NCBI RefSeq assembly: GCF_022693705.1
Contig: NZ_CP094288.1
Span: forward strand, 1,754,526-1,818,525
Source: Infirmifilum sp. NZ
GTDB lineage: Archaea; Thermoproteota; Thermoprotei; Thermofilales; Thermofilaceae
Reading direction: 5' to 3'
Length of the DNA stretch: 64,000 bases
Part shown: positions 1-64,000 of the stretch, piece by piece
How the letters are laid out: each line of letters opens with the position of its first letter
How positions within the stretch are numbered: the first letter of the stretch is position 1
The notes under the pieces: generated by a model
What the model was told of the DNA's origin: nothing
Databases searched by the model: none
The model's input: the letters and a program-made list of their open reading frames with translations, nothing else
Translations under genes and position numbers: made by a program

Positions 1-538
1 TTATCCCGATGACCTCGGCGTCCAGGTTCACCAGAGGCCCCCCGCTGTTACCCGGGTTCACGGCCGCGTCGGTCTGGATCATGTTCTCGTAAACCTTCCC
101 CTCGACTCGGAGAGTCCTGCCCACGCCGCTCACGATGCCGAATGTGAGCGACGGCCCGCCTAGCAGCTGGCCGAACGGGTTACCGATAGCGAGTACGAAC
201 TGGCCGATCTGAACCCTGTCGCTGTCCCCTAGCCTAGCCGGCTGCAGATCAGCCCCATCCACCCTGAGGAACGCGATGTCCCACTGCGGGTCCTCCGAAA
301 CGACCTCAGCGGGGTTGCTTTCGCCGTCGGGCGTCGTGACGGTGATCCTCTCGAAGCCCTCGACGACGTGCGAGTTAGTGGCTATGATGCCCCTGTCAAC
401 AGCAACTCCGGAGCCGAAGCCCGTTATAGGCGCTTGTGTGAAGAGGAAGTCGATGACCCTTAGGGTAGAGACGCCTACAACGCTCGGCAAAACCCTGCTG
501 TAAACCTCGATAACCCTCCTCTGCAGCTCCTCTGCCAT
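1..538 (-). CDS. HtrA/DegP-like serine protease, partial (C-terminus off the left edge)
   Basis: Trypsin-fold serine protease of the HtrA/Deg family, which degrades or remodels misfolded protein. Reading from the ATG at 538, 179 residues are visible and the frame is still open at base 1, so only the protease domain is seen. A PDZ domain would be expected beyond the edge. The catalytic triad is complete: His57 in TNSHVVEGF, Asp87 in PQWDIAFLRV and Ser165 in NPGNSGGP. No signal peptide or membrane segment precedes the domain, so the protein is probably cytoplasmic, unlike most bacterial HtrA. A TATA-like GTAAATAC lies 21-28 nt upstream (559-566), which fits a leaderless start at this ATG. Family assignment is secure. 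The substrate is unknown. Confidence 0.94.
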   Translation of the reverse strand, partial: MAEELQRRVIEVYSRVLPSVVGVSTLRVIDFLFTQAPITGFGSGVAVDRGIIATNSHVVEGFERITVTTPDGESNPAEVVSEDPQWDIAFLRVDGADLQPARLGDSDRVQIGQFVLAIGNPFGQLLGGPSLTFGIVSGVGRTLRVEGKVYENMIQTDAAVNPGNSGGPLVNLDAEVIGI

Positions 539-540
539 AT

Positions 541-696
541 GGCCGACACCGCACAGCGGTATTTACGCGTATCGCCGGAAAATCGGCAGTAGAGGACTAT
601 AGTATCAATATAATCCCACGAAGTATTAAATAAACAGATACAGAAATCCTTTTAATTAACGGTGTGACAAGTTTACACGCCAGAAGGTGAAAGCAG
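541..696. promoter_or_regulatory. Divergent promoter region between the HtrA gene and the surface protein gene
   Basis: Noncoding spacer. For the minus-strand protease, GTAAATAC at 559-566 is a TATA candidate. For the plus-strand gene, TTTTAATTAAC at 650-660 would place transcription start near 680, just ahead of the Shine-Dalgarno AGGTGA (685-690) and the TTG start at 697. A short imperfect inverted pair, GTGT and ACAC, sits around 662-678. It is too short to call an operator. Confidence 0.5.
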
Positions 697-1899
697 TTGA
701 GTAAAGGCAGACTGTTTGGAGCGTTAATCCTGGCAGTGCTGGTGTTCTCGCTAGCGATAACACAGGTGGCTAAAGCCGAGAACCCTACCATCCAGGTTCC
801 AGACCCTGAGGGAGACGACAAGGGCCCAGGCTTCTACGGCTACCCCACGGCTGACGTCTTCAAGCCAGGGGTTTTTGATATCGTGAAGTTCGAAGTCTAC
901 ACAACCGACACCGCGGTAACCTTTAAGGTATACTTCAAGGACCTCGGCGGTAACCCGTGGGCCGGTAAAAACGGCTTCTGCCTCCAGCAGGTCCACATCT
1001 ACATACACACGGATGCAACGCCGAACGTGCCCGCCAGGCTAAGCGCGGTGGGACTGAACCTGAATTTCGACCCGACCTGGGCGTGGCACTACGCCCTCAT
1101 CATCGGCCCCTGCTGGGAAACACCCCCTCAGCCCCTGCCCACTGGGCAGTGCGCGGTCCTCTACAGGCCCTTCGACGAGGTCGTCCAGGACGATAAATTT
1201 AAGGTAAGTGTAGATGGCAACGCCATCGTAGCCACCGTGGACAGGGGTCTCTTCGAGTACGGTGACGTCGGCAACATCAAGAACTGGAGGATCGTGGTGG
1301 CCGTAGCGAGCCACGACGGCTTCGGCCCACTGAAGATCAGAGGAGTTGGCCTCAGCAAGGGCGACTGGAACATCTGGGCCACTGCAACGGCAACTGATGC
1401 CCAGAAGACCCTGATAGCCAACGCCATAAAGTTCGGCATCGAGCCTCGTGTGCTCGACATCGCAGTGTACGCGCCGGAGTACCCTAACGGTATTACAGCT
1501 GACCAGCAGTACGCGTGGCTCAGCAGCATGGACATCGACGCAAAGATGCCCGCCACTATTCCGCCCATAGCTTCCCAGGTGGTCGCGCAGCTCAAGGCCC
1601 AGCTTTCCTCCGTGACGCAGGAGAGGGACAGCCTCAAGTCGCAGGTCAGCAACCTCCAGAGCCAAGTTTCGAGCCTGCAAAGCCAGCTCAGCAGCCTTCA
1701 GAGCCAGGTGAAGTCCCTTCAGGACCAGAACTCGCAGCTCTCAAGCGAGCTGGAGTCCCTCAAGGCTTCTACCATTAATACTGGAGTCGCGGCGGCTCTA
1801 GCGGTGGTGCTTCTGCTTGTCGGCGTAGGCGCGGGCTACTTCCTTGGCAAGAGGAAACCCAAGGAGGCAACCGGGGGGACTCAAGTCAAAACTTCTTAA
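697..1899 (+). CDS. Surface-anchored glucodextranase-C-like domain protein with coiled-coil stalk
   Basis: A 400-residue secreted, membrane-anchored protein. It has an N-terminal signal peptide (about 1-27), a beta-rich domain (about 30-270), a predicted coiled coil of repeated SLQSQ/SLKSQ units (about 300-355) and a C-terminal transmembrane helix followed by GKRKPKE. The beta domain starts PDPEGDDKGPGF and contains YFKDLGGNPW. The same sequence pattern ends the next gene, the amylopullulanase, and resembles the C-terminal carbohydrate-associated domain of glucodextranase. The TTG start is supported by AGGTGA 6 nt upstream. I infer a starch-binding or enzyme-partner role at the cell surface, with the coiled coil holding the domain away from the membrane. 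There is no catalytic domain. Confidence 0.8.
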   Translation: MSKGRLFGALILAVLVFSLAITQVAKAENPTIQVPDPEGDDKGPGFYGYPTADVFKPGVFDIVKFEVYTTDTAVTFKVYFKDLGGNPWAGKNGFCLQQVHIYIHTDATPNVPARLSAVGLNLNFDPTWAWHYALIIGPCWETPPQPLPTGQCAVLYRPFDEVVQDDKFKVSVDGNAIVATVDRGLFEYGDVGNIKNWRIVVAVASHDGFGPLKIRGVGLSKGDWNIWATATATDAQKTLIANAIKFGIEPRVLDIAVYAPEYPNGITADQQYAWLSSMDIDAKMPATIPPIASQVVAQLKAQLSSVTQERDSLKSQVSNLQSQVSSLQSQLSSLQSQVKSLQDQNSQLSSELESLKASTINTGVAAALAVVLLLVGVGAGYFLGKRKPKEATGGTQVKTS

Positions 1900-1927
1900 A
1901 AGTATTTTTTTCTTACAGGTGGTTTTG

Positions 1928-4900
1928 ATGAAGAATAGCAAAGTTGTGACTCTCGCCTTGACCTTAATCCTCCTCGCTGAGGTGCTGATGTACCCTGCTT
2001 TAGGCCAGCAGCCCTCAGGCACCCTCTACGTTGTGCTGATCTGGCACTACCACCAGCCCTGGTACTACGACGTGAATGGGACGTCTTTCCTTCTACCCTG
2101 GACTAGGATGCACACGGTTGGGAACTACTACAAGATGGCTTACATTTTGTCGAAGCACCCCGACGTGAAGGCAACGTTCACCTTCTCGGGCTCGCTAGTG
2201 CAGCAGATCCTCGACTACAACAGCGGCGTCAAAGACTACAGGCTCATCATATCCGAGAAGATCGCCGAGGGTCAGCCCCTGACCACTGAGGAGAAGTTCT
2301 CGATGCTCTCCATGCCGGGAGGCTTCTTCGACGTGAACTGGGACCGGGTTGTGAACGTGGTCCCGAGGTTCGCGGAGCTGAGGGACAGGGCCCAGAAGGC
2401 GCTGAGCGCGTACATAGCGCTACCGGAGGAGGAGTATAAGAGGAGGGTGGTTGGCGAGTTCTCCGACCAGGACTACCTTGACCTCGCCGTGCTCTTCAAC
2501 CTGTTCTGGATCGACCCCATGGTTTTGCGGGAGCAGTACCCCGACGTCTACCAGCTCAGGGTCCAGGCGCTCAACGGCGCCAAGGGCTTCACCAGGCAGC
2601 AGCTTCAAGCCGTGCTGAGCGTCCACAGGGACTTGCTGCGGAAGGTTCTACCAATGTACGCTTCCCTAGCAGAGAAGGGGCAAGCAGAGCTGATACCCGT
2701 GCCCTACAGCCACCCGCTGGCACCAATCCTCGCGGACCTAGGCCTGCTTGACGATGTTAAAGTCCACGTATCCCTGAGCACGCAGCTCTTCCAGAAGGTG
2801 TTCAACTACAGGCCTGTGGGAATATGGCCCGCTGAGCAGGCTGTGAACGGCTACGTTCTCTCGGCCTTTGCAAGCGAGGGCTACACCTGGGCCGTCACGG
2901 ACGACACGCTTTTGGTGAAGGCGGGCCTCAACCCATCCGACCCCTCGGTGGGTATGAAGGCCTGGTTCGCGACGCTCAACGGCACCAAGCTCTACGTGTT
3001 CTTCAGGAACAGCGAGCTGAGCAACCTGATAGGCTTCCAGTACAGCAGAGGTGACTCGAAGCAGGCGGCTCAAGACCTCGTAAACCGCTTGCTGTCGCTC
3101 GCGAAGAGCAGTGATGGGACAAACGTCGTCGTCATAGCTCTCGACGGGGAGAACCCGTGGGAAAGCTACCCAGAGTTCGGCGACACTTTCCTCGACAGCC
3201 TCTACTCGCTGCTGAGCGAGTACCAGTCTAAGGGTCTACTCACCACGATAACCCCGCGCGAGTACCTCGCGAAGTTCGCAGGCACCGCCCGTGAGTTGCC
3301 CGCCAAGAGCTACAAGTACCTTGACCTAGTGGGCAGGGACATCTCAGACACCCCGTTAAGCCTCACCGAAGACGCCTACACGCAGCTGCCCAGAAGGGAC
3401 GTTACCGCCCAGATACCTGAGGGCTCCTGGTCTGGGGGCGAGCTAGCGGTCTGGATAGGTCAAAGGCAGGAGAACGCTGCCTGGATGATGCTCGTCAAGA
3501 CGAGGCAAGACGTGCTGAAAGCACTGGGAGTCAACAGCCTCCGGGAAGCGCTGACCGTCAACCGGAAAGCGGCCGAAGACCTCCTGAGGGCGGAGGCCAG
3601 CGACTGGACATTCTGGTACGGTGGCGACATGGGAGGAGGCTTCCCAGCGAACCCGCTCTACAAGGGTTACCTCAGAAGAGCCTACGAGGACGCGGGGCTG
3701 AAGCCGCCGGACTACCTGCTGACCCAGTTCAACCCCGACGCTACACCAGTCGGCACGCTCAACAGGGATTATCCCAAACCCCCTGCAACCCCACCGGAGC
3801 TCGACGGGAAGCTAAGCGCCGGGGAGTGGGCGGGCGCTCTCAACATGTCCCTAGGTGACAGGCTGTTCAAGAGCGTCCTCGTCCTCCTGACGAGTCAGGG
3901 CATGTACATCACCGCCATCCCGGTCTCCAAGAGCTCGCTTAACGACGCGAAGACCGCCGTAGCCGTATACACCACCTGCAGCGCGAGGAGCGTGAGCCCA
4001 TTCCACCCGGGCTTCAACTCGTTCCCACGGTACTCGAAGCTCGACATGGGCATGGGGCTATTCTACGAAGTGCTGGTGTACCCAGCGAACCTCAGCGTGG
4101 TTGTCAGCGCCGCTGACGGCCGCGGAGGGTGGACACCGCTCTTCTACCTCAAGGCGTCAGTCGGGGACGCAGTGGAGGCGTTCGTGCCCTGGAGCGCGCT
4201 GGGTCTTAGCCAGGGAGAGCTATTCTACGTTACAGCCGCCTCCTACTCAGGCTCAACAGTCGTGGAGTCCGCCACCCGAGTCGGCTCGGTTTATCAGATG
4301 ATCGTGCCTCGCGCGGCGGCTGCAGCTGCCGGGAAAGTCCTGTTCGAGATGAGCGACCCTGAGGGCGACGATGACGGGGCTGGAGGCTACAAGTACCCCA
4401 AGGCTGACGTCTTCATACCAGGAGTATTCGACTTAACGAAGTTCAGGGTGGTGGACTCGGGAAGCAGCCTCACGTTCGAAGTGTACTTCAAGGATCTCGG
4501 CGGTAACCCGTGGAGCGGCCCCAACGGCTTCTGCCTGCAGTACCCGCAGATATACATACGCACGACTCTCAGCGTACCGGGGAGGACGGACACCTTCGGC
4601 TTAAACGTAAACATTACTGAAGACTCGGCGTGGCACATCGCGCTACTCTTGGCCCCGGGTTGGGGCTCCGACCCTGCTCCGAACGGCGAGAAGGCGGCGA
4701 TCTACCTCTCAGACGGCACCGTCGCAGTACAGGACGGCAAGTTCAAAGTCTACGCCGATCCCGCGAGAAACGCCATAATAGCTGAGGTCTCGAAGGACAT
4801 TCTCCCCGATGCCGGCAACGCGGATAAGTGGAAGTACGTTGTGGCTGTGACGAGCTACGACGGCTACGGCACGATGAAGATTAGGGCCTTCGGCCTAGAC

Positions 4901-5269
4901 CCCGACGTCTGGGTCGTGGGCGTTGGCTCCAAGCACGCTAAAGCCGTTCTCTTCAACGTCGTGCCCCGCGTGATGGACCTGCTCGCACCCACCGCTCAAG
5001 ACCAGTACGCGCAGCTTTCAGGCTATGTTGCAGAAAAGAACGGCACCCTCGCAAAGGTCCACGGCGTCTCACAGGCTACTGCAACGCAGCCCACCCAGCA
5101 GTGCATATGCCCTGAGCCACAGCAGCCGCAGTGCCCCGCGTGCCCGCCATGCCCGCCGGCCACTCAGGTGGGGGTGAAGCCTGAGGAGCTCACAAGGTCA
5201 CTAATAGTGGGCCTGATAGCTGGAGTGCTGATAGGCCTAGCGGTAGCAATGCTCCTTAGAAGAAAGTAA
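1928..5269 (+). CDS. apu: Secreted GH57 amylopullulanase, membrane anchored
   Basis: Glycoside hydrolase family 57 enzyme of the amylopullulanase type, expected to cleave alpha-1,4 and alpha-1,6 bonds of starch and pullulan outside the cell. It has 1113 residues. A signal peptide ends near ALGQQ, followed by the GH57 motif WHYHQPW. The nucleophile is Glu303 in IWPAEQ and the acid/base is Asp406 in LDGENPWE. Their 103-residue spacing matches the Glu291/Asp394 pair known from Pyrococcus amylopullulanase. A glucodextranase-C-like domain follows (DPEGDDDGAGGY, YFKDLGGNPW), then a Cys/Pro/Gln-rich spacer and a final transmembrane helix ending LLRRK. The ATG at 1928 is chosen over an in-frame extension overlapping the previous gene because GGTGG precedes it and the signal peptide begins there. 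It lies 28 nt after the upstream gene, so the two are probably cotranscribed. Confidence 0.93.
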   Translation: MKNSKVVTLALTLILLAEVLMYPALGQQPSGTLYVVLIWHYHQPWYYDVNGTSFLLPWTRMHTVGNYYKMAYILSKHPDVKATFTFSGSLVQQILDYNSGVKDYRLIISEKIAEGQPLTTEEKFSMLSMPGGFFDVNWDRVVNVVPRFAELRDRAQKALSAYIALPEEEYKRRVVGEFSDQDYLDLAVLFNLFWIDPMVLREQYPDVYQLRVQALNGAKGFTRQQLQAVLSVHRDLLRKVLPMYASLAEKGQAELIPVPYSHPLAPILADLGLLDDVKVHVSLSTQLFQKVFNYRPVGIWPAEQAVNGYVLSAFASEGYTWAVTDDTLLVKAGLNPSDPSVGMKAWFATLNGTKLYVFFRNSELSNLIGFQYSRGDSKQAAQDLVNRLLSLAKSSDGTNVVVIALDGENPWESYPEFGDTFLDSLYSLLSEYQSKGLLTTITPREYLAKFAGTARELPAKSYKYLDLVGRDISDTPLSLTEDAYTQLPRRDVTAQIPEGSWSGGELAVWIGQRQENAAWMMLVKTRQDVLKALGVNSLREALTVNRKAAEDLLRAEASDWTFWYGGDMGGGFPANPLYKGYLRRAYEDAGLKPPDYLLTQFNPDATPVGTLNRDYPKPPATPPELDGKLSAGEWAGALNMSLGDRLFKSVLVLLTSQGMYITAIPVSKSSLNDAKTAVAVYTTCSARSVSPFHPGFNSFPRYSKLDMGMGLFYEVLVYPANLSVVVSAADGRGGWTPLFYLKASVGDAVEAFVPWSALGLSQGELFYVTAASYSGSTVVESATRVGSVYQMIVPRAAAAAAGKVLFEMSDPEGDDDGAGGYKYPKADVFIPGVFDLTKFRVVDSGSSLTFEVYFKDLGGNPWSGPNGFCLQYPQIYIRTTLSVPGRTDTFGLNVNITEDSAWHIALLLAPGWGSDPAPNGEKAAIYLSDGTVAVQDGKFKVYADPARNAIIAEVSKDILPDAGNADKWKYVVAVTSYDGYGTMKIRAFGLDPDVWVVGVGSKHAKAVLFNVVPRVMDLLAPTAQDQYAQLSGYVAEKNGTLAKVHGVSQATATQPTQQCICPEPQQPQCPACPPCPPATQVGVKPEELTRSLIVGLIAGVLIGLAVAMLLRRK

Positions 5270-5277
5270 ATAGTTTT

Positions 5278-7329
5278 TTAAGGTTTCTTTACCTTGTAGA
5301 GTATCCTCCAGGAATAAGGTTTTAGGACTTTTTCTCCTGCGCTATCGCTCGCTAGGACAGTCGCGTAGCCGTCGATGGGCTCGTCGATTTCCTTCTCGCT
5401 CGCGTTGAACACAACCATAGCCTCCTCACTTCTCCACTCCCTCATGATGGCCACAGCGCCCTTATTCATCACTTGCACGTCGAAGAACCCAAGCCTGAGG
5501 GGCGCCAGCGATCTCCTCAGTAAGGCAAGGCGCCTTATGAGGCACTGCAGGTCCCTGTCCCAATTCTCCTCATCCCACAACATGGGGAGCCTGTTATCGG
5601 GGTCGTCTCCCCCGTGCATTCCAACCTCGTCCCCGTAGTATATGGAGGGGGAGCCTGGGAGCGCGAAGAGGACCACGTAGAGTAGCCTGAGGCACTCGCT
5701 CCCGCACCGCTCAGCTAGGGTCGTGATGCGGGGCGTGTCGTGGCTACCAAGCAGGTTGTACATGGAGTTCGCCGCGAAGACGGGCGTGCGAGCGTAGAGC
5801 TCCTTGAGCCTTCTAACGAAGGTTTCCGAGTCGATTTTTCTGTACACGATAAAGTCTAGCAGAGCCTCCCTCAAGTCGTAGTTCATCGCCGAGTCAGCGG
5901 TGACGCCGTAGGGGTAGTAGACAACCCCCTTGCTCACCTCCAGTATCACGGGCGCATCCCTTTTCAGCCCCTTCACAGTCGAGTATAGCTGCTTCAGGGC
6001 GGCGTCAGGCAACGCGTGCCCAACGTCTATCCTCAAGCCGCTAGCCCCGCGGGTGAGCCAAAACGATGCCACTTGGCAAAGCCTCTCAACCACCCGCTGA
6101 TTCGAGTAGTTGAGCTTTGGCATCCCCCAGTTGCAGATGAAGGTCTCGTAGAAGGGCCTCCTACCCCGGAGCCCAGCGGGAAACTCCCTGCAACCGCCTG
6201 CGATGAACGCCCTCAAAAGCTCCGCCTCCCGCTCGTCAAAACCGCTGAAGAACCTGAACCAATCTTTGTGCTCGCCGCCCTCGGACAGGGCTCTGAGGAA
6301 TTCTGGGCTACACGAGGAAACGTGGTGGGCCACAATGTCCACTACGATCCTTATATTCCTCCTTTCGGCCTCCTCGACGAGCCTGCTCCAGCCCTCCCAG
6401 CCACCCAGATCCTCGTCAACCTCGGTGTGATCAATGACGTCGTACCTGTGGTAGCTCACCGACCTGTATATGGGAGTCAGGTAGACCGCCTCGACCCCCA
6501 GCGATGCTATGTAGTCGAGGCTCTCGGCCACGTCGCGCAGAGACCCACCTAGACGGGCACGGGGCCTGGTGTTGCCCGAGATGCTCACCTTACTGCGGGT
6601 GAAGCTGTCTGGGAAGATCAGGTAGTAAGTACTACCGACGTACCAGTATGGCTCGTCGATCCCCACGATCTCCCCGGGCTCGATGTAGCTCTCGTCTCCT
6701 AGGCCCTCCCGTCCGTAGTAGAGACGCTCGCCACCGGCCTCTAAGAGGAACCTGTAACCCTTCACGCCGCCACTGACGACTCCTTGGAAGTAGTCTACGA
6801 GCTCGGTGCTCACGTACCTCCGCATCTCGACCCTCTTTCCATCGCTTGCTTCGACGAAAACCCGATCTAGGAGACGCGTCGGAGCCTTAAAGCGAAGGAT
6901 GGTGAAGCCCAGGTACCTGCTAACGAAGGAGGGGTCCCTTTCGTCGTGGACGAGAAGCTCCGGCACAAACCTCCCCTCACTGGTGGCCGTCGCGTAGTCT
7001 GTGACTCCGATCTCAGCTAGGGAAAAATCCTCCTCAACGCCGCTGTCAGGCCAAAGCCTCACTCTCACCCTAGAAGGGTTCTCCACGTCTAGAACAGTGA
7101 ATCCGCACGTAGAGCTGAACCTGTAGGGGTACGAGCCCTCCCAAAGCGAGACAACAACCCTTCCCCTCTCGCCCTCGCGCCTCAGCTCGACCCTTCCGGG
7201 GAAGTAGGATGTGAAGGGCGCTACGAGGTACAGGTACTCCACCCCCTCGGGCCACTTCAGCGAGAACTCAACTAGGTATTTTCCGAATCGAGTCCCAGCT
7301 ATCTTCTCCCTCCCAAGTACCCTGTACAT
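5278..7329 (-). CDS. GH13 maltogenic amylase / cyclomaltodextrinase-type enzyme
   Basis: Cytoplasmic alpha-amylase superfamily enzyme of about 683 residues, similar in type to the maltogenic amylase characterised from Thermofilum pendens. It has an N-terminal beta domain, then a TIM barrel. The catalytic residues are the nucleophile Asp (about 433, GLRIDVGHA), the acid Glu (about 462, VILEVSKG) and the stabilising Asp (about 531, GSHDTPRI). DIVAHHVS supplies conserved region I. There is no signal peptide, so it would hydrolyse imported maltodextrins. The ATG at 7329 is preferred over an in-frame GTG at 7347: GGAAAGGAG ends 6 nt before it, and the TATA candidate at 7360-7370 would put transcription start downstream of the GTG. 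It converges on the amylopullulanase gene with an 8-nt gap. Confidence 0.92.
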   Translation of the reverse strand: MYRVLGREKIAGTRFGKYLVEFSLKWPEGVEYLYLVAPFTSYFPGRVELRREGERGRVVVSLWEGSYPYRFSSTCGFTVLDVENPSRVRVRLWPDSGVEEDFSLAEIGVTDYATATSEGRFVPELLVHDERDPSFVSRYLGFTILRFKAPTRLLDRVFVEASDGKRVEMRRYVSTELVDYFQGVVSGGVKGYRFLLEAGGERLYYGREGLGDESYIEPGEIVGIDEPYWYVGSTYYLIFPDSFTRSKVSISGNTRPRARLGGSLRDVAESLDYIASLGVEAVYLTPIYRSVSYHRYDVIDHTEVDEDLGGWEGWSRLVEEAERRNIRIVVDIVAHHVSSCSPEFLRALSEGGEHKDWFRFFSGFDEREAELLRAFIAGGCREFPAGLRGRRPFYETFICNWGMPKLNYSNQRVVERLCQVASFWLTRGASGLRIDVGHALPDAALKQLYSTVKGLKRDAPVILEVSKGVVYYPYGVTADSAMNYDLREALLDFIVYRKIDSETFVRRLKELYARTPVFAANSMYNLLGSHDTPRITTLAERCGSECLRLLYVVLFALPGSPSIYYGDEVGMHGGDDPDNRLPMLWDEENWDRDLQCLIRRLALLRRSLAPLRLGFFDVQVMNKGAVAIMREWRSEEAMVVFNASEKEIDEPIDGYATVLASDSAGEKVLKPYSWRILYKVKKP

Positions 7330-7347
7330 GAACGGCTCCTTTCCCAC

Positions 7348-7462
7348 TAGCCTCGCATGCCTTAATAAGGTTGGTAATTAAGGGGGAGAATAAAACTGGC
7401 TTCCTAAGCGAATTAAAAAACATTATGGAGAAAGATTTAAACAGTAGCAAGGAGACTAAGTC
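7348..7462. promoter_or_regulatory. Divergent promoter region, GH13 enzyme versus sugar ABC importer
   Basis: A compact intergenic region serving two functionally linked units. On the minus strand, CCTTATTAAGG (7360-7370) is a near-symmetric TATA-type element. On the plus strand, GATTTAAAC (7434-7442) is the TATA candidate for the importer. A shared maltodextrin regulator is plausible here, but I see no clear operator beyond the symmetric CCTTA/TAAGG element. Confidence 0.5.
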
Positions 7463-8962
7463 TTGCAAGAGGTGGGAGTTTTGAGCAAAAGCACAAGCCG
7501 AAATATCATCATCGCGGTTGTTCTCATCGTAGTGGCGCTAGGGATAGTCTACTTCTACTACCAATCCACAACCACCCCTCCGCCTAGCCAACCCACTCAG
7601 CCGACTCAACCGACGCAACCGTCCGCCCCAGCTCAGCCGCCCCAGACGCCTCCATCGAACGCGACTCAGCCCAGCCAGCCCCAAGCCCCTGCCTTGAAGA
7701 CAATTACCATCGGCACCAGCACCATACGCGTGCCCAGCTACTTCTACGACTTCGTGCAGAAGGCCAAGTCAGGGCAGATCCAGGTGACTATCAACTTCTG
7801 GACTGGGATGAGCCAGTGGGAGGTAGACGTGATGAAGAACGTTATCGCGAAGTTCCAGCAGGAGTACCCCGGCATCACCGTTAAGTACACGAACGTCCAG
7901 AACCTCAAGGAGCAGGTGAAAGCCGGCGTACTCACAGGCGATGTCGAGAACACGGCTCACGTTTTCACCTGGGCGCACGACTGGACGGGCGACCTCGCCG
8001 ACAGCGGCGCTATAGTGGCGCTGGACCAGTACCTGCCCCCCGAGACGCTCACAGACTTGAAGGCCCAGTACATGGCCTCAGCCTACACGAGCGGCGTGTA
8101 CAAGCTGCACCTCTACGGTCTACCATGGGCGGCTGAGGCTATAGCACTCGTGTGCAACAAGGACCTCGTGCCCTCGGCGCCGCAGACCTGGAGCGACTTC
8201 GAGAAGATCATGCAGCAGTGGTACAACCCCTCCAAGAATACGTACGGCATAGCGTACCAGATCGACCCGTACCACGTCTACCCGTTTGTCACCGCCTTCG
8301 GCGGCTTCTACTACGACGAGGACAGGAACGCGGTTGGCGTTAACAGCCAGGGAACGGTCGACGGGATAACCTTCTACATCCAGCACGTAATGAAGTACAT
8401 GTACACCTCGGATGTCGGCATGGAGGCTCAGCTCAAGATACTCACTGACGGAAGGACCCCGTGCATGGTGACCGGTCCCTGGAACATACCCACAATAAAG
8501 CAGAACATAAAGAACGTGGTCGTCTACCCGATACCACCTATCGACGGGAAGACGCCCAAGCCCTTCTCCGGGGTAAAGCAGATGTGGGTGACTAAGGTCG
8601 TCGAGGGCGACAAGAACAGGCTCTACGCCTCAATACTCTTCACGATGTGGTTCACGTTGAACGATGACGCCCTGAAGACGCTCGCGGACGCGGGCTACAT
8701 ACCCGTCAAGCTCTCAATCCTCCAATACCTGCAGGCTAACGCCGACAAGTACCCGACGATACTCGGCTTCGCCCAGGCCGTGGCAAACAGCGTTCCGATG
8801 CCCAAGTCGGCGAACATGAACTACGTCTGGGGACCTGTATCGGATGCTCTGAACGCGATCGTGACCAAGTACAACGAGCAGGGAGAGCAGGCGACGCTCA
8901 GCGTAGTCAAGCAGCTACTCGACGACGCCCAGTCGAAGATCGTTGCCAAGATAGGAGGCTAA
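7463..8962 (+). CDS. Maltodextrin-type ABC transporter substrate-binding protein
   Basis: Family 1 extracellular solute-binding protein (MalE class), 499 residues or 493 with the later start. It has an N-terminal membrane anchor (NIIIAVVLIVVALGIVYFYY), a Thr/Pro/Gln-rich linker (about 35-78) typical of surface-tethered archaeal binding proteins, then the binding domain (TINFWTGMSQWEVDVMKNV, PPEDG-type hinge regions, ending in a helical tail). Two starts compete. TTG 7463 has AAGGAG 8 nt upstream. TTG 7481 has GAGGTG 6 nt upstream and fits the TATA at 7434-7442 better. It is the first gene of a three-gene importer unit, opposite a GH13 maltodextrin hydrolase, which supports an alpha-glucan oligosaccharide substrate. 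The ligand is not proven. Confidence 0.88.
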   Translation: MQEVGVLSKSTSRNIIIAVVLIVVALGIVYFYYQSTTTPPPSQPTQPTQPTQPSAPAQPPQTPPSNATQPSQPQAPALKTITIGTSTIRVPSYFYDFVQKAKSGQIQVTINFWTGMSQWEVDVMKNVIAKFQQEYPGITVKYTNVQNLKEQVKAGVLTGDVENTAHVFTWAHDWTGDLADSGAIVALDQYLPPETLTDLKAQYMASAYTSGVYKLHLYGLPWAAEAIALVCNKDLVPSAPQTWSDFEKIMQQWYNPSKNTYGIAYQIDPYHVYPFVTAFGGFYYDEDRNAVGVNSQGTVDGITFYIQHVMKYMYTSDVGMEAQLKILTDGRTPCMVTGPWNIPTIKQNIKNVVVYPIPPIDGKTPKPFSGVKQMWVTKVVEGDKNRLYASILFTMWFTLNDDALKTLADAGYIPVKLSILQYLQANADKYPTILGFAQAVANSVPMPKSANMNYVWGPVSDALNAIVTKYNEQGEQATLSVVKQLLDDAQSKIVAKIGG

Positions 8963-8985
8963 ACCTCTGCTAATTTGGTAAACGG

Positions 8986-10473
8986 GTGCTTTTTCTCATG
9001 CCCAAGAAAAGCGGATCGGAGCTCTACCCGGCTCGAGTAGCCTTTCTTCTCATTTTCCTCAGCCTGGCCATGTACCTCTTCTTCTCACTATGGCCGATTG
9101 CGTACTCCGTGTACATAGCTTTCACCGACGCCAACAACGTAAACATTGCCTCAGAGCCCAGGATTAAGGAGCTTCAGGCTCAGAGGGCAGTGATAACCAG
9201 CTACCTTTCCGCGAATAAGGAGAATGTTCTGAGTCAGGTGCGCAGGGCCGACGACTACCTGAGCGACGCCATCGCCTCGCTGCTCGAGCTGAAAACCCTC
9301 ATCGCGTCATCCACGCCCCAGAACTTCTCGATCAGCAGGCTCACCTCCATCAGGAGCAGAGTCGATGAAGACCTGACTTACGCCTCAAGCATCATCAACA
9401 GCAACACCACTTTCCTCTACTACTACCGGGGCCTGGGCGACACCCTGTACAGGGCCGTCTCGATCATTGACAGCGGCATATGGGGGGACGTGGACAGGAT
9501 CGTCGGCTTCAAGCTCGCCTTGACTGAGAACGACCTGAGCCAGCTGCGCGAAGCTGTTCTCCCAAAGGTAGATCAGGCGCTAGGCCTGCTGCAGCAGAGC
9601 AGGGACCGCCTCAGGGAGGTCGAGGGAAACTACGACCTGTTAGTAGGCTCCGCGACTGCCGGCATTGACCAGGAGATAGACAGGATTTCGATGCACTTCG
9701 TGGGCCTGCAGAACTTCCAGACCCTCTTCACGGACTCGCGCTTCCCCTACTCCATCTTCAAGACCCTGCTATTCGTGCTGACCAGCGTTCCCCTGAAGGT
9801 AGCCGTGGGAGTCTCCCTAGCCTTCCTTTTCTCAAGCCCCATGATCTACGGCCGGAAGGTGATGCGCGCTGCCCTGCTCGTACCCTGGGCCCTCCCAGTC
9901 CTGCTCTCCGTAACCACCTGGAGGATGATGTTCGCCCCCGGGATAGGGCCCGTGGCAAACTACCTTGCTTCGATTGGCGTTGATTTCAGCATATACAACA
10001 GGGAGTGGGACGCCTTCCTGGTGTATAACATAGTTGAGATGTGGCTCGCCTACCCGTTCATAATGACCGTCACTATGGCGGCTATCTCCTCCATTCCCAA
10101 GGAGCTAATAGAGTCTGCGATGGTAGACGGCGCCTCGGTCTGGCAGCGCTTCAGGGAAATAATGCTCCCCCTGACCTCCCGACCAGTGCTGTTCGCGAGC
10201 ATTCTGACGGCGGGCGCCTCGCTGCAGGCGTTCATGGTCCCTCTGCTCATCAACAACGGAGGGCCGACGAAGGAGATCCAGTTCCTCTGGTTCTCAAGGA
10301 CAACCGGAGGGGTCAACGAGATGATGGTGCTCTTCGGCTACAACAGGGCCTACCTGGACCAGCAGTACGGGCTCTCCACCGCCGCGTACCTGGTCGTTGT
10401 GCTGATACTGCTGCTATACGCCCTCGCGTGGTACTACCTGATATACAAGCGGACCTCAACGGGTGGTACGTGA
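8986..10473 (+). CDS. Sugar ABC transporter permease, MalF type, with a large extracytoplasmic insert
   Basis: Binding-protein-dependent transport permease of 495 residues. TM1 lies near residues 17-40, followed by about 190 hydrophilic residues (45-235) rich in Leu/Ile heptads, then five further membrane helices. The EAA loop that docks the ATPase is clear (IPKELIESAMVDGASVWQRF through LPLTSRP). E. coli MalF also has a large periplasmic loop (P2), but after TM3. Here the insert follows TM1 directly. The start may be GTG 8986 or ATG 8998, where GGGTG lies 9 nt upstream. It begins about 24-36 nt after the binding protein and overlaps the next permease in TGATG. No ATPase gene is linked, so a shared MsmX/MalK-like ATPase encoded elsewhere is expected. 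Confidence 0.9.
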   Translation: MLFLMPKKSGSELYPARVAFLLIFLSLAMYLFFSLWPIAYSVYIAFTDANNVNIASEPRIKELQAQRAVITSYLSANKENVLSQVRRADDYLSDAIASLLELKTLIASSTPQNFSISRLTSIRSRVDEDLTYASSIINSNTTFLYYYRGLGDTLYRAVSIIDSGIWGDVDRIVGFKLALTENDLSQLREAVLPKVDQALGLLQQSRDRLREVEGNYDLLVGSATAGIDQEIDRISMHFVGLQNFQTLFTDSRFPYSIFKTLLFVLTSVPLKVAVGVSLAFLFSSPMIYGRKVMRAALLVPWALPVLLSVTTWRMMFAPGIGPVANYLASIGVDFSIYNREWDAFLVYNIVEMWLAYPFIMTVTMAAISSIPKELIESAMVDGASVWQRFREIMLPLTSRPVLFASILTAGASLQAFMVPLLINNGGPTKEIQFLWFSRTTGGVNEMMVLFGYNRAYLDQQYGLSTAAYLVVVLILLLYALAWYYLIYKRTSTGGT

Positions 10474-11324
10474 TGGCGAGGTACTGGTTGAGGCTCGTAG
10501 GCGCGGTAGCGCTGACGACGCTCTCAGCCCTCATAGTTTTCATTCTGCTGTACCCCGTCCTCTTCGCGGTGCTGACCAGCCTCGTTCGAGGACAGAGCCT
10601 CGTGACCGACCCAGCCCAGATACTCGCAACTGGCATCTCGCTCGAGCACTACCTGAAGGCCGTCAGCGACCCCCGTTTCATCAACGCGACAGTCCTGAGC
10701 CTGCTCGTCGCGGTCACAAACATCGTCTTCGCCCTAGTGGTGATCACCCCAGCCGCCTACGCTTTCTCGCGCTTCAAGTTCCCCGGCAGGGACGCGCTCC
10801 TTGTAGCCTACCTTGTCCTGAACCAGGTGGGCGGGGGCTTCGGGGTAGCGGCGGTCATAGCCCTCTACGTGATGCTCCTCAAGCTGAACCAGATCGGCGT
10901 CCCCGTCATCGGAAACCCAGTCGTGCTGGCAGCCATCTACACCGCGGGCGCGGTCCCCTTCCAGACGTGGATGGTGAAAAACTACCTCGACGCCCTGCCG
11001 CGCGAGATCGATGAGTCCGCGTTCATTGACGGCGCCAGCTGGAGGCAGATAATCTTCGACGTGGTCCTCCCGGCCTCCAAGCCCACGATGATCGTGATAG
11101 CTCTCTTCGCCTTCATGGGCGCCTGGGGGGAGTTCATCATAGCGAACTTCCTGAGGATCGAAACGCTGGCCGCCTACGTCTACGAGACCGCCACGAGCCA
11201 GACGATATTCTGGAGCGACTTCGCCGCCCGGACGATAATCTTCGCCATCCCGATAATAGCCATATACGTCTTCACGCAGAAATACATCGGCGAAGCAATG
11301 AGATACGGGGCGGGAAAACTCTAG
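10473..11324 (+). CDS. Sugar ABC transporter permease, MalG type
   Basis: Second permease of the maltodextrin-type importer, 283 residues with six predicted membrane helices. The conserved EAA loop is LPREIDESAFIDGASWRQII followed by VLPASKPTM. The ATG at 10473 overlaps the stop of the MalF-type gene (TGATG), indicating translational coupling. An in-frame extension upstream to 10041 lies entirely inside the preceding gene and is rejected. Together the two permeases would form the heterodimeric channel fed by the tethered binding protein. The operon ends here: RuBisCO downstream has its own promoter. Confidence 0.9.
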   Translation: MARYWLRLVGAVALTTLSALIVFILLYPVLFAVLTSLVRGQSLVTDPAQILATGISLEHYLKAVSDPRFINATVLSLLVAVTNIVFALVVITPAAYAFSRFKFPGRDALLVAYLVLNQVGGGFGVAAVIALYVMLLKLNQIGVPVIGNPVVLAAIYTAGAVPFQTWMVKNYLDALPREIDESAFIDGASWRQIIFDVVLPASKPTMIVIALFAFMGAWGEFIIANFLRIETLAAYVYETATSQTIFWSDFAARTIIFAIPIIAIYVFTQKYIGEAMRYGAGKL

Positions 11325-11335
11325 GTTTTTATAAC
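11324..11335 (+). promoter_or_regulatory. TATA-type promoter for the RuBisCO gene
   Basis: TTTTATAAC lies within 11324-11335, with purine-rich GGGAAAAC just upstream as a possible BRE. The RuBisCO ATG is about 30 nt downstream, leaving little or no leader. The element overlaps the stop region of the MalG-type permease gene. Confidence 0.5.
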
Positions 11336-11363
11336 ACTTCTCCTCTTCTCGATATCGAGCCTC

Positions 11364-12695
11364 ATGCCTGAGGAGTTTGAGCCCTACCCGGCTTTTGTCA
11401 AGCGCGGCTACACCCCGGACCCGGATGAGGAGGTGGTCGTCACCTTCAGGGTTACGCCCGCTGAGGGCTTCACCGTCGAGGACGCGGCCGGCGCGGTCGC
11501 GGCAGAGAGCAGCGTCGGGACATGGACCACCCTCTACCAGTGGTACGACCAGCGCAGGGTTGACAGGCTGATGGGCAAGGCCTACGAGTTCCGCGACCTC
11601 GGCGACGGCTCTTACCTCGTCCGCGTCGCCTACCCCGCGGAGCTCTTCGAGGAGGGCAACATGCCCGCCTTCCTGGCATCAGTAGCGGGCAACGTGTTCG
11701 GCATGAAGAGGGTCAAGGGGCTTAGGGTCGAGGACATCTACCTCCCCCCGAGGTTCCTGAGGGCTTTCAAAGGCCCCTCGAAGGGCATACATGGCGTTCG
11801 AGAGACCCTCGGCATCAGGGGGAGGCCGATCGTAGGCACCGTGCCGAAGCCCAAGGTCGGCTACACGCCCGAGGAGGTGGAGAGGCTCGCCTACGAGCTC
11901 CTCGTGGGGGGCATGGACTACGTGAAGGACGACGAGAACCTAGCCAGCCCGAGCTACTGCAGGTTCGAGGAGAGAGCTAGAGCCGTGATGAGGGCGATCG
12001 ACAGGGCGGAGCGGGAGACGGGTGAGAGGAAGGCCTGGTTCGCGAACATCACCGCCGACGTCAGGGAGATGGAGCGCCGCCTCAAGCTCGTCGCGGACTA
12101 CGGGAACCCCTACGTGATGGTCGACGTCGTGGTGGCCGGCTGGGCCTCCCTCGGCTACGTGAGGGACCTGGCGGAGGAGCACGGCCTCGCGATCCACGCT
12201 CACCGCGCTATGCACGCCGCCTTCACGAGGAACCCGTACCACGGCGTCTCGATGTTCACCCTGGCGAAGCTTTACAGGCTAGTGGGCGTCGACCAGCTAC
12301 ACGTGGGGACGCCGGAGGTGGGGAAGCTGGAGGCCAGGGCGGTGGACGTGATCAGGAACGCTAGGGTGCTGCGCGAGGAAACCTACGTGCCCGACGGCGA
12401 GGACGTCTTCCACCTCCCTCAGCCCTTCAGCGGCATCAAGCCCGCGTTCCCCGTTTCGAGCGGCGGGCTCCACCCCGGGACGCTCCCAGAGGTCATCTCG
12501 AAGATGGGCACAGACATCGTCATACAGGTGGGTGGAGGCGTTGTCGGCCACCCCGACGGCCCACGCGCAGGGGCAGCAGCGGCTAGGCAGGCGATCGACG
12601 CGGCGCTCCAGGGAATCAGCCTCGACGAGTACGCCAGGAGCCACAGGGAGCTAGCCCGGGCCCTAGAGAAGTGGGGCTTCGCTAAGCCCGCGTAG
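11364..12695 (+). CDS. rbcL: Form III ribulose-1,5-bisphosphate carboxylase large subunit
   Basis: Archaeal RuBisCO of 443 residues, the usual length for form III. It converts ribulose-1,5-bisphosphate plus CO2 to two 3-phosphoglycerates and in archaea works in the AMP/nucleoside salvage route (AMP phosphorylase, ribose-1,5-bisphosphate isomerase, RuBisCO). Active-site elements are present: KPKVG (Lys162/Lys164), the metal and carbamate site GGMDYVKDDE (Lys188, Asp190, Glu191), HAHRAMHAAF, the loop-6 region HVGTPEVGKLE, VSSGGLHPG and GGGVVGHPDGPRAGA. Nothing essential is missing, so it should be active. The two partner enzymes are not in this window. The next gene begins 10 nt later. Confidence 0.96.
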   Translation: MPEEFEPYPAFVKRGYTPDPDEEVVVTFRVTPAEGFTVEDAAGAVAAESSVGTWTTLYQWYDQRRVDRLMGKAYEFRDLGDGSYLVRVAYPAELFEEGNMPAFLASVAGNVFGMKRVKGLRVEDIYLPPRFLRAFKGPSKGIHGVRETLGIRGRPIVGTVPKPKVGYTPEEVERLAYELLVGGMDYVKDDENLASPSYCRFEERARAVMRAIDRAERETGERKAWFANITADVREMERRLKLVADYGNPYVMVDVVVAGWASLGYVRDLAEEHGLAIHAHRAMHAAFTRNPYHGVSMFTLAKLYRLVGVDQLHVGTPEVGKLEARAVDVIRNARVLREETYVPDGEDVFHLPQPFSGIKPAFPVSSGGLHPGTLPEVISKMGTDIVIQVGGGVVGHPDGPRAGAAAARQAIDAALQGISLDEYARSHRELARALEKWGFAKPA

Positions 12696-12705
12696 AGGAT
12701 CTCCC

Positions 12706-13662
12706 GTGGAGACAGTTATATTCGCGCACGGCGACTGCGACGGCGTTACGTCGGCCGCCATCGCTTACTCGGTATTCGGCGGCCGCGTGGTATTCTCGCA
12801 CCCTGTAGGCCTGCTCGGCGACCTCGAGGAGTTCGCCGGCCAAGCGGAGAGAGTGGTAGTTCTGGACATCTCCCTCGACGAGAGAACGTGGAGGGCTGTC
12901 GCAGAGAAGCTTTCAGCCTTCAGGGAGGCAATCTACATCGACCACCATCCTACGCCGGAGGGTGGCCTCGAGCTCCTCGAAAAGCTGGGAGTAAAGGTTT
13001 TCCACGAGCAGGGGCCTTCAACAGCGGAGCTCGCCTTTAGGAACCTGAACCCGCCCCACGAGCTGAGCCGTGTGGCCCTCTACGGGGCTATCGGCGACTA
13101 CGCCGTGCGGACCGAGTGGTTCAACACGTACCTCGGGTTCTGGGACATCCGAGCCCTCTACCTCGAAGCCGGGGTACTCACGCTCGGGCTGGAGGGCCTG
13201 CGGCGCGACCACGACCGGAAGCGGGAGCTCGTAGCGGAGCTGGCGGGGAACAGGCTACCCTCGAGCATCGACTTCCTCGTCGCCTCTGCTATTCGGGAAG
13301 CCCGGAACCTCGAGGAAGCCAGGAGAGCTCTGCCGTCGAAGCTCGTGGTTCTTAAAAGCATCGCCTACGTTGTGAACCCCGGTGCCCCTCTAGGCGCTAT
13401 GGCAACCTTCTCACACGTCCAATCGGGAAGACCCGTCGGATTAGCAATCGAGGTGAAGCGCGACTGGGCCGTGATGAGCCTGCGCTCCGCTACTGGCTGC
13501 GTTGACCTCAACGCCCTCCTCCGTGAATTAGCCCCGAGGTACGAGGGGCACGGAGGCGGCCACAGGGAGGCGGCGGGCGCGAGGGTTCCGGTGGCCAGGC
13601 TGGAGGGCTTCCTAGCCGAGCTGGACGAGGCCGTTAGCAGGATCTGCTCAAAACAGAGATAA
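12706..13662 (+). CDS. DHH-family phosphoesterase
   Basis: A 318-residue protein of the DHH/DHHA1 phosphoesterase superfamily (RecJ, nanoRNase and related metal-dependent phosphodiesterases). Seen in order: HGDCDGVTSA (metal-binding motif I), VVVLDISLDE (motif II), IYIDHHPTPEGG (the DHH signature, motif III), GAIGDYAV (motif IV) and C-terminal GHGGGHREAAGA (DHHA1 substrate-binding motif). The GTG start at 12706 lies 10 nt after the RuBisCO stop, so they are probably cotranscribed. The substrate cannot be told from sequence: single-stranded nucleic acid ends, oligoribonucleotides or a small phosphoester are all possible. The pairing with RuBisCO suggests nucleotide turnover, but that is inference. 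Confidence 0.88.
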   Translation: METVIFAHGDCDGVTSAAIAYSVFGGRVVFSHPVGLLGDLEEFAGQAERVVVLDISLDERTWRAVAEKLSAFREAIYIDHHPTPEGGLELLEKLGVKVFHEQGPSTAELAFRNLNPPHELSRVALYGAIGDYAVRTEWFNTYLGFWDIRALYLEAGVLTLGLEGLRRDHDRKRELVAELAGNRLPSSIDFLVASAIREARNLEEARRALPSKLVVLKSIAYVVNPGAPLGAMATFSHVQSGRPVGLAIEVKRDWAVMSLRSATGCVDLNALLRELAPRYEGHGGGHREAAGARVPVARLEGFLAELDEAVSRICSKQR

Positions 13663-13681
13663 GGCACGCTAAAAAAGTATC

Positions 13682-14464
13682 TTATGCGAGCTTGGACAAA
13701 AAGAGTGCAACGTAGAGTAGGCCCAGCGAGTACGAGACCGCCAGGAGAAGCTTGTCTCCCCGGCTAAGCCTAAGCTCCCTGTACCACGTGTGGCACCTCT
13801 CCTCACCGAAACCCCTGAGCTCCATAGCGTCCGCGATGTCGTAGATAGAAAGCGAGGCAGAGATTGTCACGGGCACAACTAAGGGGACTATCGCCAGCAG
13901 TCTCGCTAGAGGGTTCTTTCCTCCTCGGGGCCTGAAGCCTCTGGCCATCTGAGCCTCAAGCGTCCTGCCAAGCTCGGCCGTGAATTCGGGAACGTACCTC
14001 AAGGCGAGCTGTATAACGTATGCTGCCTTGTAGGGGAAGCCCATCTGCCCCAAGGCGGGTGCGTAGAGGTTCGGTGGCGTCGTGAACACGAGTGTGGCGG
14101 TTACAAGCGCTAAGGAGAGTAGCTTTAGAACGGGTGTAATCGCGGATGCGATGGCTCGAGGAGAGGTGAGCTTTTCGAGGAGAGAACCTTGACCGTAGAC
14201 TAAGGCGACGGTGAAGTAGTTCAACAGGGAAAGCACTAGAACGATGATCAGGATGAACTTCCAGGTGTTCTTCGTTTTGTTCCAAGGTAGCTTTGCCATC
14301 GCGTAGTAAATAACAGAAATGGCAAAGAGTGGGATGACCAGCAATAGCTTGTAGGCAAGGGTTAGGCAGAGAACCATAAAGAAGACGAATGTCAGCTTAG
14401 ACCTGGGGTCAAGCCTGTGGATTACGCTCTCTCCCTCGATGTACCTTATGAACCTCGTAGACAT
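13682..14464 (-). CDS. ecfT: ECF transporter transmembrane component EcfT
   Basis: Energy-coupling factor transmembrane protein of the CbiQ/EcfT family, 260 residues with about five membrane helices. It links the ATPase pair to the substrate-binding S component for vitamin or cofactor uptake. The two coupling-helix motifs are visible as AQMARGFRPRGG and DAMELRGFGEE, variants of the family Ala-Arg-Gly signature. Its ATG at 14464 shares one base with the stop of the S-component gene (TAATG), so the two are translationally coupled. The ATPase gene lies upstream on the same strand. Confidence 0.9.
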   Translation of the reverse strand: MSTRFIRYIEGESVIHRLDPRSKLTFVFFMVLCLTLAYKLLLVIPLFAISVIYYAMAKLPWNKTKNTWKFILIIVLVLSLLNYFTVALVYGQGSLLEKLTSPRAIASAITPVLKLLSLALVTATLVFTTPPNLYAPALGQMGFPYKAAYVIQLALRYVPEFTAELGRTLEAQMARGFRPRGGKNPLARLLAIVPLVVPVTISASLSIYDIADAMELRGFGEERCHTWYRELRLSRGDKLLLAVSYSLGLLYVALFLSKLA

Positions 14465-15024
14465 TAGAGCCTCCTTGCCCTACCTTTCACGGCTGCTGCG
14501 TAAGCGGCAACGAGTATCGGAGTCAGGATAGCTCCGTTCACAGCATCAGTAATAGCTGCAGGGAGGAAGAGGGCGTACGTCGCCTCCTCTATCGTGGAGA
14601 TGCCATAGCCGAAGATGTAGTCAGTGTAGGCCGCGAATCCCATGCCGACGACGGCCGCGACGACAGCCAGCACCGCGCAGGCGATATAGCCCCTTCTCTT
14701 GAATATGCTGTCTCTAGGTATGAAGTAGTAGGCTAGACCGGGGATAAGACCCAGTAGACCGTTGCCTACGTCCCAGTTCCACCAGAACCCACCCCAGCTT
14801 ATCGCGTCGCTTATGATGTTTCCAAGGAACCCGCTGACGAAGCCCACAACGGGGCCAAACACGTACCCGAAAAACATGGGTATAGCGACGCTGGGCCTCA
14901 AGGAGACGAGCTGCGTTCCAGGTAGCTGGAGGATGTTGAAGAACACGTTGAATGCCGCGTACAGCGCTGTTCCAACAGCCATCGCAACCAGGCTTGATGT
15001 TGAGAAGACCCCTTTCTTGCTCAT
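14464..15024 (-). CDS. ECF transporter S component (substrate binding), ligand unknown
   Basis: An integral membrane protein of 186 residues with about six helices, immediately upstream of and coupled to ecfT. Size, topology and the N-terminal stretch TALYAAFNVFFN match ECF S components, which bind vitamins or their precursors. SDAISWGGFWWN and the Asn-Gly pair DVGNG may line the ligand pocket. The exact ligand (thiamin precursor, riboflavin, biotin or other) cannot be read by eye. A TATA candidate (TTTATTAT, minus strand, about 15050-15060) lies 26-36 nt upstream of the ATG, so S and T have their own promoter and need not depend on transcription from the ATPase gene. Confidence 0.82.
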   Translation of the reverse strand: MSKKGVFSTSSLVAMAVGTALYAAFNVFFNILQLPGTQLVSLRPSVAIPMFFGYVFGPVVGFVSGFLGNIISDAISWGGFWWNWDVGNGLLGLIPGLAYYFIPRDSIFKRRGYIACAVLAVVAAVVGMGFAAYTDYIFGYGISTIEEATYALFLPAAITDAVNGAILTPILVAAYAAAVKGRARRL

Positions 15025-15317
15025 GCTCGTTCAAAACTCTAACACGACGATTTCATAATAAATTTTTTCACAGTACGCGCACGGAGGCAACGTACCTACC
15101 ATCGAGTAAGTGGAGCTTTCATTTTCTCATCTGCCTTTTCCACCCTCTGCTCTCCACAGCGTTACCGACATTTCGTTCACACATCTCGAAGGCTTTCGTT
15201 CAGCATAATGTGAAGAAGGATGCTCCTCAACTCCTATCGTTTAGCGGAGAGCATGCATTCTCATAGGAAAAGGGTTTGCTACCAGAGGAGGGTAGGCGTT
15301 ACCGAAGATGACGGGCT
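15025..15317. other. Intergenic region between the ECF ATPase and S-component genes
   Basis: 293 nt without a convincing gene on either strand. A minus-strand TATA candidate lies near 15050-15060 for the S component. The rest is T/C-rich on the plus strand. I looked for a ligand-binding RNA element ahead of this vitamin transporter and found no recognisable TPP or other riboswitch core. Confidence 0.4.
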
Positions 15318-16931
15318 TTAATTATTACTCGTGGCGGTGGGGGAGAAACCGCAGACGCGCAGGAGCTCCTTGAAGCTGAGCACCGCCTTACCGCCGGTGA
15401 GCTCCCGGCTTACCCGTATCAGGCTCGTCTCCCTGATCTTCCCAGCCTTCAGGTTTTCTTCCCTTGCTAGGACCTCGCGCGTCGGCCCGTCGGCAACTAT
15501 CCTCCCGCCGGACAGGATCACAGTCCTATCAGTGTACTCGATCGCTAGGTCAGTGTCATGGGTTATAAGGATTAGCGTCCCTACCGCGCCGACGAGCCCG
15601 GAAACGAAGTCCATAAAGGATGCGTAACTCGCGTAGTCCTGGCCAGCTGTGGGCTCATCCAGTATAAGCACCCTCGGCCTCATAGTTAGAATCGAGGCGA
15701 CAGCAATCCTCTTTTTCTCGCCGTAGCTCGACGCGAAGGGAGAGTAGCCCAAGAGATGCTCGATCCTGCACATGGAGGCGGCCTCGGCTACGCGGCGTGC
15801 TATCTCGCCTGGCAACACGCCGAGGTTCCTAGGCCCGTAGGAGAGCTCCTCCTCAACAGTTCTGGCGAAAAGCATGGTAAGCGGGTCTTGGAACACCAGC
15901 CCAACGTAGCTTGCCAGCTCGTAGACCTCCTTCTCACGAGTATCCATACCGTAGACCAGAACCCTCCCCTTCTTCGGCTTCAGAATACCAAGGATAAGCT
16001 TGGCGAGCGTGCTCTTCCCCGCGCCGTTGTTCCCGAGAAGCGCCACTCTCTCACCCTCACGTATTTCCAGGTTTATATCCCGTAAGACCGACCGGCCGTC
16101 GTAGTCGAAGCTAACGTTCTCAAACTTTATCGCGACCTTCCCGGCTGGGGGCGATCGTGGCGCGTCGGGTAGAACAGGCCCCGGGCAGCTCCTAGCTAGG
16201 ATCCTTGCCGGGACCTTCACAAGCCCCACAAGGCTCTCAAGCTCGCTCTCGCTCCTTATCTCTTTAACCACTCTCCCGTTATCCATGAAGAGAACCCTGT
16301 CTACTCCCACCTCAAGCACCTCCTCTGCTCGGTGCTCGGCGATTATGAGGGTCTTCCCCCTTCTCTTGAAGTCCTTGATCTGCTCCTGGACGAGCCTGAC
16401 ACCCTCACTATCCAGGTTCGCGAGGGGCTCATCCATGAGAACGATGGGCGGATCCATCGCAAGTATCCCGGCGATGGCGACCCTCTGCTTCTCCCCGCCG
16501 CTGAGCTCGTTGACGTCCCGGTCTCTGAGGTGGTAGGCGTCGACGCTCTCGAGGGCCCGCTTAACCCTCTCCCTGATCTCGTCCCTAGGATAGCAGAGGT
16601 TGCACGGCCCAAAGGCAACATCGTCCTCGACGTTCGGTAGCACGAGCTGCTTACTCACCTCCTGCATAACGGTTCCCACTAGACGCGAGAGGAGCGCAAG
16701 GCTAGCCCCCTTCACGGTGACCCCTTTAACCCTGACCTCTCCCTCGTACACGCCCTCATACCTGTTGGGGATCAAACCGTTAATCGCCTTCAGTAGCGTG
16801 GATTTGCCGCAGCCGCTCCTGCCCAGAAGAAGTACGGTTTCACCCTCCTCGATGGTCAGCGTTATGTCCCTGAGAGCGGGCTCCTCTTTCCCCGCATAAG
16901 TAAACGTGAGGTTCTTGATCTCAATGGCCAC
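15318..16931 (-). CDS. ECF transporter ATPase, fused EcfA1-EcfA2
   Basis: Two ABC ATPase domains in one 537-residue chain, replacing the usual separate EcfA and EcfA' subunits. Domain 1 (about 1-235) has Walker A GRSGCGKST, signature ELSGGEKQR and Walker B IVLMDEPLANLD. Domain 2 (about 265-500) has Walker A GNNGAGKST and Walker B VLILDEPTAG, but its signature is the degenerate SSYGEKKR. ATP hydrolysis at the two composite sites may therefore be unequal. The GTG at 16931 has a TATA candidate CTTTAAAACG 22-30 nt upstream (16953-16961). A 293-nt spacer separates it from the S and T genes, longer than expected for a single operon. Confidence 0.92.
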   Translation of the reverse strand: MAIEIKNLTFTYAGKEEPALRDITLTIEEGETVLLLGRSGCGKSTLLKAINGLIPNRYEGVYEGEVRVKGVTVKGASLALLSRLVGTVMQEVSKQLVLPNVEDDVAFGPCNLCYPRDEIRERVKRALESVDAYHLRDRDVNELSGGEKQRVAIAGILAMDPPIVLMDEPLANLDSEGVRLVQEQIKDFKRRGKTLIIAEHRAEEVLEVGVDRVLFMDNGRVVKEIRSESELESLVGLVKVPARILARSCPGPVLPDAPRSPPAGKVAIKFENVSFDYDGRSVLRDINLEIREGERVALLGNNGAGKSTLAKLILGILKPKKGRVLVYGMDTREKEVYELASYVGLVFQDPLTMLFARTVEEELSYGPRNLGVLPGEIARRVAEAASMCRIEHLLGYSPFASSYGEKKRIAVASILTMRPRVLILDEPTAGQDYASYASFMDFVSGLVGAVGTLILITHDTDLAIEYTDRTVILSGGRIVADGPTREVLAREENLKAGKIRETSLIRVSRELTGGKAVLSFKELLRVCGFSPTATSNN

Positions 16932-16973
16932 GAAGCTGGTATAAGGTTAAACGTTTTAAAGCTTGTGAGGGGG

Positions 16974-17431
16974 CTACCGGAACATCTTCAGGAAATCTTC
17001 CTCGTAGAGGATGGCAGCCAAGTTTTCTCCGCTCTTTCTGAGGAAGCGGATAAGGTCGCTGTCTCTCGTGAGGAACAGGAGGTTCTCGCTTGCCGCTGTT
17101 ACGAACAGTAGGAGGTCTATTAAGTCTTTAAAGCCCTTTTCCTAAGCGCAAGGGCTTTAAAGTAGCCTAGAGTGCTGGGGCTAACTTGTTCAAACTCCTC
17201 CTCGATTAGGGATAACCCCGTAGCTACAGTGCTATGGTCATATTCCAGCATAGTAATCTTCCCCAAGCATTCCAGGATGTTAAGAGGAGTGTAGTAGAAA
17301 GTGGCTCTATTTTCCCTTCTGAGTTTCCTTAGGGTAGCCAGGGCATCTTCTGTACCCTCGACTTCCACACCAAGTATTGGTAAGAGGTACGTGGAATCCA
17401 AGAGTATCCTTAGCCTAGCCGAAGATCTCAT
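16974..17431 (-). pseudogene. PIN-domain VapC-type toxin, frameshifted
   Basis: PIN-domain endoribonuclease of a VapBC toxin-antitoxin pair, broken by one base. The first 103 codons contain RILLDSTYLLP (first acidic residue) and NILECLGK (second). They then stop at ACT TAA. Going back one base in the A4 run (plus-strand T4 at 17137-17140) restores a reading frame continuing KDLIDLLLF...FLTRDSDLIRFL to a TAG at 16974-16976. The frameshifted part carries the last two acidic active-site positions. The restored protein would be about 152 residues, normal for VapC. It overlaps vapB by 17 nt. One A appears lost from an A5 run. A sequencing error or -1 slippage could also explain it. Confidence 0.75.
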
Positions 17432-17663
17432 TCTGCAGCTCCTCAGATTCTTTCTCGAACTCCTCGAAAGTTACTTTGGCAAATTTCGGCCCCTTTAGCG
17501 CGAAGTCAAAAGGGTCTAGAATGGGTTCTAGGATAATTCTGGAGCCATCGACCCTCACTCTGAGTACTTCACCCTCCCTCACACCGGCAGCCTTCGCTAC
17601 CGTCCTCGGAAGGTATATTGTGAACTTTTTTGAGACCCTCACTTTAATCTCAGACGCAACCAT
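17415..17663 (-). CDS. AbrB/SpoVT-type VapB antitoxin
   Basis: An 82-residue swapped-hairpin DNA-binding protein with the typical core VRVSKKFTIYLPRTVAKAAGV, GEVLRVRV, then an acidic C-terminal tail (FEEFEKESEELQNE) that in this family wraps the PIN toxin. It overlaps the frameshifted vapC gene, as expected of a coupled pair. The ATG at 17663 is chosen over an in-frame ATG at 17720 because the TATA candidate CAAATATATT (17690-17700, minus strand) is 28 nt ahead of it and would be inside the longer version. If the toxin is dead, this gene may be under relaxed selection, but its own frame is intact. Confidence 0.82.
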   Translation of the reverse strand: MVASEIKVRVSKKFTIYLPRTVAKAAGVREGEVLRVRVDGSRIILEPILDPFDFALKGPKFAKVTFEEFEKESEELQNEIFG

Positions 17664-17801
17664 GTCTAGAAAATATCTCATGAGTCTCGGAATATATTTG
17701 CTTCTGAGACTAAAGGGCAACTAAGTTGTATCGAGGTTTTAACGCGCTATCGCTTAACAGGTGCATCTTTACGCTGGCTGAGGTCTCCGAGGAGGTGCGC
17801 C

Positions 17802-18509
17802 CTACTCCATGACCTTTCCAAGAATCAGCTCGACGTCATGCTCTACGCTGAGCTCCCTGAGCTTCTCCGCTACGCGCCTAGGGGCGGTGAGCACGACAAG
17901 GATCTTCTTGAACGACGGCCTCCCGAGGGCTCTCTCAGCGGCCTCGGCCTTTCTTAGTAGCTTGTAGAGCTCTTCCTCTGACTCCGCGTGCGCGGTCACC
18001 TCGCCCACGATCAACGGAGCGTCGCAGAAGATGTCGACCTCCTCGCCGCCTACGACCTCAGACCTCAGCTCCTTGTCGGGGGGCAGGACACCTGACTCCC
18101 TGAGGCTCCTGGTAAGGAGGTCCCTGACAAACGTCTCGAAAGTTAAGCCCGCGAACTTGCTTAGCTGGCTGAAGCCGTAGAGCATGTCGCCTCGGAGCCT
18201 CTCTAGGGATGCCTCAAGCCTCTTGACTTCTCTCTGAAGGCTATTCTCTTCCTCCTCTAACTTGACAATGCGTTCAAGCATTTTGAGAAAGTCTTCCCGC
18301 ATTCTGTTGAAATCCTCCCTTAGCTTTCCTTGCTCCTCACGCAGGCTCTTGATTTCCCCAAGTAGCTCCTCGAGCACCTTCTCGTGCTTGTCGAGCCTGG
18401 CTAGCAGCTCCTCGAGCCCGAGGAGGCCTGCAACCGCGTACCTGAACTCCTCATCCTCCCTTAGCAGCTTCAGGATCCTGCTCTTCAGCTCAGCCTGAGA
18501 CTCCGTCAT
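17802..18509 (-). CDS. Coiled-coil protein with a PD-(D/E)XK-like C-terminal domain
   Basis: 235 residues from the ATG at 18509. Residues 1-130 are helical, with a long coiled coil of Glu/Lys/Leu heptads. The C-terminal 110 residues look like the archaeal PD-(D/E)XK nuclease-like family often annotated DUF3782: FETFVRDLL, SEVVGGEEVDIFCDAPLIVGEVTAHAE and a final KILVVLT strand. The usual E-x-K lysine is replaced by Thr in GEVT, so catalysis is doubtful. A TATA candidate at about 18537-18545 favours this start over the upstream in-frame ATG at 18581. Function unknown. Such proteins are frequent and variable in crenarchaea. A nuclease or nucleic-acid-binding role is possible. Confidence 0.65.
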   Translation of the reverse strand: MTESQAELKSRILKLLREDEEFRYAVAGLLGLEELLARLDKHEKVLEELLGEIKSLREEQGKLREDFNRMREDFLKMLERIVKLEEEENSLQREVKRLEASLERLRGDMLYGFSQLSKFAGLTFETFVRDLLTRSLRESGVLPPDKELRSEVVGGEEVDIFCDAPLIVGEVTAHAESEEELYKLLRKAEAAERALGRPSFKKILVVLTAPRRVAEKLRELSVEHDVELILGKVME

Positions 18510-18781
18510 GCCTCTACAGTTAATACACGTCGCCTGATTAAAAAGGTGATTATCTATCGGCTGGGTGAAAGGCTTTTCCACATAAAGAGAGCGGTCAGGA
18601 GGATTGGGAGTTCAGGTGAAGAGCACAGCTACCTCTTACCTGCTCTGGAAGCGCAAGGGTGATGACCCCCATATTTAAACCTCCCTTCAACACGTGTTTT
18701 AGGCCGCAGCAGGTTCCATGAGTTTTCTCGGAAGAGAGGACTTTTCACAGCCTCTTACGCATGATTTCGCGCCAGCTATTT

Positions 18782-19141
18782 TTAGACAAGGGGGGTGACG
18801 GACGCCAGCAGGAAGCTCTCAGTTGCGGCAAGCCAGGTTGCGTTATCGACCCAGCTTCCACCCTCTCTAGCCCAAACCTGTGCCATAGCGTCGAGGGGGA
18901 GGAGTAACAGTAGGCTAACGTAGGTGACGACGAGAAGGTAGCTGGCTAGACCCTGACCGCCGAGCACGAGCCTGGCTACCGCCCAGGCGGACGCGAACCC
19001 TGCTATGCGGAAGGAGATGATCTTCAGTATCGAGCCGGCAAGGGAGGTAGCGGGTAGCCTGCTCCTGAAGAGCGCCTTGAACGCTAGTGCGGAAGGTATG
19101 GCTAGCACCGCGGTTTTAGCTAGCAGGTCAAGCCTGTACAC
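18782..19141 (-). CDS. Small membrane protein, function unknown
   Basis: 119 residues with three or four hydrophobic segments (LLAKTAVLAIPSALAFKALF, FRIAGFASAWAVARLVLG, LASYLLVVTYVSLLLLLP) and a short C-terminal hydrophobic end. The GTG start at 19141 follows AAGGAGGAGC with unusually tight spacing (3-5 nt). No family recognised. It sits alone between a coiled-coil protein gene and a GC-rich noncoding block. A conserved Arg/Asp pattern is not obvious. Confidence 0.55.
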   Translation of the reverse strand: MYRLDLLAKTAVLAIPSALAFKALFRSRLPATSLAGSILKIISFRIAGFASAWAVARLVLGGQGLASYLLVVTYVSLLLLLPLDAMAQVWAREGGSWVDNATWLAATESFLLASVTPLV

Positions 19142-19197
19142 GCTCCTCCTTTTCTGCCCCCACTGGCCCCCCTTAAATCTTCGTCATCCTTCGGTCG

Positions 19198-19310
19198 GCC
19201 TCGGGGTGGCCCCACGGGGGCGAGGCATCGCCCTCTTCGGGCCTGCCCCTCTCGGGGGCTTCCGGGGAGGAGCAGCCGGCGGCCGCCACGCCCCAGCGGC
19301 AGCGGCGGCC
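19198..19310. repeat. Three tandem GC-rich hairpins, candidate structured RNA
   Basis: A very GC-rich block with three consecutive inverted repeats: GCCTCG/CGAGGC closing 19198-19226, GGCCTG...CAGCC with bulged inner pairing over about 19240-19277, and GGCCGCC/GGCGGCC closing 19281-19310. Local GC far exceeds neighbouring genes, as for structural RNAs in hyperthermophiles. CTTAAATC at about 19172-19179 could be a plus-strand TATA. I could not match it to tRNA, 5S, SRP or RNase P RNA. The strand is undetermined. Confidence 0.4.
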
Positions 19311-19385
19311 AACTGCCCTACCGTCATGTGTGGCGTTGAGGGGGTTTATCTCCCTTTCGAAGTGTAGGCTGAAAGTGAAACCACT

Positions 19386-19938
19386 CACTACATCCTCTGG
19401 GAAAGTGGCTCCATGCCGCGGAGCTGGAGCTTGGTGACTACCTGAGGCTTCTGGACTACGGCTTCCTGAGGAGGAGCCCGCACCCAGCTGGGGTTACGGT
19501 CTCGTTCACGGAGAAGGCGCTGTGAGTGCTCTCGGTTGAGGAGGGCTAGGAGTGAGGAGAGCAGGCTTGCTTGGGCGCTGGTGAGGTGCGCCCTCTACGG
19601 CCGCTGCGATGATAGGTAGGTTGAGGAGCATGGTGATCTGCTCGACGCGCTAAGCGAGCTGCAGGCGTCTTTCCCCAACAAGCCAGCGGAGTGGTTCTAC
19701 CGCGCCGTGTACAGGCTCCTAGCGGGCAAAGTCGAGAGAGTGGGCAATGAGCACTGGCTGGTGAAGGGCCTGCCTGAGCTGGGCGACACCTACCCGTGGT
19801 ACAACGTCTGGGTGAGCGAGGGCAGGTACCGCTGCGACTGCCTCTCCAGCATACGGCTACGTGAGGAAGGCAAAAATATGCAGCCACATCGCCACCGTCA
19901 TGCTTTATAGGAGGCAGCTGAGGCTCCGCGCCGAATAA
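19386..19938 (+). pseudogene. SWIM zinc-finger protein pseudogene
   Basis: Remains of a DNA-binding or regulatory protein. Fragments in different frames read HYILWESGS, then LGDYLRLLDYGFLRRS...VSFTEKAL, which stops (TGA). A further frame from 19551 reads about 100 residues with one in-frame TAG at 19617-19619 and reaches YRCDCLSS. A shift near 19855 is then needed to continue YGYVRKAKICSHIATVMLYRRQL to TAA at 19936-19938. The CDC...CSH pattern is the CxCx(n)CxH SWIM zinc finger. Several stops and shifts make true decay far more likely than sequencing error. The 3' end overlaps the next minus-strand gene by about 40 nt. Confidence 0.7.
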
Positions 19939-20233
19939 GCCTCAAGGCAGCATCGCCGCAAGCCGCTTCCTCGATGCTGTAGCCGAGCAGTAAGAGGAGG
20001 CCGCAGGCGCGCTCGGCGAGGTAAACGTACCTCACGTCGCCGACGACCGCCTCCCTCACGAGGCCCGCTGTACACAACCTCTCAAGGACCGAGGCGATGT
20101 ACCTCGTGTTCCTCGTGGCGAAGGCCCTGCTGAGGGGCTTCGGCTCGCGCAGACGCCACAGCGTCTTCGCGAGGCCTGTCAGCTCGAGCCACCTCGCCAC
20201 ACTCTCCCACACCTCCCCGCTGACCTCGACCAT
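19898..20233 (-). CDS. Winged-helix-like small regulator
   Basis: 111 residues, mostly helical, with a likely helix-turn-helix at LSRAFATRNTRYIASVLERL followed by VREAVVGDVRYVYLAE, which fits a wing, and a C-terminal Leu-rich helix (ACGLLLLLGYSIEEAA). This suggests a small archaeal transcription regulator. It is not matched to a named family. The ATG at 20233 has a TATA candidate GCTTATAACC about 22-30 nt upstream (20255-20263). The GTG just before it (20236) is an alternative. The promoter lies inside the remnant of a hydrolase gene, in a decayed region, so recent rearrangement is likely. Confidence 0.6.
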   Translation of the reverse strand: MVEVSGEVWESVARWLELTGLAKTLWRLREPKPLSRAFATRNTRYIASVLERLCTAGLVREAVVGDVRYVYLAERACGLLLLLGYSIEEAACGDAALRLIRRGASAASYKA

Positions 20234-20266
20234 CACAGCTACGGGCGAGGATGGGGTTATAAGCGT

Positions 20267-20515
20267 TCACATAGGCTGTGCTAGCCAAAAGCCTGAGCCG
20301 CCGAGCCCGTGGAAGAGGACTGCTCCTCCGCGTGGTCTGCTGGCCGGTGGTAGCCACTGCAGGCAGTACAATCGGTTTCCAGCGGTGTCAGCATAGCCCG
20401 CTCTCTGCTCCACCCCGCCGAGGAGGTGGGCTTGCAGGGTTGTGAGAACAGTGTAGGAGGCAAGCGAGACGATTAGCAGTAACAGGAGTCTCCGCACAGG
20501 GTGGACTCGAGGCAT
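20267..20515 (-). pseudogene. Truncated alpha/beta hydrolase
   Basis: 82 codons encode an N-terminal membrane anchor or signal (LLLLLIVSLASYTVLTTL), then a start of an alpha/beta hydrolase fold: ADTAGNRLYCLQWLPPA and RGGAVLFHGLGGSG, the latter being the strand plus HG oxyanion-hole motif. The frame stops at LAQPM before any nucleophile elbow, Asp or His. Normal members are 250-300 residues. Downstream sequence holds the promoter of the next gene and does not continue the fold, so the 3' part is deleted rather than frameshifted. Confidence 0.6.
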
Positions 20516-20583
20516 CGTTTAAAAAACTTGTTGAGGCATCGACGCTTAGAGAGAGTTGCGTAGCCTCAGCACTTCCGTTAGGC

Positions 20584-20874
20584 TCAGCGCGCTAAGCGCA
20601 GGCTAACCCGGTCTGCATTCCTTATCCTTTCAAGCGCCTCCTCCGGGCTCCCTAGGCTTTCAGTCCGCTCTACATGAACTACGTAGTACTCTGCGGCACC
20701 GCTCTTGCTGAGGAAATCCGCCAAAGTCACGCCGTCCTCCAGCACAACATACACCCTGCTTCCGAGCACGTGAACGGCCAGTGCTCCGGGTGCTCTTAGG
20801 AAGTGCTCTTTCACCGGAGCTACACAGCTGGCACAGCCTACCCCAGAGACCCTAAGGGTTACCAGCACAACCAC
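20584..20874 (-). CDS. Heavy-metal-associated (HMA)-like small protein
   Basis: 96 residues. The N-terminal part, VTLRVSGVGCASCVAPVKEHF, carries a CxxC motif in the loop-helix position of HMA/copper-chaperone domains. Strands follow (ALAVHVLGSRVYVVLEDG), compatible with the beta-alpha-beta fold. A second, acidic region (ESLGSPEEALERIRNAD) is extra. A role in soft-metal binding or delivery is inferred. No metal ATPase is nearby, although a ZIP transporter lies 3 kb away. The start is GTG 20874, with no clear ribosome site. Confidence 0.6.
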   Translation of the reverse strand: MVVLVTLRVSGVGCASCVAPVKEHFLRAPGALAVHVLGSRVYVVLEDGVTLADFLSKSGAAEYYVVHVERTESLGSPEEALERIRNADRVSLRLAR

Positions 20875-20965
20875 GCTTCATGGCGAGAATCAAATCATGA
20901 TAAGCTCTTCTCAACAACGAGGATGATAAATCATAATATACGCGTATAGCATCCTCTTAATCGGT

Positions 20966-22360
20966 ATGCTCAACAGCGTGAAGCCTATTCTCGAGTATGA
21001 ATTCAACGGCGAGGCGTCCCCGTCCATGGCTGGGAGCTTCGCCTACCTACCCTTCACTATCCCAGATGGCGTGTGCACGATTGAGGTAGAGTATGAGTTC
21101 GCTGGGAAAAGCCCCGAAGAAGCGGTCGTCGACATAGGGCTCCTTGAGCCGGGAAGCAGGGAGCTGGTAGAGGGCATGAAGTTTCTGAGAGGCTGGAGCG
21201 GCTCAAATAAGAAGAAGTTCACCGTCTCTCGGGTCTACGCTACACCGAGCTACACGGCCGGAGACATAAGGTCGGGTGAGTGGAGCGTTATACTGGGGTT
21301 TTACAAGGTTCCGCGCGCGGGGCTGAGCTACACCGTGAAGGTTAAGGTTTACCGCGAGTGCGCGGAGGGGCAGGGCAGGCAGCTATCTCTCGGAGCTCCT
21401 GCGGCGAAGCGGGGCTGGGTTAAAGGAGACCTGCACCTGCACTCGGTCCACAGCGATGGGGACTCAACTTTGGAGGAGATAGCCTCGGTGGCACGCGTAC
21501 TTGGGCTGGACTTCGTGTCCGTCACTGACCACAACACAGTGTCGCACATAGCCGAGATGGGATGGAGGAGCGGTTTCCTAAATGGGATCTTCTTCCTGAG
21601 AGGGGTTGAGATGACCTCCTACAAAGGCCACATGAACGTTTACGGGGTAAGCGAGACACCCGAGTTCCGAGTAGGGTCAGCCTCCGAGCTCGCGAAAGTG
21701 GTGAAGTACCTTAGGGGTCAGGGAGCACTTCTCTCCGTGAACCACCCGAAGCCTCTCGGTCCCGACTGGGAGCTCGGGGATATGTCATTTGCGGATGCGG
21801 TGGAGGTCTTCCACTCAGTCTGGGAGTTCAACAACTACATATCGCTGAAGCGGTGGGACGAGCTGTTGGCCAAAGGCCACAGGTTAGGGCTAGTAGGGGG
21901 TAGCGACGCTCACGAGATAAAGGGGAAGAAAAGCCTGCTGGCGCCGGGCACCCCAACCACCTGGGTGTACGTTGAGGAGCTCAGCGAGGACGGCTTGCTC
22001 CAGGGCATCAGGAGCCAGCGGGTATTCGTCTCAGAGTCCCCTCAGGGGCCCAAGTTGATCCTTAAGGCGTCCGACGGGAAGCACGAGCTCTGGACAGGCG
22101 ATGTTGCTAGTAGCGGGGAGCTCGACGTAGTGATCCAGGTGGAGGGCGCTAAGGCCCAGCTTCTCAGGATCGTTGCCGGAGGAGAAGTAGTGTACCGTGA
22201 GGCCATAACGTCCGACTTTCTAGTGAAGAAGGTCAGGGTTAATGCGAAGTCTCCTTACGTTAGAGCCGAGATTTTGAGGGAAGTGGCCGATGCCGACGAC
22301 CCGTACCACATGGAGAATATTCTTTCGGCGCTTTCAAACCCCATCTACGTAAACATATAA
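20966..22360 (+). CDS. PHP-domain phosphoesterase (CehA/TrpH-like) with N-terminal beta domain
   Basis: 464 residues. Residues 1-145 form a beta-rich domain. The PHP metal-dependent hydrolase domain follows: GDLHLHSVHSDGD (motif I), VTDHNTV (motif II), RGVEMTS (Glu ligand), HMNVYGV, SVNHPKPLG and GGSDAHEIKG. All metal ligands of the PHP superfamily appear present. The C-terminal 100 residues are beta-rich. The overall plan resembles CehA/McbA-type PHP hydrolases. The substrate is unknown, and no signal peptide is seen. The promoter ATAATATAC (20933-20941) lies 24 nt before the ATG. The next gene, a sugar symporter, starts 26 nt downstream from its own TATA box. Confidence 0.82.
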   Translation: MLNSVKPILEYEFNGEASPSMAGSFAYLPFTIPDGVCTIEVEYEFAGKSPEEAVVDIGLLEPGSRELVEGMKFLRGWSGSNKKKFTVSRVYATPSYTAGDIRSGEWSVILGFYKVPRAGLSYTVKVKVYRECAEGQGRQLSLGAPAAKRGWVKGDLHLHSVHSDGDSTLEEIASVARVLGLDFVSVTDHNTVSHIAEMGWRSGFLNGIFFLRGVEMTSYKGHMNVYGVSETPEFRVGSASELAKVVKYLRGQGALLSVNHPKPLGPDWELGDMSFADAVEVFHSVWEFNNYISLKRWDELLAKGHRLGLVGGSDAHEIKGKKSLLAPGTPTTWVYVEELSEDGLLQGIRSQRVFVSESPQGPKLILKASDGKHELWTGDVASSGELDVVIQVEGAKAQLLRIVAGGEVVYREAITSDFLVKKVRVNAKSPYVRAEILREVADADDPYHMENILSALSNPIYVNI

Positions 22361-22385
22361 ATACTCTAGCAACAGCTTTATTAAC

Positions 22386-23672
22386 GTGCTAACAAAGCTA
22401 CAGAAGCTTTCATACGGGATCGCGCGCCTAGGCTCAACGACCCTCCTGAGCGCGTTCAGCTTCGCCGGCTTCTACGTGTACTGGGACGTCTACAAGCTGG
22501 ACCCTCAGCTGAGCGGCGTCGTGAGTGCAATAGGCAAGCTCGCCATTCTGATAAACTCCGTCATAATGGGTTACCTAAGCGACGCTACCAGGAGCAGGTT
22601 TGGGAAGAGGAAGCCCTACATAATCACGGGGTCTCCGCTACTAGCCATCTCAGCTGTCATGTACTTCCTCCCCTTCCTGTTCATCTCCATTGAGGACAAG
22701 TCGGCGCTCTTCTACTGGGGCGCTTTCTGGAACGCCGCTTTCAACTTCTTCTACGGCTACCTCCTGACCCCCTACCAGGCTTGGATGCCCGAGATCACGG
22801 AGCCGGAGGAAAGGATCACCATCACCACCCTGCAGAACGTGTCCAACATCCTGGGCAACGTGGTGGGGGTTGTTTTCAGCTTCCTGGTTCCCACGCTCTA
22901 CCGCGGGGGACTCCTGCTTCCAGTCATGGCGGCTTTCGCGGTGATGGAAGTGCTCCTGTACATGCCCAGCGTGCTCCTAATACCCGTTGAAAGCAAGGCT
23001 GTTCTAACCCCCAAGATCACCCGTGACATACTGGATCTCCTCCAGTACAGGGAATTCATGCTGTGGGAGGGAGTGAGGATGCTCATGTCAGCGGCGGAGA
23101 CCATGATCACGGCCCTCGTGGTGAAGTACGTCAGCACGGTCGTCGGGCTTGGGGAAAACCTCGCCTCCGTTGTTTTCGGGGTTGTGATGGTGGTCTTCGT
23201 AATGGGAGCCTTCCCGCTCTGGGGGAAGCAGGCCAGGAAGACTGGGAAGGGCCCTGCCCTTATCAAAGCCGCCGTTATACTCACCGTGGGCCTGCTGCTC
23301 GCCCCGCTACCCGCTTTCCTCCAAGACCGAGCGCTCAAGATAGCTGTCGGCCTCCTCGCTATAGCTCTGGGCGCCATAGGCATCTCAGCCTACGAGCTCT
23401 TCCCCTACGCTGTCGTCGCCGACCTAGCACACTGGGACGAGCTGAGGACGGGTCTGAGCAGGGCGGGCCTGTTCACCGGCTTCGAGGGTATTCCGATAAA
23501 CATCTCCCAGTCCCTCACATACCTACTGGTAGGCTACCTGGCTTCCCTTCCTCCCTTCAACGGCTACGACTACACTCTGGGGCTCGTCATCTGGGGGCCA
23601 ATAGCTTCCATATTCGCAGTCCTATCGATACTTATTCTGAGAAGGGTCAACATCGACCCCTTCAAAAAGTAA
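22386..23672 (+). CDS. GPH-family (MelB-like) sugar:cation symporter
   Basis: Major-facilitator transporter of 428 residues with about 12 membrane helices, of the glycoside-pentoside-hexuronide:cation symporter family. The family's TM2-3 loop signature is visible as GYLSDATRSRFGKRKPYI, including the cation-site Asp. PYQAWMPEIT after TM4 also fits. It would import a glycoside or uronide with Na+ or H+. A TATA element ACATATAAATAC (22353-22364) overlaps the stop of the PHP gene and is about 22 nt ahead of the GTG start, so it can be expressed separately. Pairing with a PHP hydrolase might mean joint use of one substrate, but that is speculative. Confidence 0.88.
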   Translation: MLTKLQKLSYGIARLGSTTLLSAFSFAGFYVYWDVYKLDPQLSGVVSAIGKLAILINSVIMGYLSDATRSRFGKRKPYIITGSPLLAISAVMYFLPFLFISIEDKSALFYWGAFWNAAFNFFYGYLLTPYQAWMPEITEPEERITITTLQNVSNILGNVVGVVFSFLVPTLYRGGLLLPVMAAFAVMEVLLYMPSVLLIPVESKAVLTPKITRDILDLLQYREFMLWEGVRMLMSAAETMITALVVKYVSTVVGLGENLASVVFGVVMVVFVMGAFPLWGKQARKTGKGPALIKAAVILTVGLLLAPLPAFLQDRALKIAVGLLAIALGAIGISAYELFPYAVVADLAHWDELRTGLSRAGLFTGFEGIPINISQSLTYLLVGYLASLPPFNGYDYTLGLVIWGPIASIFAVLSILILRRVNIDPFKK

Positions 23673-23708
23673 GGCAAAGCTTTTTCTTTATCCAAGCATT
23701 CAGCTAGC

Positions 23709-24494
23709 GTGCTCGATTGGCTCTCCACGGCCCTAGCGAGTATGGCTGGAGGGAACGTCGTTCTAGCCAGCCTGTACGCGGGTCTGTTCGTAGCGGCTAC
23801 GACGAGCCTGGGTGCGGCGGCTGTGTACCTGTACAGGGAGGGCAGCCTGGACCTCACCCTAGCTCTGGCCTTCGCATCCGGGGTCATGCTCGTAGCGAGC
23901 TTCACGAGCCTGATCCTCCCGGCGATACAGCTGGCGGGCTTCCCCGCCGTGGCCGTCGGCACAGCGCTGGGGATCGTTGCCATTCACCTCGCCGACAAGC
24001 TGATCCCCCACGAGCACGTCCTGAGAGGATACGAGGGCCCGGAGTCCGCGAGAGGCCTGCTCAAGAAGGCTTGGCTCATAGCACTCGCCGTCATAATTCA
24101 CAACCTCCCTGAGGGGCTCGCGGTCGGCACATCAATAGCCTACTCGCTGCCAGTTGGAGTCGCTACTGCGATTGCGATCGGCCTCCAAGACGTACCTGAG
24201 GGCCTGGCGGTGGCCCTACCTATCGCCGCGATAAAGGGGAGGCGTAGCGGAGCCTTCGTCGGCGTGCTGAGCGGTGTCAGCGAGGCGCTTCTCGCGGTCT
24301 TGGGCGCAGCGCTCTTCTCGCTTACTTCATGGCTGCTACCGCTCGGGCTGAGCTTCTCAGGGGGCGCGATGCTCTACGTGACGCTGAAGGAGGCCATCCC
24401 GGAGATATACCGCGAGGACGAGCCCCCCCTGAAGATCACCCTCGGCTTCCTCGCGGGCTTCTACCTGATGCTGTTCCTTGACTCCGCCCTGTGA
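23709..24494 (+). CDS. ZIP-family metal transporter
   Basis: 261 residues with about eight membrane helices. The two metal-binding signatures of ZupT/GufA-type ZIP proteins are clear: HNLPEGLAVGTSIAYS in helix IV and LQDVPEGLAVALPIA in helix V. These line the binuclear metal site for Zn2+ and similar divalent cations. Between helices III and IV the usual His-rich loop is short (LIPHEHVLRGYEGPES). GTG start. It follows the symporter by 36 nt. Regulation not visible. Confidence 0.9.
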   Translation: MLDWLSTALASMAGGNVVLASLYAGLFVAATTSLGAAAVYLYREGSLDLTLALAFASGVMLVASFTSLILPAIQLAGFPAVAVGTALGIVAIHLADKLIPHEHVLRGYEGPESARGLLKKAWLIALAVIIHNLPEGLAVGTSIAYSLPVGVATAIAIGLQDVPEGLAVALPIAAIKGRRSGAFVGVLSGVSEALLAVLGAALFSLTSWLLPLGLSFSGGAMLYVTLKEAIPEIYREDEPPLKITLGFLAGFYLMLFLDSAL

Positions 24495-24538
24495 CCCGCT
24501 AGAAACCTTTTTGAAGCCGTAGCGACAGTGGGAAAACC

Positions 24539-25051
24539 GTGTCGAGGGAGTTTGAGGGGTTGCTCGGGAGCACCAGGGTTCAAGCGGAGCTCAGGGAGTT
24601 CGAGGAGTGGTTCAAGAAGTACGGCGAGCACATTCTCGAGTTCGAGGAGTCGAAGCTCGTCATAAGGACGGCCTGGCTCGCTAGAGTCATGCTTGACGAG
24701 GGATACGCCCTCTTCCCGGGGCAGGAGGAGGGCGTCAGGACTTTCGTCGCCAGCTTCATCGCGGACAGGCTCAGGGGCTTGGGCGTCGACCCTAGGCAGG
24801 TGACGCGGGGGGACCTTCACGGCACAAGGCAGGATGTAGTTGAGGTGGTCACGAGGATCTACCCGAACGTCCAGCAAACAGATAGGCCATCGGTCACAAG
24901 CATTCTCCAACAGGAACTCACAAAGCCCCCTAAGGTCGAGAGGGCTGTACTGCCGGCGCTCAGGGTTGAGAGGTCTAGAGCCAGGCCCCTCGTAGCACTA
25001 CTACTAACCCTTCTCCTGTCGTCATTGCTCATAATCCTCCTCTCGCGGTAA
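24539..25051 (+). CDS. Tail-anchored protein, function unknown
   Basis: 170 residues. A soluble helical domain (1-125) contains FEGLLGSTRVQAELREFEEW and ARVMLDEGYALFPGQEEGV. A basic linker (RVERSRARP) follows, then a single C-terminal membrane helix (LVALLLTLLLSSLLIILLSR). This is the layout of a tail-anchored membrane protein with its domain in the cytoplasm. No family recognised. GTG start at 24539, 44 nt after the ZIP gene, possibly cotranscribed. Confidence 0.6.
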   Translation: MSREFEGLLGSTRVQAELREFEEWFKKYGEHILEFEESKLVIRTAWLARVMLDEGYALFPGQEEGVRTFVASFIADRLRGLGVDPRQVTRGDLHGTRQDVVEVVTRIYPNVQQTDRPSVTSILQQELTKPPKVERAVLPALRVERSRARPLVALLLTLLLSSLLIILLSR

Positions 25052-25249
25052 CTCTATCTGCAGATATCCCGACATAGGTAGCGCGTAGCCATTACAAAAA
25101 AGAGAACACCCTTAGGCCGGGGTCAATCCAGAGGCTCTTCGCCTAGTCAAGCCCAGCGATTTGACGAATATTGTTGTCCGCGATACACAAACCCGCTAAC
25201 CAGTTTGTACGACCACCGCCCAGCTAGCTGGATCGCCGCAAAGGGGGCT

Positions 25250-26347
25250 TCAATCTCGGAGTAGCCAGGCGTTGCCCAGCCACACTTTCCTCAGCCCAGC
25301 CCTCCTCGCGGCCTCGAGGGCCTCATGTGCCTGCCTCTTGCTCGTCACAGGCAGGTCTGACATAAGGAAGTCGGGGTGGAAGGCGAGCAGCACGTAGGGG
25401 ATGTCCCTGTCGATCGACGCCAAAAAGCTGGCGATCATCTCCATCTCGTAGGAGTCCACGTAGCCAGGCACGAGGAGCGTGCTGGCGCAGAGGAAGGGAG
25501 GATCCCTCCTCAAATCGAACCTGCCAGCGACTTCGGCGAAGTTCTCGTAAACGGGCTTCGGGTCGGCGAAGGTGAGAGCCCTGTACACGGCGGGCGTCCA
25601 GGCTTTCAGGTCGAACTTAAGCACACCCCCTGAAACGTAAGAAATCTCGGCTGCCCTCAGGAGGAGCTTCCTGTTCCACAGCCCGTTGGTTTCCCAGCAG
25701 ACCCTGAAGACCTGGCCCTCTCGGGCTTTGAGAGCCTCCTCCGCGGCCTTCAGGGCGTGGTACGCTAGGGGTCCGGGGTCTCCGCCGAAGAAGCACACGC
25801 ATGTCACTCTAGGGTCCCTTGCGCGCTCGACGAGCTTCATGAGAGGGAGCCTTAAGCCCAGGTCCGCGCGCCTGCAATCCCAGTTCTGGCAGAACAGGCA
25901 GTTCAGGTTGCAAGCACCGTAGGCCACGGCGAGGTTGTAGTATCCCCTCTCGGGACCTCCAGGCGACACAGAGTACCTCGGGTAGCCAGCGCCCGTAGCT
26001 CCAGGGCAGAACCACGCGGCAACGCAGTTAGTCGGGTGGGGGTCGAGGTAAGCGAAGCCAGGCGCCTCCAGTGGGTAGGAGCGGACAAGCCTTCCATGAG
26101 AGTTCCTGACGAGCCCGCAGAAGCCGACCTCACCATCCCCCATGCGGCAACGCCTGCCGCACGCCACGCACTCCCCGCCGTCCCCGCTCGGGGGGCTCGG
26201 CAGGCCCAGGAGCCTCCGGGCCCTAATGTGCGCCTCCTCGGCGATCCTGAGGGCCTCGTCTGGGTTAGCCCTCAGGCATTCCAGGCACACGCCAAGCGAC
26301 TCGGAGATAAGGTGGGAGCTCCGCCCGCAAAGCCTGCAGGTGCCCAA
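25250..26347 (-). CDS. Radical SAM protein with N-terminal zinc-binding motifs (PflA/AmmeMemoRadiSam-like)
   Basis: 365 residues. Two Cys-rich motifs lead: CRLCGRSSHLISESLGVCLECL and CVACGRRCRMGDGEVGFC (both likely zinc knuckles). The radical SAM core follows, with CNLNCLFC binding the 4Fe-4S cluster, FFGGDPGP (SAM-binding GGE-like motif) and a barrel ending GNAWLLRD. It resembles the pyruvate-formate-lyase-activase-like archaeal proteins near the AmmeMemoRadiSam family. The chemistry is unknown. The TTG start at 26347 is the only suitable codon ahead of the first Cys motif. TTTTTAGG about 35 nt upstream may be the promoter. The spacer downstream (25052-25249) shows nothing recognisable. Confidence 0.8.
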   Translation of the reverse strand: MGTCRLCGRSSHLISESLGVCLECLRANPDEALRIAEEAHIRARRLLGLPSPPSGDGGECVACGRRCRMGDGEVGFCGLVRNSHGRLVRSYPLEAPGFAYLDPHPTNCVAAWFCPGATGAGYPRYSVSPGGPERGYYNLAVAYGACNLNCLFCQNWDCRRADLGLRLPLMKLVERARDPRVTCVCFFGGDPGPLAYHALKAAEEALKAREGQVFRVCWETNGLWNRKLLLRAAEISYVSGGVLKFDLKAWTPAVYRALTFADPKPVYENFAEVAGRFDLRRDPPFLCASTLLVPGYVDSYEMEMIASFLASIDRDIPYVLLAFHPDFLMSDLPVTSKRQAHEALEAARRAGLRKVWLGNAWLLRD

Positions 26348-26453
26348 CAGGGCTCAAGCTAGAGAGACCGTAGCTTGCCTAAAAACCTTCGTCCACTTTC
26401 ACCGAACACTGCGGAAACGTTATATTCGTCGGTGCGTCCCCTATCACAGGTAA

Positions 26454-27683
26454 ATGTCCACACGTCTCACAGGGCTGTGCTTGAAGTGCCGGGGCGCGAA
26501 GCTACTCTGCGGGCTCCCGCGCTGCCCCTTCCTCTCCATCTGGTCAAAAATGGGGGAGGTGAAGCCCCCGTCCTCCGCGGAGCTACAGGCCCCATCACCC
26601 CCCTCAGTCTTCGTCGGCCGCGTGGGTTACCCTAACGTTAGGGTGGCCCCCGCTGTCGTCACCGCCGACGGGGATGTCTCAGTGTACGACCTCCCAGAGA
26701 GGTGGCTAAGCTACGGGGTCGAGGACGTCCTGAAGTTCAGGCTGAGCCTGGTTCTCGGTAGCCTGCGCGTTGACGCCCGCCGTCCCGACGCCCTCGGGGA
26801 AGTCGCCCTGCTCTCGAGCTCCTCGAGGCCCGTCGACGTGGAGCTGAGGTTCCGCAAGCCTCCAAGGGGGGTTCAGCTCGACCCCCACGCCCCGCCCTTC
26901 GGCCCCTCCGGGGTCGCCGAGAAGGTCAGGCTGGTGGACAACCCCAGCATCCCTAGGCCCCTCGAGAGGATACTGGGCGGCGACAGGGTGAGGGCCGACG
27001 AGGCCGTGTGGAGGCTCTACGAAAGCGGGATACCGGTGTCGATGATACAGAGGGTGTTCTCGGTCGGCCTGCTGGGCAGGAGCGCCGGCAGGAGGCTTGT
27101 GCCGACGAGGTGGTCGATAACCGCTGTCGACGACATCATCTCGAAGAGGATCCTCGAGGAAGTGAAGCGCAACCCCTCCATCGACAGCTACCTCTTCTTC
27201 CAGCGCAGGTACTCGGACAACAACTTCGTGGCGATCCTAGCTCCAGGCGCGTGGAGCTTCGAGTGGATTGAGGCGTGGTTCCCGCACACGACCTGGAACC
27301 CCGGAGCGACCGTGGAGGTGGAGGGCGACTGGGAGGGCTTCAAGGGGAGAAGCGAGTACGCGACGCTGGGCGGTTGCTACTACGCGTCAAGGCTCGCTGT
27401 CGCAGAGTACCTCAGGAGGCTGGGTAGGCAGGCGACCGTGCTCCTCATCAGGGAGATATACGAGGGTTTCTTCCTCCCGATAGGCGTCTGGTTCGTGCGC
27501 GAGAACGTCAGGGCGCTCTTCGCCTCGAAGCCCGAGAGGTACGACGACTTCAAGGACGTGCTCGCGAGGCTCGGCTCGTCGACTAGGCTACCGCTGAGCG
27601 TCTGGCTCTCCAAGTCCAAGATCCTCAGGGACTTCACCAAGCAGACTAGGCTCGAGGTGGGATCCCTTGGAGGTGAGGTATGA
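26454..27683 (+). CDS. nreA: NreA-type archaeal DNA repair protein
   Basis: 409 residues of the archaeal Nre family, linked experimentally in other archaea to survival after mitomycin C damage and to PCNA. It starts with a zinc-finger-like cluster CLKCRGAKLLCGLPRCPF and continues with PSVFVGRVGYPNVRVAP, both typical of the family. RRLVPTRWSITAVDDIIS and GCYYASRLAVAEYL are conserved-looking core segments. I see no clear PCNA-interacting box at the C-terminus (ends EVGSLGGEV), although many family members carry one. ATG start with AGGT just ahead. It overlaps the radical SAM gene downstream by 17 nt. Confidence 0.88.
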   Translation: MSTRLTGLCLKCRGAKLLCGLPRCPFLSIWSKMGEVKPPSSAELQAPSPPSVFVGRVGYPNVRVAPAVVTADGDVSVYDLPERWLSYGVEDVLKFRLSLVLGSLRVDARRPDALGEVALLSSSSRPVDVELRFRKPPRGVQLDPHAPPFGPSGVAEKVRLVDNPSIPRPLERILGGDRVRADEAVWRLYESGIPVSMIQRVFSVGLLGRSAGRRLVPTRWSITAVDDIISKRILEEVKRNPSIDSYLFFQRRYSDNNFVAILAPGAWSFEWIEAWFPHTTWNPGATVEVEGDWEGFKGRSEYATLGGCYYASRLAVAEYLRRLGRQATVLLIREIYEGFFLPIGVWFVRENVRALFASKPERYDDFKDVLARLGSSTRLPLSVWLSKSKILRDFTKQTRLEVGSLGGEV

Positions 27684-28500
27684 GCGGGTCAGGGTGAGCC
27701 ACGCGCTGTCCAAGTCGGGTCTCCCCGACCTGGACTACGCCTTCAACCCCTACGCCGGCTGCAGCCACGGATGCCTGTACTGCTACGCTAGGGCTTTCAC
27801 GAGATACCCGGAGGTTGCGAGGAACTGGGGGCGCGTGGTGTACATCAAGGAGAACGTCGTCGAGGTCCTCGAAGCCGAGGTAAAGAGGGTTAAGCGGGGC
27901 CTAGTCGGAGTGTCCACCGTGACCGACCCCTACCAGCCCGTGGAGGCGTGGGAGAAGCTGACCCGCAGGGGCCTGGAAGTCCTCCTCCGCAGCGGCTTCC
28001 GAGTGAGCATACAGACCAAGTCGCCGCTCGTGCTGAGGGACCTCGACGTCATAGCCCCCCGCAGAGGCCAGGTCGACGTTGGCTTCACGATAACCACGCT
28101 CGACCCAGCCCTAGCTAGGCTGATCGAGCCCAACGCTCCACCCCCCGGAGTGCGGGTCGAAGCACTGCGTAAGCTGGCATCCGAAGGGCTGGAAACATGG
28201 GTGTTCCTGGGACCCATACTAAGGGGGGTCAACGACTCAGAGGCCTCGATTGCGGGTGTCGTCGAGGTCGCCTTCGAGACGGGCTCAAAGCTGTACTACG
28301 ACTACTACCACCACAGGCCCGAGCTGGTTGAGAGCATGCGGCCACTGCTGAACCGCTTCCCGCAGGCCCTCGCTACGGAGGCGAGGTGGAGGGAAAGGGT
28401 GCGCGACGCCGTCGAGAAGGCTTGCCGGGAGATCGGCGCAGAGTGCGCGCCAGCGTTCCCCGAGGCCAAGAGGGCTAAGAGCGTGCTCGAGTACTTTTAA
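27667..28500 (+). CDS. SPL-like radical SAM protein (SplB family)
   Basis: 277 residues of the spore photoproduct lyase-like radical SAM group. The cluster motif is CSHGCLYC, within NPYAGCSHGCLYCYARAF, a hallmark of this group. VSTVTDPYQPVE and SVQTKS-type strands (RVSIQTKSPLVLRDLD) follow, with TITTLDPALARLIEPNAP later in the barrel. Overlap with nreA by 17 nt suggests cotranscription and perhaps a link to nucleic-acid repair, but the reaction in archaea is not established. The TTG at 27667 is the best start. GTG 27673 is an alternative. Confidence 0.85.
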   Translation: MEVRYERVRVSHALSKSGLPDLDYAFNPYAGCSHGCLYCYARAFTRYPEVARNWGRVVYIKENVVEVLEAEVKRVKRGLVGVSTVTDPYQPVEAWEKLTRRGLEVLLRSGFRVSIQTKSPLVLRDLDVIAPRRGQVDVGFTITTLDPALARLIEPNAPPPGVRVEALRKLASEGLETWVFLGPILRGVNDSEASIAGVVEVAFETGSKLYYDYYHHRPELVESMRPLLNRFPQALATEARWRERVRDAVEKACREIGAECAPAFPEAKRAKSVLEYF

Positions 28501-28540
28501 ATAGGGAGCGAGCATTAAAAGGATCAGCGGGGCTTTTAAC

Positions 28541-29572
28541 GTGCCTGGCGACGAGATCCTCAGGATATTCAGCCTACTCAACGGCCTGCGCGCAGGGCTC
28601 ACCCCCACATTCCACCTCAACGGCCGCACCGTCACTGCCGAGGAGCTGCGAGTGCTGGAGGCGGTTGAGAGGGCTGGCTCCATAAAGAGGGCCGCGGAGC
28701 TACTGGGCGTCGACTACAGGACGGTTTGGAACACGATCGCCAGGCTCGAGGAGGCTACCGGTGCGAAAGTTGTCGAAAGGGGTGCTGGGGGGCCAGGCGG
28801 CGGTGGCGCGCACCTGACTCCGGTAGGCGAGGCAATTCTCGCGGAGGCCAGGCTAGTGCGCGCGAAGCTCACCGGCATGCTAAGGGGCTTCGACCTCGCG
28901 AGGCCTGATGTGGTCATAGCGGGGAGCGACTGCGCTGTAATGGAGCGGCTCATCTTGGAGCTCGCCGAGAAGGGGGTCTATGGGCTCTACCTGAAGGTGG
29001 GCTCCACGCTGGGCGTGGAGGCGCTCAAAATGGGTTTGAGCCACGTCGCGGGGGTCCACATCCTCAACCCGGCTACCGGGAGGTACAACGAGCACCTGCT
29101 CGACGACCCCCAGCTTAGGGGCAGGGTGGTTTTAGTGAAGGGGTGGAAGAGGGTGATGGGGCTCGCGTTCAACCCCAGGGTGGAGAGTCCCCCCGATAGC
29201 CTCGCCGGTGTTGTAGAGCGGGGCTTGAGGATCGCTAACAGGATCAAGGGCAGCGGGACCAGGATCCTCCTCGAGCACCTTCTAGAGCAGGCGGCCCGCG
29301 AGCTGGGGGTTCCCGTCTCGACCCTCAGGAGGAGGCTCAAGGGCTACGGAGTTGAGTACACCACACACCGGGAGGCGGCGAACGCTGTGGCGACAGGCAA
29401 GGCCGACGTCACCCTGACTGTGGACTGGGTCGCGAGAGAGCACGGCCTGGTCTTCAAGCCGCTGCTAAGCGAAGACTATGACCTGCTGGTGGTCAAGGAC
29501 GTTCTCCCCAAGCTCCCACTAGCCGAGACATCTGTCTTCAAGGGCAGAGAGAGTCTAACTGTAATCGAGTAG
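28541..29572 (+). CDS. ModE-like winged-helix regulator with periplasmic-binding-protein-like sensor
   Basis: 343 residues. Residues 30-95 are a LysR/ModE-type winged helix (LRVLEAVERAGSIKRAAELLGVDYRTVWNTI, then LTPVGEAILAEA). The rest is a substrate-binding-protein-like sensor (VIAGSDCAVMERLIL...GSTLGVEALKMG...VHILNPATGRYN...GVEYTTHREAANAVATGKADVTLTVDWVA), the PBP-like domain found in molybdate/tungstate regulators. It is therefore a candidate oxyanion-responsive repressor. TupABC lies 5.6 kb away and its promoter carries a ModE-box-like palindrome. The promoter CATTAAAAGG (about 28513-28521) precedes the GTG start by 20-27 nt. The link to tupA is inference. Confidence 0.85.
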   Translation: MPGDEILRIFSLLNGLRAGLTPTFHLNGRTVTAEELRVLEAVERAGSIKRAAELLGVDYRTVWNTIARLEEATGAKVVERGAGGPGGGGAHLTPVGEAILAEARLVRAKLTGMLRGFDLARPDVVIAGSDCAVMERLILELAEKGVYGLYLKVGSTLGVEALKMGLSHVAGVHILNPATGRYNEHLLDDPQLRGRVVLVKGWKRVMGLAFNPRVESPPDSLAGVVERGLRIANRIKGSGTRILLEHLLEQAARELGVPVSTLRRRLKGYGVEYTTHREAANAVATGKADVTLTVDWVAREHGLVFKPLLSEDYDLLVVKDVLPKLPLAETSVFKGRESLTVIE

Positions 29573-29644
29573 CTCTCATGAACTTTTTGGGCCTCAAGGA
29601 CGCAGACTAAACTTTATTTAAGATCTTCTTTACTTTTAACCGAA

Positions 29645-29689
29645 GTGTAAAGCGCAAAAAATTAATTTTCATCAATATAAACTTTACAC
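29645..29689. promoter_or_regulatory. Promoter and flanking inverted repeat of the GltD-like gene
   Basis: GTGTAAAG (29645-29652) and CTTTACAC (29682-29689) are perfect 8-bp inverted arms 29 nt apart. Between them lie AT-rich TATA candidates (ATTAATTTT at about 29661-29669, CAATATAAAC at 29673-29682). The second arm ends one base before the ATG. A dimeric regulator bound to both arms would cover the promoter. Confidence 0.5.
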
Positions 29690-29690
29690 G

Positions 29691-30680
29691 ATGTCTATAA
29701 AATTTGCACCCTGCAAGTCCACGGGGCCGAGAACTGGGAAGAGAGTAGCCATAGTCGGTGCGGGGCCGGCAGGCCTGGCTGCGGCGGGCGTCCTCTGCTG
29801 CCTAGGTCATCGTGTCGACGTGTTCGACAAGCTCCCGGAGCCCGGGGGCATGCTGATCTTCGCCATACCGGAGTTCAGGATACCGAAGTCCTCAGTCAGG
29901 GAAAGCGTCCGCGAGCTCGCGGGCCTGGGGGTGGGCTTCCACACGAACACCGAGGTTGGCAGGGATGTCCAGCTGCGCGAGCTCTTGGAGGACTTCGACG
30001 CGGTGCTCCTGGCTACTGGGACGTGGCAGGGTAGGAGGCTGGAGGTGCCGGGGGAGGACAAGGAGGGTGTTTACAACGCCCTCGACTGGATCACACAGTA
30101 CATGATAGCTAAGAACGGGTACCAGGCCGTCGAGCCTCCCCCGCTCACCGGCAAGGTAGCGGTCGTCGGCACAGGCCTGACAGCTGTTGACATAGCGGAG
30201 GTGGCCGTCAAGGAGTACGGGGCGAACATCGTGATGCTCTACAGGAGGCCCATGAGCGTCGCCCCGGCGAAGCACATGCTCAGGCACCTCGAGAGCCTCG
30301 GCGTCGAGTTCGTTGAGAACGTGGTCCCAGTAGAGATCCTCGGCGATTGGAGGGCTGAGAGAGTGAGGCTAGTGAGGGTGAAGCCGACAACCGACAGGAA
30401 GGCCCCGACTGAGATCATCCCGGGAAGCGAGTTCGAGCTGGACTTCAACGCGTTGGTTGTCGCGGTGGGTCTGAAGCCGACGCCCCCCGAAAGCGTCAAG
30501 AGCTTAGGCGTCGAGCTTAACAAAGACGGGAGCATCAAAGTCGCGGAGAATTTCGCGACGAGCGTTGAGCGCCTCTTCGCCGCGGGAGACGTTGCCCACG
30601 GGCCGTCTAACATAGGCTTAGCCATGCGAAGCGGCAAGCAGGCCGCAAAAAGCATCGACGAGTACCTAAAGGCTAAGTAG
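29691..30680 (+). CDS. NAD(P)H-dependent flavin oxidoreductase, GltD/SudA-like
   Basis: 329 residues. It carries the pyridine-nucleotide-disulfide oxidoreductase pattern of the glutamate synthase small subunit and sulfide dehydrogenase alpha. FAD-binding: VAIVGAGPAGLAAAGVL, ending with the second FAD motif LFAAGDVAHGPSNIGLAM. NAD(P)-binding: VAVVGTGLTAVDIAEVA. EPGGMLIFAIPEFRIPK is a family signature. The N-terminal 4Fe-4S domain of full GltD (about 120 residues) is absent: FAD binding starts by residue 18. So it must take or give electrons through a partner protein not seen here. It is not flanked by a large subunit. Expression may be controlled by the inverted repeat spanning its promoter. 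Confidence 0.85.
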   Translation: MSIKFAPCKSTGPRTGKRVAIVGAGPAGLAAAGVLCCLGHRVDVFDKLPEPGGMLIFAIPEFRIPKSSVRESVRELAGLGVGFHTNTEVGRDVQLRELLEDFDAVLLATGTWQGRRLEVPGEDKEGVYNALDWITQYMIAKNGYQAVEPPPLTGKVAVVGTGLTAVDIAEVAVKEYGANIVMLYRRPMSVAPAKHMLRHLESLGVEFVENVVPVEILGDWRAERVRLVRVKPTTDRKAPTEIIPGSEFELDFNALVVAVGLKPTPPESVKSLGVELNKDGSIKVAENFATSVERLFAAGDVAHGPSNIGLAMRSGKQAAKSIDEYLKAK

Positions 30681-30924
30681 CGGGCTAAGAACCGCAGTGA
30701 CCTCGGACCGGGAGTGCGTTGCGATCTGGGGAAAAGAACCTGCTTTACTTCTCTCCTCAGATCCGCTCGGCTCCGAATCTCTCGCTTTTACTTACTCCTG
30801 GGTTAGCACCTCGAAAATGGTAAAAGATGAAAAGGCATCCCCATCCATATGGACCGCCGCGATGGCTCGCTCCAACAGGCATAATTTTTATACAAGTGAA
30901 ACAGCTATTTAGCGTCGCGGCTTA

Positions 30925-31800
30925 ATGAGCGAGTGGCTGTCTATCGCCGAAACCATAGCCGTCGTCGCAAGCGTAGTGGGCACCGTCTCTGGGGCCACCT
31001 ACTGGCTCGGGAGGAAGCTCGCCAGCCTTGAGAACCGGGTCGCTGGCTTAGAGCGCAAATTCGGCGGGCTCGAATCCCTCATCGCTCAGCTAGAGGGTAG
31101 GGTGGCCGGCGTCGAGCTCTCGGTTGGGAAACTAGAATCCCGCATCGCCCAGCTGGAGAAGAAGATTGGAGACCTTGATGGGAGGCTGTCTGCCCTGGAA
31201 GGCAGGATAGAAGGCCTTGAAGAGAGGCTCGCGGCACTAGAGCTCCGAGTAGCCAAGCTGGAAGAGAGGCTATCTACTCTTGAGCTACGGGTTGGGAGGG
31301 TAGAGGAGAGGCTGTCAGCCCTGGAGAGCGAGGTGGGAGACCTTAAAGAAAGGCTCGCGGCACTAGAACATCACGTCACTCAGCTTGAGGAGAGGCTGGA
31401 GCAGCGCATTGGGAGGGTAGAGGAGAGGGTCAGCAGGCTGGGGAGGGGGATCAGGAGCGTCAACGAGCTGCTCCTAGACATCTTCGGCTACGAGGGTGTT
31501 CTCAGAGCCGAGGCCGTGAGGTTCGCGAAGTCCGAGCTGGCGCGCGTCCTCGAGCTCGCCGAGAACCCTCTGACGAAGGAGGAGTGGAGCCGCCTAAAGC
31601 AGCTCCTCGAAAAGGACGACCTCAACCTCGAGGAAGCCCAGGAGCTCTACAGGATAGCGGACAAGCTCGTCGAGGAGCACGGAGACAGGATCGAGGTCTG
31701 GAAGCTCCTATGGTACTCAAGGCTGTGGATCGGAATCAACTGGCGCAGGATGGCCGAGCAGCGGAAGAAAGCCCAGCAGCAGGCCGCACAGCAAGCCTAG
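30925..31800 (+). CDS. Heptad-repeat coiled-coil membrane protein
   Basis: 291 residues. An N-terminal membrane helix (IAETIAVVASVVGTVSGATYWLG) is followed by about 135 residues of nearly perfect heptads (units such as LEERLAALELRVAKLEERLSTL), giving a parallel coiled-coil rod. A C-terminal helical domain follows (FGYEGVLRAEAVRFAKSELARVLEL...RLWIGINWRRMAEQ) and ends in Gln/Ala. The heptads look recently expanded by internal duplication. Similar rod proteins occur repeatedly in Thermofilum-type genomes, but the function is unknown. A TATA candidate TTTTTATAC (30885-30893) lies about 30 nt upstream. The 244-nt spacer before it shows no other gene. Confidence 0.7.
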   Translation: MSEWLSIAETIAVVASVVGTVSGATYWLGRKLASLENRVAGLERKFGGLESLIAQLEGRVAGVELSVGKLESRIAQLEKKIGDLDGRLSALEGRIEGLEERLAALELRVAKLEERLSTLELRVGRVEERLSALESEVGDLKERLAALEHHVTQLEERLEQRIGRVEERVSRLGRGIRSVNELLLDIFGYEGVLRAEAVRFAKSELARVLELAENPLTKEEWSRLKQLLEKDDLNLEEAQELYRIADKLVEEHGDRIEVWKLLWYSRLWIGINWRRMAEQRKKAQQQAAQQA

Positions 31801-31866
31801 ACACCACCTGTAGTGCCCCGCACTGCCTGCAGAAAAGCAGATCTACCTCTGATCCTACCTAGAAGC

Positions 31867-32139
31867 ATGGTCTCCCCCCTTGAGCTGCCTGGTGCGAGGC
31901 TTAGGCTCCTAGAAGCGCTGAGGAGGCGTGGGCTCTACGCGCACATGCACGCTTACGAGTACATCCTGGGCTACCGGGGCAGGATCGTGGGCGTTCTGCT
32001 GGTCGAGCCCAGAAGGCTCTCAGCCACCCTTTACTCCGCCGACAAAACCCCAGAGGAGCTTCCCGCCTTGGTTCGGGAGGCACTCGCGGAGGTAGACCCG
32101 TCCGTGAGGTTGGAGCTCAAGCCCACGTGGGAGGCATGA
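31867..32139 (+). CDS. Small conserved-looking protein, function unknown
   Basis: 90 residues from ATG 31867: an alpha/beta pattern with LRLLEALRRRGLYAHMHAYEYIL, GRIVGVLLVEPRRLSATLYSA and PALVREALAEVDPSVRLELKP. Clean codon use and strand-helix alternation argue for a real gene. An in-frame upstream extension (to 31813) has no better ribosome site. The 3' end lies 3 nt from the convergent flippase gene. No family recognised. Confidence 0.55.
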   Translation: MVSPLELPGARLRLLEALRRRGLYAHMHAYEYILGYRGRIVGVLLVEPRRLSATLYSADKTPEELPALVREALAEVDPSVRLELKPTWEA

Positions 32140-32142
32140 GCG

Positions 32143-33585
32143 CTAGCGGCGAGCAAGGACCCCGAGGGCGGTCTTCGCGAGTCTCCTGAACCAGCCGTCT
32201 ATGAGGTAGAGGACGGTGAAGTAGACAGCGCCCCCCGCTAGAACGGCGAGGAAAGCCTCCCTGATCCTCCACGGGTTGATGTACACGGCGGTCAGGCACA
32301 TCGGGACGGATGCGGCAGCGTATCTTGTCGCTGAGCCGGCGACGCGGCGGAGGCTGACCTTACCCCTGGCGAGAGAGTAGAGCATGAGGAACGCCGCGGC
32401 CTCGGCGGCGAGCCACGACGCGCGAGCCCAAGCCGCAACCTCAACCTCCCCCCTCGTGAGGAAAAGCGCCACCAGGACACCCGAGACGCCGAGAACCGAC
32501 CTGACAAGCCCAACCACGACCGTCCTGAAGATGTAGGTCCCGCGGAGCGCAGCCGGGTCCAGTAGCTCGACGTCGCGCCTCTCCATTCCTTGAAGCGCAT
32601 CCGCCAAAAGGCCGTTGACGACGCCAACGAGCGAGGCCAGGGACGCCGCCACGAGAGCCGGGCCGGCGACAGCGTAGTCCGGGTTAAGCAGGTAGAGGAG
32701 GTTCGGCGCCAGCGCGATGGCCCCGAAAGCCGTCGGGACTCCCAGCAGCAGGGTGAACCTGAGGACCTCCTCCACCCTCTCCCCCGCGTTCTCGTGCGAC
32801 TGGAGAAGGCTGGGGTACAGCCCGCGGCCAAGAGTAGAGGAGTAGCTGACGAGGTTCGAGAACGTCAGGACAACGGTGTAGTAGGCCACAGCCCTGTTAG
32901 AAGCGAAGTGGGAGATCAGGGGCACGTCCGCCATCGCCACGATCGATGCCGGCAGCCCCAGGGCGTTCACCCACGAGTAAGCCAGGATCCTCTTGGCGAT
33001 CTCGAGGCTCGGCCTCCGCGCGAGGTCTCTCCTTGTGAAGGCGACCAGTAAAGCCGTCTGGCCAGCGTGCCCGGCTAGGACGGAGAGCATCGCCGTGATC
33101 AGCGTTACCCTGGCTGTGGTGGCGAAGAAGAGGGCTGCCAGGAGCTTCACCGTCTCGAACACGAACTCCGACACAGCCGCCAGAGGGGGGTTTACGGCGT
33201 AGAGCGCAGAGTACATCGCGCCGTTGAGGTAGAGGAAGGGGAGGTACGCGATAGACAGCAGCACGGCCTCGTAGGGGACGCCGAATGAGCTGCTGATCGC
33301 CCCCGAGAGAGCCCACAGCAGGGCCATAGAGAGGAGCGAGAACGCCGACGAGAGGGTGAGCCCTGTTGTGAGGCTCTCAAGCACCCCCCTGGCCCTGAAC
33401 CTCGTAACCCAGTAGTTGACTACCGTAGCCATGCTGGCGTAGGAGAGCACTGACGAAACCACGCTCCAGGCCCCGAACTCGCTCGGCCTGAGGTTACGCG
33501 TAATAACGAGTACGAAGCCCGCGCCCACCAGGACGCTGTACAGCTTCTCGAGGTAGAACAGCAGCCCGGTTCTCTTCAGCCCCAC
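32143..33585 (-). CDS. Wzx-type polysaccharide flippase / MATE-like exporter
   Basis: 480 residues with 12-14 membrane helices and the loose composition of the oligosaccharide flippase (Wzx/RfbX) superfamily. It probably moves lipid-linked sugars across the membrane for surface glycan or N-glycan assembly. N-terminal pattern LYSVLVGAGFVLVITRNLRPSEFGAW (helix 1 plus the first loop) is typical. The GTG start overlaps the stop of the upstream Nudix gene by 10 nt, so the two are cotranscribed. No glycosyltransferases are adjacent. Confidence 0.8.
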   Translation of the reverse strand: MGLKRTGLLFYLEKLYSVLVGAGFVLVITRNLRPSEFGAWSVVSSVLSYASMATVVNYWVTRFRARGVLESLTTGLTLSSAFSLLSMALLWALSGAISSSFGVPYEAVLLSIAYLPFLYLNGAMYSALYAVNPPLAAVSEFVFETVKLLAALFFATTARVTLITAMLSVLAGHAGQTALLVAFTRRDLARRPSLEIAKRILAYSWVNALGLPASIVAMADVPLISHFASNRAVAYYTVVLTFSNLVSYSSTLGRGLYPSLLQSHENAGERVEEVLRFTLLLGVPTAFGAIALAPNLLYLLNPDYAVAGPALVAASLASLVGVVNGLLADALQGMERRDVELLDPAALRGTYIFRTVVVGLVRSVLGVSGVLVALFLTRGEVEVAAWARASWLAAEAAAFLMLYSLARGKVSLRRVAGSATRYAAASVPMCLTAVYINPWRIREAFLAVLAGGAVYFTVLYLIDGWFRRLAKTALGVLARR

Positions 33586-34121
33586 AGCCCCCCACGCTCC
33601 CTAGCAGAAAGATAGAGGAGCACGCCTGCAACCGTCTTGAGGTCCCCGAAGCCGCCGCCCACCCGCCTCAGGTACTCCTGGGGGCTCATCTCCACCACTC
33701 TGAGAACCTCCCCGGGCTCCGGGTGGGCCTCCGCGTGCTCGAGCCTGCCTGCAAGGAAGAAGTGTAGCACCTCGTCGCTGTAGCCCGGAGCCACGCTGAA
33801 GCCGCCCAGGTACCTCCACTCCCCAGCCCTGTAGCCCGTCTCCTCCTCCAGCTCCCTCTTAGCCGCCTCAAGAGGGCTCTCGCCGGCCTCCAGCCTCCCG
33901 GCGGGGAGCTCCACGATCCACCTCTGGAGGGGAGCCCGCCACTGCTCGACGAACACGAGCATATCCTCGCCCCTAACCGGTATGATCACCACCGCCTGGC
34001 CGAACGCCACCACGTCCCTCACGTACGTCCTACCGCCGACCCTGACCTCGCGTCGGTAAAGCCTCACCCTCCTGCCCTCGCAAAGCAGCGTGTCGCTGAC
34101 AGTTTCAGGCGTGTTGGACAC
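33576..34121 (-). CDS. Nudix hydrolase, ADP-ribose pyrophosphatase type
   Basis: 181 residues. The Nudix box is complete: LEAGESPLEAAKRELEEETG followed by YLGGFSVAPGYSDE, the arrangement seen in ADP-ribose and ADP-sugar pyrophosphatases (GPGFSDE-type loop). It would hydrolyse ADP-ribose or a sugar nucleotide to AMP plus sugar phosphate. The GTG start at 34121 has an ATTTTATAGG-type TATA element about 20-30 nt upstream (34141-34152). Overlap with the flippase gene could hint at sugar-nucleotide metabolism. Confidence 0.88.
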   Translation of the reverse strand: MSNTPETVSDTLLCEGRRVRLYRREVRVGGRTYVRDVVAFGQAVVIIPVRGEDMLVFVEQWRAPLQRWIVELPAGRLEAGESPLEAAKRELEEETGYRAGEWRYLGGFSVAPGYSDEVLHFFLAGRLEHAEAHPEPGEVLRVVEMSPQEYLRRVGGGFGDLKTVAGVLLYLSARERGGLWG

Positions 34122-34181
34122 GAAGGCTCAAATCTACCGACCTATAAAATATTTTCACCGAAAATGGTTATAATGAAAAAG

Positions 34182-34211
34182 CATATATACGCTATGATAA
34201 AAATCATAGCG
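34182..34211. promoter_or_regulatory. tupA promoter with overlapping ModE-box-like palindrome
   Basis: The TATA box CATATATAC spans 34182-34190. Directly after it, CGCTATGAT (34190-34198) and ATCATAGCG (34203-34211) form a perfect 9-bp inverted repeat around AAAA. This sits over the expected transcription start and ends 8 nt before the ATG. The CGnTAT...ATAnCG outline is that of bacterial ModE operators. Repressor binding here would block initiation. Confidence 0.65.
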
Positions 34212-34219
34212 GTAAGATT

Positions 34220-35170
34220 ATGAAGCATGCTGGAGCAAAGAGGTTCAATCTAGTCGCCTTCTTGCTGGTGGCTCTCGCTTTAGTCGGGGCCGCGTACTTC
34301 TACTTCACCAACCAGCCTCAGGCAAAGCAGAAGACAGTGCTCCGGATCGCAACCACCACGAGCGTCGACGCGACAGGTCTCCTCGACGTCCTGAAGAAGG
34401 GGTTCGAGTCCACTTACCCTGACATCAACGTCACCTGGGTCGCAGTCGGCACCGGCCAAGCGCTGCAGATAGCGATGAGGGGGGACGCCGACATGGTCAT
34501 AACGCACGACAGACCGTCCGAGGAGCAGTTCATAAAGCAGGGTTACGGCGTCCACGGTATCTCCTTCGCCTACAACGACTTCGTGATCCTAGGCCCCCCT
34601 GACGACCCAGCCGGGATCAAGGACGCCAAGAGCGCCGCGGAGGCCTTCAGGCTGATAGCGCTGGCAGGGGAGCAGGGCAGGGCAGTTTTCGTGTCGAGGG
34701 GTGACAAGTCCGGGACGAACCTCAGGGAGCTGAGGCTCTGGGAACAGGCGGGAGTGAACGCCACCGGCCGCCCCTGGTACAAGGAGACCGGGCAGGGCAT
34801 GGCGCAGACGCTCATGGTCACCGACCAGCTGAGGAACGCCTACACGCTCAGCGACAGGAGCACCTACTTGGCATTCAAGGACAAGCTCTCACTCGCGGTG
34901 CTCTTCCAAGGAGACCCCGCTCTCCTAAACATATACAGGGCAACCCTCGTCAACAGCACCCGCTTCCCGTGGGTTCACTACGACGCGGCTTACAAGTTCG
35001 TGAAGTTCCTTATCTCCCCCAGAGGGCAAGCCTTAATAGGTAGCTACACTAAGGGCGGCGCTAAGCTGTTTAACACATGCTTCGGCAACGTCTCCAAGCT
35101 CGGCATCGTTGACCCATACGAGGAAGAGCAGATCGCCTGGTGGAGGGAGCAGTTGCAAAAGGACCCGTGA
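34220..35170 (+). CDS. tupA: Tungstate ABC transporter substrate-binding protein
   Basis: 316 residues with an N-terminal signal/anchor (LVAFLLVALALVGAAYFYF), then a type II oxyanion-binding protein of the TupA family: RIATTTSVDATGLLDVL, AVGTGQALQIAMRGDADMVITHDRPSEEQF and YNDFVILGPPDDPAGI are family hallmarks, and SRGDKSGT forms the oxyanion-binding loop. It delivers tungstate, needed for the tungsten oxidoreductases of hyperthermophiles. It is the first gene of tupABC. Its promoter overlaps a palindromic operator candidate. Confidence 0.93.
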   Translation: MKHAGAKRFNLVAFLLVALALVGAAYFYFTNQPQAKQKTVLRIATTTSVDATGLLDVLKKGFESTYPDINVTWVAVGTGQALQIAMRGDADMVITHDRPSEEQFIKQGYGVHGISFAYNDFVILGPPDDPAGIKDAKSAAEAFRLIALAGEQGRAVFVSRGDKSGTNLRELRLWEQAGVNATGRPWYKETGQGMAQTLMVTDQLRNAYTLSDRSTYLAFKDKLSLAVLFQGDPALLNIYRATLVNSTRFPWVHYDAAYKFVKFLISPRGQALIGSYTKGGAKLFNTCFGNVSKLGIVDPYEEEQIAWWREQLQKDP

Positions 35171-35245
35171 ACCCTCTCACGGAGCCTACCCCCCCCAAAG
35201 CTTTTTTCCGTGCACCCCCCTACGATACCAGGAGGGCGGTTCGTA

Positions 35246-35911
35246 GTGATCGACGCGACGCTGAGCGAGGTAGTCTCGATAACCCTTCTATCTTTACGTG
35301 TCTCGGCGACGGCCGTAGCCCTATCCTCAGCCTTCGGGCTCCCTCTGGGAGCATTCATCGCCAGTAGGGAGTTTAGGGGCAAGCACGTCGCAGTCACCGT
35401 GATAAACACGCTGATGGGCACGCCCCCCGTTCTCCTGGGCCTCCTCCTCTACCTCCTCCTCTCCCGCCAAGGCCCCCTCGGCTGGACAGGCCTCCTCTTC
35501 ACCCCCGAGGCCATGATCGTCGCCCAGTTCCTCCTGACCCTCCCGATAACCACAGGCCTCACCATCACAGCGGTCGAGTCGTTGCCCAGGGACCTTAGGG
35601 AGCTCGTGCGCTCGCTGAGGGCCAGCGCCCTGTACGAGGCGCTACTCCTCCTGAACGAGTCCCGCGTCAACCTCCTGGGCGCGGTCCTCGCTGCGCTGGG
35701 CCGGGCGATATCGGAGGTGGGAGCTGTTATCATCGTCGGGGGAAACATAAGGTACCAGACACGGGTCCTCACAACGGCCATCGTCTACTACACGAACGCC
35801 GGCGAGTTCGACACCGCGATCGCTCTCGGCGCGGTCCTCGCCCTCGTCTACCTCGCCGTCAACACCGCCGTGATCATCCTGAAGATCAGGGTGGGGAAGA
35901 GTGCCGCTTGA
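35246..35911 (+). CDS. tupB: Tungstate ABC transporter permease
   Basis: 221 residues, five to six membrane helices. The ATPase-docking loop is recognisable at LPRDLRELVRSLRASALYEAL, and EVGAVIIVGGNIRYQTRVLTTAI is a strong TupB-family signature. The GTG at 35246 is chosen because AGGAGGG lies 9 nt upstream. An in-frame upstream start at 35210 would place that ribosome site inside the gene. It lies 75 nt after tupA and overlaps tupC by 11 nt. Confidence 0.92.
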   Translation: MIDATLSEVVSITLLSLRVSATAVALSSAFGLPLGAFIASREFRGKHVAVTVINTLMGTPPVLLGLLLYLLLSRQGPLGWTGLLFTPEAMIVAQFLLTLPITTGLTITAVESLPRDLRELVRSLRASALYEALLLLNESRVNLLGAVLAALGRAISEVGAVIIVGGNIRYQTRVLTTAIVYYTNAGEFDTAIALGAVLALVYLAVNTAVIILKIRVGKSAA

Positions 35912-36596
35912 AGCACAAGAGGTGTCGAAGAGCTACGATGGAAGACCCGTGCTCAAGAGCGTGAGCCTGATCGCCGAGAGGGGGCAGGTGACGTGCCTCA
36001 TAGGCCCCAACGGCTCTGGAAAGACCACCCTCCTCCGCATACTCGCCCTCCTCGAGAAGCCGGACTCCGGGAGGATCCTCCTCGACGGCGAAGACCTCTC
36101 GCTCAAAGTCAGGGAGCGCGCCGCCAGGATAGCCTACATGCCCCAGAGGCCAGTCGCCCTAACCGCAAGCGTCTACGGAAACGTATACCTACCCCTGAGG
36201 GCAAGCGGCGTCCCAGGCCCCGAGGCCTCGAAGAGGGCGAAGAAGTACCTAGACCTCCTAGGCCTCACTGAGCTCGAGGACAAGCCCGCCCAGAGGCTCT
36301 CCGGGGGGCAGCGGCAGCTCCTCGCCATAGCGAGGGCGCTGGCGCTTGAGCCAGACCTGCTCCTGCTCGACGAGCCGACGAGCCACCTAGACCCCTCAAA
36401 CGCCTCCAAGGTGAGGGCGCTGATAAGGGAGTACGTTAAATCGCGGAGCATCGTAGCGGTCATCGTCTCCCACTCCCCCCAGGAGGTCGCGGAGCTCTCC
36501 GACAAGACCGTGCTGCTCTTCGATGGGGCCGTGAAAGGAGTCTACACGCGACAAGCCGTGAGCGAGGAGCTACTAAAACTCTTTCACCTTTACTGA
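35901..36596 (+). CDS. tupC: Tungstate ABC transporter ATPase
   Basis: 231 residues, one ABC domain: Walker A GPNGSGKTT, Q-loop YMPQRPVAL, signature RLSGGQRQL, Walker B LLLLDEPTSHLD and switch His in IVSHSPQE. The length is that of a bare nucleotide-binding domain with no C-terminal regulatory (TOBE) extension, as usual for TupC. The GTG start overlaps tupB. It completes the importer. Confidence 0.93.
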   Translation: MPLEAQEVSKSYDGRPVLKSVSLIAERGQVTCLIGPNGSGKTTLLRILALLEKPDSGRILLDGEDLSLKVRERAARIAYMPQRPVALTASVYGNVYLPLRASGVPGPEASKRAKKYLDLLGLTELEDKPAQRLSGGQRQLLAIARALALEPDLLLLDEPTSHLDPSNASKVRALIREYVKSRSIVAVIVSHSPQEVAELSDKTVLLFDGAVKGVYTRQAVSEELLKLFHLY

Positions 36597-36612
36597 AAGC
36601 CCTAAAGCAGAT

Positions 36613-36625
36613 AAAAGCATATATA
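36613..36625 (+). promoter_or_regulatory. TATA-type promoter sharing a 13-mer with the tupA promoter
   Basis: AAAAGCATATATA here is identical to 34177-34189 in the tupA promoter. It precedes the ATG at 36647 by 22 nt, ideal for leaderless transcription. The palindrome found at tupA is absent here. Confidence 0.55.
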
Positions 36626-36646
36626 GAGCGAGTGTGAAGATTCATC

Positions 36647-36976
36647 ATGGCTCCGACCAAGCTAGGGCTAGACGAGAAGGCTGAAGCCGCCCTCAGCTAC
36701 CTCCTCGGCGCGATAACCGGAATAATCTTCCTCATCCTCGAGCCCGAAAACTACTTCGTCAGGTTCCACGCAGCCCAGTCAACCCTCGCATCAATCACGA
36801 TATTCATCCTCACCCTAGCACTGCCCTTCCTCTGGTTCCTGTGGAGCCTCCTCAGCCTCATAGTCCTCATAGTCGGAATCATCAAGTCGCTACAAGGAGA
36901 GCTCTACAAGTTCCCCCTCATCGGAGACCTGGCAGCACAGCTCGTAAAGCCACCACCCCCACCTCCCCCACCCTGA
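36647..36976 (+). CDS. DUF4870/Tic20-like small membrane protein
   Basis: 109 residues with three membrane helices. LDEKAEAALSYLLGAITGIIFLILEPENYFVRFHAAQS is the pattern of the DUF4870 group (small three-helix proteins with a conserved Arg-Phe-His-Ala-x-Gln motif after helix 1). It ends in a run of eight prolines. Function unknown. It has its own promoter after tupC. Confidence 0.75.
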   Translation: MAPTKLGLDEKAEAALSYLLGAITGIIFLILEPENYFVRFHAAQSTLASITIFILTLALPFLWFLWSLLSLIVLIVGIIKSLQGELYKFPLIGDLAAQLVKPPPPPPPP

Positions 36977-37163
36977 AAAACCGAGATTTTTCTCGTCTGA
37001 AAGCCAGCTTAAGGCAAGGGTAGCGAATCCTCCAGGAGCCAGGCGTGCTCGTGCCCGAGGTCGATCCACGCAGAGGCCTCCAGCAACGCTTAACTCCAAC
37101 CGCAAAACTCCGTAGCCGCTCTATCAGTGTTTCACGGGCCCCTCACCTCCAGCAGTACATCGC

Positions 37164-37745
37164 TCAGGGCTCTACCGGCGCACCGCATTTAGGGCAGGCG
37201 CTGAGCGTCTCCCGCTACGCCCGCTCGGCTACCTCGAGCCACATGACTCTCCTCTCCTCCCCACCCTCCCACTTGGCCACTAGGGCGACGGGCACCCTAC
37301 CAGCCCTCATCGGCTTAACGGGTACCTCGGCTACGCACTCGGCCTCGCCCGGGTCCAGCCACTCCACCTCGCCCTCCAGCAGAAGCCTCGCCCTGCCGCT
37401 GAGCGACACCTTCAGGGAGCCCCACTCACCAGCAGCCAGCCGGAGGGGCCTCGACCGACGCAATGAGGCCCTGCTGCACCGCGGCTTGCTGCCCAGCCGG
37501 CTGCACCTGCCTCGCCGCCGACTCGAGGAGCCCAGCAACCTCCCTATGACCCCCCTCCCTAGCGAGGTCCAAGGGAGTTTTGCCCTCATTGTCCCTAGCG
37601 TTCACGTCTGCGCCACTCTTGATGAGGAGCCTAGCCACATCCACATGGCCATGAGCGGCGGCGAAGTGCAGCGGCGTAAATCCAAACTTGCCCCTTGCGT
37701 TGACGTCTGTGCCGCGCTCGAGGAGCTCTGGATAAAAAGCTTACT
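37164..37745 (-). pseudogene. Ankyrin-repeat protein remnant with beta domain and zinc-ribbon tail
   Basis: Read on the minus strand, two ankyrin repeats remain ([23 protein letters not shown], then [23 protein letters not shown]), with no start codon ahead of the first. A frameshift near 37430-37450 moves into a beta-sandwich segment (WGSLKVSLSGRARLLLEGEVEW...VALVAKWEGGEERRVMWLEV). This ends at TAG (37215-37217), but the same frame continues RETLSACPKCGAPVEP to a TGA at 37164-37166, half a zinc ribbon. So the gene has lost its 5' end, shifted frame once and gained an amber stop. It is probably a dead relative of the zinc-ribbon signalling proteins further right. Confidence 0.65.
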
Positions 37746-37802
37746 TGGGAGTTAGAGCTTTAAAGGACTCGAGCCGGGGCTAGCAGGCTAGCGGGTAGCG
37801 GC

Positions 37803-38060
37803 TCAGCGAAGCGCTAGTTCCCCCTCGCTTGTTCTGAGGTGTGGTATCCAAGGGTTGCCTTGGTATATGTCGAGAGGCAAATAGCCGAAAAACCTTAGGC
37901 TCAGTTCCCAGCTATTGGGGGTTTGTGTGGGTGAGGTGAGGGTTGCATACGTGGCTTTCGAACAGCTCAGAGCTGATGCGCCTCGTTTAAGTGCGAAGAT
38001 AGCCTCCATCGACCAGAAACCAAGCCACGGCTCTCCTTCGACAGGTATTTCACAGTCCAA
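37803..38060 (-). CDS. Possible small gene, unknown
   Basis: An open frame of 85 codons from TTG 38060, with WLGFWSMEAIFALKRGA and FGYLPLDIYQGNPWIPHL. Composition is protein-like, but there is no recognised family. The nearest TATA-like sequence (GTATTTTAAC, 38069-38078) is too close to the start. It lies between a pseudogene and palindromic noncoding DNA, so it may itself be a fragment. I would not rely on it. Confidence 0.3.
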   Translation of the reverse strand: MDCEIPVEGEPWLGFWSMEAIFALKRGASALSCSKATYATLTSPTQTPNSWELSLRFFGYLPLDIYQGNPWIPHLRTSEGELALR

Positions 38061-38090
38061 TGCCTAGTTAAAATACGATAAGGGTTAAGT

Positions 38091-38155
38091 AAAAACGTTT
38101 TTTAATTCACACACCCCTCTTTACTGTCATTGAAGACTTAAACTCATTTAAGTCT
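38091..38155. repeat. Two palindromes downstream of the kinase operon
   Basis: AAAAACGTTTTT (38091-38102) is a perfect 12-bp palindrome. AGACTTAAA (38134-38142) and TTTAAGTCT (38147-38155) are perfect 9-bp arms around CTCA. Both lie 3' of the minus-strand kinase gene (stop at 38199), so they could form a hairpin terminator followed by T-rich sequence, or be protein-binding sites. The rest of 38061-38198 holds no gene. Confidence 0.45.
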
Positions 38156-38198
38156 CTGCGGTTCTTTGAATTCATCTTGACCCTTAGCGATGCTCTTG

Positions 38199-40298
38199 CT
38201 AGCTACTATGATGCTTCAACGCCTTAGCTAACGCCTCCTCTAATTCCGAGGCTTTCGGCCTCTTTTTCGGCTCCTTGTTTAAGGCCTCTTTGAGAGCAAT
38301 AACCGTTTCCTCGGGGAGATTCTGGCGGAGCAGAGGCACGGGGATATTGGGAGGGCTCGGAGGTGAGGAGGTAATGGTCTCTACGGCAGTCACCGCCAAG
38401 GAGTAAACGTCGCCTTCTCGGCTGTAAACTCCCTGTGTCATAAGCTCTGGAGGAGCGTAAACGGGCGTGTAGGCGAACTTCAGCAGCCTCCTCGCTGTTT
38501 CAAACCTATCGAGGATAACAGCGGTATAGAGGTCGGCGAGGACCGGCTCCATGCTCGAGTACAGGAGTACGTTTTCTGGCTTCAGGTCCCCGTGCACTAC
38601 CCCGTGCTCGTGCAGAACAGCTACCTTGTGGGCGACCCTTGTAGCGACCTCCAGGCGGCGCTTTAAGGGATAGCCGCCCTCGATGAAGCCTCTCAGGCTC
38701 CCGCCGTCAACGTACTCCTGAACCAGCGCAAAGACCTCACGCTCGCTCTCCCCAGTTACAGCGCTCGAGACTGTGAACTTCCCGGCCTCGAGCGCCTCCA
38801 CGACGACCTTCTCGCCTTTGTTCACCTTCTCAGCTGTCTTCGCGGCGTGGTACGCCTCTGTGACCAAGGTGGCTGGGTCGCCGTACATGGGATCAAAAAC
38901 CTTCACGGCGACAAGCCTGTCAGATAGTATGTCGCGAGCTTTATACGTCGCCGCGAAGCCTCCCTGCCCTAGTTGCTCGTGAATAGCGAATCGACGGTTC
39001 AGTATTCTTCCTACGAGTTCGGGAATCTCGCCCAAGCTCTCCGGAACACTCACGCTGAGATCCTGAGAGGATTCGAGAGCGAACTCTTGCCCCATCAATT
39101 CAACCGTCTGCTTCACGGTTACGCGGAGGGTGTTTTCACCCGGGGAGATCGGAATAAGAAGCGTGTGGAATCCCTTCTCCTCCGTCCTCGCGCTTACGCT
39201 TTCACGCTCACGCGAGGCGAGAACAGTGACTCTTTCCAAGCTCTCCCTGCCTGAAGGCGTATTCACAACGATCTTGGCTTCGAGGAAAGGCCTCCCCCCG
39301 ATTCTCTGCAGGCGCATCAGCTTCACCTCAGGATTAATGGCGGTTTTCCTGGCTACCCCCACCCAGTCTACCAGCGAGAAAACAAGGCTCTCTCCTAGAA
39401 AGTCTGCCTCCTCGACTTCGGGGACTGGGAGGTAAGCGAAGTCCCGGGGGCGGCCAAGCCCGTCAAGCACGACGAACCGCCTCCGCAGGAAGGCAAAAAC
39501 GAGCCCATTACCTGTAAGCACGTTCACTACGGGGTCCACTAGAGAACTGGTCCAAACCACTGCGCCGTCGCGCACGCTTAAGCTCAGCAAATCAGGGCTC
39601 TTGGGCTCCCAAACTAGAATCGCATCGCCCAGCTGGGCAACTCGCGGCTCGCTGAACGGTAGCTCTCTCCTCCACCCTCTACTGAGCGACGCGACCTCTC
39701 TCCTCCTAACCGACAAGAGATCTGCGCCGAACAGGAAAAGGCGGAGCTCGTTTACTATAGGCTCACTGTCACGGTACACCTCCTCCAGCTGGGACCCCGC
39801 TAGCTGGAAAGTTATGTGCCCGGAAACCGTTGATAGAGAAACGAGTTTTCCGCTTGAAGCTAGTTCCTGCGGTACTACATTGAGCTGCTTTTCAGCCACA
39901 ACCTCCCCGAGGCAGTTCAACGCGAGAAGGCTGGACTTCAGGAGACCAGCCCTCGCGAGAACGAAGAGGTGGTCTCCGCTAAACGCGACGGGACCTATTT
40001 TCTGGCTGAACCTCCTCTCCGCAACTACGCCGTCCTGGTTCAGGAACACAACCCTGTCGCCTTCCCGTGACGTGCAGACGAGAGCAAAGCTTCCTTTACA
40101 GGTTCCAGACGCCTTGTAGCCTGCCTCAGCCTCGTAGAGCAACTTAGGGGAAGCCCCGTTGGCCGAGAAAACCATTAGCCTGCCGCCGCTCTGCACAGTC
40201 GCAAAGATGGTGTCGCTCAACGCCCTGAGCTTGACTACCCTCCCGGGAAGCTTGTACGCCTCCGCTACGGAGTACTCGGTCAGCCTTAGTGGCTCCAT
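38199..40298 (-). CDS. Ser/Thr protein kinase fused to a propeller-like sensor domain
   Basis: 699 residues. Residues 1-300 are repetitive beta strands of a WD/PQQ-like propeller (for example VVWTSSLVDPVVNVLTGNGL). About 310-415 is Ig-like. A protein kinase domain follows (about 430-695): LGQGGFAATYKARD (Gly loop), VAVKVF (Lys), VVHGDLKPENVLL (catalytic loop, HGD for HRD), VLADLYTA (DLY replaces DFG, the metal Asp kept) and YAPPELM with EGDVYSLAVTAVE. The catalytic set is intact, so activity is likely. No membrane segment. It is the last gene of a four-gene minus-strand operon, 4 nt after the beta-helix protein gene. Propeller-kinase fusions suggest input sensing by protein contact. Confidence 0.85.
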   Translation of the reverse strand: MEPLRLTEYSVAEAYKLPGRVVKLRALSDTIFATVQSGGRLMVFSANGASPKLLYEAEAGYKASGTCKGSFALVCTSREGDRVVFLNQDGVVAERRFSQKIGPVAFSGDHLFVLARAGLLKSSLLALNCLGEVVAEKQLNVVPQELASSGKLVSLSTVSGHITFQLAGSQLEEVYRDSEPIVNELRLFLFGADLLSVRRREVASLSRGWRRELPFSEPRVAQLGDAILVWEPKSPDLLSLSVRDGAVVWTSSLVDPVVNVLTGNGLVFAFLRRRFVVLDGLGRPRDFAYLPVPEVEEADFLGESLVFSLVDWVGVARKTAINPEVKLMRLQRIGGRPFLEAKIVVNTPSGRESLERVTVLASRERESVSARTEEKGFHTLLIPISPGENTLRVTVKQTVELMGQEFALESSQDLSVSVPESLGEIPELVGRILNRRFAIHEQLGQGGFAATYKARDILSDRLVAVKVFDPMYGDPATLVTEAYHAAKTAEKVNKGEKVVVEALEAGKFTVSSAVTGESEREVFALVQEYVDGGSLRGFIEGGYPLKRRLEVATRVAHKVAVLHEHGVVHGDLKPENVLLYSSMEPVLADLYTAVILDRFETARRLLKFAYTPVYAPPELMTQGVYSREGDVYSLAVTAVETITSSPPSPPNIPVPLLRQNLPEETVIALKEALNKEPKKRPKASELEEALAKALKHHSS

Positions 40299-40302
40299 CG
40301 TC

Positions 40303-41451
40303 TCACTCTAAGCGTTTACCGCAGTACAGGCAGAGCTTTTCCGCCTTGGGGTTTGGAGCCCCGCAGTGGGGGCACTTCCTGTACTCTATCCCTCTCTTTT
40401 GGAAGAACTCCTCGATCGTGCTGAAGAGTATGCTGCGGGTCTGCTCAATGGACTCCGCGGCGCCACCCTTGGCGGCTGAGACAAGCTCCTCGATCACCCT
40501 CCTGGGGAGTTCGCTGAGAGGATGCCCATTCACGGTCTTTTTCGCCATGTCAATGTCGAACTTCATGTGAGCAGACTTGTAGAGTAACTTGCTGGATAGA
40601 ACGTTCTGCACGATCATTAGAGGGGAGCTTCTCCAGTACCAACTCATATAGCTGTAGTAGGATCCGTCGGCGCTTGCCCGCTGCAAGTCGAACTCTTTGC
40701 TCAAGTAGTCGTAGCCTAAGTTAGCCTGCCTTCTGGGGCAAGCACCGGACAGGTAGTGCTCGCACAAAAAGGGGTTTTCAGCATCGTTGCAGAAGTAGCA
40801 AGGCAGGCTCATGACCCGGACGTCTTCCGACTTGACCGATATGTCCCCGTTGCGAGCGGCGATCAGGGGCATGAAGACCGTAACGTTCCCTTCAAGCGTT
40901 AAGTTGCCGTGAACGTAGATCTGGAAGACAGAAGAGTCCTTGATCACGGCCTCTCCCTTCACCTCCCGGGAGCCCGCTACGAGCTTACCGAGTATGATCG
41001 AGCGCGCGTTCACGCTTACGTTTGTGAGACCTACTACGTTCCCGAGGATCAGCGAAGGTGCCTCGATGTGAACTTCACGGGCGAGGATGTTGCCGTAGAC
41101 GACGCACGTGCCGCTACCCCTTATCCTCACCACCCCAGCGCCCTCCGGCTGCTCGCTACGGGCCATGGCACCGACGTCGCCGTTCACGAAGGTGTTCCCG
41201 TCGGCCAGCGAGAAGCTCACGTAGCCACCCGAAAGAATGTTCCCCGAGACTATGCTGTCCTCCTTTATTTCTACCGAGTCGAAGGCCATCATATCGTTGA
41301 GTTGAACGATGTCTGAGTCGGCCACGATCTTCCTGACGGCAACTATGGGTTCAGCGCCCCTGTATCCCCCAAGGATGTGAACAATATCCCTCGTTGAGTC
41401 GTACTTCAGCTTCTCTTCCTCTGGGAACCTCCTCTTCAGCAAACCAGGCAT
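40303..41451 (-). CDS. Beta-helix (bactofilin-like) protein with Cys cluster and C-terminal zinc ribbon
   Basis: 382 residues. Residues 40-215 show the short repeated strands of a beta helix, resembling polymer-forming bactofilins: SIVSGNILSGGYVSF, GNTFVNGDVGAM, CVVYGNILAREVHI, LILGNVVGLTNVSV, FQIYVHGNLTLEGN. A Cys cluster follows (CYFCNDAENPFLC...GACPRRQ), then a helical region, and a zinc ribbon CPHCGAPNPKAEKLCLYCGK at the end. A scaffold or polymer that recruits partners through the ribbon is inferred. It abuts the coiled-coil gene upstream (TAG then ATG) and the kinase gene downstream, so it may be a kinase substrate or platform. Confidence 0.65.
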   Translation of the reverse strand: MPGLLKRRFPEEEKLKYDSTRDIVHILGGYRGAEPIVAVRKIVADSDIVQLNDMMAFDSVEIKEDSIVSGNILSGGYVSFSLADGNTFVNGDVGAMARSEQPEGAGVVRIRGSGTCVVYGNILAREVHIEAPSLILGNVVGLTNVSVNARSIILGKLVAGSREVKGEAVIKDSSVFQIYVHGNLTLEGNVTVFMPLIAARNGDISVKSEDVRVMSLPCYFCNDAENPFLCEHYLSGACPRRQANLGYDYLSKEFDLQRASADGSYYSYMSWYWRSSPLMIVQNVLSSKLLYKSAHMKFDIDMAKKTVNGHPLSELPRRVIEELVSAAKGGAAESIEQTRSILFSTIEEFFQKRGIEYRKCPHCGAPNPKAEKLCLYCGKRLE

Positions 41452-42399
41452 CTACCTCACCCCCTCCACCATTTTAGCGATAACGCCTTTCTCGTCCGGC
41501 TCCTTAGCTTCCGACATCAGCGCGCTCAGCTTCGACTTGATTTTATCCGTATCCACCTTCAGCGGAAAGCCCTCGAGCCGGCCGCTAACGTAGCTCACCA
41601 GCCTATCCTCGATGCTCAGCGGCTTGTTCTCGTCAAGCCTAGGCCCGAAGGTTTCGACAACAGGCTCTTCCCGCTCACCCTTGAACGTTACCCTTACCCT
41701 TGTAACGGGGAGAAACAGCACAGTCTCCCTCTCCTTGACGGAGACCGGCTTAAAGGCGAATCTCAGAAGCTGGCCGCTAACCCTCTCGTACGTCGTGCTC
41801 GCCTCGGAGAGTTTTTCCTTTGCCTTCGACAGCGCCGCTTTGATCTTTTCTAACGACTCAATCCTCCTCGAGATATCGGTCTCGACTGCAAGCCTCACAA
41901 TATCCTTGTCCACGTACTCTGGCTCTAGCAGTTGGTACATGCTCCTGATGTCCTCCATCAAGCTCAGAGTCATATCCATGAGGCGGAACTCATCCTGCGA
42001 AATACTGACGAACTGGTCGAAAACGTTGTCCACGGTTTGAAGGTAGGCCCTCATAATCTCCAGGTAGTGCTCTTTGAAGCCGCTCTCAGCCTCCTTAAGC
42101 CTCTCCTCCACGTACTTGAGATACTCCTCCATGCTCTTCAGCTTGGTGCTAGACTCCAAGTACTCCATCGAAAGTAGCATAGCCTTCAAGTAGATGAGCC
42201 TGATAGCCACGTCACGCCTGTTTTCCTCCAACCTGCTGTGTATGTTTCCCAAAGTGGCGCTCATCGCAGAGGATATGCTTACGAGCCTCTCAAGGTAGCT
42301 GGTGAGCGCTCTCTCCAAGGTGAGGACCTCGCCCCTCAGCTCCCTTATCTCCGCCCTCATGGTGTTGATAGCCTGCATTATCCTTTCGGACTCGGACAC
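41452..42399 (-). CDS. Coiled-coil protein of the kinase operon
   Basis: 315 residues, mostly helical, with coiled-coil stretches at 10-75 and 95-225 (RELRGEVLTLERALTSYLERL; SLEKIKAALSKAKEKLSEA). A beta-containing part follows (KERETVLFLPVTRVRVTFKGE) and a charged C-terminus. No membrane helix. GTG start 7 nt after the upstream gene. Its stop is immediately followed by the ATG of the beta-helix protein. No family recognised. Probably a structural or adaptor subunit. Confidence 0.65.
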   Translation of the reverse strand: MSESERIMQAINTMRAEIRELRGEVLTLERALTSYLERLVSISSAMSATLGNIHSRLEENRRDVAIRLIYLKAMLLSMEYLESSTKLKSMEEYLKYVEERLKEAESGFKEHYLEIMRAYLQTVDNVFDQFVSISQDEFRLMDMTLSLMEDIRSMYQLLEPEYVDKDIVRLAVETDISRRIESLEKIKAALSKAKEKLSEASTTYERVSGQLLRFAFKPVSVKERETVLFLPVTRVRVTFKGEREEPVVETFGPRLDENKPLSIEDRLVSYVSGRLEGFPLKVDTDKIKSKLSALMSEAKEPDEKGVIAKMVEGVR

Positions 42400-42406
42400 G
42401 GGCTTC

Positions 42407-44320
42407 TCACCTCTCCCCCTCTATTGAGGATAGGATCCTCGTGATAGCGCTCGTGTCGAAACCTGTGAGGGTTGCGACAGTCTCGGCTCCGAGCAGCGGC
42501 ACGAGGGTGTTTCTGAGACCTTCAATGTACTTCTCAAGCCTCTTAACCTCCGCCTCCGCGTCGAGCTTCCTCTGAATGTACATCTGAACCATCTGCTGGT
42601 AAATACCCGCAGTCGTCTTCCTCTCATCCTTCGTCCTTCTGGAGTCAACCACTTTCGTGCCGAGCTCCAGGGCCCTGTCCTCTATCTTATCTGCGTACTC
42701 GTTAAGGAGACCCATGTAGCCCTTCACCACGGGTAGGAGCAGCCTCTTCATGTAGATACCCTCCCCCGGCGGGATAACCGAGCCGCACCGACCGCACCTG
42801 ATAGTCGGCTCCTCGAACAGAGACTCCTTGCGGACTTCGATCATCTCGTCGGCTCCCGTCGCCACCAGCGAAAAGTACCTCAAACCCTGCCGGTACCCCT
42901 CCTCCATTTCCTTGAGCTCGGCTTTCTTGGAGACGCCAGGTAGGGGGAGAAGCCTGTAGCTCTTCTCGACGAGCTCTGACCACCTCTTCCCCACCTCCTC
43001 TGCGGCAACCGGATACGGGCTAACAATGTCAGGGTCCTCGTTAACGCCACCCAGAACCCGAGCAAAAACCCACCTCCTGAAATCCAGCTCGGCCATGTAC
43101 CTGTCTATGTACGTCTCAGCGCACCTCGGGCAGAAGATCACGTTGTGCCAGAACATGAGCAGCGTCGGGCTCATAGGCACGGTGACCTCGATAAGCTCCT
43201 TGACAGCCTCCTCCACAAGGCTCGCGTAAATGTCGCTCCTCTCCTCGAGCTGCCTAGCCTCCTCGATAAAGCGCGAAATGTCCCTTAAAGTCTTCACGGT
43301 AGCTTCAATGCTCTCGAGTTCGGCGAATTGCCCGACAACTCTATCCAAGTCGTCTCTAGTAAATCTCCCCTCAGGAAGCCCCGGTTGAAGCTTAACCTCA
43401 CCCCCCAGAGCCTTATCCACAAGCTTCGCCACATCCTCCCCAGCTCCCTCCAGCCCCAGCAAGACCTCCTCCTCCTCGATCGACGAAAGCATCCTCGTAG
43501 TAGCCTCCTCCACGGCCTCCCTGAGAAGCTCCTCGGGGCTCCTTGTGGAGAGAACCTTCTCCCAGAGCTTCATCTCCGAGAGGGCCCTATACACCTTGTA
43601 GCCCGCGTCCTTCTCCCGCAAGATCCCCTCTACGTATATTTCCTCACCCGCCTGAAGCCTTTCAAAACCCTCTGACAGCGCGCTTCTATCAGCAACGTAC
43701 GAAAGCCTGACCCTTTCACCCTCAGACCACGGCGCGACCATAACACACCCAGCCGCGTCTTCCAGCCTGTAGACGCCAACCGGAACATAAACCTTGAAAG
43801 CCTCAACCCTAACCTCCGGTACGCTGAAACTCCTTATCCTCTTCCCCAGCTCCCCGATCTCTCTGAAAATATTATCCAGAGTCTTACTTAACGCGTCCTT
43901 TTCATTCTTCAGCCTCACTAACTCTTTTTGGATGCTCAGCACCCTAGAATGCTGAGAGAATGCATACACCAAGGCTATTAATGAAACCAAGAACATGAAA
44001 ACGCCAACATCAGCGGCCCTGCTCGCCATGAATAGCAGTGTCAGCAGTAAAAACAAAGCCCCAACCAAACCTGAGAAAAGCCTGTAAGTCTCCGCCGTGG
44101 CGAGCTCCTGCACGTAGCGATTAGACAGCTCGTCGATCTCTCTTATCCTCTTCTTCGCCTCTCTCCCCCTCCTCTCCAGGTCCCTGAGCCTGCTCTTAAG
44201 CTCCCGGTACTCCATTAAAACAGCTCTGAACTTGTTTGAGATTATAGAGGTTGCGCGTTCAACGACGTCGTCCTCGTAAGCTAGCAGGGAATTAGGGAGA
44301 ACTAAGCTCTCCCTCGCCAT
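42407..44320 (-). CDS. Membrane coiled-coil protein with two CxxC motifs, first gene of the kinase operon
   Basis: 637 residues. An N-terminal coiled coil (25-65), then two adjacent membrane helices (LVGALFLLLTLLFMAS and VGVFMFLVSLIALVYAF), and a second coiled coil (RLKNEKDALSKTLDNIF). After that comes a large cytoplasmic region with two zinc-type CxxC sites: VIFCPRCAETYIDRY (about 400) and TIRCGRCGSVIPPGEG (about 525). A final helical pair ends the protein. The ATG at 44320 has a TATA element TTTTTATATTG 15-25 nt upstream (44334-44345). Function unknown. It is likely the membrane anchor of the kinase/scaffold complex encoded by the following genes. Confidence 0.7.
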   Translation of the reverse strand: MARESLVLPNSLLAYEDDVVERATSIISNKFRAVLMEYRELKSRLRDLERRGREAKKRIREIDELSNRYVQELATAETYRLFSGLVGALFLLLTLLFMASRAADVGVFMFLVSLIALVYAFSQHSRVLSIQKELVRLKNEKDALSKTLDNIFREIGELGKRIRSFSVPEVRVEAFKVYVPVGVYRLEDAAGCVMVAPWSEGERVRLSYVADRSALSEGFERLQAGEEIYVEGILREKDAGYKVYRALSEMKLWEKVLSTRSPEELLREAVEEATTRMLSSIEEEEVLLGLEGAGEDVAKLVDKALGGEVKLQPGLPEGRFTRDDLDRVVGQFAELESIEATVKTLRDISRFIEEARQLEERSDIYASLVEEAVKELIEVTVPMSPTLLMFWHNVIFCPRCAETYIDRYMAELDFRRWVFARVLGGVNEDPDIVSPYPVAAEEVGKRWSELVEKSYRLLPLPGVSKKAELKEMEEGYRQGLRYFSLVATGADEMIEVRKESLFEEPTIRCGRCGSVIPPGEGIYMKRLLLPVVKGYMGLLNEYADKIEDRALELGTKVVDSRRTKDERKTTAGIYQQMVQMYIQRKLDAEAEVKRLEKYIEGLRNTLVPLLGAETVATLTGFDTSAITRILSSIEGER

Positions 44321-44628
44321 GTTTATTACAGTTCAATATAAAAATTTAAGCATTACCCCGCCCCCAAAAATAGTAAGTTCAAAAACCGGAACTCCCCCAG
44401 AGCAGAGGCAATTTACCAAATATAAGCTCATTCATTAAATCCTAAAATCTACTTCAAAAAAGATAGAGAGTCTGTGAAGGTCGGCAGGTGTGAAACTGAT
44501 AGGCGTAAGAAAGATCAACTCCGTTCTGCCGGTATTGACCTCAAGCCTAAAGGAATTACACGTCCAAGCAACTGGCGCACAAACAAATTCCGAAGACAGC
44601 CTGCCCCAGAAAGATTAAATAGCAATTT
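44321..44628. other. Divergent intergenic region, 308 nt
   Basis: It contains the minus-strand TATA (44334-44345) for the kinase operon and a plus-strand TATA candidate TTAAATA (44613-44619) for the surface protein. Between them, around 44480-44550, GGTCGGCAG and CTGCCGGT can pair at a distance of about 50 nt. No gene, tRNA or repeat array is seen. Confidence 0.4.
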
Positions 44629-46590
44629 TTGCGACCCTTAACAGAGGCATGGCGAAAAAATTTGCGCCTCATCCTCGTCATATTCCTCTTCGTTATGCAC
44701 TTTCTCCTAGTTACAGCTATGGGCCAGCCGGCAAGCTGCCCCTCCTTTACCCGTTATCGGGGCAACGAGATCAGACTCCACGTCGACAGCAGGTACGCGG
44801 AGGTTACAGCGTGGTTCACCCCCGTCGACCTGGACTGGGCTACTTTTCGCGCCCAGTGCTTCGACCCAGACCCCTCATACTGGTACAGCGGCCTCCTAAA
44901 CAGGGTCACAGGCATGTTCGCCCTCAGCCAGGCTCAGCTTCTCGGCTACGGGGCCAGCGACTCCTCGAGGCAGGTCTACGTCGCGGTGGGCTTCTACTTC
45001 TCCTGGTCGAGCTACTACAGCGAGGATGACGGCGTCCTGAAGTTCAGGGACGTGTTCAAGCCAGGCGGCGGCTACTTCGACGAGGTGCACGTCTACTCCG
45101 ACAAGCCGGTCTACGGGTGGGAGCCCACTCCAACCCGCTACACGAGCCAGGAGGCCCACTGGCTCAACCCGAGCTACAGCGCCGCGCCGTCCTGGTACAT
45201 CGTGTACCTCTGGCCCGTCCCCAAGGTGACGGTGAGGGTAGAGGGCCTGCCCTCGTCGTACAGCGTCCAGCTGAGTATCGACGGCAAGCCGGTGGGTTAC
45301 GTCCGCGGGGGGAACAGCCAGGTGTTCAGGGTCAGCGGCGCGAATGTTAGCGTCGGCGTGCAGCCCGTCGTAGACGTCGATGAGAAAACAAGGTACCGCG
45401 TCGACCGGGACACTATCTCCGCCAGCGCGGGGGGAGAGGCTGTGTTCCGCTACTACAGGGAGTTCCTCGTGCGCACCGATACCTCCCCCTCAGGCGTGGA
45501 AATCACCGTCGGAGGGGCGTCGTGCAGAACGCCCTGCTCTACTTGGGTCAGGGAGGGAGACACGCTGAGCGTAACCGTGCCGGAGAGGGCACTTGAGAGC
45601 TCCTTGTCAACCACCAGAACTTACTACGCTTTCACGGGGTGGAGCGACGGGTCCAGCGAGCGTAGCAGGTACATTACGATCCAGACCCCCTTGAGCATCA
45701 CCGCGTCCTATACGAGGGTGACAGAGCACTACGTGAGCGTTGTAGCGAGCCCGCCTGAGGCTTCAAGGGGTGTTTCGGGGTCGGGCTGGTACCGCGAGGG
45801 CTCTGTGGCCACGTTAAGGGCGAACGAGACAATACAGGTCAGCGACTACGAGAGGCTCAGGTTCCTCGGGTGGTCCACCGGAGAGACTTCCGGGCTCATA
45901 ACCAAGGCCGTCAACTCACCCCTCAGCATAGAGGCTAGGTATGAGCGGGAGTACAGGGTTGAGGTGCGGAGCGACTTTGGGGTCGTGTTCGGCTCAGGCT
46001 GGTACCGCAGTGGCGATGAAGCAAGGGTGGGGTTGGAGGGCCTCAAGGACGGCTACTACTACAGCCCCGACGGGAAGGCTAGGTACAGGTTCCAGGGCTG
46101 GAGGGTTCTGAGGAGTAGCATCCAGCCTCCCAGCACCCCCATCCTCGCGCTCAAGGTAGACGGCCCGGTAATCCTCCAGGCAGAGTTCGGGTCACCAGAG
46201 TACTACGTCTGTGTAGACGGGAACTGCGAGTTCCTGAGCGAAGGGTCAGCGATATCCCCGCGGGAAGATGAGCCAATACTCGGAGGCCTTATGAGAAAGG
46301 TGTTCGAGGGCTATCTAGACCCTTTCGGGAGGAACCTCGGGCGTAGCCCTGCGGTGAACGGTCCTATGGTGTTGTCTAGCGCGTACAGGACTGAAGTCAA
46401 CTGGCCGCTAACGGTGGCGGTAGCGCTCATTGTTGCGGTGTCTTTTCTGGCCGTGCCTCTGAGCAAAAGAAGAAGTAAGACCAGTGAAAGCACCGTGGAG
46501 AGGAAGAAAGAAGAAAAAATAGAGGAGTTGACGAAAGAAATAGAATCCCTCGAGGAGGAGCTCAAAAAGAAGTTCACCGGGAAGGAGTAG
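44629..46590 (+). CDS. Large surface protein with InlB/Flg_new_2-type repeats and C-terminal membrane anchor
   Basis: 653 residues. A signal peptide (LRLILVIFLFVMHFLLVTAMG) leads an extracellular domain with aromatic-rich N-terminal part (about 35-210). Three or four beta repeats follow, of the type found in bacterial surface proteins (YAFTGWSDGSSERSRYI, LRFLGWSTGETSGLIT, YRFQGWRVLRSSIQP: each a GW motif after a strand). Near the end are a membrane helix (WPLTVAVALIVAVSFLAVPL) and a charged cytoplasmic coiled coil (KKEEKIEELTKEIESLEEEL). The start is uncertain: TTG 44629 is nearly too close to the TATA at 44613-44619, and TTG 44662 is an alternative. The cytoplasmic coiled coil could signal to the intracellular scaffold proteins. 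Confidence 0.75.
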   Translation: MRPLTEAWRKNLRLILVIFLFVMHFLLVTAMGQPASCPSFTRYRGNEIRLHVDSRYAEVTAWFTPVDLDWATFRAQCFDPDPSYWYSGLLNRVTGMFALSQAQLLGYGASDSSRQVYVAVGFYFSWSSYYSEDDGVLKFRDVFKPGGGYFDEVHVYSDKPVYGWEPTPTRYTSQEAHWLNPSYSAAPSWYIVYLWPVPKVTVRVEGLPSSYSVQLSIDGKPVGYVRGGNSQVFRVSGANVSVGVQPVVDVDEKTRYRVDRDTISASAGGEAVFRYYREFLVRTDTSPSGVEITVGGASCRTPCSTWVREGDTLSVTVPERALESSLSTTRTYYAFTGWSDGSSERSRYITIQTPLSITASYTRVTEHYVSVVASPPEASRGVSGSGWYREGSVATLRANETIQVSDYERLRFLGWSTGETSGLITKAVNSPLSIEARYEREYRVEVRSDFGVVFGSGWYRSGDEARVGLEGLKDGYYYSPDGKARYRFQGWRVLRSSIQPPSTPILALKVDGPVILQAEFGSPEYYVCVDGNCEFLSEGSAISPREDEPILGGLMRKVFEGYLDPFGRNLGRSPAVNGPMVLSSAYRTEVNWPLTVAVALIVAVSFLAVPLSKRRSKTSESTVERKKEEKIEELTKEIESLEEELKKKFTGKE

Positions 46591-46602
46591 ACGACCCTCT
46601 AA

Positions 46603-47139
46603 GTAGATGTAAACCTGACGCCGTTAGGCTTAGCCCACCTGCAAACTTCAGGAGCTTCCCGTATCGAGAAAGATATCGAGCAGGGCGCGATTACCCTTAA
46701 AGATTTTGAGAGCTTATTTGACGAATCTCTTGGAAATGGTGAACTTGAAATTTGCCTGGACGGTATTAGGGTTTACAACCTGATAGCCAAACCGCCCGAG
46801 GTGATCACGGGATTTCCATTCTTAATAATTATTCGCGGCATTAAACCTAGTAGTTCGTCAAATCTCACCGGGTCACCCTATTTGTCGCGCTCAAATGATG
46901 ATACCTATTTTGTGTTTTTGTACCAAGATTTGCTTATACCTTCGTATCATAATGTAACTGTTAGTGTTGCTAGCTTTGATGTGGTAACGAGCTGGGAAAT
47001 CGTCGTTGTTAAAGGAAAACGTGTTGAAACGATCTTCGGCGGTTTGGGAACACTCGTTATAGTACTGATTACCTCTGTATTTATCACAAGGTTCAAAAAG
47101 GGTACTCGTGTTCAGGAAGAGCCCATAGATTTTGGGTGA
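46603..47139 (+). pseudogene. Membrane-anchored surface protein lacking a start codon (5'-truncated?)
   Basis: One frame stays open from 46603 to the stop at 47139 (178 codons) and reads protein-like throughout: LTPLGLAHLQTSGASRIEKDI, LKDFESLFDESLGNGELEICL, VYNLIAKPPEV, then two Asn-x-Thr/Ser sites (NLTGS, NVTVS) and a membrane helix (GTLVIVLITSVFITRF) with a charged tail. No ATG, GTG or TTG occurs in the first 66 codons. GTG 46801 would discard the well-formed N-terminal part. Either the 5' end is lost or an unusual start (for example CTG) is used. It is more AT-rich than its neighbours, possibly a transferred or decaying gene. Confidence 0.55.
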
Positions 47140-47214
47140 ATTTTCCCCGGAGGAGTTTGAGGATCACAAGTAGGCTCGCATCGATAACTTTTTAAGTATA
47201 AGTTTCATAAATAA

Positions 47215-47583
47215 ATGAATAGTATGGGAAGCATGCTGTTAGCCATTCTTGTCGGCGCGCTTCTCGAATCGATTCTCGGGAATTTACAGATAATTGGAGA
47301 CCTAATAGCTGGACTAGTTACCGGTTTCATAGCTGGCAATGATATCGGGAAAGGAGCACTCGCCGGTTTCATCGCAGGCCTCCTAGGGGGGCTTGCTCTC
47401 GGCATTCTAATAATACTGCTCCTACCAATACTCGGTCCATATCTAGGCCCCTTCGCATCCTTAATCCCGATATTGGCTCTAATCCCAATAGTTCTCGCTA
47501 TTAAAGGAGCCGTTATCATGGCTATTGGTGGCGCGCTAGGCTCTTACCTTAACGGCTTCATGAAGCCGAAACAAGCGAAGTAA
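47215..47583 (+). CDS. Gly-rich polytopic small membrane protein
   Basis: 122 residues, four hydrophobic segments rich in Gly (LAILVGALLESILGN, LIAGLVTGFIAGN, ALAGFIAGLLGGLALGILIILLLPI, LIPIVLAIKGAVIMAIGGAL), ending KPKQAK. The pattern resembles small DUF5518-type archaeal membrane proteins. The ATG at 47215 follows a TATA element TTTAAGTATA (47191-47200) by 14-24 nt, leaderless. ATG 47224 is an alternative. Function unknown. Confidence 0.6.
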   Translation: MNSMGSMLLAILVGALLESILGNLQIIGDLIAGLVTGFIAGNDIGKGALAGFIAGLLGGLALGILIILLLPILGPYLGPFASLIPILALIPIVLAIKGAVIMAIGGALGSYLNGFMKPKQAK

Positions 47584-47723
47584 ACGATTTTTAGGATAGA
47601 TACTGTACGTATTTTTGTGTATAAACACTGAGTATATATCTACTATTATGCAAGTTTAAGATTAGTCATTTAACAATACTTCTCGATGTCAAGGTTAAGT
47701 AAAATACAAAGTCCTTGAGTTTA

Positions 47724-48335
47724 TCAGGCCCTTGCCATAGTTAAGTACATTCTCTCTCTCTTCAATTCCAGCTCTTTGATTTTGTTCTCAACATCGTTTA
47801 AGTTCCTTGAAAGAATATCTCTCTCTTTCTCATCGGTTGTAGTGTAAAGCTTCCTCATTATCTCGGCACGGATGCTTTTGAGGTTCTGTAGCTCGCCCTC
47901 AATCTCCTTAAGCTCCGTCGAGATGAGGGCTGGAGGCTGCGCCTGCGGTTGAGACATAGCTTGAGGAGCTTGTGGCATTGCTAACTGCGGGGCTTGCTGT
48001 GCCTGTGGGGTAGCAGGTTGCAACTGTGGCAACCTTTTTTCAAGGATCTCAGCTATTTTCCTCTCAAGGTCGGCTTCGCTTGAAGGCGGCGGTTGCTGAG
48101 GGATCGCGCCCTGGGCTTTAAGTCTATTCAGCTCCTCCCTGAGCGCCCTGATAGCCTCTTCCTCAGACATTTCGCCTTTCTGAACACGAGTTGCTAGTGA
48201 TGCGACAGCGTTGACCAGAAGCGGGTATGCTGTCTGCGACATAAATGCGTATAGGAGGCCCCGGGCAGCCTCGGTTCCAAGAGTTTTAACAAGAACCTTA
48301 CTTACCTTCCCCCAGTCGATCTCCTCACTACTCAA
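47724..48335 (-). CDS. Pro/Gln-rich coiled-coil protein
   Basis: 203 residues. A helical N-terminus (KVLVKTLGTEAARGLLYAF) leads to RVQKGEMSEEEAIRALREELNRL, which looks like a SHOCT-type motif. A Pro/Gln/Ala-rich linker (about 80-140) follows, then a C-terminal coiled coil (LKEIEGELQNLKSIRAEIM; ENKIKELELKRERM). Flexible linker plus coiled coil suggest an adaptor. The TTG start at 48335 has GTTTTTAAAG as a TATA element 18-27 nt upstream (48353-48362). No family recognised. Confidence 0.6.
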   Translation of the reverse strand: MSSEEIDWGKVSKVLVKTLGTEAARGLLYAFMSQTAYPLLVNAVASLATRVQKGEMSEEEAIRALREELNRLKAQGAIPQQPPPSSEADLERKIAEILEKRLPQLQPATPQAQQAPQLAMPQAPQAMSQPQAQPPALISTELKEIEGELQNLKSIRAEIMRKLYTTTDEKERDILSRNLNDVENKIKELELKRERMYLTMARA

Positions 48336-48431
48336 CTATCTGCACCAATTGTTACTTTAAAAACTTACTTAAAAACATTTCTCAGATTCATTGGAAATTT
48401 TTAGGAGTGTAATGACGCGACCGACCTTAAA

Positions 48432-48881
48432 TTATTGAGTTTGCCTTACCTTCAGAGCGGCTATCTTTTTCTTCAACTCGGAGTAGCTACTGTAGTCGAT
48501 TTTCCCCGTGAGGAGCAATTCCTCAAGCTCCTCCTCCATTTTCCGAAGCTCCTCCGCAGTGGCCTCTCTCTTCCTCCCCTCAAGGTACGCCGCCAGCAGA
48601 GTTCCAGCTATAGCCGCCCCAACTAGCCCCCCCACAACAACCTTCTCTTGGTCGACCTTTACGTTGCCCAAGGGAGTCGGAACAGAAAACTTCTTCCGTG
48701 CTCTACTCGTCACCTTCTGCTTTAGCCAGTCCGCTAGGAGAAAGCCGCCAAGAGCCAAAAACACAAGCGAGAGAGTGGGGAACGGTGCCGCGAAGTTAGA
48801 GATAACCCACGGGTATAAGCCACCAATTGAAAGGATGAGGAAGATGACAGCTAGTAGTAGCTTTATGCTCACAAAGACCAC
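48432..48881 (-). CDS. Membrane protein with C-terminal SHOCT-like motif
   Basis: 149 residues: two N-terminal membrane helices (IKLLLAVIFLILSIGGLYPWV and LSLVFLALGGFLLADWL), a short linker with a glycine-rich hydrophobic third segment (VVVGGLVGAAIAGTLLAAYL), then a charged helix and the SHOCT-like pattern LEELLLTGKIDYSSYSELKKKI. The same C-terminal plan (Gly-rich helix then SHOCT) recurs at 56805-57053 and at the end of the subtilase. GTG start at 48881. Its role is probably docking at the membrane. Confidence 0.65.
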   Translation of the reverse strand: MVFVSIKLLLAVIFLILSIGGLYPWVISNFAAPFPTLSLVFLALGGFLLADWLKQKVTSRARKKFSVPTPLGNVKVDQEKVVVGGLVGAAIAGTLLAAYLEGRKREATAEELRKMEEELEELLLTGKIDYSSYSELKKKIAALKVRQTQ

Positions 48882-48966
48882 CTAAGAATACTCTTGACTC
48901 TTCTAAATATACTTTTTTATCAGGAGACGGGAAGGTATAAATTCAAGCCCCGCTGAGTGAATTTGG

Positions 48967-49290
48967 ATGTGCATGGCAGGAGATCTGATATGCCTGAGCT
49001 TAACTGGCTTTTTAGAACTATTAGACGACGTCCGGAAGAAACGCATAATCGAAAAGCTAAGGGTGTCCTCTCTTGAGGAAGCCGCAGAGCGTATCAAAGC
49101 GTTGGCAGGTAAGCGGATCTTCATACACTTTAAAGAAGGTGTAAGCATCATCGAGGGCGTCAACTATCTGCACGTCTTTCCCGAGCTGAATACCGCCTCA
49201 GCGGAGGTTTCAGCGGAGGATTTAGTCAGGATTCTTCTGAATGAAAACATTGAATATGTCGAAGAGGTTCCCGAAGCAACTCTCAGCTAA
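48967..49290 (+). CDS. Stand-alone I9 propeptide/inhibitor-like protein
   Basis: 107 residues or slightly fewer. The C-terminal 60 residues follow the beta-alpha-beta-beta-alpha-beta order of the inhibitor I9 domain that chaperones and inhibits subtilisins: KRIFIHFKEGV, EGVNYLHVFPELNTASAEVS, EDLVRILLNENIEYVEEV. The last segment closely follows the usual end of such propeptides (a strand reading V-x-x-V-E). It is encoded 75 nt upstream of a subtilase on the same strand. There is no signal peptide, like the subtilase. I infer a separate inhibitor or folding chaperone acting in trans. ATG 48973 is an alternative start. Confidence 0.55.
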   Translation: MCMAGDLICLSLTGFLELLDDVRKKRIIEKLRVSSLEEAAERIKALAGKRIFIHFKEGVSIIEGVNYLHVFPELNTASAEVSAEDLVRILLNENIEYVEEVPEATLS

Positions 49291-49365
49291 TATTAATCTT
49301 GTCTCAAATCCCTAAGCGAAAAGCTCATTAAACAATCAAGCAGACTTGAATTCAGATGAATTAGA

Positions 49366-50952
49366 ATGATTATTGATCCTAATGTACTATCCAGTGGAAG
49401 CGATTACTCCCGGGTTCTAATTCACGTAAAGGCGATCACCAGCGAAGTCCACGTCACATCGTTCAACTCGAAGCCAAGAGGAGTGGACATCGCGGAGGCC
49501 GTCGGGATAAAACCGTCTCTAGCCGAAAGCCTCAACCTTAGGCCCATACACTATTTCGGCCCCCTAGGTGTGCTGTCAGCGTTGCTATCTCCCCGAAATC
49601 TAAAGAGCTACCTCGACAGCTTACCCCGGAGCGTGGAGGCTGTAGAGAAAGCACCTGTAGCTTACGCCAGTTTAAACGTCTCGGTTCCGCTAATAGGCGG
49701 TGATTACACCTGGGAGAGCGGTTTCACCGGGAAGGGCGTGAGAGTCGCAGTCATAGACTCCGGAGTAGACAAAAGCCACCCCGATTTGCGTAGCAGGGTC
49801 GTGCAAGAGAAGAGCTTCACCCCGGAGCCGCCTGCAGACTATAACGGGCACGGCACGCACGTAGCGGGGATAATAGCCAGCAGCCACACAGTATACCGCG
49901 GGGTTGCGCCCGAGGCCGAAATAATCAACGCGAAAGCCCTAACTAGTAGCGGTTTTGGCTTCTCTGACGACATCATAGCCGCATACCTGTGGTCTGCCAG
50001 CGAGGCTAAAGCTGATGTAGTCAACATGAGCTTCGGCATCAGCTTCCCAACAAACTATGTCCCCGTAATCCTTGACAAGCTGGGCAGGTTCCTCAACAGC
50101 GAAGCTAAGAAAGGAAGACTTCTCTTCGCGGCGGCTGGCAACGCGGGCCCGGAACCCGGAACGATCGACTTCCCAGCGCTGGTTCCAGGAGTTATCGCCG
50201 TGGCCGCTACCGACAAAGGCGGGCGGGTGGCCCCCTACAGCGGTAGCGGAAGCGAGGAGCTGAAGATGCTGGTTGGAGAGCTGAAGCCGAACATCGCCGC
50301 ACCCGGTGGTCTGGGTTCGCAGGATGCTGAGCCTCAGGACAACATCATATCTTCCCTCACAACGCAGATCAGCGAGTACTATAAGAGTAAGCTTTCAGCG
50401 TGGATCATCGACGATCACCACGTGGCTATGGCTGGGACGAGCATGGCTGCCCCCCATGCGAGCGGTGCCGCAGCAGTGCTACTGAATAGGCTCCGGGAAC
50501 TCGGCCTAGACAACTACTCCGAGAGGTACCCGCTCGTATACGGCGCGCTCGCCGGGACTGCCAGAGACACTGGCGCTCCAGAGTACAGGCAAGGGCACGG
50601 CTTAATAAACCTGAGAGAAGCAGTAAGGCAGCTTGGGAAGCACAGGATCGACGTGCCCGAAATTCCACCCACCTTTAACGAAAAACTGGTAAAAATCGCC
50701 CAGAGACCTTCAAAAACAGCACGAGAAGACCTCGACGCCCAGCTCGTGGCAGCTCTCATCGGTGCAGGTGCAGGAATCCTAGTTGGAGCGTTGGCAGGCT
50801 TAGCCTTCGGTACCAGGGATAAAATAAAGGGGCTTCTCAACAAGTTGCAACTTGCGCAGACAGCCTACCAGGCTGGCCTCATAACCGCTGACGAGTACCA
50901 GCTTTACGCGCAGTACATCAGCGAAGAGATAAGGAAACTGCTGGGAAAATAA
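49366..50952 (+). CDS. Subtilisin-like serine protease (S8) without signal peptide, with C-terminal SHOCT-like tail
   Basis: 528 residues. The triad is complete: Asp in VAVIDSGVDKSHPDL, His in NGHGTHVAGIIASS, Ser in GTSMAAPHASGAAAVLL, with oxyanion Asn in AAGNAGPEPG. Residues 1-105 look like an N-terminal prodomain (LSPRNLKSYLDSLPRSVEAVEKAPV near its end). After the catalytic domain come a Gly-rich hydrophobic segment (VAALIGAGAGILVGALAGLAFG) and a SHOCT-like end (TAYQAGLITADEYQLYAQYI). With no signal peptide it is predicted to be cytoplasmic and attached to the membrane by its C-terminus, rare for S8 proteases. The gene after the I9-like protein. Confidence 0.9.
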   Translation: MIIDPNVLSSGSDYSRVLIHVKAITSEVHVTSFNSKPRGVDIAEAVGIKPSLAESLNLRPIHYFGPLGVLSALLSPRNLKSYLDSLPRSVEAVEKAPVAYASLNVSVPLIGGDYTWESGFTGKGVRVAVIDSGVDKSHPDLRSRVVQEKSFTPEPPADYNGHGTHVAGIIASSHTVYRGVAPEAEIINAKALTSSGFGFSDDIIAAYLWSASEAKADVVNMSFGISFPTNYVPVILDKLGRFLNSEAKKGRLLFAAAGNAGPEPGTIDFPALVPGVIAVAATDKGGRVAPYSGSGSEELKMLVGELKPNIAAPGGLGSQDAEPQDNIISSLTTQISEYYKSKLSAWIIDDHHVAMAGTSMAAPHASGAAAVLLNRLRELGLDNYSERYPLVYGALAGTARDTGAPEYRQGHGLINLREAVRQLGKHRIDVPEIPPTFNEKLVKIAQRPSKTAREDLDAQLVAALIGAGAGILVGALAGLAFGTRDKIKGLLNKLQLAQTAYQAGLITADEYQLYAQYISEEIRKLLGK

Positions 50953-51040
50953 TGCGAAATAGCAACAGTGCTTGGTCGTACTAGCTACTGAGAGTAAAGA
51001 CCGCTAGATTTTAATACAAATCCTTGATACTTTAAAAACG

Positions 51041-51433
51041 ATGGTTACCGTTCCCTTTATGACGAACGTTGTATACGACTTAGACGGCATCAAGGGTCCG
51101 AGATCCTTCAGGACAAAAAGAGGTATACCGGTAAGGATCTCGAAGATAGTTGGGGCCAAGGGGAAGATCAGTGTAACAGCCTCGAACTTCGTGGGGAGCG
51201 TTTCGCTAAAGTTGTACCTCGTGAGGGATGGCGCGGTTCTTCTCGAGGAAGGGTGGACAGCTTACTCGGCGATCTTCCCAACCACAGAGCAAAAGGATGT
51301 ATTCACCGAACACATAGTTAACTTTAATCTCCCAGAGAGTATAGAGGGGCTCTTAGTGCTCGAGATGGAAGCACGAGCATACATCGGAAGCCTCCGAATG
51401 GTAATACCCGATATCAGCGCAATTTACGAATAG
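51041..51433 (+). CDS. Small beta-rich protein, unknown
   Basis: 130 residues of alternating strands (KISVTASNFVGSVSLKLYLVRDG, EHIVNFNLPES, LLVLEMEARAYIGSLRMVI), suggestive of a beta sandwich. No signal peptide or membrane helix. ATG 51041 with ACTTTAAAAAC just upstream and ATTTTAATAC at 51008-51016 as the better-placed TATA. It lies between the subtilase and HD genes on the same strand. No family recognised. Confidence 0.6.
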   Translation: MVTVPFMTNVVYDLDGIKGPRSFRTKRGIPVRISKIVGAKGKISVTASNFVGSVSLKLYLVRDGAVLLEEGWTAYSAIFPTTEQKDVFTEHIVNFNLPESIEGLLVLEMEARAYIGSLRMVIPDISAIYE

Positions 51434-51517
51434 GATGTGAATTTTACCCCAGTCGCGGTTACATCCTTCTGTGCCTTAGAAAAATCTTTTCTTTCAGATA
51501 AACAGCTTTTTTAAACC

Positions 51518-52999
51518 ATGAGAAAAAGAATAAATTTTGAAAAACCTAAGTATTTTAATGTGGATCCCTTGTTTGAGCTCCTCGGGAGTTTGGTTGGTCT
51601 TGCCCAAAATATTGCTAAGAGCAGCAATTTCACTTTCGCGAGGAATTTCCCTCACTTCGCTGAACATGGCTCCGACCATGGGGAATTCGTGGCAAAAAAC
51701 ATTGAGGCATTCCACTCGTTTACCCCTCCCTCTTATGCTAGAAACAGCCCTTTCATAACTTCAGAAGAGCTGAGGCTTTTCAAGATCGCTGGCTACCTGC
51801 ACGACATCGGCATGTGCACATCCCTAAAACTGCTCGACCGTATAAACGTGGACTTAAAACATGTAGAGCAGACATCTACAGAGTCCTTCAGAAAAAATCT
51901 CACTAAAATGAGGTGGGAGTTTAAAAGCAACATTAGAAAAACATTCTGCCTTGATGAAAGCAGGTTATGCTACCGTGAAGATCTATTTCTGCCCTACCCT
52001 ATTAGTGGTGGGGACTTCCCGCTCCACGTAAAAGCCCTAAAGCTGGCTACGGAGAGCGTTGTGAGAGCGCTCCACTCGTGGATAAGCGGAGCAGTTTTAA
52101 ACTCATCCTGGTTCACGAATGAAATTCTGAGTAGAAATATCGGACAGGTTAATGAAGAGTTGATAAAAGCTCTAGCCACGCTAGCCGAGTACCACTCTTC
52201 AAAGACTGAGCTCGAGAAAGTCAGAGAGGTGGAAAAGATGGATAAGCGCATGGAAAAGAACGTGGAAATGCGAAAACTTGTAGCCATCTTGAGATTCATC
52301 GATGCAGTAGATGTCAGGAGAGAGCGCGCATACTTTCACAAGTTCCCCGAGCTTATAGGAGAAGTGTTAGAGACCGACGCGACGCAGCTTAAGCACCTAG
52401 TTTTTAAAACGCCAGTAAAGGAAGCGCGCGTTCGCACAGATTGGAACCAAAACTTCATCGTTGCTGAGATAAAATATGACTTAGGCTCAACTTACTCTCG
52501 CGTAGATCCAAGGCTCCTGGTGCTGTACTCGATTCTCTTTGAGGTCGGCGGGAACATCGGGAAAGATTACATAGCGTTTACAAACACACTCCGAAACCTC
52601 GGCTACACTGGCATAGCTGATCGCGTTGCGCTCAGCGTAGCTATAGGCAGTCGAAGTTTCACCCTCAACCATGAGGCGGTAGAAAGGCTCAAGAGTTTAT
52701 ACAGGGAAGTGGAAGAGAACGCCCGCGAGTTTTCTGATGAGGATTTTAGAGGTGAGATCTACTCGAGCTTCAGAGAGTCCCTTAAAGCAACAAGAATGAT
52801 AAACGGGCTTATCTACAACAAACCAGAGCTGAAGCTGAGCCCTTACGACATTGTAGCGCTTCTCTCGCAAACCGTAGACAGCGAAGAGGAGAACAATAAG
52901 CACGCGCTGGAACACCTTCAGGAGGCTACACACATCGGAGCCCACAACATTGAGGAATTCTACGAACGGTTCGTGGATGAATACTTAAGGCCTATTTGA
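51518..52999 (+). CDS. HD-domain phosphohydrolase
   Basis: 493 residues. The HD metal ligands appear in order: His in HGSDHGEFVAKNIEAF, HD in AGYLHDIGMCTS, His in LATLAEYHSSK and Asp in LRFIDAVDVRRERAYF. The C-terminal half is helical with a hydrolase-dimer look (EEFYERFVDEYLRP at the end). Related proteins hydrolyse nucleotides or cyclic nucleotides. The substrate is unknown. In a phospho-signalling region it might act on a nucleotide messenger or be an HD phosphatase. Its stop overlaps that of the convergent membrane-protein gene by 8 nt. Lower GC than the metabolic genes on the left. Confidence 0.75.
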   Translation: MRKRINFEKPKYFNVDPLFELLGSLVGLAQNIAKSSNFTFARNFPHFAEHGSDHGEFVAKNIEAFHSFTPPSYARNSPFITSEELRLFKIAGYLHDIGMCTSLKLLDRINVDLKHVEQTSTESFRKNLTKMRWEFKSNIRKTFCLDESRLCYREDLFLPYPISGGDFPLHVKALKLATESVVRALHSWISGAVLNSSWFTNEILSRNIGQVNEELIKALATLAEYHSSKTELEKVREVEKMDKRMEKNVEMRKLVAILRFIDAVDVRRERAYFHKFPELIGEVLETDATQLKHLVFKTPVKEARVRTDWNQNFIVAEIKYDLGSTYSRVDPRLLVLYSILFEVGGNIGKDYIAFTNTLRNLGYTGIADRVALSVAIGSRSFTLNHEAVERLKSLYREVEENAREFSDEDFRGEIYSSFRESLKATRMINGLIYNKPELKLSPYDIVALLSQTVDSEEENNKHALEHLQEATHIGAHNIEEFYERFVDEYLRPI

Positions 53000-53279
53000 C
53001 GATGAGCTGAACAAGCCCCTCCCAAAACTCCCTATCCCTCATAATAATGTAAGCTACATACAGCGACCAGAGAGGTACTACATCGAAGAAAGGCAGTAAG
53101 TCAAAGAGCAGGATTAAGAGCCTCCAAAGGCTGAACCTACCCTGTAGCAACCTCATAATCGCAAACGCTGTGGCTACGTCTAAGAGCGTTTCGATCGGCT
53201 GAAAGATAGCAAGCATGTCCAATGCATCGTTGAACGCTGCCAGAGCGAGGGCCAAAAGGTACCTTTCAACCTTCCTCAA
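52992..53279 (-). CDS. YkvA/DUF1232-like small membrane protein
   Basis: About 95 residues from TTG 53279. Hydrophobic helices AFNDALDMLAIF and TLLDVATAFAIMRLL, then LLILLFDLLPFFDVVPLWSLYVAYIIM, where the DLLPFFDVVPL motif recalls the D-x-IP-D segment of DUF1232 (YkvA) proteins. The start overlaps the end of the upstream gene by 14 nt, suggesting coupling. A longer version from 53324 would overlap it more. Function unknown. Confidence 0.55.
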   Translation of the reverse strand: MRKVERYLLALALAAFNDALDMLAIFQPIETLLDVATAFAIMRLLQGRFSLWRLLILLFDLLPFFDVVPLWSLYVAYIIMRDREFWEGLVQLIVK

Positions 53280-55275
53280 GCACTTTTTCCCCTGAACTCT
53301 CTGCTTTCCGTGCAGTCTTCGCATGCTTCAGAACTTCCTCAAGGAAGCTCTTCTCATCAATGACCCCCCTAAGCAAGAGGGACGCGTACTTGTCGACATC
53401 CTCCGATTCGATGGGTGCCGCGGTGAGTGAAAAACCGGTGAAAATAGTGTCAACAAGCGTTTTAAGGAGAGGCTTTGCAGCATTGTAGAAGAGCTCACCT
53501 GTCTTCAAGTCAACGAGCACAGTGTGCTTGTGCGGGTTAGGGTCTCGCTTAGCCTCTGTTGTAGACGGCGAATCCCAGCCTGTTGGAGACGCAAATATTA
53601 TGATGTTTTCCTCCGCATCCTCCACATTAATCCCCTTTATCATTTCACGAGCCTCAGCAAGCGAGAGAGGCCTGTGGTCGACAAGGTTTCTGTAGAGTTC
53701 GCTGACTCGGGCGAGCGAAAACACGTATACCTTCACAGTCGCTTTCCTTAAAACACCTCCACCAACAGTGATAACTGTGTACAAGTTAGAGGGGAGCTCT
53801 TTAAGCCGCTGCTCGTCGACGGGAACACCGGTTTTTTCCAGCTCCTTTTTAAACTCGCTTAGGTTGAAGAGTGGCTTAGGCTCCTCCACCTTAACTCTTC
53901 CCATTTCCTCAAGGTTTTTACTGGAGCCTATCACCCAGTTTATGAACTCTCTCTCGAGGATCCACGCGAGCTTCGCTGTGGTGGACGCTACGATCTCCGA
54001 CACCGTTGCAGGCCTTATCTGGATGAAATCTTCACGATCCTCGACGACAACGGTCTCCGGGTCTTCAAATATCACCGTTACTTCTTCATCGCCTATCTTC
54101 CTAGTACTCCAGCGTAGATCTTGGTGAATAAACACCTGCTTCGGCATCCTCTTTATCTCGGGGACGAAGCCCGAACCAATGACGTATCCTAGAAAAGCGC
54201 TCACACCCGCTTTAGCGAGCTCTGACATGAGGTTTTCTGGTGAAAACTCTAGCTGAGAAGCTCTCTCTTCCACCACCCCCTCTTCCTTGCCCTCAACCTT
54301 ACCGTGCTCAGCGAGTGTAGGCTTCCCCTCGCCGGCAGGCTTCAGAGGCTTCAGCTTAACGATCGTCGAGTCAAACTGGTAGGGCTTGATGCTAGTGCCC
54401 AACAGGACCTCTATCACCACGGGTGGTAGCTCTAGCTCTTCCGGCGGAGCCTTCAGAAAGTACTCATAGGTCGCTTTTTCCCCGGGACCTAAGCGCCCTT
54501 GCCAACCCACCTCTACCCCGGGTTGGAGAAGCAGATCCTGCGGCAGGCTCTCCCTAGCCCTGAGCTCCACATAGTCGTCGCTCCTGTTCTCAACAGTCAC
54601 AGTTACACGGTACCCGTCCACTCCATTGACAGCCCCTCTCTCGACCTTTCTCTCGACCTTGATTTCCGGAAGTTTCTTCACAATGATCTTCACGCCCTCA
54701 AAACTCTTCGAAAATTCCTCACCACCCTCGAAAACAGCTTTCACGGAGACGCTTTTGAGGCTGGTCACACCTGGGCTCAGCCCCTTAACCTTGAGCGTTA
54801 GGCTTTTCTCCTCTCCCGGAGCTAGCTCAACTCTTCCCTCGTAGACTTTGCCTCTATCAAACTCGACACCGCCCCCAGCCTCCACCCTCACATCCACTGT
54901 CGCCCGCCTCCAGTAGGGGTTTCTCACAAGCACCCGAAGTGTGGCCTCGTCCCCAGGGTAAACGACCACCTCTCCGCTACTGTACCCCACCTCCACCTCC
55001 GGTTTTGCCTCCAAAAGCTGCGCAACCCTTTTTAGTTTGGCCTCAACCTCCCTGAGTAAGGCAAGGAGCTCTTGCTCGTGATTCCTATGAAGAGACGAGC
55101 TGGGGACTTCCTCTTTTAGCTTCTTCCACGAGGTTTGATACCTTTCTAATTTTTCAGGCTCTTCGGCGAAAATCTCTACGAGATCGTACACGGAACTTTT
55201 TAAAATTAAACCGAGCTCTTCTCTTATGCGTCGCTTAAGCTCAAGATACCTCCTCAGCCTATCAGTAAAGCTCAC
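53266..55275 (-). CDS. Large multi-domain protein: coiled coil, Ig-like repeats, unknown C-terminal domain
   Basis: 669 residues. Residues 1-90 are helical/coiled coil. Two to three CARDB/Ig-like beta domains follow (GYSSGEVVVYPGDEATLRVLVRNP; GYRVTVTVENRSDDYVELRA...WQGRLGPGEKATYEYF), and about 330-630 is an unrecognised alpha/beta domain (FIQIRPATVSEIVASTTAKLAWILE; NIIIFASPTGWDSPST). The end carries a SHOCT-like pattern (LLLRGVIDEKSFLEEVL). There is no signal peptide despite extracellular-type Ig repeats, so these domains probably act in the cytoplasm as partner-binding modules. The GTG start overlaps the upstream gene by 4 nt (GTGA). Confidence 0.65.
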   Translation of the reverse strand: MSFTDRLRRYLELKRRIREELGLILKSSVYDLVEIFAEEPEKLERYQTSWKKLKEEVPSSSLHRNHEQELLALLREVEAKLKRVAQLLEAKPEVEVGYSSGEVVVYPGDEATLRVLVRNPYWRRATVDVRVEAGGGVEFDRGKVYEGRVELAPGEEKSLTLKVKGLSPGVTSLKSVSVKAVFEGGEEFSKSFEGVKIIVKKLPEIKVERKVERGAVNGVDGYRVTVTVENRSDDYVELRARESLPQDLLLQPGVEVGWQGRLGPGEKATYEYFLKAPPEELELPPVVIEVLLGTSIKPYQFDSTIVKLKPLKPAGEGKPTLAEHGKVEGKEEGVVEERASQLEFSPENLMSELAKAGVSAFLGYVIGSGFVPEIKRMPKQVFIHQDLRWSTRKIGDEEVTVIFEDPETVVVEDREDFIQIRPATVSEIVASTTAKLAWILEREFINWVIGSSKNLEEMGRVKVEEPKPLFNLSEFKKELEKTGVPVDEQRLKELPSNLYTVITVGGGVLRKATVKVYVFSLARVSELYRNLVDHRPLSLAEAREMIKGINVEDAEENIIIFASPTGWDSPSTTEAKRDPNPHKHTVLVDLKTGELFYNAAKPLLKTLVDTIFTGFSLTAAPIESEDVDKYASLLLRGVIDEKSFLEEVLKHAKTARKAESSGEKVLEEG

Positions 55276-55688
55276 ATCCGGCCACCCAACTCATGCGATT
55301 TAAGCTCTATCTCAAGGAGTCTCCTTTTATAGTAGTTCACGAGCATCGTGAATGTTCCCCTGGAGATGCGCCTTTCCGAGAAAGCCTTACTCACCTCCTT
55401 TATTCTCTGCATGTAGTAGTCCCTGTACCACATGAGCATCGAGTACTCCCAGATCTCACGTGCAACAGCATCCAGCGTCGCGGCATCCACCTGCCCGTAT
55501 TGCTTTAATGCCGTCTCATAGACCTGCTTCCTTACATCCTCGAGTTTGGGTGGTTTCTCTACCTCCCGGCCTAAAGGTATGAATGTAACCCGAGGCGGGA
55601 CCAGAACAGTTCGAGAGCCCTTTTTCCGCCCAACCAGAAGCCCGGCGGCAAACGCGCCTAGAGGGAGCCACGCGGACAACCCTACCAC
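55272..55688 (-). CDS. Small membrane-anchored helical protein coupled to the multi-domain protein
   Basis: 138 residues. An N-terminal membrane helix (LSAWLPLGAFAAGLLVG) is followed by GRKKGSR and a helical domain (LEDVRKQVYETALKQYGQVDAATLDAVAREI), ending in a SHOCT-like element (AFSERRISRGTFTMLVNYYKRRLLEIE). Its stop overlaps the next gene by 4 nt, indicating a stable pair of products. GTG start at 55688. No family recognised. Confidence 0.65.
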   Translation of the reverse strand: MVGLSAWLPLGAFAAGLLVGRKKGSRTVLVPPRVTFIPLGREVEKPPKLEDVRKQVYETALKQYGQVDAATLDAVAREIWEYSMLMWYRDYYMQRIKEVSKAFSERRISRGTFTMLVNYYKRRLLEIELKSHELGGRM

Positions 55689-55781
55689 CTTCCTAACGAT
55701 CTAATCATTAGTTCTTTACCGGTGTCTAATAAACAATGCTATAAACCTCACTCGATGAAAGCGTACACTTAGGAAAGGGGG

Positions 55782-56750
55782 CTACCCCAGACGCCTCAAA
55801 ATAATAGGCTCCTCCATGCCAGCCACTTTTACCCTTACTTCTCCGAAAACTTTAACGTAGTTGCCGGAGCGCTGACCGGGAAATCTAGCAACCCCACCGC
55901 TGTGAGAAATTTCGGTTGCGTTCTTGCCCACATCAAAAAGGAGGATTGAGCTACTGTCTATCTCGCTAAGAAGGCCTCCTATCTGCTCCCTCGACACGGT
56001 CCGCGGTACAGTACTTCCGAATACATACAGTGTTCCCTTCTTATGCTTCACGACAACGTCGCGTTTAAACTCTCCTGCCGCGGAATTCAGCTCTTGTATC
56101 AGCGAGAGAACCCCTTGGTAGGTATCAGCGTCGAGCTCGTAGATCACAAGCCTGTTCGTGTCCCCGTCTCTTCCAAGCAGAAAGGAAGCAACACCTGAGA
56201 TTGTAGCCCTTTCGCCCCTGTACTCAACCGAGACAATGAAGCTCTGACTCGGGATCTTTGTCTCCGTTTCACGGGTGACAGTTATTGAAGAGGGAGACGC
56301 GGAGGGCGTACTCTCCGTTTCCAAAAAGATTTGATTTTGAGTCTCTTCGCTAAGCACTTCTATAATCATATTTAGCGAGTCTATTAAGCCTTCGATGAGG
56401 TCAATGATGTTCTTGGCTGCGAGTATAAAACTGTCTCTGAGATCCCTACTCTCACTTAAATTCAGAGAAGTGAAGGCCGGGTCCTCTGATATTCTATCGT
56501 CTAACAACTTATAGAGTGTGTCCAGCTCACTCACCAAGTCTTCGAGAGCTTCCCTCAAGCGCTCGTTGCGTATCCTGCCAGTGATTTCGCCAAGAACCAA
56601 TTGAACGTTAGTATTAGCGCGCCTAACCATCGAGTATATATCCCTTACTAGCCCCCCTTCTTCGGCTCTACTCCGTATCTCCACGAGTTCCCGGTAAGTA
56701 CGGTTTAAAAACTCTCTCAACTGCCTCAAGCTTCTAACTTCTTGAACCAT
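55782..56750 (-). CDS. Helical-domain plus FHA-like protein (divergent)
   Basis: 322 residues. The N-terminal 140 residues are helical (RQLREFLNRTYRELVEIRSRAE; LDTLYKLLDDRISEDPAF; SRDLRDSFILAAKNIIDLIEGLI). After a Ser/Thr-rich linker, a beta domain follows that resembles a degenerate FHA fold (ISGVASFLLGRDGDTNRLVI, where LGRDGD matches the FHA GR loop, but the S-x-x-H motif is not evident). The N-terminal half parallels 59658-60668 (LREFLNRT, DTLYSFLEEK, RELQGYI), so the two are paralogs. A phosphothreonine-binding role is doubtful here. It could have become a dimer partner. Confidence 0.65.
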   Translation of the reverse strand: MVQEVRSLRQLREFLNRTYRELVEIRSRAEEGGLVRDIYSMVRRANTNVQLVLGEITGRIRNERLREALEDLVSELDTLYKLLDDRISEDPAFTSLNLSESRDLRDSFILAAKNIIDLIEGLIDSLNMIIEVLSEETQNQIFLETESTPSASPSSITVTRETETKIPSQSFIVSVEYRGERATISGVASFLLGRDGDTNRLVIYELDADTYQGVLSLIQELNSAAGEFKRDVVVKHKKGTLYVFGSTVPRTVSREQIGGLLSEIDSSSILLFDVGKNATEISHSGGVARFPGQRSGNYVKVFGEVRVKVAGMEEPIILRRLG

Positions 56751-56804
56751 AACTCTAATGGGATTACCGAAAAAAATATACTTAAGTTTTTCGAGGAAAA
56801 CTGC

Positions 56805-57053
56805 TCAGGACTTGAGAGCAGCTATCGCCCTCGTAATTCTATTGAAGCTGTCCTCTTTTATGATCCCTCTCGAGTAAAGCTCGTAAACCTCTCTCTCAAG
56901 CTGTTCGAGCTCCTTGCGGGTGAGCTCTCTTTTCTTCCCATCCTTAATTTTCATTATAAGATAGGTGGTTGAAGCACCTGCAGCGGCCCCCGCGGCAATT
57001 TTAATAATATCCTTCACAAGCTCTTCAGGTAACTTGATGGTTGGCAACTTCAT
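56805..57053 (-). CDS. Small Gly-rich membrane protein with SHOCT-like tail
   Basis: 82 residues from ATG 57053 (MKLPTIKLPEELVKDI), a Gly/Ala-rich hydrophobic helix (IIKIAAGAAAGASTTYLIM) and the SHOCT-like end LEREVYELYSRGIIKEDSFNRITRAI. The start is supported by the TATA candidate GTTTAAAAATGCG (57073-57085, minus strand) 20-30 nt upstream, which lies inside the longer in-frame version from 57110. Same plan as 48432-48881. Confidence 0.65.
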   Translation of the reverse strand: MKLPTIKLPEELVKDIIKIAAGAAAGASTTYLIMKIKDGKKRELTRKELEQLEREVYELYSRGIIKEDSFNRITRAIAALKS

Positions 57054-57171
57054 ACAAAAAATCTCTGAAAAACGCATTTTTAAACTTTTTCGAGAATAAG
57101 CCCTCCTCACAGACTACGCTTGCACTCTCAAGTGGGGACTAACCTTGCTTTCCAACCGCAAAGATGAGGCT

Positions 57172-57603
57172 CTAAAGCTCGGGCATCGCCTTAGGCTCGT
57201 AAATAAGCAGGGCGAGCACGATCAGGGAAAGACCTATCACCGATAAAAAGTTCTGGACAAGGAGCGATATCGCCAGGTCGGGCAAAACTATTTTGAGCAT
57301 TTTTCTCTTACCTTCAACTGTTAATGTCCCATTGTTAAGCTCTCTAAGCCGCCTCTTGGAGATATAAGCTATAACCAGAGAGTATACAGCTGCAACGGCC
57401 ATGCCCGCGGAGAGGGCCAAACCGATAATGTACGCGCCTTCACCGAACAGGCCGAAGAGAAGGCTCGTTGCAAGCGAGAACATGCCGAGGACAGCTAGAG
57501 CCACTACCACGGATTTTACGAAGTCCGCCACGGCTACGACGAAAAGGAGGGTTGAGCCCAGCTCAGCCAGCCTAACAGCAAACGAGTTGAGCGCGCCTCT
57601 CAT
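57172..57603 (-). CDS. Four-helix membrane protein, unknown
   Basis: 143 residues: LGSTLLFVVAVADFVKSVVVAL, LGMFSLATSLLFGLFG, AYIIGLALSAGMAVAAVYSLVIAYI and NFLSVIGLSLIVLALLIY, with a charged cytoplasmic loop (SKRRLRELNNGTLTVEGKRKML) between the last two. The ATG at 57603 lies 33 nt after the end of the frame-restored M48 peptidase, so they may be cotranscribed. No family recognised. Confidence 0.55.
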   Translation of the reverse strand: MRGALNSFAVRLAELGSTLLFVVAVADFVKSVVVALAVLGMFSLATSLLFGLFGEGAYIIGLALSAGMAVAAVYSLVIAYISKRRLRELNNGTLTVEGKRKMLKIVLPDLAISLLVQNFLSVIGLSLIVLALLIYEPKAMPEL

Positions 57604-57731
57604 AGCGAGACCCCCTGAGTATCGTGCCTATAGGATTCATCCGAGCCTAAGGGTGGCCGACACCCGCCACCTGAACCCCGCGCTGTCGATGTGAAACCTC
57701 AGAGTATTAGGACCCAGCTTGACGACGGGCG

Positions 57732-58883
57732 TCACATCCCACTCCACGCTACCCCCTCGCGCACTTTAACCCGCGCGTCGTCTAAAACCCTGTAACCGTT
57801 GAGCTCGAGGGTTGCGTGCCTTTCGATCCACGGGTCGTTGATGGGGACAGCCTTGAACGAGAGGTTGGCGGACTTCACCTCCCTTGGGAGGTAGACTGTT
57901 CTCTCCAACCAGTTACCTTTCCGGTACGGGAGACCACCGTAGTACACCCGGTTCGCGAACACGGGTACCGTTTGACCCGACTCGGCTGAGTTGAGCTTGG
58001 CAATAATGTCATGGAAAACCTGCGAGTTGTAGAACGTCTTGAGCTCCCGCAACCGGTACGGCACAAACGGGTGCGATTGCTCGAGCTCGGCCAGTTTAAC
58101 TAGAATGCTCCACGTTACCTCCTTATCCACTTGAGACACATAGCTATCGACATCAACCTCGCTCACGTCTTTTGAGCGAAGGTGAACCTTTAGGAGCGCC
58201 TTTTGAGACGCGTCCAGCTTGCCCGAGCAGATAAGGCCAGCCCTGTCACATGTAAACTCTGCAGCGTGCAACCACTTACTCAAGGCAACTTTAAGAAGTG
58301 CGTTCCCAACGATATAGGCCGGTAGCCCGAGTAAGTCTGGGAGACCTAGGCTCGCGAGGTTCGCGAGAGCATAAAGCGCCGTAGTGTACACCAAGTGGTT
58401 GCTCTTGATGTGCCCGAACTCGTGCCCGATCACGAACTTCAACTCATCATCCTCGAGGTTCGAGACAACCTCGCTACCAATGACAACGATAGGCTTCTCA
58501 TCGGATCCAATGCTGAAGGCGTTCCAGCCCTCAGGGAGCCTCCCTGAGACGTAGACTTCCGGGAGCCTAGGGAGCGAAAGCCTCTCCGCGCACTCCAGCA
58601 CGAGCCTGTGAACGCGTGGGTAGTTCTTCTCGCTCACTTTGACGTAGTGACCGATCGCGGCGATTCGCTGGAACGAAGCTACAAGGTTTGAGACCAGCTT
58701 CATAAGCGCAGGCAGGAATACAGTCGAATCTATGAAGTTCTGCGCCTCCCTGTCCAAAGGGTGCTCGTACTCCTCGGGGTAAATGTACCTCGTCTCGCTG
58801 ATGCTCAGGTTGCCCCCACAGTACAGGCAGAACCTCGCGCTCTCCGGGTTTAGCCTGCCGCAGACGGGGCAAACACTCTGCAT
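57732..58883 (-). CDS. M48 (HtpX-like) metallopeptidase with N-terminal zinc ribbon; 3' end frameshifted
   Basis: 383 residues as written. It begins with a zinc ribbon CPVCGRLNPESARFCLYCGG. The M48 catalytic site is VIGHEFGHIKSNH (HExxH), with the third ligand in AEFTCDRAGL. Unlike HtpX there are no strong N-terminal membrane helices. A hydrophobic stretch (LYALANLASLGLPDLLGLPAYIVG) lies after the site. The C-terminal 90 residues are beta. At a G5 run near 57755-57760 the frame ends soon (GVAWSGM). Adding one G gives REGGSVEWDVTPVV and continues 40 residues to a TGA at 57637-57639. So a full-length protein would be about 415 residues. The two zinc ribbons elsewhere (40303-41451, 37164) suggest a shared partner. 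Confidence 0.85.
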   Translation of the reverse strand: MQSVCPVCGRLNPESARFCLYCGGNLSISETRYIYPEEYEHPLDREAQNFIDSTVFLPALMKLVSNLVASFQRIAAIGHYVKVSEKNYPRVHRLVLECAERLSLPRLPEVYVSGRLPEGWNAFSIGSDEKPIVVIGSEVVSNLEDDELKFVIGHEFGHIKSNHLVYTTALYALANLASLGLPDLLGLPAYIVGNALLKVALSKWLHAAEFTCDRAGLICSGKLDASQKALLKVHLRSKDVSEVDVDSYVSQVDKEVTWSILVKLAELEQSHPFVPYRLRELKTFYNSQVFHDIIAKLNSAESGQTVPVFANRVYYGGLPYRKGNWLERTVYLPREVKSANLSFKAVPINDPWIERHATLELNGYRVLDDARVKVREGVAWSGM

Positions 58884-58990
58884 GTTCCCGTAACATACTC
58901 AGCTTAGATGTTTATAATTTTTTTGAAGAGTCGTAGGAGCGCTGTTAAAGGCTCTGGCACGCACTGCACGAGAAGGGGCTCGTGCGAGGC

Positions 58991-59398
58991 CTAAAGGTCA
59001 GATGAGGGGCCCTTCACTGAGCGCCGAAGCGCAGTAGCTAGCTTGAAGCCCGCGAGTGCTCCTATGGACGAGAGGACCATACCCTTCGCGACCCAGAACA
59101 GGATGAACGCGCTACCCAGCTCCGGGATAAACTCCGGAAGACGGAGCATTGATGCGGACGCCTTGAGCAAGCTCAGAACTATAAGCCCGGAGATACCGTC
59201 CCCCACGAGGCTCCCCACAACGCTCATCACTATGCTCTCCAAGTAGGAGGACGCGAATGCGAAGCCTGGAACGAAACCGGCGAGGAGCTCACCTGCGGGA
59301 CCCAGGTAGTCGAACAGCACGTGGATAGCAATTGCTACAATGCTTCCGAGAAGCAAGCGACCCGGCCGCACAGCGGATCGCGCCCCCTCCTGACTCAT
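58991..59398 (-). CDS. Small polytopic membrane protein, unknown
   Basis: 135 residues with three to four membrane helices (LLLGSIVAIAIHVLFDYLG; SYLESIVMSVVGSLVGDGISGLIVLSLL; AFILFWVAKGMVLSSIGALAGF). ATG start. Small residues (Gly, Ser, Ala) dominate the helices, and one Asp (GDG) sits in the second. No family recognised. It is on the minus strand, divergent from the FHA and kinase genes. Confidence 0.55.
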   Translation of the reverse strand: MSQEGARSAVRPGRLLLGSIVAIAIHVLFDYLGPAGELLAGFVPGFAFASSYLESIVMSVVGSLVGDGISGLIVLSLLKASASMLRLPEFIPELGSAFILFWVAKGMVLSSIGALAGFKLATALRRSVKGPSSDL

Positions 59399-59423
59399 CG
59401 AAATTAAACCCCCCGTCCTTCTA

Positions 59424-59546
59424 TTAAAAGCCGTCGAAGAGGTTCAATAGCGTGTTTCCCAGAGCAGTGTACACCCCTTGCTTCAGCCACATGAGGAAAC
59501 TCCTCAAGACCGGCGTTACGCCTCTAGTCACTAGCCGTGACCGCAC
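59424..59546 (-). CDS. Possible 40-residue protein
   Basis: Short open frame on the minus strand from GTG 59546, containing TRGVTPVLRSFLMWLKQGVY and ending ALGNTLLNLFDGF. The sequence forms a plausible amphipathic helix, and the stop lies 26 nt before the next gene's ATG on the same strand. No ribosome site or TATA element is clear, and the frame is open a further 16 codons upstream without a start. It could be a real small protein or the remains of one. Confidence 0.3.
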   Translation of the reverse strand: MRSRLVTRGVTPVLRSFLMWLKQGVYTALGNTLLNLFDGF

Positions 59547-59657
59547 AAAGAGCGTATGGAAAAGGTTGTTTTTGAGTCACGCGAGAACCGGTTGAACTAA
59601 ACCAAAGATATCTTCTTGAAAAAGCTTAAGTATATGCTTAAAGAAAGTGCTATAGTG

Positions 59658-60668
59658 ATGAGTGGCTCCGATGAAGGAATCTTGGAAAAGCTCTATGAAG
59701 AATGGGAGAATTTAGGAAGGCTAAGAGAGTTTCTCAATCGCACTGAACGAGACTTTAGCGATGCATTGGGCATGACCGAAAGATGCCTTCCAATGAGGGA
59801 GATATTCAGCGCCATTCAAAAAGCCCACACATTTGTCGACGTCATTTCCCAAACATTTACCAGCATTGTTTCCCAAAGCTTTCCCATCAGCGTTAACACC
59901 CTGGAAACCTACCTGAAAAAACTAAGAGAGGACGCTGACACCCTCTACAGTTTCCTAGAGGAGAAAACTTCCGAGGACATCCACATGATGGAATTACGCA
60001 TATGCGAGAATAGAGAACTTCAAGGATACATAATTAACTTCATCACGAGAATCAACGCAGACATCAGAGGCTTCACCGACGCGGTTAACACACTGAGAGA
60101 CATGATCGCCGAAGAGATCATTAGAAGAGGGGGGAGAGACATGATCTCGGGAGAGATCATTCGAAGAGGAGGAGCCCCGATTCCCCCGCAGCCTCCTCCA
60201 CAGCCCCCTACTCCTGTTAAGTCGCTCTCGGTCGGCGTTTTCCACTACAGAGTGACGTCAACCCCTGTGGTCTTCATCCTCGGTCGTTGCGACCCAGCAG
60301 ACCCGAGTGAGCCGAGCCACCTCTGCGTGAAGGACGAGGGCGGGCAGACGCTATACCTGTTCAAGGACATCGAGTGCCTTTGGGGCTGTCCTCGGGATGA
60401 CGCGCCGGAAGGGTGTACTCACAGGAAGCACGCGGAGATAAGAGTCGAGGAAAATGCTGTGAGGATCAGGAAGCTCGGCACCTTCCCGATCTACGAGTGC
60501 ACTGCTGCCGGTCTCCGGGAGGTAGACTCGCTCGAGCTCAGGCCCGGTCAGAGGGCCTTAATATCCCTGGCGGGCCTGAGGAGACTCGGGGCGCGCGGGG
60601 AGAGGTACACGGTGCACGGAGAAGGGCGCGCAACAGCCCTCCCGTGCATCGAGGTGTCCGTGAGTTGA
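59658..60668 (+). CDS. Helical-domain plus FHA-domain protein
   Basis: 336 residues. Residues 1-150 are helical (RLREFLNRTERDFSDAL; LETYLKKLREDADTLYSFLEE), then a proline-rich linker (PIPPQPPPQPPTP) and an FHA domain: FILGRCDPADP (GR loop) and THRKHAEIRV, the phosphothreonine-recognition motif (usual S-R-x-H, here H-R-K-H). A Cys-rich insert (CLWGCPRDDAPEGC plus earlier CDP, LCV) may bind metal. The ATG at 59658 lies 22 nt after the TATA element CTTAAGTATATG (59625-59636), so upstream in-frame starts are rejected. The stop overlaps the kinase start by 4 nt, coupling reader and writer of phosphorylation. Confidence 0.82.
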   Translation: MSGSDEGILEKLYEEWENLGRLREFLNRTERDFSDALGMTERCLPMREIFSAIQKAHTFVDVISQTFTSIVSQSFPISVNTLETYLKKLREDADTLYSFLEEKTSEDIHMMELRICENRELQGYIINFITRINADIRGFTDAVNTLRDMIAEEIIRRGGRDMISGEIIRRGGAPIPPQPPPQPPTPVKSLSVGVFHYRVTSTPVVFILGRCDPADPSEPSHLCVKDEGGQTLYLFKDIECLWGCPRDDAPEGCTHRKHAEIRVEENAVRIRKLGTFPIYECTAAGLREVDSLELRPGQRALISLAGLRRLGARGERYTVHGEGRATALPCIEVSVS

Positions 60669-62104
60669 GCTTTGAGCGGCTTGTAGAGAGGGTTTCATAC
60701 CTACTGGAGGCGTACGGCAGGCATGGGAGCCCAGCCGACTACGCGTACAGGCTTAGCGAGCTCTGCGCGCTCGCGGACGAGCTGGGGGTGCCTGGGCTGT
60801 GCGACTACGGCAAGCGCTCGTTGGAGCAGTGGGTCAAGGAGGGTAAGAGCCAAGGCTACATCCTGAGCAAGCTCAAGGAGTGGTGTGACCTCCTCGTTGA
60901 CAAGGCCCCGCTACTCAGGGAGGCGTCCGAGGATTTGAGAAGGCGCATCGCAACCCCCGACGACCTCAAGCAACTGCAACCCCCGCAGCCAGGCGGGGTT
61001 ATCCTTACCCGCTCCGTGATAGTGAAGAGAGGCGCCTCAGGTAGGCTCTACCTCGAGTTGAGGAACGACACCGACTTTAGGGCTGTCGTCACTCGGGTCG
61101 TGTTCGACGGCGACGTTAAGCTGGCGCTCCCCCTTGGCTTCATCGAAGTCAGGCCTCGTAGCTCAGCGCTCATTGAGAGGGAAGTGCTCGTGAAGTCTGA
61201 TCCAAGCTACGTGGAGGTCAGCTTTAAGCAAGTGGGCGGCGAGAATCGCCTTAAGGGGGGTGTCTCGCTGAGGCTTGCCGAAAAAGCTGTGGACTACAGG
61301 GAGCTACTCGGGAAGCCTGTCGAGGCGCTAAGGTCCGCCTCAAGTGTGGAGGCATGCCGTGAGAGGGTGACCACGCGGGAGAGGTTCGGCGAGTGGGAAG
61401 CCTACTGCAAGCTCTCCGAGGGAGGGTTTAGCGAGACTTACCTAGCCACGCGGGGCAAGGAGTGGGGGGTGGTGAAAGTCGCGAGAGAGGATCCCGAATC
61501 GAGGAGGGCGATCGAGAGGGAGTATGATATCCTCTCCTCCGCTAAGGGCCTCCCGGGGAACGTGAGGGCTCACGTAGTCGAAGTTATTGACCACGGGGTC
61601 AGCGCGGTCGGGCTACCTTACATCGTTCTCAGGTACTACCCAAAGGGGAACCTGCTGAGCGTGGCGGGGCGGCTCGACGAAAAGAGCGCCCTGGCCGTGC
61701 TCCTGCAAATCGGCGGAACCCTCATGGAGCTGTACACGAGGGGAATAATAAGGAAGCACGGGGACCTCAAACCCGAGAACGTGCTCATAGACGACGAAGG
61801 GAGACCTGTGATAGCGGACTTCGGCGTAGCCCTCGAGCCAAGGTACACGATGAGGAGTCAGGCCACGACACCCGGCTACGGTTGCAGAGCCGACGACGAG
61901 CGGGCGGACGTCTACGCGCTGGGAAGGCTCCTCGTGGACATGATCAGGGGGGTCGAAGCCCCAGAGGATAGCGTCCCCGCCTCTTTAAGCACTCTCGTGA
62001 GAGCCTCCCGCGCCAAGAGAGGGGACGGTTCCTGCGACCCCGCTAACATACCCAGGATGGAGGAGTTCATCAAGGTGGTACAAGACCGCTTACTGCTCTT
62101 TTAA
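60665..62104 (+). CDS. Ser/Thr protein kinase coupled to the FHA protein
   Basis: 479 residues. The N-terminal 110 residues are helical, 120-225 is beta-rich (VILTRSVIVKRGASGRLYLELRN), and a kinase domain follows (about 240-475): LSEGGFSETYLATR (Gly loop), VVKVARED (Lys), IEREYDIL (alpha-C Glu), KHGDLKPENVLID (catalytic loop, HGD), VIADFGVAL (DFG intact) and TPGYGCRADDERADVYALGRLL. The TTG at 60665 overlaps the FHA gene stop (TTGA), with GAGGTG 8 nt upstream. A longer in-frame version is rejected because it lies within the FHA gene. The 3' end overlaps the convergent coiled-coil gene by 15 nt. It is expected to phosphorylate Thr residues read by the FHA domain. Confidence 0.88.
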   Translation: MSFERLVERVSYLLEAYGRHGSPADYAYRLSELCALADELGVPGLCDYGKRSLEQWVKEGKSQGYILSKLKEWCDLLVDKAPLLREASEDLRRRIATPDDLKQLQPPQPGGVILTRSVIVKRGASGRLYLELRNDTDFRAVVTRVVFDGDVKLALPLGFIEVRPRSSALIEREVLVKSDPSYVEVSFKQVGGENRLKGGVSLRLAEKAVDYRELLGKPVEALRSASSVEACRERVTTRERFGEWEAYCKLSEGGFSETYLATRGKEWGVVKVAREDPESRRAIEREYDILSSAKGLPGNVRAHVVEVIDHGVSAVGLPYIVLRYYPKGNLLSVAGRLDEKSALAVLLQIGGTLMELYTRGIIRKHGDLKPENVLIDDEGRPVIADFGVALEPRYTMRSQATTPGYGCRADDERADVYALGRLLVDMIRGVEAPEDSVPASLSTLVRASRAKRGDGSCDPANIPRMEEFIKVVQDRLLLF

Positions 62105-63718
62105 CACCCTGGCAGCCAGCTCCTCCTTCTCCGCCCTGCACTCGGCTAGCTGTTTTTTAGTACTCTCGAGCTCCTGCCGTAGCGACTCGTTGCTCTTGAT
62201 AACCTCCTCGTACCTCATCCTGAGGCTCTCAAGCTCCTTCAGCTTCTCCTCGTACTCCCGAGCCTGATCCTCAGCACGAGCCCTCGCCTCCTCGAACCTG
62301 GCCATAGCCTTCAGCAGCTGCTCCCTAACACCCTCCAGCCTCCGGCGCTCCTCCTCCGCCCTCCTGATCTCCTCTTCCACCTTTTTCCTCCTCTCGGAGA
62401 CCTCTTGCTCGAACTTCTCCCACTCGGCCTTCAGCTCCGCCTCGCGGGCCTCGATCTCCTTCTCTCTGCTTTCAACAGCCTTCTCCCTGGCCTCTACCGT
62501 GGCGCGTAGCCTATCAACCTCCGCCTTCAGACTCTTCAAAGCGCTCTCCCTGTCCTGGACTTCCCTCTCCTTCTCGGTCAGCGCCTTCTGCTGCTTGTCC
62601 AGTTCCCTTTGCTTCTGCTCGAGGAAGGAGAGCCTTTCCCCGATCACCCGGAGCATGTCCTCGGCCTGCTTCATCCTAAGCTTCAGCTCCGACTCCCGCT
62701 GCACCAGCTCCTGCTCCAGCTTCTGCAGCGACGCCTCGCGCATCTTGAGCTCGTTCTCACGCCTCGAGAGCTCCTCCTCCCTTTCCTGCAGTCTCCGCTC
62801 CAGGCTCTTGAGCTCCTCTTCCCTCTCCCTAATCTTATTGCTCTCCTTTTCTAGAGTCTTCTTCAGCTTATCGAGCTCCTCCCTCTCCTGCACCACGCGC
62901 GCTAGAACCTCGGAGACCTCCTTCACCTTCTCGACAAGCTCACCTTCCCGAGCGTTGATGAACCCAAGCCTCGATTTTATGTTCTCCTCCAGCTTTTCCA
63001 GAGTCGAGGCGAGCTCGTCCCGGCGCTTCTCGAGCTCCTCCACATCTCCGGCCAGCTTCTCGTGAAGCTGCCTCAGCCCCTCCAGCTCCTTCTCCCTCTT
63101 CTCCACCTCCGCCAGTCTCCTCGCCAGAGCCTCCTCCCTCGACGCGAGCTCTTTGGCCCACGAGTCCAGCTTAGACCTCGCCTCCATGAGCTCTCTGAGG
63201 GTGTCGTTCAGGTGCGAGACCTCCTCGGATATAGTCCTCCTAGCGCTCTCCGCCTCGCCGGCCATTTTCCTGAAACTGCCCTCGAGGCTCAGAGAGAAGG
63301 CCTTCATCTCCTCAACTGTCTTTCCGAGAACAGAGTAGGCGTCCGTTAACGTCTTGAGGGAGGATTGCAGGAGCTCAAGCCCCTTGTTGATCTGCTGCTT
63401 CCTTGTCTCCAGGTCGTGGATGCTCTTCGCGACGCTGTACACCTCTTCTTCGTACTTCTTCACTTGCCTAAGCCTCTCCTCGAGGTCACCTCTTATCTTC
63501 TCAGCCTCGCCGACGAACTTGCTGAGAGACGCGTTGAAGCTATCGAGGAGAGAGCGGGTAGTTTCGTCGAGCCTCGCCAGCGCCTCAGGGAACTTGTACA
63601 TGATCGCGAAAACAGCCTCATCCCTGGAGAGCTCTTCGTTCTTTGCGATCTTCTTCTGGTGGAGCTTCTCCGCCTCCTTCTGGGCCAGCTTCACTACCTG
63701 CTCCAGAGAGTAGGACAT
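62090..63718 (-). CDS. Long coiled-coil protein (SMC/myosin-rod-like, no ATPase)
   Basis: 542 residues, almost entirely Glu/Lys/Arg/Leu heptads from about 60 to 535 (for example ELSRRENELKMREASLQKLE; REKAVESREKEIEAREAELKAE). A short non-coiled N-terminus (EQVVKLAQKEAEKLHQKKIAKNEEL) precedes. There are no Walker motifs, membrane helices or zinc ligands. A rod of roughly 70 nm if continuous. It could be a scaffold for the kinase/FHA system. The ATG lies 3 nt after the upstream coiled-coil gene. Confidence 0.75.
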   Translation of the reverse strand: MSYSLEQVVKLAQKEAEKLHQKKIAKNEELSRDEAVFAIMYKFPEALARLDETTRSLLDSFNASLSKFVGEAEKIRGDLEERLRQVKKYEEEVYSVAKSIHDLETRKQQINKGLELLQSSLKTLTDAYSVLGKTVEEMKAFSLSLEGSFRKMAGEAESARRTISEEVSHLNDTLRELMEARSKLDSWAKELASREEALARRLAEVEKREKELEGLRQLHEKLAGDVEELEKRRDELASTLEKLEENIKSRLGFINAREGELVEKVKEVSEVLARVVQEREELDKLKKTLEKESNKIREREEELKSLERRLQEREEELSRRENELKMREASLQKLEQELVQRESELKLRMKQAEDMLRVIGERLSFLEQKQRELDKQQKALTEKEREVQDRESALKSLKAEVDRLRATVEAREKAVESREKEIEAREAELKAEWEKFEQEVSERRKKVEEEIRRAEEERRRLEGVREQLLKAMARFEEARARAEDQAREYEEKLKELESLRMRYEEVIKSNESLRQELESTKKQLAECRAEKEELAARVLKEQ

Positions 63719-63721
63719 CGT

Positions 63722-64000
63722 TTACTTCTCGGAGAGTTTGCTAATAAGGTTTTTCTCACAGCAGAGGTCTAAGGAAGAGGCGAACGTGTCGAGAGCCCTG
63801 TTCAAGTCTTCGCGCAGGGCCTCCAAAAGAGCCACGACCGAAGCCGCGTCGTCCGCGGTTGCGAGCACCCTGCCGCCGAGCTCGTCTAGCCTCCTGTTGA
63901 CGTCGCTCCTCAGGCTCTCAAGCTGCTGCTTAACGCTCTCTAGGAACCTGGACTGCTCCCTAAGCATCCTGTCAGACGCCGTGCTTACGGTGCGCTGAAC
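63722..64000 (-). CDS. Coiled-coil protein, partial (N-terminus off the right edge)
   Basis: The frame is open from the stop at 63722-63724 to the window end (92 codons). It begins VQRTVSTASDRMLREQSRF as seen here, then continues with helical heptads (VKQQLESLRSDVNRRLDEL; LLEALREDLNRALDTFASSL) and ends CCEKNLISKLSEK. ATG 63967 could be an internal Met rather than the start. It immediately precedes the 542-residue coiled-coil gene, so they are probably cotranscribed and may form one filament. Confidence 0.65.
   Translation of the reverse strand, partial: VQRTVSTASDRMLREQSRFLESVKQQLESLRSDVNRRLDELGGRVLATADDAASVVALLEALREDLNRALDTFASSLDLCCEKNLISKLSEK

Follow-up and report, generated by a model that had tools for sequence, protein, structure and literature searches.

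A perfect palindrome with the half-sites of a bacterial ModE box was located on the promoter of the tungstate uptake operon tupABC of Infirmifilum sp. NZ, and the same half-sites recur at tupA in many genera of the phylum. The palindrome is probably the tupABC operator, bound by a ModE-like regulator encoded in the same region whose PBP-like domain would sense tungstate and whose loaded dimer would block initiation. This reading, drawn from sequence comparison, largely supports the repressor-operator pair put forward in an initial annotation of the window (the whole stretch of 64,000 nucleotides that was analysed), in which the following features were placed.

28541-29572, + strand: regulator of 343 aa with a ModE-like winged helix and a PBP-like sensor (HTH_1 and PF12727), the proposed reader of the operator
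34183-34189, + strand: TATA element ATATATA of the tupA promoter, from sequence, in an arrangement that recurs in G005 and other genomes
34190-34211, no strand: candidate N10 ModE-type operator of the tup operon, CGCTATGATAAAAATCATAGCG, from sequence and conservation at tupA promoters
34220-35170, + strand: tupA, tungstate-binding protein of 316 aa (NF041772 TupA, 168.7 bits, curated cut-off 400)
35210-35911, + strand: tupB, permease (NF041773 TupB, 148.9 bits, below the cut-off; NF038017, 227.5 bits, above the cut-off)
35901-36596, + strand: tupC, ATP-binding subunit (PF00005, E 7e-35)

The palindrome consists of perfect 9-bp arms around a 4-bp loop (CGCTATGAT-AAAA-ATCATAGCG), and its sequence and position on the tupA promoter were verified in the window. 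The span first given to it, 34182-34211, does contain the palindrome, while the palindrome proper begins at 34190 and the rest of that span includes the TATA element. As originally described, it lies directly downstream of the TATA box, which it abuts with a gap of 0 nt, and it ends 8 nt upstream of the tupA ATG (34220). Transcription of tupA is predicted to start about 25 nt downstream of the TATA element, at around 34210, which would put the start within the palindrome or at its edge. The palindrome is single copy in the 1.83-Mb genome even when 3 mismatches are allowed. Symmetry alone was dropped as evidence, since shuffled windows were just as rich in perfect palindromes of this kind (arms of 9 bp or more, loops of up to 8; 3 in the 64-kb window against 0-5 in shuffles); such a palindrome fell within the 100 bp upstream of tupA in only 76 of 20,000 shuffles. 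The palindrome is therefore unremarkable by its symmetry and remarkable by its conservation, and it is the conservation that provides the strong evidence.

The E. coli ModE box ATCGNTATATA-N6-TATATANCGAT, equivalent to CGNTAT-N12-ATANCG (PMC545781; PMC2700814), has the half-sites CGnTAT and ATAnCG of this palindrome, so that the description of the site as ModE-box-like was apt apart from a spacing of 10 rather than 12. The 12-base spacing, not seen at tupA of this genome, was present at 23 other tupA loci and in a second class of boxes in the same genome that is described below. Within the genus the exact box was found at the tupA promoter of the genome under study (G000), of the near-identical G212 and of G005, where it (CGCTATGAAAATATTCATAACG) occupies the equivalent place behind the same TATATA. 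Partial boxes keeping the left half were present in G002 (CGCTATCAAAATTCTGAGAAACG) and G001 (CGCTATTCACTTACGAAAAACG), and G003 and G004 retain the right half-site only, although tupABC and the ModE-PBP gene adjoin there, which counts against the operator model. Conservation at orthologous tupA promoters, on which the initial annotation had staked its proposal, is therefore real but not universal. The 22-bp motif CGnTATSA-N6-TSATAnCG was scanned across 61 genomes of the class and occurred with 0 mismatches at exactly two places, the tupA promoters of G000 and G005. With one mismatch the class-wide match frequency was not above that of the reversed control, and these matches were set aside as background, leaving only the exact form as informative. 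The tupA start region of G212 (contig C31, L104) carries an approximately 80-bp tandem duplication spanning most of the operator and the tupA start, which is either genuine or an assembly error.

TupA was detected in 111 of the 398 genomes of the phylum and 101 tupA loci were examined, with all counts being of genomes without correction for shared descent, though many genera were covered. Exact CGnTAT-N10/11/12-ATAnCG matches occurred 43 times upstream of tupA, divided among spacings of N10 (14 occurrences in 10 genera), N11 (6 in 3 genera) and N12 (23 in 14 genera). At these 101 loci there were zero exact matches upstream of tupA for spacings 6-9 and 13-16, the everted and reversed controls gave 2 and 0 matches respectively, and no exact half-site pair at N10-12 was found in the remaining 922 kb. 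The sites in most genomes were on or directly behind TATA-like sequences. The pattern CGnTAT-N10/11/12-ATAnCG could serve for annotating regulons of tungsten and molybdenum throughout the phylum.

The TupA protein scored below the NCBIfam equivalog cut-off (NF041772), yet its closest structures were solved tungstate-binding proteins, with 3lr1 as the best PDB match (E 2.6e-61) and TupA 5my5 also matched; selectivity for tungsten over molybdenum is presumed. The ligand motifs TTTS, His, Arg and SGT were present, and T45-T47, S48, H96, R160 and S164-T166 were invariant in an 8-member alignment. The protein is 98% identical to that of the MAG Thermofilum sp. NZ13, a close relative of this organism, and the five AOR-family genes of the genome point to a need for tungsten.

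The nearby ModE-like regulator mentioned in the initial annotation was confirmed as a ModE-like winged-helix protein 5.6 kb upstream of tupA, with domains HTH_1 (PF00126, E 2.1e-15) and PF12727 PBP_like (E 3.2e-40) and no TOBE domain. The best PDB matches of its N-terminal half were the ModE chains 2ijl, 1b9m and 1o7l. It does not qualify as a ModE in the strict sense, since it lacks the TOBE sensor and its score against TIGR00637, the ModE winged helix (67.4 bits, E 8.6e-19), does not reach the curated cut-off of 98.5, and it would work like ModE only as regards the DNA site. In G005 the gene is 11 kb away from tupA. The non-adjacency in the genome under study counts against the pairing, as does a search of the regulator gene's own start, where no box was found. 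Homologues directly adjoin tupA in many genomes. A ModE-type gene adjoined the tup genes in 59 of the 101 loci, in the order tupA-tupB-tupC-modE on one strand in G001-G004 and divergent from tupA in many other genomes. Regulator identity was 68% between G000 and G005, which fits the box common to both, and only 35-36% between G000 and G001-G004, which fits the degraded boxes of the latter.

The regulators linked to tupA were of two kinds, either approximately 340 aa with a PBP-like sensor or approximately 185 aa with a TOBE domain, so the same operon has a replaced sensor across the phylum. Those of the TOBE type are plain ModE-like proteins. Among the loci with an exact box, N12 was the spacing in 12 of 12 with a TOBE-type regulator, and those with a PBP-type regulator were distributed over N10 (8), N11 (5) and N12 (7). 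A tupA neighbour comprising an HTH and a single TOBE domain, together with an N12 box, was seen at L112, L174, L190, L141, L165 and others.

Tungsten-enzyme and cofactor genes had also been suggested as places to look for the palindrome, and the half-sites were indeed found there with a spacing of N12, not N10. Exact N12 boxes, mostly CGATATTT-N8-AAATATCG, were intergenic at three places of the genome, listed here with the stand-alone ModE gene of the first operon.

G000:C1:713882: N12 box CGATATTTTTATCCGGAAATATCG in the promoter of an AOR-moaD-ModE operon (713882-716453, L243:883-3454)
G000:C1:716103-716453: stand-alone ModE domain of 116 aa in the AOR-moaD-ModE operon
G000:C1:1074687 (L268:2188): N12 box between moaA and a binding-protein gene
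G000:C1:1694215 (L267:4216-8160): N12 box before a molybdopterin oxidoreductase/4Fe-4S/NrfD operon

The box of the AOR operon was also present in G212, G002, G003 and G004, and G005 has it with one mismatch; conservation of the operon with its box in the genus suggests that it is a likely autoregulated tungsten-enzyme operon. The box of the oxidoreductase operon recurred in G212, a further N12 box was located at a 1170-aa molybdopterin oxidoreductase in G003 (L273:3892) and G004 (L272:4010), and one at moaA in G002 (L252:4365). The genome-wide scans were pattern-based and left out CGGTAT...ATACCG pairs. In the genus scan 13 of the 14 N12 matches were outside long reading frames, compared with only 3 of the 28 matches at N9, N11 and N13. 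Single exact CGnTAT-N9/11/13-ATAnCG matches fell almost without exception within reading frames and were put down to chance. The only intergenic N10 matches in the genus were those at tupA, where the G005 box was scored as coding only because its probable tupA start is preceded by an open frame. No exact box, only matches with one mismatch, was found at the remaining four AOR genes of this genome. Outside the genus, 20 genomes were examined around their stand-alone ModE genes, and the AOR-moaD-ModE order with an N12 box was absent there. Two of these genomes, G024 (L289:3643-3666) and G022 (L294:2668-2691), which belong to another family of the order, have an exact N12 box close to a stand-alone ModE gene, at a distance of no more than about 1.5 kb.

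Since N10 is intergenic only at tupA and N12 is found at enzyme and cofactor genes, each spacing marks a gene set of its own, and the N12 sites constitute a putative small ModE-type regulon in Thermofilum-like archaea. The simplest reading would be that each spacing has its own reader, with the stand-alone ModE domain, whose operon itself carries such a box, binding N12 and the PBP-type regulator binding N10. A wider scheme, whose chances we put at about even, is a two-tier ModE system split by operator spacing. An autoregulated stand-alone ModE would read the N12 boxes at tungsten and molybdenum enzymes and moaA, its PBP-sensor relative would read N10 at tupABC, and the swap from TOBE to a TupA-like sensor would have gone with the shift in spacing, with both forms interchanging at tupA across the phylum.

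The stand-alone ModE is a second possible reader of the tupA site, which counts against assigning that site to the PBP-type protein. It has a DNA-binding domain of the same kind, the box of its own operon has the same half-sites, and almost all genomes of the set encode it, including those in which no PBP-type regulator was detected. On that account the 116-aa protein would read the tupA operator and the PBP-type protein would do something else, which we regard as unlikely, as N12 and the CGATATTT-N8-AAATATCG form characterise the boxes of its operon and of the cofactor and enzyme genes while the tupA box is N10 with other inner bases, and the regulators linked to tupA are of the PBP or TOBE type, not the stand-alone ModE.

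For the PBP-type regulator as reader, the nature of the ligand was approached through its sensor domain. AlphaFold structure models were confident (pLDDT 89 for the full-length regulator and 92 for the PBP domain alone). The best Foldseek matches of the whole regulator were full-length LysR-type proteins, and those of the sensor were LysR effector domains and proteins that bind phosphate or tungstate, TupA 5my5 and 3lr1 among them. The sensor match is thus to periplasmic-binding folds in general, which counts against a specific assignment. In a profile alignment His173, Arg234 and Ser238-Gly239-Thr240 of the regulator were aligned with His96, Arg160 and Ser164-Gly165-Thr166 of TupA; the profile match was moderate at 79% probability, which counts against it, and the aligned residues were invariant or nearly so in 26 regulators and 8 TupA proteins. 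By motif they match the tungstate site of D. alaskensis TupA (His59, Arg118 and Thr124), where the importance of Arg118 was established by mutation (PMC5517513). The aligned His, Arg and SGT residues make a tetrahedral oxyanion the likely ligand, with tungstate as the natural guess. PF12727 also occurs fused to MoeA, so the sensor may bind molybdate or a cofactor intermediate, which counts against tungstate. At G000:C1:1493397-1494014 in the same genome the PBP-like domain is 40% identical to the C-terminal part of a 660-aa frame, probably a MoeA-type molybdopterin protein, and the common domain suggests an oxyanion-handling role for both proteins.

It is quite unlikely, in our estimate, that the regulator binds as an activator or answers molybdate, phosphate or a pterin-metal complex instead of tungstate. 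In favour, proteins with a LysR-like architecture are often activators, MoeA-type proteins also carry PF12727 at their C-terminus and the sensor has a likeness to phosphate-binding proteins as well. Against, the site is in most genomes on the TATA box or just behind it, a position from which a regulator in archaea should prevent initiation, and the linked genes are tungstate transporters.

The preferred model, by analogy, is repression by the tungstate-loaded protein. A dimer of the 28541-29572 regulator would bind 34190-34211 via its winged helices and its PBP-like domain would probably sense cytoplasmic tungstate. When tungstate is plentiful the loaded dimer would be located between the TATA box and the transcription start, so that initiation would be blocked and tungstate uptake shut off. 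The ligand-dependent step was modelled on bacterial ModE, which represses in its metal-loaded form. A place between the TATA box and the transcription start is a usual one for repression in archaea. The protein that binds the operator, its ligand, and repression rather than activation are what we infer from these comparisons.

A perfect inverted repeat 8 nt upstream of a start codon could also act as RNA, as a leader hairpin controlling translation or termination, but this is very improbable since the TATA element at 34183-34189 should put the start near 34210 and would leave most of the repeat untranscribed, and since the bases CGnTAT and the spacing are conserved rather than pairing as such, with many of the homologous boxes being imperfect palindromes and several overlapping the TATA box. 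A functionless chance palindrome, of a size that arises 0-5 times per shuffled window, is contradicted by conservation of the site at the tupA of many genera, in its sequence as well as its spacing and position, and has a next to negligible probability.

The repressor-operator pair proposed here resembles E. coli ModE in a ModE-like winged helix, in the half-sites CGnTAT/ATAnCG and in putative targets that comprise oxyanion uptake, moaA and molybdenum or tungsten enzymes, and differs in having a PBP-like sensor rather than TOBE/Mop, a tupA spacing of 10 rather than 12, a tungstate transporter as target and an archaeal host. A ModE-type element before metal-oxyanion transport genes has precedents in archaea, where ModE controls modABC in Methanosarcinales (PMC9765008) and where the element is named in the title of Studholme and Pau 2003 (cited in PMC545781), so that the archaeal ModE element as such is already reported and not new. 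As far as that title allows comparison, the present case differs by belonging to Thermoproteota, by its tupABC target, by its PBP-sensor regulator and by its shorter spacer. TaoR, a characterised regulator of tungsten aldehyde oxidoreductase as cited in PMC11980592, likewise fuses a DNA-binding domain to a PBP-like domain and is tungsten-related, but is bacterial and described there with an HTH_17 rather than a ModE-type DNA-binding domain. LysR-type regulators also combine an HTH_1 winged helix with a periplasmic-binding-fold effector domain, both present in our regulator, whose DNA-binding half is closest to ModE and whose effector is PF12727, not PF03466. The tungstate-responsive regulator TunR of sulfate reducers controls tup and mod genes through a tyrosine-recombinase DNA-binding domain with TOBE sensors. 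It resembles the pair described here in the tungstate-responsive control of tup that we propose, and represents the reverse swap.

Within the searchable literature, what appears to be new is the assignment of a PBP-sensor regulator to tupABC in Thermoproteota, its TupA-like PBP sensor, the shortened spacing and the presence of two box classes in one genome. No paper on the control of tungstate uptake in tungsten-dependent hyperthermophilic archaea was found in the literature searched, and the subject seems little studied. The site is now defined, a regulator is named and a second group of sites is available as a control, so that the question is open to direct tests in vitro. One DNA-binding module retained together with its half-sites, as metal sensor and spacing are exchanged, would be a clean case of sensor swapping.

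Two further features were recorded. Upstream of tupA in three lineages (L200, L201 and L202) the site CGTTATCnnATAACGGATAACG contains overlapping inverted pairs at N3 and N10 formed via a 7-bp direct repeat, a layout that perhaps gives space for more than one dimer arrangement. Positions 26454-27683 of the window encode an archaeal Nre family protein (PF04894/PF04895).

What the first reader, a model, noticed from the sequence alone, without database searches (positions are those of the whole stretch)
38199..64000. Candidate undescribed kinase/FHA/scaffold/protease system spanning about 26 kb
Seen: two Ser/Thr kinases, two paralogous FHA-type proteins, four long coiled-coil proteins, a bactofilin-like zinc-ribbon protein, an M48 peptidase with a zinc ribbon, a signal-less subtilase with a separate I9-like protein, an HD hydrolase, surface proteins with C-terminal membrane anchors and many small membrane proteins with a shared tail motif. 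Several neighbours overlap by 4 nt. Known: kinase plus FHA pairs act as writer and reader of phosphothreonine. Inferred: a membrane-attached complex in which surface proteins (44629-46590) signal through a cytoplasmic coiled coil to kinases that control regulated proteolysis and a filament scaffold.
Basis: partly seen in the sequence, partly recalled or inferred. Interest (0 to 1): 0.85.

Follow-up and report, generated by a model that had tools for sequence, protein, structure and literature searches.

The report
Archaeal kinase-scaffold-protease island, ESCRT-linked
A block of about 26,000 bases in a heat-loving archaeon holds a real but rarely carried set of genes - kinases, coiled-coil scaffolds, a membrane-tailed protease and a protein sharing its signature domain with archaeal ESCRT-type (membrane-sorting) gene clusters - which may form an undescribed phosphorylation-controlled machine at the membrane.

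Summary
The cluster is real, extends past the window, and has a conserved core. Module A (propeller-like kinase, bactofilin-like Zn-ribbon protein, two coiled coils, two small proteins, I9-like protein, tail-anchored subtilase, SPTGW protein) recurs as one block in a second genome of the genus at about 28-45% identity; subsets recur in Thermocladium, another genome of that family and an order-level MAG. Module B (kinase, FHA-like protein, HD enzyme, two coiled coils, SPTGW protein, small tail protein) recurs compactly in a korarchaeote, more weakly in the second genome. The genome's three strongest kinase matches lie in the island.

Its C-terminal domain is homologous (hhalign 98.5%, E 1.6e-15) to one in coiled-coil proteins which, in some archaea, sit beside Vps4-like or MIT-domain genes, kinases and an FHA protein. 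They fit the published arCOG09748 protein of 'Main-clade' ESCRT loci; that identity was not tested directly. Here neither Vps4 nor ESCRT-III was found.

The M48 peptidase and surface protein are not core. FHA, bactofilin, I9 and shared-tail labels are motif-level or weak.

Best guess: a membrane-attached, phosphorylation-controlled sorting or proteolysis complex, an ESCRT-III-less cousin of those loci. A defence island is a serious rival. Ankyrin genes bracket the modules.

The parts
37134..37764 (-). Degenerate ankyrin-repeat gene at the left border of the island
   Evidence: tblastn and blastn against the copy at 65245-66033: 75.6% DNA identity over 611 bp, same orientation
38199..40298 (-). 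K1: kinase with a long N-terminal part (weak PQQ-propeller match); core of module A
   Evidence: Pfam Pkinase 3.9e-26 at 438-679, PQQ_2 0.011 below cut-off; relatives next to BAC in G021 and G281; VAVK, HGDLKPEN, ADLY
40303..41451 (-). BAC: bactofilin-like (beta-solenoid) protein with C-terminal zinc ribbon; core of module A
   Evidence: Zn_Ribbon_1 1.2e-5; best PDB profile hit is bactofilin 6ria at E 0.12; homologues in G021, Thermocladium, G281
41452..42399 (-). CC1: coiled-coil protein, core of module A
   Evidence: relatives adjacent to BAC in G021 (3.9e-32) and Thermocladium
42407..44320 (-). CC2: membrane coiled-coil protein with two CxxC motifs; core of module A
   Evidence: hydrophobic segment from residue 81; G021 33% over 576 aa; Thermocladium 4.1e-26; CxxC at 397 and 509 kept in G021
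44629..46590 (+). Surface protein with InlB-type repeats and C-terminal anchor; not core
   Evidence: hydrophobic segments 14-32 and 594-612; weak Flg_new_2; no homologue in the G021 stretch
47215..47583 (+). DUF5518 membrane protein; loosely associated
   Evidence: Pfam 1.4e-11; relatives in G021 (75236-75598) and next to the NEW669 gene in L040
47724..48335 (-). CC203: helical protein of module A
   Evidence: profile A9 in 300 phylum genomes: G000, G021, G281 and one broken-frame match; also L040
48432..48881 (-). TM149: membrane protein with SHOCT-like tail, module A
   Evidence: relatives next to CC203 in G021, L040, L065; tail recovered when its family was left out, 4.7e-5
48967..49290 (+). 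Small I9-like protein paired with the subtilase
   Evidence: 40% identity over 80 aa in G021; no database match; L065 has a small gene in the same place, relation not shown
49366..50952 (+). SUB: subtilase without N-terminal hydrophobic segment, with C-terminal membrane segment and helical tail; core of module A
   Evidence: Pfam 2.4e-49; T7SS mycosin model 138 bits, cut-off 278.75; 45% over 525 aa in G021; motifs at 130, 161, 357
51518..52999 (+). HD hydrolase (HD-CE type); module B
   Evidence: PF24391 1.1e-14; in-cluster relatives in G021 (9.5e-8), Thermocladium and korarchaeote (1.4e-10)
53266..55275 (-). NEW669 / SPTGW protein: helical N-terminus, beta repeats read as Ig-like, C-terminal SPTGW domain, helical tail
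   Evidence: relatives in G021, L040/L044, L041/L046, L045; domain homologous to arCOG09748-like proteins, hhalign 98.5%, E 1.6e-15; Ig-like part from a low-confidence model
55272..55688 (-). SH138: small protein with N-terminal hydrophobic segment and helical tail, next to NEW669
   Evidence: adjacent to NEW669 in G021 (8e-5), L040 (1.5e-24), L041 (5.8e-10), L045 (2.8e-12)
55782..56750 (-). FHA1: helical protein with degenerate FHA-like C-terminus (GR, SREQ)
   Evidence: paralogue of FHA2; Pfam FHA not matched
56805..57110 (-). SH101: small protein with possible SHOCT-like tail
   Evidence: 5e-4 and 2.4e-3 in two of four leave-one-out profiles, 0.3 in one, absent in one
57732..58883 (-). M48 peptidase with zinc ribbon; not core
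   Evidence: Pfam 1.2e-23; other full-length relative among 81 genomes only in G001 C33, without cluster genes around it
59616..60668 (+). FHA2: helical plus FHA-like protein with C-x-W-G-C motif; module B
   Evidence: relatives beside module B genes in Thermocladium (6.2e-12) and korarchaeote (9.4e-9); GR/THRKH
60656..62104 (+). K2: long N-terminal part and kinase domain; module B (start codon inferred)
   Evidence: Pfam 5.6e-14; korarchaeote orthologue 1.4e-52, 34% identity over the length; G021 only kinase-domain match
62090..63718 (-). CC542: long coiled coil, module B
   Evidence: korarchaeote match 148.6 bits (bias 96.9) in the same convergent place next to K2; G021 47.7 bits with bias 47.2
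63722..64000 (-). CC323: coiled coil, module B (gene runs on to about 64693, outside the window)
   Evidence: whole ORF in L007 248-1219; same place as in the korarchaeote, but scores 14.6-17.6 bits are mostly bias

Best explanation
The island encodes a membrane-attached, phosphorylation-controlled protein-assembly system made of two modules. Shown: a conserved gene set that recurs in subsets across distant archaea, and a signature protein (53266-55275) whose key domain is homologous to one in coiled-coil proteins of archaeal ESCRT-type/kinase loci. Inferred: the kinases K1 and K2 phosphorylate island or cargo proteins; FHA-like and coiled-coil proteins read this and assemble at the membrane through the SPTGW protein, CC2 and the small tail proteins; BAC polymerises into a scaffold; and the tail-anchored subtilase, held in check by the small I9-like protein, cleaves what is gathered. 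It would be a phosphoprotein-sorting or regulated-proteolysis complex, an ESCRT-III-less cousin of archaeal ESCRT 'Main-clade' loci.
For: Synteny with G021: K1, BAC, CC1, CC2, NEW669, TM149, CC203, SUB and I9-like all match within C1:60824-72550; HD and CC542 relatives and further kinases follow at 84-93 kb. Thermocladium (L041/L046): K1 piece, BAC, CC1, CC2, HD, NEW669, SH138 and FHA2 relatives on one 15.5-kb contig. G281: BAC, K1, CC203, TM149, subtilase start in order. Korarchaeote L045: K2, CC542, CC323, NEW669, SH138, HD, FHA2 in 9.4 kb. BAC picks G000, G021 and G281 out of 398 genomes (G281 cut by its contig end) and CC203 picks the same three out of 300. SPTGW-domain homology, hhalign 98.5%, E 1.6e-15. 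The homologous proteins sit near an MIT-domain protein in L066 (2e-4), Vps4-like AAA in L090 and L091 (Vps4_C 2e-3 and 5e-4) - these three below Pfam cut-offs - kinases in L066, L089, L090, L091, and a true FHA in L089 (9e-11). K3 just right of the window matches three kinases at L090/L091 at 4e-53 to 4e-59. Published Main-clade loci: arCOG09748 with coiled coil, central domain and winged helix, plus kinases and phosphatases (PMC10936438, section 5 read in full). Catalytic motifs present in K1, SUB, M48, HD.
Against: No Vps4-like or ESCRT-III gene was found here, so the membrane-cutting part of ESCRT is missing; the Snf7 model rang in only 1 of 14 control genomes, so absence of ESCRT-III is weakly tested. 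That the homologues are arCOG09748 itself was judged from architecture and neighbours; the arCOG model was not run, the small neighbour gave no DUF3568 match, the presumed ESCRT-III genes of L090/L091 gave no Snf7 match, and the L088 contig shows the SPTG protein without kinase or Vps4. FHA, bactofilin and I9 labels are not statistically supported. Module B in G021 is weak: K2 matches only in the kinase domain, CC542/CC323 scores are mostly bias, and its FHA-like proteins were not found as FHA1/FHA2 relatives by phmmer. The korarchaeote K2 has Arg where the kinase Lys is expected. The modules are not always together: G001 has NEW669/SH138/TM149/CC203, but no BAC was found.
Confidence: 0.4

Rival explanations
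1. An anti-virus or other conflict system: the kinases and HD enzyme sense infection, and the tail-anchored subtilase, freed from its I9-like partner, damages the host cell or viral proteins.
For: Patchy: not found in the 98%-complete genome labelled same species nor in most sampled genomes. Low-GC core (0.47-0.53 at 46-60 kb). PADLOC kinase-domain matches to MAD6 (126 bits) and PD-T4-6, subtilase matches (122.5 bits, also IetS) and a HerA-like neighbour matching MAD8 (57.7 bits) and HerA. The ankyrin neighbour matches PADLOC ankyrin-bearing models.
Against: PADLOC matches cover generic kinase, subtilase, ankyrin or ATPase domains; NCBIfam MAD6 scores 111 against a cut-off of 460. NEW669, BAC, HD, M48, FHA1 and FHA2 have no PADLOC match at E 0.01, and CC1, CC2, CC542 only coiled-coil ones. 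K2, K3 and the small proteins were not scanned against PADLOC. Signature-domain relatives sit in ESCRT-type loci.
Confidence: 0.27
2. A cell-envelope or cytoskeletal organiser: BAC polymer plus CC2 and coiled coils set cell shape or a polar site, with kinases tuning assembly; the proteases are secondary.
For: K1-BAC-CC1-CC2 is the tightest block and recurs in G021 and Thermocladium; a beta-solenoid-like protein next to a membrane coiled coil and a propeller kinase also occurs in G070.
Against: Bactofilin identity is weak (E 0.12 to 1); module B and the subtilase are then unexplained; close relatives live without it.
Confidence: 0.17
3. A hypervariable island of mostly unrelated accessory genes gathered between ankyrin-gene repeats.
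For: Ankyrin genes frame the modules in both genomes; M48, surface proteins and some small genes are not shared; an HD relative occurs alone.
Against: Overlapping subsets of the same genes recur in five other genomes (G021, G001, Thermocladium, G281, korarchaeote), often in the same order and at low identity.
Confidence: 0.1

Closest known systems
Archaeal ESCRT 'Main' and Halo_FHA loci (arCOG09748, arCOG08177, kinase, phosphatase, Vps4, ESCRT-III; PMC10936438)
   Same: A domain homologous to that of arCOG09748-like proteins; kinases; FHA-like proteins; coiled coils; the paper suggests phosphoprotein sorting
   Different: No Vps4 or ESCRT-III found; SPTGW domain here joined to beta repeats and a helical tail instead of coiled coil and winged helix; extra solenoid protein, HD enzyme, subtilase and I9-like pair
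T7SS mycosins (TIGR03921)
   Same: Subtilase with C-terminal membrane segment, 138 bits
   Different: Below cut-off 278.75, no hydrophobic N-terminal segment, separate small I9-like gene; no type VII component among the family matches apart from this model
MADS defence (MAD6 kinase, MAD8 ATPase)
   Same: Kinase domain and a HerA-like ATPase nearby
   Different: Only domain-level matches; no other MADS component among the proteins scanned
Bactofilins
   Same: Best PDB profile hit is a bactofilin
   Different: E 0.12 only; long C-terminal region with zinc ribbon

Membership tests
Archaeal ESCRT system | Vps4-type AAA ATPase (MIT domain or ESCRT neighbourhood) | tested here: not met
   No AAA family among island genes scanned; in G000 and G021 the strong matches of a Vps4-like query are Cdc48-size ORFs of 727-751 aa
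Archaeal ESCRT system | ESCRT-III/Snf7 protein | tested here: inconclusive
   No Snf7 match in G000, G021, G001, G281, G403, but the model rings in only 1 of 14 controls
Archaeal ESCRT Main clade | arCOG09748-type protein: coiled coil, central domain, C-terminal winged helix | tested here: inconclusive
   Domain homologous to arCOG09748-like proteins; coiled coil and winged helix not seen in NEW669; the arCOG model itself not run
FHA domain proteins | Pfam FHA match | tested here: not met
   No match at E 10 for FHA1, FHA2, L045, L041, L091 and two G021 proteins; L089 matches. GR and SRxH-like motifs only; hhalign 0.3%
Bactofilin | Bactofilin fold/profile match | tested here: inconclusive
   Pfam E=1, PDB 6ria E=0.12
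Subtilase S8 | Catalytic Asp/His/Ser and S8 profile | tested here: met
   2.4e-49, motifs at 130, 161, 357
Inhibitor I9 | I9 profile match | tested here: not met
   0 Pfam families at E 0.1; no PDB I9
Hanks-type kinase | Pkinase profile over cut-off and catalytic motifs | tested here: met
   Pfam for K1, K2, K3; HxD and DFG-type motifs in all three, Lys motif in K1 and K3; K2's GVVKVA is seen in the alignment, not by the pattern
PD-(D/E)XK (restriction-endonuclease-like) fold for the SPTGW domain | Fold match to solved members | tested here: inconclusive
   Model pLDDT 71.6, pTM 0.69; best Z 6.6 (1y88, rmsd 3.9, 107 aligned), EndoMS 6.4, Rpb5 6.2 and FokI 5.9 below it, with unrelated acetyl-CoA carboxylase at 6.5; Foldseek no E below 1e-3
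MADS or other PADLOC defence system | Full-length component matches and gene set | tested here: not met
   Only domain-level matches; MAD6 111 bits against 460; K2, K3 and the small proteins not scanned

The most novel reading that the evidence does not exclude
A previously undescribed archaeal machine: an ESCRT-III/Vps4-independent, kinase-controlled membrane assembly built around the arCOG09748-type central domain, in which a beta-solenoid polymer and a tail-anchored, inhibitor-guarded subtilase replace membrane scission by local proteolysis of phosphorylated cargo, carried as an exchangeable two-module cassette framed by ankyrin genes.
Probability: 0.25. Interest if true: 0.85.

Novelty: new variant of a known kind. 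Interest (0 to 1): 0.62.

Why it matters
It ties an orphan domain of archaeal ESCRT-type loci to systems without Vps4 or detectable ESCRT-III, in a lineage whose cell biology is poorly understood, and suggests that the kinase/SPTGW/coiled-coil part can act apart from membrane scission. That gives a direct test of what the arCOG09748-type central domain does, and of whether phosphoprotein sorting came before or after ESCRT in these archaea.

Tried and rejected
Surface protein 44629-46590 as receptor of the system: dropped, no homologue in the G021 stretch. M48 as core: dropped. Virus origin: of 10 proteins scanned against PHROGs, the kinase, subtilase, M48 and HerA-like proteins match and CC2 marginally; a viral-contig scan with BAC found no relative in 261 candidate stretches; not pursued. 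Genome scan with BAC: 0 relatives of 117 stretches, although BAC is in Thermocladium, whose contig lies in that collection; so that scan is insensitive. First structure job on the single NEW669 sequence: poor, pLDDT 50.6. The fold hint (restriction-endonuclease/Rpb5-like) is too weak to claim: Z at most 6.6; families not listed are not excluded. FHA by hhalign: failed.

Hits set aside before counting; 40 of 81 genomes match the K2 profile; apart from G000 the listed matches cover only the kinase part; 49 of 398 match the NEW669 profile; 7 cover the SPTGW domain, the rest only the Ig-like part; 18 of 398 match BAC; 3 are true, G070 is a distant solenoid, most others zinc ribbons; 7 of 398 match CC2; 5 cover only about 60-105 positions; 14 of 81 match; G000, G021, G001, G403 and a piece in G005 cover the C-terminal part, the rest only the Ig-like part. 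G001, which has CC203, is not among the matches and so was evidently not drawn.

Literature (open-licence PMC only). Searches (0 papers; 1; 15 of 36 listed; arCOG09748: one work, in two versions; 5; 10 of 21 listed; HD-CE: 8 of 12 listed, none about this domain by title; 5, none about MADS by title; 8 of 17 listed). None seen in these listings describes this cluster. eLife PMC7159879 was seen as passages only. From PMC10936438 I read section 5 in full and passages elsewhere.

Full report
WHERE IT IS. The window is G000:C1:1754526-1818525 of a 1,829,130-base single-contig genome. Named hits of relatives suggest class Thermoprotei; the genus looks like Thermofilum (recalled, not tested). Six Pkinase matches exist in the genome; four pass Pfam's cut-off, and the three strongest lie at 38.3-39.0 kb, 61.4-62.0 kb and 66.5-67.3 kb in window numbering. 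The fourth lies elsewhere in a 246-aa frame; I take it to be a small Bud32/RIO-like kinase (recalled).

WHAT IS THERE. Kinase K1, zinc-ribbon protein BAC, coiled coils CC1 and CC2 form a tight run (38199-44320). Then come a surface protein, small membrane proteins, CC203, TM149, a small I9-like protein and the subtilase SUB, an HD enzyme, the large protein NEW669 with SH138, FHA1, small proteins, M48, FHA2 and K2, and coiled coils CC542 and CC323. K3, a second surface protein and a HerA-like ATPase follow outside the window.

IS IT MORE THAN A NEIGHBOURHOOD? BAC occurs in 3 of 27 genomes of the order: the window's, G021 (43%, full length) and G007 (zinc-ribbon part only); the genome labelled same species has none. 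In G021 a block at C1:60803-72613 holds K1, BAC, CC1, CC2, SH138-like (8e-5), NEW669, TM149, CC203, SUB and I9-like genes. A second stretch at 84406-93130 holds two kinases, an HD relative (9.5e-8), a coiled-coil pair matching CC542/CC323 mostly by composition bias, and two proteins with FHA-like motifs that phmmer did not link to FHA1/FHA2. So module A is firmly shared with G021 and module B only loosely.

NEW669 led to a 6-kb contig of Thermoprotei archaeon B15_G2 (G001) with DUF5518, NEW669, SH138, TM149 and CC203 followed by a Cdc48-like gene, and to Thermocladium modestius (G403), where one 15.5-kb contig holds K1 pieces, BAC, CC1, CC2, HD, NEW669, SH138 and FHA2 relatives, with broken frames in an assembly rated 47% complete. 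It also led to Candidatus Methanodesulfokora washburnensis, a korarchaeote, with K2 (1.4e-52), CC542, CC323, NEW669, SH138, HD and FHA2 relatives within 9.4 kb; K2, CC542 and CC323 have the same relative order and strands as in the window. BAC led to G281, where BAC, K1, two other genes, CC203, TM149, a small gene and the start of a subtilase follow each other; the last three overlap by 4 nt.

A CC203 profile over 300 phylum genomes finds G000, G021, G281 and one broken-frame match. BAC over 398 picks the same three. G001 has CC203 without a BAC match, so the link is strong but not perfect. CC2 covers its length only in G000 and G021 of 398. A conserved core thus exists, sparsely spread and not found in close relatives: an accessory system. 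GC is lower in its middle (0.47-0.53).

THE KEY DOMAIN. The C-terminal part of NEW669 carries the motif SPTGW and a following LKTGE-type motif. A profile over 398 phylum genomes matched that part in seven: G000, G021, G001, G070, G038, G086 (two copies) and G400. In the last four genomes it sits in 599-652-aa proteins with a helical start, coiled coil, the SPTG[WFY] domain and a further C-terminal part that looks like a winged helix (the winged helix is my reading of the sequence). Profile-profile comparison between the two groups gives 98.5%, E 1.6e-15 over 207 columns.

Neighbours there: kinases in L066, L089, L090 and L091, some with propeller matches; a true FHA protein in L089 (9e-11); an MIT-domain protein in L066 (2e-4, below cut-off); Vps4-like AAA ATPases with below-cut-off Vps4_C matches in L090 and L091. 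Before each of these two ATPases lies a 204-206-aa helical gene that I take for ESCRT-III-like, though Pfam does not match it. The L088 contig shows no kinase or ATPase of this kind beside its copy. K3 of the window's genome matches three kinases of L090 and L091 at 4e-53 to 4e-59.

[quoted passage not shown] The arCOG number itself was not tested. That paper gives most TACK archaea a minimal CdvABC system; loci of this kind in these genomes, and the domain in this island, would extend it.

WHAT IT IS NOT. No Vps4-type gene was found in the window's genome or G021, and no Snf7 in the five class genomes that carry cluster genes, with a weak control. It therefore cannot be filed as an ESCRT system. 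The SPTGW model (pLDDT 71.6) has no significant Foldseek hit; several of the closest by VIA-align are restriction-endonuclease-like and Rpb5 folds at Z up to 6.6, mixed with an unrelated carboxylase at 6.5, below the trusted level.

HOW IT MAY WORK (inference). Kinases mark proteins; FHA-like and coiled-coil proteins gather them; NEW669, with SH138, CC2 and TM149, anchors the assembly at the membrane; BAC may polymerise; SUB, tail-anchored with its active site probably in the cytoplasm because it lacks an N-terminal hydrophobic segment, cleaves cargo and is held by the small partner. K1, SUB, HD and M48 carry their catalytic motifs; the korarchaeote K2 has Arg for the usual Lys. Rivals are a defence system, a scaffold or shape system, and a mixed island.

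CASSETTE FRAME. Ankyrin-repeat genes border the island in the window's genome (37134-37764, degenerate; 65245-66033; 75.6% DNA identity over 611 bp, same orientation), with two more copies further right (74107-74598) and at the other contig end (L008). In G021 they border both modules (60225-60608, 74011-74670, 83798-84277, 93218-94423). No other ankyrin match was found in window 1-37000 or in the rest of the 75-kb G021 stretch. They may mediate exchange or be components.

NOVELTY. None of the listings seen (open-licence PMC only, partly truncated) describes this cluster. I rate it a new variant: it shares a homologous domain and partner types with a known kind of locus but fails its Vps4 test.

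Noticed in passing
37134-37764, and 65245-66033 just right of the window (L007): Ankyrin-repeat genes frame the island; ankyrin genes also frame both modules in G021. The copy at 65245-66033 ends in a zinc-ribbon-like CxxC pair.
   Followed up: partly
45729-46205 and L007 (window numbering 69853-70329): The two surface-protein genes share an inverted 480-bp stretch at 79% identity.
   Followed up: no
L007, window numbering 68013-68145 and 68240-68372: A perfect 133-bp direct repeat.
   Followed up: no
L007 8231-10561; L014 9655-11559: HerA-like ATPases near kinases in both genomes, matching PADLOC MAD8/HerA models at domain level.
   Followed up: partly
L014 12276-13199 (G021:C1:82276-83199): A protein that reads as a PPP-type Ser/Thr phosphatase (GDIHGDY, GDYVDRG, GNHE; my reading of the sequence) lies between the two modules; I saw none among the island genes of the window's genome.
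   Followed up: no
L042 3-911: An ORF at a contig end of G005 matches NEW669 of G021 (1.3e-5) and starts with a stretch that resembles SH138 by eye: a possible fusion.
   Followed up: partly
L066 4563-12994: In G070 an SPTGW-domain protein, a propeller-kinase, a membrane coiled coil and a beta-solenoid-like protein sit in a row, about 4 kb from an MIT-domain gene: a distant parallel of module A.
   Followed up: partly
19141-19378 and 19751-19932: About 78-80% similar DNA recurs near the other end of the contig (L008 1935-2389).
   Followed up: no
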